Positions 1 to 28,138 of a stretch of DNA of 28,138 bases are shown in pieces (positions within the stretch are counted from its first letter, which is position 1; each line of letters opens with the position of its first letter). A model generated the notes under the pieces. That model saw only the letters and a program-made list of their open reading frames with translations. It ran no database searches and was not told where the DNA came from. This stretch comes from Heterotrichella gracilis. Lineage: Eukaryota; Sar; Xanthophyceae; Tribonematales; Xanthonemataceae. The stretch spans positions 1 to 28,138 of the forward strand of contig JAULBX010028549.1 in NCBI GenBank assembly GCA_032358255.1. Direction: 5' to 3'. The position numbers and the translations under genes are program-made.

Positions 1-405
1 CTTATACCGAAACAAACCCATTTGGCACCACTATACTAAAACAAATCCAACCCCATACCAAAATTATATTATTACCAATATTATATCCATCAAAATATAA
101 TGGTGTGAACTCGTTGTTTCAAGTATCACAGAGTTTTGGCAACATCATTTGCTTTGATTTCTGCATTGGTATTGGTTAAAGTAGCACAGGCACTACAGCT
201 GACTTTCGTTCAGCGTCCACCAGGCCCCACACCATGCACACCACCAGGCATATCACTGGGTGGGTGGTGTGAGTGTGGCAAGCGTAGAATCTGATCAACC
301 TCTGAAGGAGGCTTACTGGTCAGATTGTATGCTTGCCACACTCACACCACCAATCTAGGCAAACCAATACCGCACCATCACACTCACCGCCGCCCTATGG
401 TGCAG
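1..405. other. Probable intron of the phosphatase gene, no exon seen
   Basis: No coding segment matching the phosphatase catalytic domain can be recognised here. The right end is a plausible 3' splice site (CAG at 403-405) that joins the next exon in the correct frame. The stretch is therefore most simply the tail of an intron whose upstream exons lie left of the window. It contains a strong hairpin at 263-351, listed separately. Confidence 0.5.
263..351. repeat. 89-nt near-perfect hairpin (intronic, miRNA-precursor-like or foldback)
   Basis: The left arm starts at 263 and the right arm ends at 351. The outer 21 nt of the two arms are exactly complementary. Pairing then continues for about 12 more positions with G:U wobbles and one true mismatch, leaving a small loop near 298-312. 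The hairpin probably lies in the phosphatase intron, about 55 nt before the acceptor at 405. Its size and near-perfect pairing fit a small-RNA precursor or a tiny foldback element, and the sequence alone does not decide between them. Confidence 0.75.
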
Positions 406-1384
406 GGAGACGCGGGAGTGGATGCTGAACCCCTCCTCCTCCTCCCAACCCCCCTCCTTTTTGTCTGGGCGGGAGGCCATTGTGTGGTGCCGGGACTACT
501 CGCACGAGGACGCAACAAAGTGCGACTGCGACAAGCTGGGCAGCGTGCTGGACATGATCCCCGGGGCCAAGCGGATGGTGAGTGGGGAGTGCTTTGTTGG
601 GTTTAAGTGGATACGCACACTCGCATTGTCCATGTGGCGCCAAATGTCACAGGTGGTTTTACGTACTCCCCGGGAACACCAATGTCCTGAACCCTACCTG
701 CACATGCACCCCCCCTCCATTCTCCCCCCTTGCCTCCCTTGCCATATCCCCCCTGTGTCCCCGCAGGTTGTTGGCCACACCATCCAGGACCAGGGCATCA
801 ACAGCGCGTGCGACAACAAGGTGTTCAGGATAGACGTGGGCATGTCAAAGGGGTGCACAAATGGGGAGCCACAGGTGCGGCGGGGGACGGGGTCGTTATG
901 CCGCACCCAAACCCTGAAACCCTCAATCCCTCAACGGAGTATGAATCCCCGGCCAAGCAGATGTGTCTTGTGGCGTGAAGGCAGGCAATACTTTGGGTTC
1001 AGGGTCTATCATGTGAGCATGGCCTCCCAGCTCGCCAAATGCATCCCGTGCATGCACAAACACTTCGTACCCCAGTGCCGAACACCCCCGCTCCATGCTT
1101 CCATGCCCACCTCACCACCACCCAATGGGTGGGCAAGATCTTTGACAATATACCCACATCAACACGTATATTCCCCCTCACCCACTCCCTCTCATCCACC
1201 CCCACCACCCCCACCACCCCCACCACCCACCCACCCGCAGGTGCTTGAGATCACCAATGACACCCACATCCGGTTGCTGCGGGAGGCCAAGCGGGCAGAG
1301 GCGGCGGCTGCGGCTCGGGTGCTGGAGGGGACCCTGCTGCAGGCATTTTGGATGCGGATGCAGGCCCAGGGGGCGTTAGGCTGA
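406..1384 (+). CDS. Shewanella-like protein phosphatase (calcineurin-like metallophosphoesterase), C-terminal exons
   Basis: Three exons are visible: 406-577, 767-874 and 1241-1384, the last ending in TGA. The introns are GT-AG (GTGAGT and GTGCGG donors) and the phases fit. Both introns happen to be multiples of three with no stop, so the frame reads through unspliced. The spliced product contains VWCRDYS, then CDCDKLGSVLD, then AKRMVVGHTIQDQGI across the first junction, followed by VFRIDVGMSKGC and VLEI. This is the C-terminal half of the bacterial-like SLP phosphatase family found in plants and algae. The VVGHT histidine belongs to the metal-binding set of the fold. The N-terminal GDxHG, GDxxDRG and GNHE motifs must lie on exons left of the window. 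The tail after VLEI is rich in Ala and Arg. The family dephosphorylates Ser/Thr or Tyr residues. Cellular location cannot be judged without the N-terminus. Confidence 0.82.
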
Positions 1385-2463
1385 ACCCTTAGGGTTGGGC
1401 TGGACCCTTAAGGGGTCAGGTAGATGTCAGCATGGGGTGGGGCGTTTGGTGGGTAAGCCTCGCAAATGGCTTCCAGAGCCGGCTTGGCAGACAATTTGGG
1501 CAGCTGTGCGACGAGTGCAAGGAGGGTTTTTGCCAAGGGACCAATACTGTTTGTTGAACACACCATTGCCCACTCAATCACACCATTGTCAGCAGGTTGC
1601 GATAGCGGCCGTATGTGCAGCAGCACACTGGTGCCATACCCTAGGGTTATTGCCGCAAGCACTCCTAATTGGATACTGCAAACTGGAATACTGGTGCAGC
1701 AGCACCCCCTGCCGGCCACAGCCACTGTAACTAATCTGAGGCAGACCGTGCAGACCACAGGACCGATGCGCTGTGCGCCTCACTTGATCAAGTAGCGGAT
1801 GCCCCCACTTGCCATCAGGTAGACACCAATGACTCTGGCAGTAGTACCACAGCACCTGACGTTGCTGGAGCCTGGCCATGCTTAAAGTTGTCGCGCGGAG
1901 GCAATCTGTTGGCTTTTAAACCGTTGATGAACGCCCTGTGGCCACAGTGCTGCCGGTGACCGAAAATTATGGAGCCTTAAACTGCTGGGCTTCCTCAAGA
2001 TCGTGCTGAGAACGGCTTTATCATGTTGATTGCCCTCGTGCAGATGCATGCATGTAATGTAAAGATGCATGCATGCAATTCAACACGATTCAAGTATGTT
2101 CGACGTCCCTTATGTACTTGTGATGATATTGCAAGCAGTTACCGCTTGCTCTCAGTGCAACCTTTTTATCGTTCGTTCCAGTGGGAGATAACAAAAAACT
2201 GTTCCTGATCTGAGGGCCCACCTGCCACCTGGCACCTACTTCAACCAGGCATCCGTGCTTGCCTTGCTTAGGGTCAACAGCACTTGCTCTGCGGATGGCA
2301 AACCTTGAAGCCTTGCCAAAACTGCTGGGATCACAACATCAGTACTGAATAGCGTGCAGCACAATGCATGCATATGCCATGCCACTAGGCGCTGTTCAGC
2401 CCAACTCCTCCTTTCTTACAACCTAGTTCAGGACCTGCGTCGTGTAGCAAAACGTCCTGAAAG
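1385..2463. other. Intergenic region, no gene recognised
   Basis: This separates the phosphatase stop from the nucleotidase start. It should hold the 3' UTR of the former and the promoter of the latter. A TGTAA pentamer, the usual green-algal polyadenylation signal, occurs near 1727, but it is over 300 nt past the stop and may be chance. Several TGCATGCA palindromes lie at 2043-2075 and near 2365. The short open frames have no family resemblance. Confidence 0.5.
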
Positions 2464-5400
2464 ATGATGTCCTCGACCGCCCATCAGAGGGACGTGGAGC
2501 TGGCTAATGAGTATGGAGACGTGGAGCTTTCAAACGCACGTGATGACAAAGAAGACCTGCCATTGACGACCGAAGGTGATGCTGCCACGCTGATCTCTGT
2601 AGCATTTTTTCCAAGTTGTAGACTTAAATTATGCAACACTAAGCAGTCGTGGGTACTGCGCATGCATGCATTGTGGGACCTTCATGGTCTGGTGACCCCA
2701 ACCTAAGGACATACCCCAACAAGGTCGTGCCACCTGCTGCACCCTCCCTCCACTGTCACGCCTGTACTGACCAAAGTTCAATCCTTTCCTGGTGCAATCA
2801 ACTTCCACCAACATGTCCCACAAGGGACATGGCAAGTGCGCACGCTATTTCCCCTCCTGCCATTGGTGGGTCTTGTGTACCTCCTGCCCTTTGTGCTCTG
2901 GCAACTAAGTGCTTACCCTCCTGTTTGTGCTGAGGGGTGCCTCCTGGCGAGGGGCGGGTGGGCTGTCCTCCGCCCTGGAGAGCTATATGCCGCCCCGCTA
3001 GGGTTTAGGTTTACGGTTTGCCCTGAGCCGGACCCTCCCACCCTTTGCAGGGGCGGGTGAGCCCTCCTCCGCCTGGAGAGCTGTTTCCCTTCCCGCTAGG
3101 GTTTAGGTCTAGGGTTTGTGCTGAACCGGACTGTCCCCACCCCCTTGCAGGCGCAGGTGAGCTCTCCTCCGCCCTGGAGAGCTATGTGCTGCCCCGCTCA
3201 GGCAAAGGCGCCATGTCAGGCTCCCGCAAGCTGTGCATCATCATCACAATCATCGCAGCAGTTATGCTCTCAGTGGCAGTGGCAGCAGCCATAGCCCTCA
3301 ACCACACCACCTCCTCGGCCTCCTCCCCCTCCTCCGCCCCTGCCACCACCTCCACCACCGCCTCGAACATCACAGACTCCCTTGCCCCCCCTACGGAGCA
3401 AGAAATGTCAAACTCCACCCGCTTCAACATCACCTTTCTGCACACCAACGACATACACGCCAGGTGGGTGCACCCAGAGACCCGCTAAGCCATTCTGCTG
3501 CAACCCAACAAAAATAATATATATTATTACTATTTACAATTTTAAAGTCTGCAAAGGAAGGCAGGGCAGGTTCATGACACACGAATAATGGTCAAAGCCT
3601 TTTACTCACTCCATGCTGGCTGGTTTTGTGCACACACCAGGATTGAACCCGCGTCCTCCCTGTTTGGCCCCTGCCCCGACGGCAAGGAGGCAGAGTGCTT
3701 CGGAGGGTTTGCTAGGGTTTACGGGGCGGTGCAGCACGAGATCGACCTGGCTATCGGCCACGATGTGGTGCTGCTGGATGCGGGGGATGTGACCTCGGGC
3801 ACGCTGTGGGACTACATCTACAAGGGCCAGGAGCACCCTGTCTTCCAGAACTACATCGGCTACGAGGCAATGGTGGGTTGCTGTAGGCAAGGGTGTGGGG
3901 GTGCTTTACAGCCACAATATGCATTTTCAGTGACAAATACCCATCATGGGTGCTGCCTTGTGGGTGCTTTTACCAGCAGTAAATACAGCCATGCATCCCG
4001 CATCCTTCGCACGCTGCTGCACATTACATTTAAGCCTTGCGCGTGGAAACCGTGCATGGAGATGCCACACGGCATGCGCATGTTGGGGATTATGGCCTGC
4101 TTACCCTTTGCATCGGACACCACCCACTTACTGTACCACACCCAACCCCTACAGACCATCGGCAACCACGAGTTTGACAACGGCATCCAGTCCTTCATGA
4201 ATTACACCCAGGCTGTCAACTTCACCCTGCTCAGCGCCAACATGGATGCAAGCGCGTACCCAGACCTGGCTGCCAAGGTCAAGCCCTACTACATACGCAG
4301 GCAAGCAAACACCCTAAGATATGAACCCTAGAGCCACATGAACTCTTTGACTCAAGATCATGCCATATTACAAGAGCACAAATTCCACATTTAGCAACGT
4401 AGGAATCACGGGCTGGCTCAGCAGGACAGTATACCATTCACCTCTCCATACATATACTTCTTTTAACATGGCATCTCCGTTTTTTACCCATTTTACGTTG
4501 CCACAACCAACAAATGGTGTAAGCAGTACCAGCACCGCACTGCCTGGCGCCGCATGCACATGCCTTGCTGCGCACCTGGCTGCATTGCTGGGAATCGTCA
4601 ACCAAGGCTGGTCTTATCCCCTGCAGCGTGGCGGGCGGCAAGCGCATGGGCATTATCGGTGTGGCTACTGCGGACCAGTTGTATGTAAATGTACTAACAA
4701 CAGCATATTTTATCTGCAGCGTGGCGGGTGGCAAGCGCATGGGCGTCATCGGAGTGACTACAGCGGACCGCTTTGTATTCTCCCCGCGCCTACCCAAGGA
4801 TGTGCTGCTGGGGGATGTGACTGAGGCTGTGCAGGGGGCGGCTTCGGAGCTGATCGGGATGGGTGTGGACATGATTGTGGCGCTCACGCACATAGGTGGG
4901 AGGGTTGATATTGAGCAGAATCATGATCATATTCATGTTCATCAATGGCATATTTTATTGTGATTGGGATTCCCATATAATTGTGGCAAAGCTGATCGAG
5001 ATGCGGGTGGAAGAGCTTGTGATTGAACTGGACATCATCATCGGAGGCTATTCGCACACTCTGGCAACACCCTAAACCCTACACCGCATAACTTGTATTC
5101 GTTTCTTTGTAGGTGTGGAGGATGACATCCTGCTTGCCCAGGCAGTGCCGGAGCTGGACCTCATCATCATCGAGGGCCACTCGCACACCATGCTCTTCAC
5201 AGGCACCACCCAAAACCATAAACTAAACCCTAAACTGCGGCAACTTTACCTCCCCCGTGGAGAACAACAGCATCCTTGCGCAGGTCGCGCCAAGGCTGAC
5301 ATACGGTACCCCGCCTTCTCATTTTCCTGCAGGTGTGGAGGACGACATCCTGCTTGCCCAAGCAGTGCCCGAGCTGGACCTCATTATCGGCGGCCACTCG

Positions 5401-8383
5401 CACACCATGCTATACACGGGAACCACCCCGGACCTGCTGGTGGGAGTCGCCGAGAGCGACGAGGCCGCCTACAACTACCCCCACTTTGTGCGCAACCAGG
5501 TCACCGGCAAGAGCATACCCATAGTACAGGCCATGTGGGGGTCCAGGTGAGCGCAAGCTAGGGTCTAGGGTTGTAAGTTTAGGGTTTCAGGGTATTGGAT
5601 ACTGCAACCAGGTCACCGGCAAGAGCATACCCATCGTACAGGCCATGTGGGGGTCCAGGTGAGCATGGGCTAGGGTTTAGGGTTTAGGATTTTAGGTTAT
5701 GGGGTACTGCAACCAGGTCACCGGCAAGAGCATACCCATTGTGCAGGCCATGTGGGGGTCCAGGTGAGCGCGGGGTAGGGTCTAGGGTTTCAGCAGGGGA
5801 ATTAGGGTGTTGAATATTGCCCCGTATGGACAGTACTGCTAGCAGCGCAGCCCCTCCCCCCTACTTATTGGCGGTTTGCCAGGTCTTTTTATTATAGTTT
5901 TCCAGATGTTCTTTAAGTTGTCCTTTAATGGGCATTTTCCTAGTTTTAGCTGGAAAAGCCTGGAAAGATAATGGAATATCAACCATTGCCTTCCAAAGTG
6001 GCTGGAAAGGTCTGGAAATTGATGTCACCCCCTTTTCCAAAATGGCTGGAAAGGTCTGGAAATTGATGTCACCCCCTTTTCCAAAATAGCTGGAAAGGCC
6101 TGGAAATCGATGTCACCCCCTTTTCCAAAATAGCTGGAAAGGCCTGGAAATCGATGTCACCCCCTTTTCCAAAGTGGCTGGAAAGGCCTGGAAAGCGATG
6201 TCACCCCCTTTCCAAAGTGGCTGGAAAGGCCTGGAAAGCGATGTCACCCCCTTTTCCAAAGTGGCTGGAAAGGCCTGGAAAGCGATGTCACCCCCTTTTC
6301 CAAAATGGCTGGAAAGGCCTGGAAAGCGATGTCACCCCCTTTTCCAAAGTGGCTGGAGGTCTGGAAAGCGATGTCACCCCCTTTTCCAAAATGGCTGGAA
6401 AGGCCTGGAAATCGATGTCACCCCCTTTTCCAAAGTGGCTGGAAAGGTCTGGAAATCGATGTCACCCCCTTTTCCAAAATGGCTGGAATGGTCTGGAAAT
6501 CGATGTCACCCCCTTTTCCAGCCCGTTTAAGTGAAGGGGTTTTATAACGACCATTGCACTTTTCTCTTGATGCGCAACCAGGGTACTCGGAACAACATCC
6601 CGGTTGTGCAGGCCAGGTGGGGGGCAATATAACATAACATGTAGGGTCCCGCCTCCAGACATTTTCCCTGCACCACTTCACCCCCTTCCTGCCTCCTAGC
6701 CCCTCGGTGTTACCTTCTTGTTGCCACCTCTGAACCCCCTCGTTTCCCTTCCCAATCACAGGTACCTGGGCAGCCTCCAAACCACCTGGGACAAAGAAGG
6801 CAACCTGATCGAAGCCCATGGCAACCCTGTGCTCCTGGGGGGTCTGGACTCCACCAACTACGTCACATCAGACCCTACTCTTACGAGTGTCATCGACAGT
6901 AAGCTCGCCCCCTTGGAGGCCGCCCGGGCCCGGGTGGTGGGGGTGTCAGAGGTGTCGTTCATGGTGGCGGGGGCGGGCAGCGGGGAGACCAATCTTGGGG
7001 ATATGATCGGGGATGCCATGGCGTGGTATGTGTCGGACCAGCTGAATCTGGTGGAGCAGTACCCCGACCTGCCGCTCATCGCCATACACAACTCAGGTGG
7101 GTCAAGGGCTGGGTTGCAGCTGGATGAGGGGATGTTCGTGGGGATATCCAACAGTGACCCGCAGGACCATACAGAGGGGTTTTCCTAGTGCAAAGCTCCT
7201 GTTGCATGTGGGTTTCTGCGAGGGATGGGTAGCCAAAATCATTATTATCCATGCACACTGTTATTAAATATCGGATGTAATGATTTTTTCAGCAGAAAGA
7301 CCAAAAATGAAGAGTTATTGGGATACAAGAATTGAATTGTGATTTGAACTGTAAGATCATTATAAATTGATTGTACTGAAGCCGTTGATATTTATATTTT
7401 GTAAATATAAAATGCTAAAATGCCTCTTCCCCCTCTTTTTCCAGGCGGCATGCGCGCCTCCATCTCCTCCGGCAACATCACCTACGAGGAGGTGGTCACC
7501 GTGCTGCCATTTGGAAACTGGCTGGTGGTCAAGCAGGTGACTGGGCAGCAGGTGCTGGCGGCGCTGGAAAACGCTGTCAGCTACAAGATGGCGCAGGTGA
7601 GGCAGAGGGAACCCTATAAACCCTAGGCAGCTGGAAACCCTAACCTGCATGTGGGAATGTCGTCAGCTACAAGATGGCGCAGGTGAGGGAACCCTTGAAA
7701 CCCTAGGCAGCTGAAACCTAACTGTCGGTTGGAACCAGTGCCAATGGCGCTGGGAAACGCTGTCAGCTACAAGATGGCGCAGGTGAGGGAACTCCTGAAA
7801 CCCTAATATGTTGGACCAGTGCTGGCGCCGCTGAAGCACGCAGTCTGGTGGCGCAGATTTGGGCCTGAAACATATAAAATGTTTTCTTCGTGACCCCCAT
7901 TGAACACCCTGCTCGCTACTTGGGCTCATGCAATTCACCTCACCTTTGGCACCCGCATTGGCCTCAAATTCACCACTTTGCCCCTATTGGACACTCCTAT
8001 TGGCTGCAATTTAATCCTTCTTTCCCCCTTGCCAGGTGGCGCACATGCGGTTCAGCTTCGACCCCACCGCCATAGCCAAGGAGCGGGTCGTGCGGGCGGA
8101 GGTGCACTCCCCCTCCTCACAACAAAAGGAAGCATTCATCCCCCTGGCCCCCGCCAGCGACTACCTCCTAGCCACCAATAATTTCGTGGCGGCAGGGGGG
8201 GATGGGTTCTTGTCGATAGAGGAGGGGGAGACGCTGCTGGACAGCTCAAAGCCGATAGATGAGGTGGTGGCGGGGTACTTGAGGTCGATTTCCCCTGTGG
8301 CGGAATACAAGGTTGAGGGGCGGATTGTCAACTGCAAGGTTGCCCCTGCTGCGGCACTGTGTGTACCAACGACCACCGGGTGA
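2464..8383 (+). CDS. Membrane-anchored 5'-nucleotidase / UshA-type metallophosphoesterase
   Basis: Nine exons join in phase to a 675-residue protein: 2464-2575, 3151-3463, 3641-3872, 4155-4300, 4720-4895, 5333-5546, 6762-7096, 7445-7596 and 8036-8383. All introns are GT-AG except intron 4, which starts GC (4301). An acidic N-terminus is followed by one hydrophobic segment at about residues 65-88, then a Ser/Thr/Ala-rich linker. This suggests a type II membrane anchor with the catalytic domain outside the cytosol. The two-domain nucleotidase then follows. Metal ligands are HTNDIHAR (D138, H140), DAGD (188-191), GNHEFDNG (N223, H224), LTHIG and GGHSH (H348, H350). The C-terminal substrate domain has NSGGMR (508-513), VLPFGN and AAGGDGF (about 614). 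The family hydrolyses nucleoside monophosphates or UDP-sugars, often for phosphate or purine scavenging. No GPI-type tail is visible. Several exon edges are duplicated in the introns (separate entries). Exon 1 is the least certain exon, supported by phase and by the need for an N-terminus. A start at 2467 is equally possible. Confidence 0.88.
2944..3200 (+). repeat. Degenerate tandem copies of nucleotidase exon 2 left edge
   Basis: Three successive segments, starting near 2944, 3046 and 3146, share the pattern of acceptor-like CAG, a GCGGGTGAG-type block, a TCCTCCGCC block, GGAGAGCT and a CCCGCT block. The first two run into a TAGGGTTTAGG telomere-like stretch. The third continues as the true coding exon, which starts at 3151. 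The spacing is about 100 bp. The copies overlap the end of intron 1 and have accumulated substitutions, so they look like decayed duplicates of the exon 2 acceptor region. Confidence 0.75.
4627..4680 (+). repeat. 54-nt duplicate of nucleotidase exon 5 start (possible cassette exon)
   Basis: The segment repeats the first 54 nt of exon 5 (4720 onward). It encodes [17 protein letters not shown], against [17 protein letters not shown] in the true exon. It has its own TGCAG acceptor (4622-4626) and a good GTATGT donor at 4681. Its length is a multiple of three and it enters and leaves in the same phase as the real junction. Splicing it in would therefore add 18 residues without breaking the frame. 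It is probably skipped, because it duplicates a core beta-strand of the enzyme. Confidence 0.7.
4989..5302 (+). repeat. Decayed copies of nucleotidase exon 6 start
   Basis: Before the true exon 6 (5333), at least two related pieces occur. The piece at 5113-5208 follows a TTGTAG acceptor and encodes [19 protein letters not shown] followed by EGHSH, so one glycine of the GGHSH metal-binding motif is altered. The piece at about 5257-5300 encodes a weaker [14 protein letters not shown] version. A third, weaker resemblance lies at about 4989-5060. CCCTAAA telomere-like motifs sit between them (5069-5083 and 5223-5236). I chose the 5333 copy because it alone continues through the rest of the domain to a phased donor. 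Confidence 0.72.
5490..5763 (+). repeat. Three tandem copies of nucleotidase exon 6 end with splice donor
   Basis: The 3' edge of exon 6 (donor after 5546) is repeated almost exactly with donors after 5658 and 5763. Each copy keeps the coding block that reads [18 protein letters not shown] and a GTGAGC donor. Each is followed by a TAGGGTTTAGGG-like stretch. The period is 112 then 105 bp. A fourth, diverged copy lies at about 6567-6618 without a proper donor. All copies would give the same reading frame and protein end if the second or third donor were paired with a matching acceptor. Confidence 0.88.
5949..6522 (+). repeat. Minisatellite, about 12 copies of a 44-bp unit, in nucleotidase intron 6
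   Basis: From about 6000 to 6522 a 44-bp unit repeats about twelve times with few substitutions. Its landmarks are TGGCTGGAAAGGCCTGGAAA, GCGATGTCA and CCCCCTTTTCCAAA. One unit is missing a T and one is missing a few bases near 6357. A diverged thirteenth copy lies at 5949-5999. Open frames through it are artefacts of the repeat and differ in all three frames. It sits between two exons of an otherwise intact gene and is spliced out with intron 6. Confidence 0.95.
7575..7855 (+). repeat. Tandem copies of nucleotidase exon 8 end with splice donor
   Basis: The last part of exon 8 (donor after 7596) recurs with donors after 7682 and 7782. Each copy keeps the block encoding VSYKMAQ and a GTGAGG donor, followed by an ACCCT(A)AA spacer. 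The period is 86 then 100 bp. A weaker copy ends near 7855 in GGCGCAG. The true exon is the first copy, since it alone is continuous with the upstream coding sequence. Confidence 0.85.
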
Positions 8384-9824
8384 AGGGGATTGTGGTATTT
8401 TATCCGCAGGGGGTGGATTTGGGAAACAGTTATTTTTTTCCAACAATAGCAATGTATGGGGACCCTGCAGGGTAATAATGTAATGAAGGGGGGTGATTTA
8501 CTGGGGAAATTGGGCAACACGGAATGGAGGGGGACATGAAGTGACTGGCAGGGTTTACTGGGTGCATCATTAGTGCATGGAGTGGGGGACCCCGGGGGCG
8601 CTTTCGCGATCATGATATTCTGACTTTTGTGTTTTGGGTTAGTATTTTAATATGGGGTATGCGCGGCTCGCTGCTGTTTTCCTGAACTGAGTTCTGAACA
8701 CTGTCTTGCGCTTGCTTTTGATCCGTACTCTAGCGGTAGTCGAGCCACCTGTGAAGGGCCGGTGCCAGGCTGCAGTGGCATGTCATCGGACGTTGATTGA
8801 TTGAGGTGATGGGAGCTGCTGATCTGGTTGCGGAGCTTGTTTCCGTTCCTGAAAACTATGGGCTACACTATTGCATTGTACACGCCATGCCACATGGCAT
8901 GTGTCTGTCTGTTAGTGAGAAGGATTGTGGGCTGCAGCCGACCGTTGACCCAATTTTGAAATGCACAATGCCACACCTCCCTTGACACCCTGTAGGTAGC
9001 TACCTATGATGCCATTGGGTGGTTCAACTGACCTCCATCAGATTATGACAAAGTAACAGTACTTGTGGTAACATCGCCATAGACCCTAGACTAAGTAGGG
9101 TTCCATCCACAAGGCATTCTTGGTATTAGAAAATCTCACGGGAGTGAACTCCGCTCTGTACTCATTTGAAATCGGCGCTGGCTCTTTAGGCTTGAAGTTT
9201 GGCATGCCTTATCACGACCTGCTTCTCACTCTGACACAGTCACGGTGCAATGAAGCAGTGTGTCACACTCTGAACGTGTCGTTATGACAGAAGCCATGTA
9301 TTCTATTACCTCAGTTAACCAGTATGGAACCTCTGAGTCAGACTGAGTGCGAGTTGGGTCACACGGTGACCAATGCACGATAGGCAGCAACGCTATTGGA
9401 CTTGTGTCCAGGTGCGCATACAATCACAAGCCCCTTGCAAACATCCAGGATGTATGCTACACCAGCACTGATGCATATTATGAGAGTCTCAGTCTGTCTG
9501 ACATGGTTGAACAATTACAGGCAGCTCGCCAGACTCGGAGGTCCCAAGTCTCAAAGCACCACTTCGAGGAGGCTCCAGCTGGGTGCACATCATCAGAGGA
9601 CTGCCTACTAACCTCAAGTGGCAGGGCCAGTTTGGAAAAAAACGTGAAGGTAGAGGAGCCTTTATGACTCTTTAAAACTACTAGACACTGTGCGTACTGT
9701 CACAGAGTCCGTCATTGCCAAGATGTGCTGCACTGACACCTGTTCTGATCAGGCCCTGTAATGCACATCAAATGGCTGCAAGTTTATACCCCTATCTCCC
9801 ACTGCAGTGACACAAGATCTCAGC
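8384..9824. other. Intergenic region, no gene recognised
   Basis: It contains the nucleotidase 3' UTR and presumably the F-box gene promoter. An open frame of 106 codons at 9347-9667 (+) shows no domain, signal or family resemblance. A CTGCAG at 9802-9807, preceded by pyrimidines, could be an acceptor, so a 5' untranslated or coding exon of the F-box gene could lie here. Confidence 0.45.
8479..8483 (+). terminator. Putative TGTAA polyadenylation signal of the nucleotidase gene
   Basis: TGTAA is the common green-algal polyadenylation signal. This one lies about 95 nt after the TGA at 8381-8383, a reasonable 3' UTR length. The pentamer is short, so chance occurrence cannot be excluded. Confidence 0.4.
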
Positions 9825-11299
9825 ATGCAGCAGGCCACGGGTTACAGGGCCAGCAGTAGCAGCAGCAGCTCAGCTTTGAGAGAGAGGTTGGTGTTAACAT
9901 GCCCAATTCACTCCCTCCCAGAGGATCTGCTGCAGCGCATCTTTGGGGAACTACCCCTCTATCATAGAGTAGTACCGAGAGTATCATGTCCGAGCACCGC
10001 CAGCGACAGTCTGTCCATCACTACAAATCAGAGCTCCAGCTGGTGTGCAAGCGCTGGCACCAGGACCTCTCGGGGCCAAGTGAGGCATGGGCAGAGGTCA
10101 GCTGTGGCAGCAGGCAGTGGGAGCGCCTCAACCAGTCATTTGTGAACTGGCTGTGTCCCAGGCTGGCAGCAACAAGGTCCATTCGAAGCCTGCAATCCAA
10201 GAATTCAGATGAAATGCTGCGGGTCCTCAACAGCCTCAACCCCTCCCATCTCATTGACATGGGATTCAAGATGTCAGATCCAGATTATATTTATCCAAAC
10301 ATCAGCATGTGCCTTGAATACGAGGGGGACAGGGCTGGCGAGCTGCTTGCGGCCACCCTCCGCCTTACCTCCCTGCGTTCTTTAAACCTGGGCCTGTGTT
10401 GCACCCCGGAGCAGGTGGAGCCCTGCCTGCCAGCCTTAGCAGCACTGGTCAACCTGGAGAGGCTCGGACTGGTTGTCACACATGCGGAGGGCCGCAGGTG
10501 GCCAGTGCTTCCCAGGCTTCCCAAGCTGTCCCTGGCAGGATTGACAGTCAGTGGGGTAGAGGATGTGGCCATACTGGCCAACCAGCTTGCGCTGACCAGC
10601 TTGTACATAATGGAAGGGGATTCAATGTCAGACGACGAAGTGGGCGACGGCACCTTCCTGAGGCAGCTCACTCAGCTGAAGAGCGTGGTTGTGATGAACA
10701 ACGACATGCCTCTACCGCCTGGCTGCTTTCCAACTGCACTAAACCGTCTTGATGTGCATGAGCGTGAATATGGCGACATGATTCAAGAGATGGATGCCAT
10801 GGCCCTTCTCCTAGGCCTTGTCCATGTGACAAGACTTGATCTGAGCGCTCACATCATTCACAACTTGACCTCTGCCCTGGCCGTCCTCACCAATCTCCAG
10901 GAGCTGAGCATCTACCACCTGGATGAGCCGCTGGTGCTGCCGGTCATGCCCAGCCTCACACTGCTTGAGCCATGGGATGTGCACAGCATACAGATTCAGG
11001 TGCCAACCAACCCCGCCCTGCGCTTAGGGCTGTGGTGCGTCATACCCAGCTGGGACCCATTTGACCCCAGGGAGGTACCAGTACCACAAGACGAGGTGAT
11101 TGTCAAGGGGCGGTACGGTGTTTACACCTTGGGTGTGGGCGCAGATGGCTGTTGTGTGGTGCGCATATCTGAGCACCCCCCCCCTGGGGACACACTCTGT
11201 GCTGATTGGATACACCAGGCCAAGGAGGAGTGGGAGCAGTGGAAGGGGTGGCTGCACAACGCCAGGGCGACGCGAGAGCGTCACGCCGCACTTGATTGA
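9825..11299 (+). CDS. F-box and leucine-rich-repeat protein
   Basis: Proposed exons are 9825-9971 and 10034-11299, giving 470 residues. After a Ser-rich start comes LPEDLLQRIFGELPLYHRV. The frame is then lost unless 9972-10033 (GTACCG...CAGAG) is removed, after which LQLVCKRWHQDL completes a normal F-box. A donor three bases earlier (9969) works as well. The rest holds irregular leucine-rich repeats (LTSLRSLNLG, LVNLERLGLV, VTRLDLSAH, LTNLQELSIY) up to about residue 345, then a polar C-terminal region ending WKGWLHN and TGA. F-box proteins of this layout recruit substrates to SCF ubiquitin ligases, with the F-box binding SKP1 and the repeats binding the target. No substrate can be inferred. 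A 62-nt intron is short, so a real frameshift or an assembly error is the alternative. An internal ATG at 9986 would give an F-box-less protein. Confidence 0.75.
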
Positions 11300-12374
11300 T
11301 GGTTTTCATTTTCATTGTCATTAATGCCCATCGTCGACATGCTTATAACAATTCAAATGTTGCCTGTATGCATGCAGACGCATATACATTTTTGTTATCA
11401 ATGAAGATCATTTTCCTTCGGAGAGTCAAATTTGACAACAATGTACCATGTCGCATCAGTAGCGTTGATGACACAGTGTGTAGTTTCTTTTATATGTCGT
11501 TACTTGCAGACTTTGGAGACCCTGGGTCACATGCTTATGTTTCAGCGCTGTGTATGAAGAAGGAAAAAAGAAAGGGACTGTCACAGATTACCCAATGGCG
11601 CACGTTTCTGATCAATTCAGTGGCCGCAGCCATATCGTCTTTTCAAATTGACAATTATAAAGGGAGTAAAATGTGAGAGATTAAAGTATTTTACGATATG
11701 TCTAGTGCCACTAGTGCTTTAGGTGCTAAAAAAATGTATATGTATACCATCTAGCAATGCTTAAAGTGAACACAAACGTTGATCAGTGCAGCAGTTCAAT
11801 ACACAAGTGAGCAACGTGACACTGTATTTTTGCAACTCCTATCATTATTGATTTCCATGCCATCTCCAGCACCAGCGCCTACACTAGCAATTGAAAAAGA
11901 ACAGTGAAGTGTTTTTCTGGACAGCGCTTAGAGTAACGCTTAGCTAATTAGCTCAAAAGCTCAAGTCTTAACAGATTTCAGCTTCTTACAATCAAATGCC
12001 CGCAAGCAATGACATCCATTTATGCAAAAATGCGGTTGTAGCATATTGCCCATGCATGTGCAGCCTCCATAGTATGGTATTACCTCAACGTAAGCCTCGC
12101 GGCAGTTGCCATGTCCCAACCTGAGTCTGCTGACGTGATGCATTGTATTTATTAGCCACCAGGCTGGTGCCACCTTGGCCCTTTAAAGGACAGTACCTTG
12201 TAATGACAGTGCGCAAGTGTTTGGGTTTCAGTTAGGGTTTTACACTGAATGGAACAATCTAGAACACTGACACATAGATTATTCCAGACTTTCCCCAGAC
12301 CTGTTAGGAAGATTCATAGCAGTGATACAGCTTCTTGCTTCTATGGAACTGTGAGCCACAAGAACCTCCTACAA

Positions 12375-12389
12375 GGAACATTCTAGAAC
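12375..12389. promoter_or_regulatory. Perfect match to a three-unit heat-shock element
   Basis: The 15 bases read as GGAAC ATTCT AGAAC, three alternating nGAAn/nTTCn units as bound by heat-shock factors. A near copy (GGAAC AATCT AGAAC) lies at 12251-12265, 124 bp upstream, so the two may be a local duplication. No promoter is expected here, since both flanking genes end towards this spacer. Function is therefore doubtful unless an unrecognised transcript starts nearby. Confidence 0.25.
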
Positions 12390-12590
12390 AGTCACGCCTT
12401 AGGCTAAGCCATTCAATGCGCCTACTCTAGGAAGCTTGGCAAGGCTTGTCTCAATTGTGTCCAATGTTATTACCAATGTCTCGCTCGCAGCCACTCTGAA
12501 CCTTAGTCCATTGTTGCCATTGGCACCATACATCTGTAATCAACATCATTACCCTACCAATTACCCAAAGGCCCTCTACAACCTACATCT

Positions 12591-12724
12591 GGTCCCAGAG
12601 TATGGCCATTAGCGGGTGATCAGCAGAATGCATCCCCCTTGAGTAGCAAATGGTACAATGACACATTACGAGGCGCAAGAGGGAGGCATGCCGATTATCA
12701 CCCGTTAATGGTCAGACTCTGGGA
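12591..12724. repeat. 134-nt imperfect hairpin, MITE- or miRNA-precursor-like
   Basis: The left arm, starting GGTCCCAGAGT at 12591, is complementary over about 55-60 nt to the right arm ending ACTCTGGGAC at 12724. Mismatches are scattered and the central loop is short (about 12650-12668). The outer blocks GTCCCAGAGT, CCATTA and CGGGTGAT are conserved on both arms. It lies in a gene-free spacer. No flanking target-site duplication is obvious, so it could be a small non-autonomous element or a small-RNA hairpin. Confidence 0.7.
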
Positions 12725-12973
12725 CATATGCACATTGTGGTAATGTGACAGGATCTTGTGCATCCTCGTCCCCCTGTCCCCTCGCCGGGCCCCCTGAGCA
12801 TCTACTTGGCACCCCAGCGTTTAGTACATAGATGGTCCTGCCCAAACACACATATTCACCCCAGTGGTCGCTCCACACACAAACACATCCACCCCCGCAG
12901 CTCCTCCCTTGCATCCACCATGACCACACTATCACCCTGCGGGCAGCAACCTCCCTGGCACTGGAGTCCCCCA

Positions 12974-15900
12974 TCACCCCAGCGTCTCCCCCCCCGCACA
13001 CCCCATCTCCTCCGGCGTCAGCACCACACTCTCCACATTGTCCCTCAGCCCCACCAGCTCGCTATATAGGAGGCTGCCAGGGTCAGCGAACTGCACCGCA
13101 CAAGTTGATCAGTCAGCTACACATGCACATTCCATGTCCAGGACCAGCACAAACAGCAAAATTAGATGATCCTTCACTTATGCCCATGCCTGTGCCAAGC
13201 AGTTCAGTCGTAATGTTGTGTGTACCACATGTTGATCTTGCGAAGTGTATTGGTACCATGTGTTGATCATGGCATAATTGGATGTCCTACTGGGTCAAAT
13301 TGGCCTATGATAGCATGTCGATGGCCTTACCTGCACCGCGTTGCGTGCCCCATACTCCACAAACGTCTTGGCACCCGGGCCCACGTCATGCACTGGCAGC
13401 AGCAGCTCACCCTCTGCGGTGAATGAGGTGTCCACTATGTGGGTGGTGTTGCCGCGCTGCTTGAGCGCCTTCAGGTCCTGCGCGGACCAAAATAGGCAGA
13501 TGTTTCCTATTGTTCCAGCGATTGTCAGACACAAGCAAACATCATCAGTGATTGTTCATGCCGCGTTTTTCAACTATGTCAGCATTTTACGCTCTGCATT
13601 GAATGAGGTGTTCACCATGTGGATGGTGTTGCCGCGCTGCCGCAGGCATAAGTTACAACGCTCAAGATCCAGTGCGGATCAAACTCTTTTGTGATATTGT
13701 ACTTATTTTTGAATGATATTTATCTTCAATTATATGTGCGGCACCAGATGGCAATGATACGGTAGTCGATGCCATAGTGGCATTGATTTTTTCATGTTTG
13801 CAAAAAACTCTGGAACTTATTATTTGTGCTGATTTTCAAATCAATGGGTCAGTCCAAAACCACCCAATAGAGGTTGTCATTGGATATTACGCTCTCTGTT
13901 TACAACCCTAGTGTTGACTGATCTCATTCTGCATGTGCCACCCCCACCTGAATAAACTGCAGCACCTCGCACCCCAGCTGCTGCTTCAGGGGCCCCTCCT
14001 CTGCCCTGCCATGCACCAGCACAGCCAGTGGCAGCCACATGCTGACGTGGCGGGTGAAGCCAACCATGCCGCCCACGATGCGGGGAACTGCACGGCACAC
14101 AATATCATCCAGCTTTGGCCTTAGGTTTTGGGCTTTAGGGTCAAGTTCATTTAATTGGCATGGGTCAATGTGTGCTGTTGACGCAACAGAACTGTTGTCC
14201 AGAACACGAAAATCCCCAAATCCCCAGCGGCACGCCATTGGCCCAACTTGCCATGCATGCTGCCCATCACCCCGGACTGGCTCAAGATGCAATATGGCAA
14301 GCTGAGTAGTGGGTATTAGTAGTGCATATCATTTAGCAAAATTTCTTACAACCTCCCCATGCCCTCCTTGTCCCATCCCCAGCCCGCTCACCTGCCGCAG
14401 CCCTAGGGGACGTCCACAGCGCCGCATGCCTGTCGTAGCCCAGTGCCCAGGGGTCCCACAGGTTGACCACATGCCCGGGCCACACTGATCGCGCATAGGT
14501 GATCATGGAGGGGGGGCTGGCAGCATACAGGGCCTCCATCAGGCTGCATGGTCAAGGGACGGGGGTTAGGGTTTAGGGTTTAGGATTTAGGGCTTAGGGT
14601 TTAGGGCCTCCATCAGGCTGCGCAGACAAGGGAAGGTGTGAAGTGGGATACGTTTAGGGTAAAGGGTACACAAAGTGGGGAGAGTAAGGGGCGACTAAAG
14701 TTGGGGTTGACGAAGGGTGCATATTGTGTTTCTACAGGCAGATTGATAGCAGGGCATATTGTTGGTGTGGATGGTGTGCAGCTGAGGGAGTCAAGGGGAT
14801 TTCGTTTTACATGGTTTGGGATACAAGGCATGGGTACCACACCTGAACAGTCATGACACCATCATGTGGAGCTGCGCCACTTTGCTGAAGCATGATTTTA
14901 GGCTTCAGGGTTTTGGGCATGTGCACCCTACCTGAACTGTTAGGGCACCATCTCATGGAACTGCGCCTCGTTGCTAAAGAAGGAAGTGCTGTTCCCATCC
15001 AGAGGTTGCTGGAACCACTGGTCTCGCCAAAAATCGTAGTGCGCATGCTCGCCCCAGGGGTAGAGCCCAGCGGGCGTGAGGGTATTCTCTGCCCAATAGG
15101 CAATGGCTGCGTCCGCCTCGCTGGCATATGTGGAGTTGCCTGTGGTGGGCATGATGGGGTGAAATCACACGGTGCTAAATTTCTGGCCCCGTATGCAATT
15201 TATTCCTATCCATGCAATGGGCTTTATAAGTCTACGCCAATTGGCACCATGTGGCGTTGGCAACATTGCATGCATGTTCTGTAATAACATACAAAATATG
15301 TCACTGTCACGCATTTGACCCCAACGATGCCTGGAATGGTAATGCCAGTTTGAAATACTTTGTTTTGATCGAGTTTATATGCACCCCATGCTGCACCCAC
15401 CTGTACGCAGTGCCTTCAATGCATTTAAAAATGATTTATTTCCAACAACTTACAATGCAGTAACTGTATTTCGGTACACCCAGTGCGCCCCACCTGTCAC
15501 GTTTGCCAGTGACCACAACATGTAGTACAGGTCCTGGTCCTGGAGCAGGTTGGCCCCACACCAGATGGAGCGGTGGGGGCCGCCCTTGTTGCCTGCAGGG
15601 GGGAAGCACGGGACACTGATGGACTGTGTGTATGTGTGTCACCTGTGGCCGGTTTCTTTCCTTGTGTGTGCACATTGTCTTGACGGTTGGAGGGGTCAGC
15701 CCCCCGCGCTCCCTTGTTTAAACACGTGCATGTGGGGTGTGCGCATTCATGATGCAATGAGCGCCAGCCGGGCTGGACCACATACGTTGACTTGCGAATA
15801 CAAGGCGCGCAGGGCCCAATGAATACGCAGGGAGGGTGGAGAATGCAGACCATGTGCCTGACCAGGGGTGTACAATCTAAACCAGGAATCCTGGCTTGTA

Positions 15901-17709
15901 TTTTAGCACCCCTGGTCTGATGCAAATTGTTTACCTGATGCGAATGTGCATAACGCAGATTTGCCATGGCCATGTGCTTGAGACTTGCAACTGACCTGGG
16001 CAGTACATCCTGGGGAAGTTGGCAGGCCCATAGTCTTTGCCCTCCCCAAACTGGATATCAGGCAGTGTGGGCGGGTCTCCACACACCAGTATGCCAGCAA
16101 ACAGTGGTGACTGGACCGCTCCATATGTGTCCCTGCCATGTAGGAGCATGGTGTCTGCATACTGGACCACCAGGGGCAGCAAGTGGTCAAAACCTGCGCA
16201 TAGTCAACCGAGTAACTTCAATTGTTTTGGCAATTTGGCAACAGCCAGAATTCGCCTCCAGCCTTGCACACCAGTGGCACTAAACAGTCATTTGCTGGCA
16301 ATTATGCTAACCAGGGGCAGCAAGTTGTCAAAACCTGCACACACAGCAGCCTGCTGGTTCAAGGTTGGAGCGTGCGTGCATCAGAGCCTGAGCGCAATGG
16401 TTGGAGCCTGTATGCGTCTTTCACTCTTGGGACAAAATTCCCAAGATACAAAGCGTGCATGGGAAACAAATGCCAACTGGCAGATCCCTGCCAATTGTGC
16501 AACTGGCCTGGAAGGCTGAAAGCAACCTGACTGTATATACAGCCAGAGTGCCCTCAACCATCAGAGCCAGTCGCATACTGGCAGCCAAGCAGGTATGATA
16601 TTCCCACGCAGTGGAGGTGGGGATGGGAGGCGTGATGGTCGTCTGGGGATAGGATTTATGCCTTACATCACAGAACACGCACTTACGCACACCTGTGAGG
16701 TTTGAAGCGGTGGCCTTCTGCCACAGCCCCAGCAGAGAGCTCATGAGCGTATTCCCTCCTGCAGTGGACCAGTAGAAATCTGGCGCGACGCTCCCATTGG
16801 GGAAGATCACGGGGCGATCCAGCGCGCGAGGCAAGCCGCAAGACCCCGTGGGCGTGATGAAAAACTCGATCGCCTCCTCGGCGAGTGGGAGGGCCCTGGG
16901 GATCAGGTCCTGGGATTTCGCCTTCCTGGTCAGGGATGAGATTGGGTATGCGTACTGCTCTGGGATCCTTCCGGGGTTCATGTCGTTCCAGCGCAGGGGC
17001 CGGTCCTGGATGCCCACGCTGCCTGCGCACGGTGAAGTTTATGAATACATAATCAGCCCTGTGTAAGAGTACATAATCAGGTGCGTGAAACCCCTGTACA
17101 GAGAGGGTGTGGGCTGTAACAAGACAGGACTGCATGGCGCAAGGCATGTATGGCAGAGTGCTAATCTGGTTGATTGCTGGAACGCCGTTGCAATGCAGCT
17201 AATTGCAGCATGTAACCTAACTACAGGTGTACTCATCATGAAATTGATTTTTTTGTTTATTTACTCTCCGTGATGCAGTGGCGTATCTGCGATCACCGCA
17301 TGCACACCATGCATTTTGTATTATAAGATGAAACACAGCATGCTGCAGCCCATGCTGTCCAGAGCACACTTACTGCTTGGTGCAGGCACGCTGGACTGAA
17401 CCTTCCCATCTTGTCCATTCCCGCCATCCACGCTGCTTGCAACCCCATCCCCTTGCTCGGGGACCCCCGAATCAGCACTCTGACCACCCAAAGCGCCTGC
17501 ACCCCCCATGTTGTCCACGGATGGGTCACTCACAGCACTGTCCAGCTGCTCCAGGGTCATCCTCTCCCCTTTGTTGTACTCCGCGTACCACCCCATGGCA
17601 TGAGCGAACTCCAGGCTCAGTGCTTGCACGCTGAGGGGGTCCAAGCTGACACCTTGATGGGTGGCAGAAGCCAGGTGTTGATCTGGAATGGCATTGCCAG
17701 GTCTTGGCC
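12974..17709 (-). CDS. Uncharacterised multi-exon protein, six-hairpin glycosidase/lyase-like (5' end not found)
   Basis: Nine minus-strand exons join in phase: 17709-17374, 17022-16693, 16193-15996, 15592-15494, 15139-14932, 14543-14392, 14087-13948, 13477-13331 and 13090-12974 (TGA). They encode about 574 residues and lack a start. Landmarks in order are FAHAMGWYAEYNKGERM, PDFYWSTAGGNTLMSSLL, YADTMLLHGRDTYGAVQSPL, MYCPGNKGGPHRSIW, LTPAGLYPWGEHAHYDFWRD, NEAQFHE and WDPWALGYDRHAALW. The spacing of YAD..HGRDTYG..PLF, WGEH..(Y/W)DF, HE and DRHA resembles secreted (alpha/alpha)6-barrel proteins of planctomycete-type bacteria that are often loosely called pectate lyases. I recall this from memory and could not search. 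Several N-x-S/T sites fit secretion. The fifth exon has an in-frame TAA at 14942-14940, just before its donor, so the gene may be broken (see findings). The 17709 boundary is chosen by a pyrimidine-rich acceptor and phase. Confidence 0.65.
13591..13683 (-). repeat. Decayed copy of an exon start (minus-strand gene, exon 13331-13477)
   Basis: The segment repeats the first part of exon 13477-13331 together with its acceptor region (about 13420-13490). The blocks GAATGAGGTGT, CACCATGTGG and GGTGTTGCCGCGCTGC on the plus strand are nearly unchanged. The end corresponding to the acceptor has diverged and contains extra bases. It lies in the intron directly upstream of the real exon. Confidence 0.8.
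14567..14630. repeat. Telomere-like TTTAGGG run plus copy of an exon start
   Basis: From about 14567 to 14606 there are about six TTTAGGG-like heptamers, some with one substitution. They are followed at 14605-14630 by a copy of 14532-14556, the first bases of exon 14543-14392 with its acceptor. The copy differs at only a few positions near the acceptor. The telomere-like run lies exactly between the real exon edge and its copy. Confidence 0.85.
14838..14892 (-). repeat. Decayed copy of an exon end (minus-strand gene, exon 14932-15139)
   Basis: On the minus strand this repeats the last about 45 nt of exon 15139-14932 with a GTGTGG donor. It reads roughly AGC-AA-GTGGCGCAG-CTCCA-CATGATGGTG, then the same TTCAG ending as the true exon. 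It has a TGA (14853-14851) at the position of the TAA in the real exon. The spacing of the two donors is about 90 bp. Confidence 0.75.
15860..15917. repeat. 58-nt hairpin in an intron of the minus-strand gene
   Basis: GACCAGGGGTG at 15860 is the exact complement of CACCCCTGGTC ending at 15917. An inner CCAGG/CCTGG pair flanks the centre. The region between is only partly complementary. It sits about 80 nt from the exon edge at 15996. It may be a small foldback element or simply a structured intron segment. Confidence 0.5.
16309..16340 (-). repeat. Copy of an exon start (minus-strand gene, exon 15996-16193)
   Basis: This repeats 16167-16200, the first bases of exon 16193-15996 plus its acceptor. 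The plus-strand blocks ACCAGGGGCAGCAAGT and GTCAAAACCTGC are unchanged. It lies about 142 bp into the upstream intron. Confidence 0.8.
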
Positions 17710-20583
17710 CTGCACGCAAAAGAGGGGATTCTGACAGAAGATAATGCCTTGACACAGAGGTGGATTGGGTCGGCACGGCTGCCGGTGGCCTGGTCAAGTG
17801 ATTTAGGGTCTTAAGTTTAGGTATAGGGTTTCCGAAGGCTAGTCAATCCTCCAATTTGCCAGCCCAGAGGAGGTTGTGGGGTTGAGAGTTTAACATGTAG
17901 GGTTTAGGGTTTTCCTAAGGCTGACGATGCCGTCAATCTGGTAGCAGTTGGTTGCTGTCGTCAACTGAGCCTCCTAGCTAGAAGCAATGGTCCCAAGAAT
18001 TGTGGGGTTGCGCAACTGCTTTGGGGAGCAAGCTTGGCACCCAATGGGACTTGCAAAATTTTACGGGTGGCGCATGGTCTGTGCCACGCGATGCAAACAC
18101 AGTGGCAGGAGAGCCATAGCAGCATGCCATGCAAGCGTTGTCAGTGGCAAAACAGTGCCGGCGGCGGGCAGCATGCGATGGCGTTTCATCGTGTATAAAT
18201 GAAAGGAATGGAAGGGTATCACACAAAGGATACCTGGATGGTGCTGGGCCAATGAAAAGCGTCGGGCTGAAGCACCATGGTGTTGGCTGCAAAGCAATGC
18301 AAAGCAGAGGGTGTTGATAAAGAATCTGACCAGGTGATGTGGGCTGGCTCCCCGGTGTTGTGGCATTGCACCACTGGCTGGTGGCAGCTCAAAGCCACTG
18401 CTGTGAGGGAGATGCTGCAACAGGATAGCAGTCTCTTTGATTGCTGAGCCTGCATTGATTATACACGGATATTGTTCATCGTGTCAATGTCCTGTAGTCA
18501 AGCACAATGAGGAACCTCCTCAGGCATGAAAGCACGAATCTTTGACAAAAAACTTGCACAGGCTCACACAAAATACAACAGTCCTGGTCGTATCCATGTC
18601 TCAAACACAGGCACAAATAGTTGGACAGGGCCCACCTCCAGACTCGGGGCTGAGGTGGCAAGAACGTTGTTGCATCCATTTGGCAAGAGATTTCATGTCC
18701 CAAGGACCAAATATGTGCCCTGAACGCATTGTAATGAAGCGATTCAAGTACCCTAGTACGTCTTTTATGCCTCAGCCCCGGGTAAAGTGGCCGCGTACAT
18801 TGACCACCGGTTCACTCAAGTTCACTCGAGCCTGCCACAGGACTAAGGTCTTGTATGCATGCATGCCGCGTGCACGTTATTTTCAGCCGCTTATCATGAA
18901 CTAAGTGCGTCGGTACCTTGCCAGAGTCCTTGCCAGGCGATGCTGCCGCTAATTTCGAAGCTGGGCTTGCCCCGCTGTTCCGAACAGGATACCCTTCACA
19001 CCTCGTGCTTGCAAGGAATCTGGCGAGCATATGCACTATCCGCTGTACTTTTACGTCAAGCAACGCAGACAATGGCCATGACCGCACAAAAGCAACCTAT
19101 CTGTCGTGCAAAATGGTGTATGTACTTGTTTCTCTGGGCATGATCATGCGTGCCTATTTTCCACTGAGTGCCAACTGGCCCAAATCGAAATTGGTTGAGC
19201 CAGTACTGTGTCTTGCCTAGGAATGGGGCTTTGACATCCCTGAAGAATTTCTTTCCGCATAAGTGATGTCTGAGACAAGAAAGGCATGATTTGAAGCCCG
19301 CATGGAATTATATGGGTGTGTCACAACTGTTACAGGCGCAGATACAAACCACACCACAGTGGTTTACTTCAAGGTGGGTTTGTTAAAGCTGATTGCATGT
19401 GATAAATAACCATTCTTGCAATATATTATATTAAATGGCATCTCTGCGCAGCTTTCCAGTACCACAGCCTTACCTTTAAGTACAGCGGTTGCATCAACTG
19501 GCACTGGGCACCAACCTGTGCATGGTAAGGCCTACCATATCTACAGCTGTGCCACCGGCTGCTAGCGGATCAGTGTCTCCATATGTACATGACTTCCACT
19601 TGCACTAGTCACTGAGAACCTTGATGGCATGGGATTGGCTATGCGCCTAGGTAGCGCCTGGAGTAAGTCACCCAGGGTCAGGACTTGATGGCTGACATTC
19701 CACCTGGCTAAAAAAAAGCAAACCATCTGGTTAGATGCAGCGTTTGCAACCACTAAATTTGATGCAAGTGCAAGTTGTTTTCCAGCCCAAGCTGACGCTG
19801 TGTGAACCAATGCTCAGTCAAAGCAACTAGCGCACAGTTGCAATGTGGTGGGGGAGGTAACCCAGACTCAGCTCCCCTGGAGTGTGTTGGCATGCAAATG
19901 GTGTAATTATGAAATGAGATCCATAATTAGACAGCTGACTATGGTGAGCAGCTTTTGGCGCATGTGCCATTTCAGTGTGACGCACTGCGCCATGCCATGC
20001 ACTGTGCCATGCACATGCGCAAATACTAATGTCAAGTTGGTCACCCTTTGCGACCCACAATCAGGCAGATTTTGCCCACCAACTGGCAATCTTGTCAAAT
20101 TATGGTGGTCTTGTTGCACAACCTCTCTACCAGGCCTCATCAGGAAAAAAAGGCAGAAAATGCAGGAGAATATAGAAAACAATGGGAATAAAAGGATCAA
20201 TCAAAGCGGGTAAGGGCTCGGCTCCTGATTGGCCTGCAAAAAGCGATATGCCTAGGTGGCGGGTTGGGCGAGCAAAAAACTGCAAAACTGTTGCCTATTG
20301 ATTGCAACAGTTCGTGCATCGAGCCCTAATAACCAAGTTGAAACGTATTGGCGCTGCTCAATACGTGCATGCAGTGCTGCCCGCTGTGCCTGTAACAGCT
20401 CCAATAGCTTGCCGGGGGCTGGGTACGTAGCACCCATATAGAATACCCAGTACTGCCCTTCCTACTACACCTTTGTTGCCTACACATTGTATCCTTCTGG
20501 TTGCAAAGACAAGGCTTGCTATTCTACTGCCTATTTGCTACTCTTTGGGAGCCGTCCCGCACTCACCCCCACAGCCATCAGCC
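17710..20583. other. Spacer between divergent genes, missing 5' exons of the minus-strand gene expected here
   Basis: The minus-strand gene needs further upstream exons ending in phase 1, and its start should lie here, but I could not identify them confidently. A candidate coding piece is 18905-19087 (-), ending near an AAG|GTACCG donor, but it has no family resemblance. TTTAGGG-like motifs at 17800-17830 and 17890-17920 suggest intron. The right part should hold the ispH promoter. No RNA gene or mobile element was recognised. Confidence 0.4.
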
Positions 20584-23500
20584 ATGACTACCACCATGCA
20601 GCGTGCACACACCTCCATGGCAGCAGAAAGCTCCTTCATCGGGCGCAGCGCAACGACAAAGCCCAGCGTGAGCAGCCATGGCCGCCCATCACTCCCCAGC
20701 TCCACCTACCGCGTCAGGCATCGCAGCTCCCACCCCATCAGGGCAGCTGCAGAGACGGAAGCCTCGCCCAGCGAGATGCTGGACCGGGCTTCCAGCAAGA
20801 AGGACGACGCTGCCTTTGACCCACGCGCCTTCCGCCGGTCCCTGAACCAAACGGGGAGGTACACCCGCCGGACCGTCAACGACCCCGACAGCCTCTCCCT
20901 GATGGAGGAGCATGGGGTTGGGTACTCCTCCACTGGCCTGGTGGCCCAGATGCGGGAGCAGGACAACACCTGGAAGCAGGGGGACATCACAGTGAAGCTG
21001 GCCGAGGCCTATGGGTTCTGCTGGGGCGTGGAGCGGGCTGTTCAGATGGCGTACGAGGCCCGTAAGGCTTACCCAGGCCAACGGCTGCACATCACGAACG
21101 AGATCATCCACAACCCAAGTGTCAACCAGCGGCTGAAGGAGATGGACGTGATGTTCATCGAGGAGGCGGAGACCAAGGACTTCAGCAACGTGAAGGAGGG
21201 GGACGTGGTCATCCTGCCTGCCTTTGGGGCCTCAGTACAGGTAGGCTGGGGGCAGTCCTCATCCCAGGTCTCACCTGGGGTGCATCACATGTGAACATGC
21301 TGGTGGCATGGCCTTAGAGTGACCAGTGATGGTCTGTGTGTCCAATGGCACCGTAAATTGTGAGCGCAATGCAGTCAGTATCCTTGTCGGGGGGACGCCC
21401 AATCTGCAGCAGCACTTCCACAGTCCACCTGCCGGCGTGCTCAGCAGTGGTACCATACCAAAACGACGTGTTCCCACACCTTCAGTAACGCACTGCACCT
21501 TTGCATAAACCACTCCAACCTTATAGGAAAAAAGCACAATGCAACAGGGTGCACTCCACCCCACCCACCATACACACACCCAACCCCACCCCACCGCACA
21601 CCACACACACATGCCTCCCTCCTCCCGCAGGAGATGAAGCTGCTGAACGACCGGGGCGTGCAGATCGTGGACACCACCTGCCCCTGGGTGGCCAAGGTGT
21701 GGAACGCGGTCGACACCCACACCCGCAAGGGCCACACCTCCGTCATCCACGGCAAGTGGGCGCACGAGGAGACGATCGCCACCGCCTCCTTCGCGGGCAC
21801 CTTTGTCATCGTCAAGGACCTCAAGGAGGCCCAGTATGTGTGCGACTACATCCTCAACGGGGGCGACAAGGCGGAGTTCCTGGCCAAGTTTGTGGACGCT
21901 GTTTCGCCTGGCTTTGACCCGGATGTGGATTTGGAGCGCGTGGGGCTGGCCAACCAGACCACCATGCTTAAGGGCGAGACAGAGGAAATTGGCAAGATGC
22001 TGGAGCGCACCATGATGCGCAAGTATGGGCCCGCCAAGCTGAACGAGCACATCCTGGTGATGGACACCATCTGCGACGCAACGCAGGTGGGTGCGGGTGG
22101 GGTGCGGTAGGGGGCCGCTTGCAGGTATCACAGCGCAGCAGGTTGCATGGCTTGGAGGTATCAAGACCTGCGTTGCACTGCGTCGCATGGTCTCATCCAT
22201 GCGATAGTCCTTATGGGACTGCCGAATTGTGCCAATCGATAGTCTAGAGCACGTTTTGGTCATGGACACCATCTGCGACGCAAGGCAGGTGGGTGCAGGG
22301 GGGGGGTGGGAAGTGGGGCGGACATGCACTGGAGGGGCGTATCAGTAGCTGCATCTGCTGCAGGGCTGTGCTGCAGGGCGGGGCGTATCAGTAGCTGCAT
22401 TGCAATGCGCTGCATGGCCCGATCCCCCGCATTGGCTTCATACGGCTGCCAGCTTGTGCCAATTCCCAGTGACGGGGTTTTGGTGCTGCATGCAATTTGC
22501 AGCAAATGCCGCGCCCGGATGCCAGGCGCAGACCCCGATGCCACTGCCATTCAATCTCACCCATGCACATGCTGATGACGCACACCACATCCCTTCCGCC
22601 ACATCGCCGCAACTCACCATCACATATCACACCCTGGGCGCCATATCACATTCCCATCCATGCAACATCTTCTACCGCTAGCGCCTCATCTGCACCCACC
22701 CACCCCCTCCCTTCCCCTCTATAGGAGCGCCAGGACGCTGTGTACGAGATGGTTGGCAAGCAGGAGGTGCCGCAGGAGAAGCTGGACATGCTCATTGTGG
22801 TTGGGGGGTTCAACTCATCAAACACAAGGTGAGCGGGCAGACTGTACACCCTAAACTCGATTTTGCCGTACACCCTAATGAACACTAAAGAGAAGCCGGA
22901 CATGCTCATTGTGGTGGGGGGGTTTAACTCATCAAACACAAGGCAGGGTTAGGGTCACCAGTTTTAATGTTTGAATGAAATCTCTAATGTACCCTACACC
23001 CTAGCTAATTGTGGTGGGGAGGGTTCAACCGGTCAAACACAAGGTGAGTGGCAGACCTTCACTCTATGCCCTAGACCCTTATGTATCACATACCCCAATT
23101 TTACCCTTAAGCTGGACATGCTCATTGTGGTGGTGGGGTTCAACTTGTCAAACACAAGGTGAGCTGGCAGACCGTACACCCTAATACACCTTAACTTACA
23201 CCCTCATCATCTCGCACGTCTTACCTTTACCCTTGGACATGGTCATGGTGGTGGGGGGTCAATTCGTCAAGGACCAGATCGGGCTGGGGTTTGCATCTGA
23301 GGTTTCTGAGGAGTTGAAACCTTGCTATGTTCCTCCAGCGTACCTTGTGGGTGATCATGTGTGCATATTGATTGGCTGGGTCCCATCTTACCAGTGACAC
23401 CCGCACTTGCCGTTGTTAACTCGCGGGGGTGGTGGCAGGTCTGACCAACCAACCAACCCGTGTGTTTAAAATTGCACGTGCGGATGCAACTAGCAGGATG

Positions 23501-25594
23501 GGGTCCAGCCAGCCACCATGTGTGCCAATACTGTCATACTTACTGGCCTATAAATTTGTGGGTGGGTGTGTGTGGTGGGGGGTGTAGGGGGGGGGGGGGT
23601 ATTTAGTACCCTGTTCTTTTGTAATGAAACGTGTCCTATCCCTCAATCTGTCTTACAATGTTGCGGTCCATTAGGGCCTCCGCTATTCTATATCCCCCCT
23701 CACCCTCGTCCCTTCAGCCCTTGCGGCAGAGCGGCTTCATTGAGTGGCAATGACAAAAACCAACAGTGGCTCACTGACGCCCAATCTGGTGCAGGTGCTG
23801 CAGGCACACGCGCCATGGATCTCTGATGCATGGGCTACCAGACCCCAACGCTTGATTGCAATTAGCCTGGCAATGGCCTGATGCCCCACATCCTACCACA
23901 GTGCCTCTTGTGTTCCCTGACACACCCTTCCCCCCTGCCCCCGCAGTCATCTGCAGGAGATCGGCGAGCTGAAGGGAGTGCCCTCCTTCTGGGTGGACTC
24001 TGCTGCCCGCATCGACGTCGCGGCCAACAAGGTTAGTTAGTTAGTTAGTTACATGCATTCCAGCAAAATAGCCAGATCAGCAGTCAGTCTTGCACATGCG
24101 GCGCCACGCAGCTCTTTCCTGGCACTGTTTGAACCATCTATTGATCCCACGCGGAGTAGGTTAGCCCACGTGGCCCTAGGCTTACCTACCCGCTTTGCCC
24201 CCTCTACCCTACCAAACACCATACATTTAGGAACCCTATCGTCTGATAAACGTCCTAAATGTCCCAACCAGCTTAGCCTAATGTCCCTGAGTTTGTCACT
24301 TATGCTTTGTTGCCCACACTTGCTAAGGAGAACGGAGATAGGGGTGTGCACCAACCTTGAAACCCCACACAGGGCCCTTAAACAGTCATTTTGAAAAACC
24401 TCTAATCTAGCAAGTTGAGGCTGCCTAATAGCCCAGCTGTCAGCCCCATATAAAAGGGTTGTCAGCACCACTGCACTAAAACCCGGCATCTTGTGCGCAG
24501 ACTGATGCGCCTGTTATGCCACAAAACCCCTCTGAGCGACGCAAAGGCGCCACCTGCACGGCTCAAGCGGTGTCATATCTCCGCGTCTAAAGTATTATCA
24601 TTAGTAAAAACACTTCCTAGACAAGAAAACTTGTCCACAACTTCCACCTGCTGCCCATCTAATACAACCACCGGCAGCTCCTGTTCAGTTTTTACTACTA
24701 CTAGGATCTTGGTCTTAGGGACGCTAACTAATAAACCCACTTTTTAAAAATCACAAACACCTGAGAAAGCGCTGTTGCCACCTCCGACTGGGATTCACAA
24801 ACCAGGGTGATGTCATCTGCATACATAATCAAGAAAACGATACGCTGTAAATTATCCTTAACGGTACGAGACGAGGCCCTATACAACTGGCCATCTACCT
24901 TGTAAGCTATGGCAATACCTTTGGTCCTGCACAACCTCAAGCACTTGCCTTGCCACCGTGTCTACCAACTAAATTGAAAAGAGAAGGAGCTAAAACGCAA
25001 CCCTGCTTCAAACCGGTGCATATCTGAAAGGGGGGGGAAATGTCCCCAAAGGCACGGACCACACACGTCGTATCAAGGTGCAGCTCAGGCCAACAAGGTG
25101 ACTTCAGTTAAATATGTTTCTCAGTTTCTTTTTTTTGAGATCTGTACATTTTGTCCTGTCATGCATAGTTCTGCATTTTCACAAATGAGTTATAAGTTCA
25201 GCATAAATAACCGGATAAACAACCGGATTAATACCCTGATTTAGGTTTAAAATTGAAAAAAATGGATAATATAATGAATAACAAAAATTGGCAGGGAAAT
25301 GGCAGGGATTTGTAGTTATTCATTATATTATTCATTTATTTTGCAATAAACAGTAAATAATACATACATTTGATGTAGGTGACCCACAAGCTTGCGCATG
25401 GCGAGCTGGTGGTGACCGACAACTGGATCAGCGACAGGCCCCTGGTGATCGGGGTGACGTCGGGGGCGTCCACACCCGACAAGGCTGTGGAGGATGTGCT
25501 TGACCGCATCTTCAAGATCAAGGACCCCAGCTTCAGCGGGATTGCGCCCAAGCAGACCTCGGTGGGCAAGCCGAGCCACGGGGAGGAGCACTGA
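20584..25594 (+). CDS. ispH (HDR): 4-hydroxy-3-methylbut-2-enyl diphosphate reductase, plastid (IspH/HDR)
   Basis: Five exons, 20584-21240, 21631-22086, 22725-22828, 23947-24031 and 25379-25594, join in phase to 505 residues ending in TGA. The first about 60 residues are rich in Ser, Thr, Arg and Ala, ending near IRAAAE, a typical chloroplast transit peptide. The catalytic body has the three [4Fe-4S] cysteines: [11 protein letters not shown] (C146), [12 protein letters not shown] (C236) and DTICDATQ (C367). It also has [25 protein letters not shown], a plant-type insertion around [29 protein letters not shown], and VTSGASTP near the end. The enzyme reduces HMBPP to IPP and DMAPP, the last step of the MEP isoprenoid pathway in plastids, using ferredoxin. 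Length and C-terminus match plant and algal HDR. Intron 4 carries an antisense LINE. The edges of exons 2 and 3 and the coding end of exon 5 are duplicated nearby. In-frame codons exist upstream to 20473, but ATG 20584 gives the better transit peptide. Confidence 0.96.
22057..22290 (+). repeat. Duplicate of ispH exon 2 end with splice donor
   Basis: The last about 30 nt of exon 2, encoding MDTICDATQ with the third cluster cysteine and a GTGGGTG donor, recur at 22259-22288. The copy reads MDTICDARQ and also has a GTGGGTG donor. The spacing is about 202 bp. The intronic sequence after each copy is also related (GTATCA and TTGCATGG blocks), so a roughly 200-bp exon-intron segment was duplicated. 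Confidence 0.85.
22785..23275 (+). repeat. Five-unit tandem array of ispH exon 3 end
   Basis: The true exon 3 end (donor after 22828) is followed by four progressively altered copies ending near 22942, 23043, 23158 and about 23270. The period is 101-115 bp. Copies 1 to 3 keep GGTT(C/T)AAC, TCAAACACAAG and a donor-like end (GCAGGG, GTGAGT and GTGAGC). The fourth has lost it. Spacers contain TACACCCTAA motifs. The first unit is the functional exon, because it alone is continuous with upstream coding sequence. Copies 2 and 3 carry changed residues in the conserved GGFNSSNT motif. Confidence 0.88.
24022..24033 (+). repeat. Target-site duplication, left copy (spans ispH exon 4/intron 4 junction)
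   Basis: GGCCAACAAGGT at 24022-24033 is repeated exactly at 25088-25099, on either side of the LINE fragment. The next bases on both outer sides differ. Ten of the twelve bases are the end of exon 4 and the last two are the GT of the donor. Confidence 0.85.
24034..25087 (-). mobile_element. 5'-truncated LINE (non-LTR retrotransposon) fragment, antisense in ispH intron 4
   Basis: Read on the minus strand, this encodes the C-terminal half of a LINE reverse transcriptase and the region after it. [15 protein letters not shown] lies at about 25015-24971. The catalytic YADD lies at 24823-24812 within [25 protein letters not shown] follows. An intact 146-codon stretch at 24489-24049 then holds LLYGADSW and [12 protein letters not shown], typical of the post-RT part of these elements. 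Frameshifts separate these pieces, so the copy is dead. Its own TAA (24051-24049) is followed directly by a (CTAA)n tail running into the target-site duplication. A simple-repeat 3' tail, a 5' truncation and a 12-bp duplication are the signature of target-primed reverse transcription. Confidence 0.92.
25088..25099 (+). repeat. Target-site duplication, right copy
   Basis: Exact match to 24022-24033. It keeps the pre-insertion arrangement AACAAG|GTGACT, showing that the original ispH intron 4 began with GTGACT and was about 280 nt long before the LINE landed. Confidence 0.85.
25265..25332. repeat. AT-rich inverted repeat (16-17-bp arms) in ispH intron 4
   Basis: TAATATAATGAATAAC at 25267-25282 is the exact reverse complement of 25315-25330, with a 32-nt loop containing two GGCAGGGA blocks. 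It lies about 50 nt before the acceptor at 25377-25378. It is probably a folded intron segment or the remnant of a small element. Confidence 0.6.
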
Positions 25595-25924
25595 GCAGGG
25601 GGCAGCTGGAGATGGGTGTGGTAGGAAGTGTTCAGCCGGAAGCGTTCAATCTGGACACGTATCAGATTGGGGCTTTTACATGTTCAGCGGGACTCTTTGC
25701 AAGCAGACCTCGGTGGGCAAGCCCAGCCACGGGGAGGAGCACTGAGCAGGGGGCAGTTGCGGATTGGCGTGGTTGGAAATTGGGTGTGGTTGGGTCAAGC
25801 TGTGGTTAAAATCAGCTGGAAGTGTTCAATCTGGACACGTATCAGATTGGGGGTTTCCGTTTTCAGCGGGATCGCGCCCAAGCAAACGTCGGTGGGCAAG
25901 CCCAACCCCGGGGAGGAGCATTGA
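25539..25924 (+). repeat. Three tandem copies of the ispH C-terminal coding end
   Basis: The true end (about 25530-25594) encodes [20 protein letters not shown] and TGA. Two copies follow: 25683-25745 encodes [20 protein letters not shown] and TGA, and 25862-25924 encodes [20 protein letters not shown] and TGA. Linkers share a TTCAATCTGGACACGTATC block. The periods are 151 and 179 bp. Each copy begins after a pyrimidine-containing TTCAG that could act as an acceptor. The copies keep an open frame and a stop, which is more than random decay would preserve if they were old. Confidence 0.9.
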
Positions 25925-27062
25925 GTAGAAGGGGCGTGGTGTCTGTAGGGCGTTAGATACCCTGTGGTAGGGTGGACCTGTGGGTCGGTTGTTGTGGCCG
26001 TAAGATGAGGTTTTGCTGGTCCAGGGAAGTGCATATGGGGCGGTATTGGCTGCGCAGCATGCACTGAAATCAGATGAGGGCTCCATGGAAAGTGTCATGG
26101 GGATGATTGGCTGTGCTGCCGGCGGACAAGGGGATTGGGATGGGGATTTGGCATTCATGGACAGTTTGTAGGGTATTTTTACAGACCACATGCGGGTGTG
26201 GCTTGCTCGCGAATTGGTGGCTCGCCAATTGGTTACTGCTGTGATCAATGCATGCCATGGAGTGGCAGTACTGCAGCTTTTGTACCTGGGAATGGTCCAT
26301 CAATATTAGGATCGCAGGCTGGGACTGTTGATGACATGATACCATGTAGCTTTACAATATGACGATATGCTAAGTAGTACGCCTTTATTGCAATATGCAG
26401 AGTGCAGCAGTTGGCAGTGCAATGTGGGTGCATATGCCCGCTTGCAACAGGTAATTTCTTGAAAGAAATACCGTCCCCGTGGCTGGGCGCAGCATGGTAT
26501 AAAATTGCCTGAAAGCACGTTATCAACAATTATATTATTGGGAACGAGATGTGCTATGGACTGCATGCACGCCGCTGCCACCCGCGCCGCACTACCGAGC
26601 GCTCAGAAAATTTCCTTAAGGAGGCGCGTGCAATTGTCTACTGAGACTACCGTAGTCACTACTGATTTTAATTGAGTCACGGCCGGTCTGCCAATGCAAG
26701 CCAACATTTTCTAGTTTGCATATGACCCCACCAGGCCCAAAAAATTGAATGAAAGCAGGGCAACAAATCTGCGATGCTGGCAGTCCCCAGCATGTGGCGC
26801 ATCCCACACCAACACCCTGGTGGACAGAAGACATCCCACTGGGCAAATCCTATCCCTGGGAAAGGATTGGGATAAACATGGCAGGCACAGTGCCATGGCA
26901 GGAGGGAACTGCTTGGTGTCGTTTGTGCATTGCAGCTTGCCAAGGCGAATTGCTAGCCTGGCTGCATTGCTGGCGCGCATGTATGAAACTGGCTACATGC
27001 TGGGGAAAACAATTCCACAAATCTACCTATCTACCTACCCACTTACCATGCCATACCCCACC
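25925..27062. other. Convergent intergenic region, no gene recognised
   Basis: This lies between the 3' ends of ispH (+) and the coiled-coil gene (-). Overlapping open frames on both strands at 26745-27324 reflect base composition and the neighbouring exon. No repeat, RNA gene or element was recognised apart from an ordinary CTACCTATCTACCTAC run near 27021-27036. Confidence 0.5.
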
Positions 27063-27878
27063 TCACCCCTCCACCTTGTCCTCCCCAGCAATGTACTGCC
27101 AGAAGCTGTACCCCTTGCGCTCCCCCGCCTTGCCACCACCTTTACCCCCCTCCGCAGCCAGATTGGCCCGAGCAGCCTCCATGTATCGCCGCTGCAGCTC
27201 CGCACCCCGCGCCCTCTCGGTCTCTAGCTCCGCCCCTAGTCGCTGCACCTCTTCCACCAGGGCAAGCAGCTCAAGGTCACGGTCGGAGACAGCCACGCCC
27301 CCTGCATGGGAGGGTTTGGGTTAGGGTTTGGAATAGGGTTTTGGGTATGTCATGATGCTGGGCAGATCAAGGTCCACTAAGGCAAGCAGCTAGATGTTCT
27401 TGGTCCGGGATAGCCACGCCGACCGATATCTGAGGTACAGGCTAGGATTTGATTGAGCATCAGGATTTGGGCCATGATAATACACCTTGAGCGTGATTGC
27501 TAGGGTTCAGGGAGGGTTTCCTGGGTTGGGCCCATTGCATCAGCAGCTTAGAATTGAGCCGGTACATGTGCACCATCTCAAGTCACCCCACCTGGCAGCT
27601 CAAAACCAGAGTCCCGCTCGCCGCCGCCCTCCCCACCCCTCTCCTCCGCCTCCACCCCTTCAGCCCCCTCCGCCACCCCACCCACAGCCTCCGCCTCCCT
27701 TCGCCGCAGCGCCTCCACCCTCGCAGCGATGGCCGACTGCTGCGCCTGCAGCCTGGCAGCTTCCAGCTCAGCGCCGAGCTGGTCTGCCAGTGCTGACTTG
27801 GCATTAAGTTGCTGCGTGAGCTCCTGGTGTGTGGCCATTAACTGCGCAAGGGTGGCCTGGGCCTCGGTGCACTGGGAC
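27063..27878 (-). CDS. Coiled-coil protein, last two exons (5' part outside window)
   Basis: The minus-strand exons 27878-27592 and 27301-27063 (TGA) join in phase (P|G junction) to about 174 residues. The first is a long Ala/Gln/Leu/Glu helix with heptad spacing (QLMATHQELTQQL, ADQLGAELEAARLQAQQ), then a Glu/Gly-rich linker. The second resumes the coil (LVEEVQRLGAELETERARG) and ends GYSFWQYIAGEDKVEG. No enzyme motif or membrane segment is visible. The acceptor at 27879-27881 shows that more exons lie upstream, but those at 27900-28138 could not be recognised. It could be a structural or tethering protein. I do not recognise the family. Confidence 0.68.
27302..27421. repeat. Telomere-like spacer and decayed copy of coiled-coil exon start
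   Basis: After the exon edge at 27301, TTTGGGTTAGGGTTTGG-like sequence runs to about 27345. At 27371-27420 a copy of the exon start (27253-27300) appears, recognisable by GGCAAGCAGCT and AGCCACGCC blocks with several substitutions between. This is the same arrangement as in the other genes. Confidence 0.7.
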
Positions 27879-28138
27879 CTGCACGTAACGGGGATACATC
27901 TACATCCCCCCCACATGATCCATGCAATTGGATGTACACAAATATAAAAATGTTTTGAAAGTAGAGTTTCACATGGATTAAACCCGCGTCTGCTGCTGCG
28001 CCACCAACACCCTCCCCACCTGCCCCCCACCCATCTCCTGGGGTACCCTCCCTCCCTCGCTCCCCACCTCCACTGTAGAAAAACTGCCTCCTTGCCCCCC
28101 CCCAACCCCCCCCCGCCCCCCCCCCCCCCCCCCCCCCC
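27879..28138. other. Window end: unassigned sequence and poly-C tract
   Basis: No exon was recognised. From about 28078 the plus strand becomes almost pure C, with over 20 uninterrupted C at the very end. Such tracts often mark a contig edge or an unreliable assembly. Confidence 0.5.

Follow-up and report, generated by a model that had tools for sequence, protein, structure and literature searches.

The edges of exons in Heterotrichella gracilis recur, together with their splice sites, as direct copies that lie mostly on the intron side of the boundary and are frequently held apart by a filler resembling the telomere repeat (TTTAGGG/CCCTAAA). These arrays probably record the repair of staggered breaks, in which both ends were filled in, a filler that is often telomere-like was added and units were occasionally re-duplicated afterwards. 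The window is a single contig of 28,138 nucleotides (JAULBX010028549.1) from an assembly of 68.5 Mb in 903 contigs. To it were added 25 stretches of 10 kb from arbitrary contigs of the same assembly, from which three bacterial-like loci (L002, L016 and L024, with a GC content of 0.34-0.38, ORFs of more than 1200 aa and 0 arrays) were excluded; the final set thus comprises 23 loci of 248,138 bp, namely the window and 22 arbitrary 10-kb stretches. Arrays were detected as ungapped direct repeats with a spacing of 25-500 and a score of at least 18 (an early count that included L002 and L016 stood at 75 arrays, 40 of them with telomere 7-mers). Gene models were obtained with an unsupervised gene finder built for the analysis, which predicted 318 internal introns in the 23 loci. 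Against the hand-set exons of ispH it recovered the first three correctly but set the exon 4 end and the exon 5 start wrongly, and tiny false exons were predicted inside several arrays; the exon lists of ispH and the nucleotidase gene of the window were therefore edited by hand.

The nucleotidase gene encodes a 5'-nucleotidase with matches to the PF00149 (Metallophos) and PF02872 (5_nucleotid_C) domains, and its edited exons give a 674-aa open frame when spliced at the copy attached to the exon body; a first set of exons interrupted the frame, which is restored by a GC-AG donor at 4301 picked for that reason. Similarly, the edited exons of the IspH/LytB gene (PF02401) yield a 505-aa open frame when spliced at the exon-body copy, with the junctions CDATQ-ERQDAV and NSSNT-SHLQEI lying within segments that can be aligned to IspH proteins of solved structure. 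As both frames are open with the exon-body copy, the functional copy in these genes is the first one at a donor and the last one at an acceptor, and the others are spare. The first-pass annotation had proposed that the process shifts splice boundaries, which finds no support in ispH and the nucleotidase: the exon-body copy keeps the frame and the conserved protein, and the spares look freely decaying. The minus-strand gene shows a match to Pectate_lyase_2 (PF06917, 31.5 bits against a cut-off of 26.6) in its first 347 aa, which alone were scanned because the joined exons did not read on, the frame being lost after ~347 aa with stops beyond.

At all 13 of the sites named in the first-pass annotation (Table 1) the local alignment of the exon edge or gene end with the neighbouring stretch outscores every one of 500 shuffles, the scores being 38-138 and the shuffle maxima 23-30, with pieces hand-chosen around the earlier coordinates. 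The duplications reported there are hence real, and their grading from near-identical to barely recognisable is evident in identities that run from 60/61 down to 49/64 and 37/48. An unprompted repeat search picks up most of these sites, and TRF a few. Telomere 7-mers (permutations of TTTAGGG/CCCTAAA) are present in 7 of the 12 named sites detected by the scan, with a single 7-mer in one. Two sites were only partly as described. At the 3' end of ispH the duplication stands, while the copied piece is not a splice edge but the terminal coding stretch including the stop codon, repeated in the 3' flank; at 13400-13460 / 13580-13640 of the minus-strand gene the duplication likewise stands, while the copied piece ends ~17 nt before the predicted acceptor (13477/13478) and leaves the splice site out.

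Table 1. Duplicated edges and related features in the window; fractions are identical over aligned positions
Feature	Coordinates	Strand	Copies and filler
Nucleotidase, acceptor-type array	2950..3198	+	~2.5 units of 98 bp, exon 5' edge with acceptor; last copy 3149-3198 is exon, other copies upstream and intronic; 3149-3198 vs 2950-2999, 44/50; G-rich telomere-like filler ~2999-3020, ~3095-3119
Nucleotidase, acceptor-type pair	4621..4769	+	4714-4769 exon, 4621-4676 intron, 50/56; no telomere 7-mer
Nucleotidase, acceptor-type array	5033..5428	+	5328-5428 exon; 5108-5211 intron, 91/104; weaker third piece 5033-5059; C-rich telomere-like filler ~5069-5090, 5211-5237
Nucleotidase, donor-type array	5492..5790	+	5492-5552 exon end plus GT; 5604-5664; ~5709-5769; first two copies 60/61; G-rich telomere-like filler 5553-5603, 5665-5708
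Nucleotidase, donor-type array	7560..7845	+	7560-7602 exon; ~7660-7688; 7746-7788; degenerate 7819-7845; 7560-7602 vs 7746-7788, 42/43; C-rich telomere-like filler separates copies
Minus-strand gene, acceptor side	13400..13640	-	exon piece 13400-13460, upstream-intron copy 13580-13640, 52/61
Minus-strand gene, acceptor edge	14529..14636	-	14529-14562 vs 14603-14636, 29/34; spacer 14563-14602 is 40 nt of nearly pure TTTAGGG-type repeat
Minus-strand gene, donor edge	14827..14979	-	14916-14979 vs 14827-14890, 49/64
Minus-strand gene, acceptor edge	16169..16341	-	16169-16200 vs 16310-16341, 30/32; no telomere 7-mer
ispH, donor-type pair	22045..22308	+	22045-22104 exon 2 end, 22247-22308, 54/62; no telomere 7-mer; exon junction within conserved IspH stretch
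ispH, donor-type array	22779..23258	+	exon 3 end 22779-22850; downstream copies from ~22893, 23018, 23109, 23235, some partial; CCCTAAA-like filler
ispH, 3' end with stop codon	25532..25957	+	three copies: 25532-25600, 25683-25751, ~25862-25930; interleaved 45-bp repeat 25632-25676 / 25812-25856
Weak pair	27253..27420	-	27253-27299 / 27373-27420, 37/48; score 38, shuffle maximum 26; G-rich telomere-like filler ~27311-27345 (by eye); under the threshold of the genome-sample scan
Predicted gene	27075-28138		gene prediction

Across the sample, 89 arrays were found in 20 of the 23 loci, or about one per 2.8 kb of the 248 kb, and the earlier expectation of a genome-wide process is correct as far as sampled. 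Intergenic arrays and in-frame coding repeats are included in this number, the classes being 53 edge, 12 with an exon copy and an intron copy, 11 intron, 7 intergenic, 4 exon, and 2 with exon and intergenic copies. A separate minisatellite, the 44-bp array at 5991-6520 of the window, is also counted among the 89. Chance is ruled out as a cause, as order-4 Markov simulations of the 23 loci contained 0 arrays in three runs, and local dinucleotide shuffles, one for each of 21 sources in an earlier run, gave 0 matches. The copies are 18-138 nt long (median 46, 90th percentile 90 nt), with spacers of none to 254 nt (median 60 nt). Arrays overlap 87 of the 318 predicted introns and supply 12,795 of 96,024 predicted intron bases, in line with the proposal that introns are enlarged in this way.

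The first-pass annotation had suggested checking exon-edge copies against shuffled exon-intron pairings, and a comparison with displaced boundaries over the 248 kb favours a genuine tie to splice sites: a copy spans a predicted splice boundary in 47 of the 89 arrays, against 21.9 +/- 3.7 (maximum 32 in 300 shifts) for circularly shifted boundaries. When each array is represented by its best pair, 32 have the partner copy towards the intron, 5 towards the exon and 8 in both directions, and 44 span no boundary. Tallied over every boundary and copy, 48 incidences are directed inward, into the intron, and 16 outward, part of which may be the gene finder's false exons; a separate tally of 52 inward and 3 outward was set aside as biased by pair picking. 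Among the arrays that are at least 95% identical, 16 span an edge, 2 are intronic, 3 intergenic and 2 exonic.

This excess need not originate in the breaks themselves. Duplications might arise at random, those in exons being purged by selection, and might have struck when ancestral introns were short, a combination that is compatible with staggered-break repair and that we regard as a serious possibility, if short of probable. With all introns at 60-80 nt, uniform placement would yield edge fractions of 0.81-0.72, near the 53/64 observed; when the 12 arrays with an exon and an intron copy are taken as non-edge, the observed 53/76 is nearly explained by an edge fraction of 0.6, corresponding to ~100-nt introns (p 0.05). 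However, among the 245 array-free introns the median length is 264 nt and the expected edge fraction only 0.29, from which the 16:2 ratio of edge to intron-only arrays at 95% identity or more departs strongly (p 2e-7). Further, young copies hold more exon than intron, in 24/32 cases at 90% identity or more and 11/16 at 95% or more. The breakage itself thus probably favours splice edges, though the bias would fade to almost nothing if introns were 60-80 nt long when hit.

A feature missed in the first-pass annotation is the telomeric (TTTAGGG) DNA between the copies. TTTAGGG is taken as the telomere repeat because runs of it stand at the very starts of two contigs, C70 and C140. Its dimers number 5,629 genome-wide (2845+2784; overlapping matches, terminal runs counted) against 5 (2+3) for the reversed motif, and the TTAGGG dimer is rarer, with 476 (256+220) against 58 (29+29) for its control. 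Away from contig ends, tracts of this repeat constitute short interstitial telomeric sequences, and in the sample 119 of 139 such tracts lie within predicted introns. Telomere 7-mers occur at 11.5 per kb of intron, against 2.3 for intergenic and 0.4 for exonic sequence; a 7-mer is present in 136 of the 318 introns (45.6 expected from shuffles), more often in introns with arrays (59/87) than in those free of them (77/231; p 6e-8). Within the 56 single-pair arrays the 7-mers are concentrated between the copies, the densities per kb being 26.8 in spacers, 3.3 in copies, and 3.9 upstream and 9.6 downstream in flanks of equal length. Conversely, direct repeats flank 47 of 136 telomere tracts (three of the 139 lacked full flanks and were omitted), where permuted flank pairings predict 0.5. 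Of the 73 fillers of at least 18 nt, 28 are telomere-like at p<=0.02 (1.5 expected), as are 13 of 80 intronic stretches beside arrays, also above expectation; 16 of the 89 arrays have no filler of that length. Both points weigh against staggered-break repair with telomeric filler, as do the 45 of 73 fillers that are not telomere-like at that threshold; telomeric DNA is thus a frequent, though not a necessary, ingredient. The cleanest case, L003:4902-4957 / 4999-5054, has 56 identical nt across a predicted donor and a telomere-like filler of 41 nt, restricted to the space between the copies and already degenerate although the copies are identical.

Most spacers with telomere 7-mers carry a single orientation: 14 are G-only, 18 C-only and 3 of both kinds. 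Genome-wide, the donor AGGTGAG is followed at 3-30 nt by TTTAGGG 608 times (reversed control 9) and by CCCTAAA 399 times (reversed control 12), and is preceded by TTTAGGG 134 times (reversed control 20). In introns, 237 G-rich 7-mers fall in the first 60 nt and 26 in the last 60, whereas the C-rich ones show no 5' crowding (173 and 155). G-rich tracts, which carry TTTAG|G, might hence be purged near acceptors.

Could the telomere-like tract be merely a normal component of these introns, which was already in place when ordinary slippage or unequal exchange duplicated the exon edge in tandem? The motif is repeated along with the copy in the multi-copy arrays at 5492-5790 of the window, L019:2076-2501 and L009:5681-5926; plain tandem duplication would be expected to place the motif inside the unit in this way, which counts against staggered-break repair, and the 7-mers in 77 of 231 array-free introns point in the same direction. 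Nevertheless, this is unlikely, given the concentration of the motif between the copies of single pairs relative to both flanks and the 47 of 136 tracts with direct repeats on both sides. A second step of ordinary tandem duplication is required for the larger arrays (three to five units), in some of which the unit includes the motif.

A mobile element carrying telomere-like sequence, such as a telomere-attached retroelement or an introner, with a long (~50 nt) target-site duplication, would likewise produce a copy-insert-copy structure with inserts mostly of a single motif orientation. It is very unlikely, as the introns share little except the telomere motif: among 316 telomere-masked introns there are 9 cross-hits, 3 of them from one dispersed repeat and 2 from pieces of one array, and no whole-intron family was recovered in the 248 kb. 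In addition, two non-telomeric fillers, from L005 and L006, have one genome location each, their own, no second copy of the queried stretches was found elsewhere in the assembly, and the sizes of both spacers and copies are highly variable. An introner or transposon family was accordingly rejected, which agrees with the first-pass view that no known transposon type is involved. Staggered-break repair that fills in both ends would be expected to leave just such copies, separated by filler that belongs to no common family.

The spare copies bear the marks of decay. In 48 pairs the mismatches between exon and spare copy at codon positions 1, 2 and 3 amount to 5.9, 8.7 and 15.2%, as expected of a spare copy free of constraint beside an exon in which most changes are silent; a coding function for the spares was rejected on this pattern. 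GT or AG is retained in 44 of the 48 intron-side copies, so that decoy sites persist. That selection keeps them as decoys or alternative sites is nonetheless highly improbable, since a copy identity of ~90% would by itself preserve the dinucleotide in roughly 80% of cases (an estimate) and the codon-position mismatches fit free decay beside a constrained exon.

A break-repair origin, which the first-pass annotation had offered, beside recombination, as its own conjecture, remains the best fit and is now backed by the telomeric filler. Under a staggered-break mechanism two nearby nicks on opposite strands would create a staggered break, whose overhang of ~25-90 nt would be filled in at both ends and so duplicated, while filler DNA, telomere-like in over a third of cases, would be caught between the two copies before joining. 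Where the duplicate straddles a splice site, splicing would stay at the copy attached to the exon body, and the insert and the spare copy would be absorbed by the intron, which would grow by ~50-200 bp. Homology between the copies could then let some units expand to three to five per array, with the spare copies decaying. A simple polar process of telomerase extending broken 3' ends was rejected, as G-type filler is nearer the left copy in 6/12 cases and C-type nearer the right copy in 6/15, with no polarity. Nor would faithful telomerase synthesis give the degenerate filler between identical copies in L003; together these observations render capture or error-prone copying of telomere-like DNA at least as likely a source as telomerase extension. 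Domain matches to TERT and to Ku are present in the assembly, which also contains bacterial-like contigs, and Ku is found in bacteria too; a search of it for STN1 gave no match, and the control matches were likewise absent.

Each ingredient of this process is known. In the account of PMC7215372, break-repair insertion of telomeric repeats covers primates, rodents and horse; the horse insertions are at times accompanied by a direct target duplication, with 3 of 66 loci showing a simple duplication and 2 more a duplication with deletion and addition (its Table 5), and 31% of human interstitial telomeric sequences are in introns, which fits chance. The telomere-repeat insert and occasional target duplication are thus common to both systems, whereas in the mammals so described duplication is rare and the intron share random, in contrast to the repeat-flanked and largely intronic tracts found here. 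Tandem duplications at breaks with 3' overhangs are attributed in PMC8355091 to CST-guided Pol alpha-primase, which also acts in telomere fill-in, and patch-mediated repair in rice is described by Vaughn and Bennetzen 2014 (as cited in PMC8355091 and PMC7407515). These duplications resemble the present ones in being element-free and tens of bp long beside the break, and the copies here are adjacent, direct and mostly under ~100 bp; the differences are that filler mostly separates the copies, that it is often telomere-like, and that the arrays are tied to splice edges. In the light of telomeric inserts at mammalian breaks and of the duplications made by CST-Pol alpha-primase, telomere DNA would be an unsurprising filler.

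Routes of intron gain, among them tandem genomic duplication of AGGT and break repair, are reviewed in PMC3443670; they share with the present arrays a local duplication around AG|GT and direct repeats, but here introns are enlarged rather than created. An in-register repeat of the exon end at the intron end occurs in 4 of the 318 introns (identity above 0.7 across 20 nt; expectation 0.15), which is above chance but rare, and the creation of introns by tandem duplication was therefore rejected as a general cause. Introners, too, are recurrent insertions that affect introns, with target-site duplications of 3-9 bp according to PMC9860276; the duplications here are several times longer, and no common element sequence is present in the sample. 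In the literature searched, which leaves most subscription journals outside its coverage, telomere-filled exon-edge duplications were not reported. What appears to be new, relative to that literature, is the combination: splice edges duplicated around telomere filler, with more than a quarter of the sampled introns overlapping an array.

A broader reading, tentative and on balance doubtful, is that exon-intron boundaries in this lineage are preferred sites of staggered breaks, that the telomere machinery handles these breaks through fill-in and telomere-like filler, and that such abortive telomere healing is a main engine of intron growth genome-wide. More immediately, spare splice sites adjoin many real ones, which is a warning for gene finders. 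The filler process may also explain why interstitial telomere tracts in the sample sit so predominantly in introns. Intron growth is mostly inferred from old, eroded sequence, whereas here a single genome preserves copies that range from 100% identity to the verge of recognition, and the telomere-like filler serves as a molecular tag pointing to the repair route. The connection of intron size with break repair and telomere proteins would thereby become open to direct test. In this intron-rich genome, the copy-filler-copy arrays show one route by which introns can grow.

Maintenance of an open reading frame in the nucleotidase gene of the window requires a GC-AG intron, with the donor GCAAGC at position 4301 and the preceding exon ending at 4300. 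Within an intron of the same gene lies a minisatellite comprising 12 copies of a 44-bp unit (5991-6520), which lies beside the donor-type array of exon-edge repeats at 5492-5790; the minisatellite itself does not duplicate an exon. The last intron of ispH contains a retroelement-like remnant on the minus strand (24052-24940), in which a 70-aa ORF matches RVT_1 at 22.9 bits, under the cut-off of 29.6, and an adjacent 146-aa ORF gave no Pfam match. The contig ends in a 44-nt run composed almost entirely of C (28095-28138). Three 10-kb sample loci of the same assembly (L002, L016 and L024, from contigs C1, C43 and C100) are bacterial-looking, with a GC content of 0.34-0.38 and ORFs exceeding 1200 aa, and would represent contamination or associated bacteria.

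Intron-versus-intron comparison across the sampled loci recovered a dispersed repeat of ~100-130 bp, common to three introns at 79-85% identity. Four predicted introns, against 0.15 expected, carry at their 3' end an in-register likeness to the end of the upstream exon, with at least 0.75 identity over 20 nt. Intron gain by tandem duplication would leave such a likeness.

Introns of the sample loci with the dispersed repeat or with in-register likeness to the upstream exon end
Feature	Locus	Positions	Strand
Dispersed repeat	L019	3055-3317	
Dispersed repeat	L021	1227-1490	
Dispersed repeat	L026	5395-5941	
Exon-end likeness	L010	4484-4717	+
Exon-end likeness	L017	3250-3503	+
Exon-end likeness	L019	3055-3317	-
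Exon-end likeness	L020	6369-6668	-
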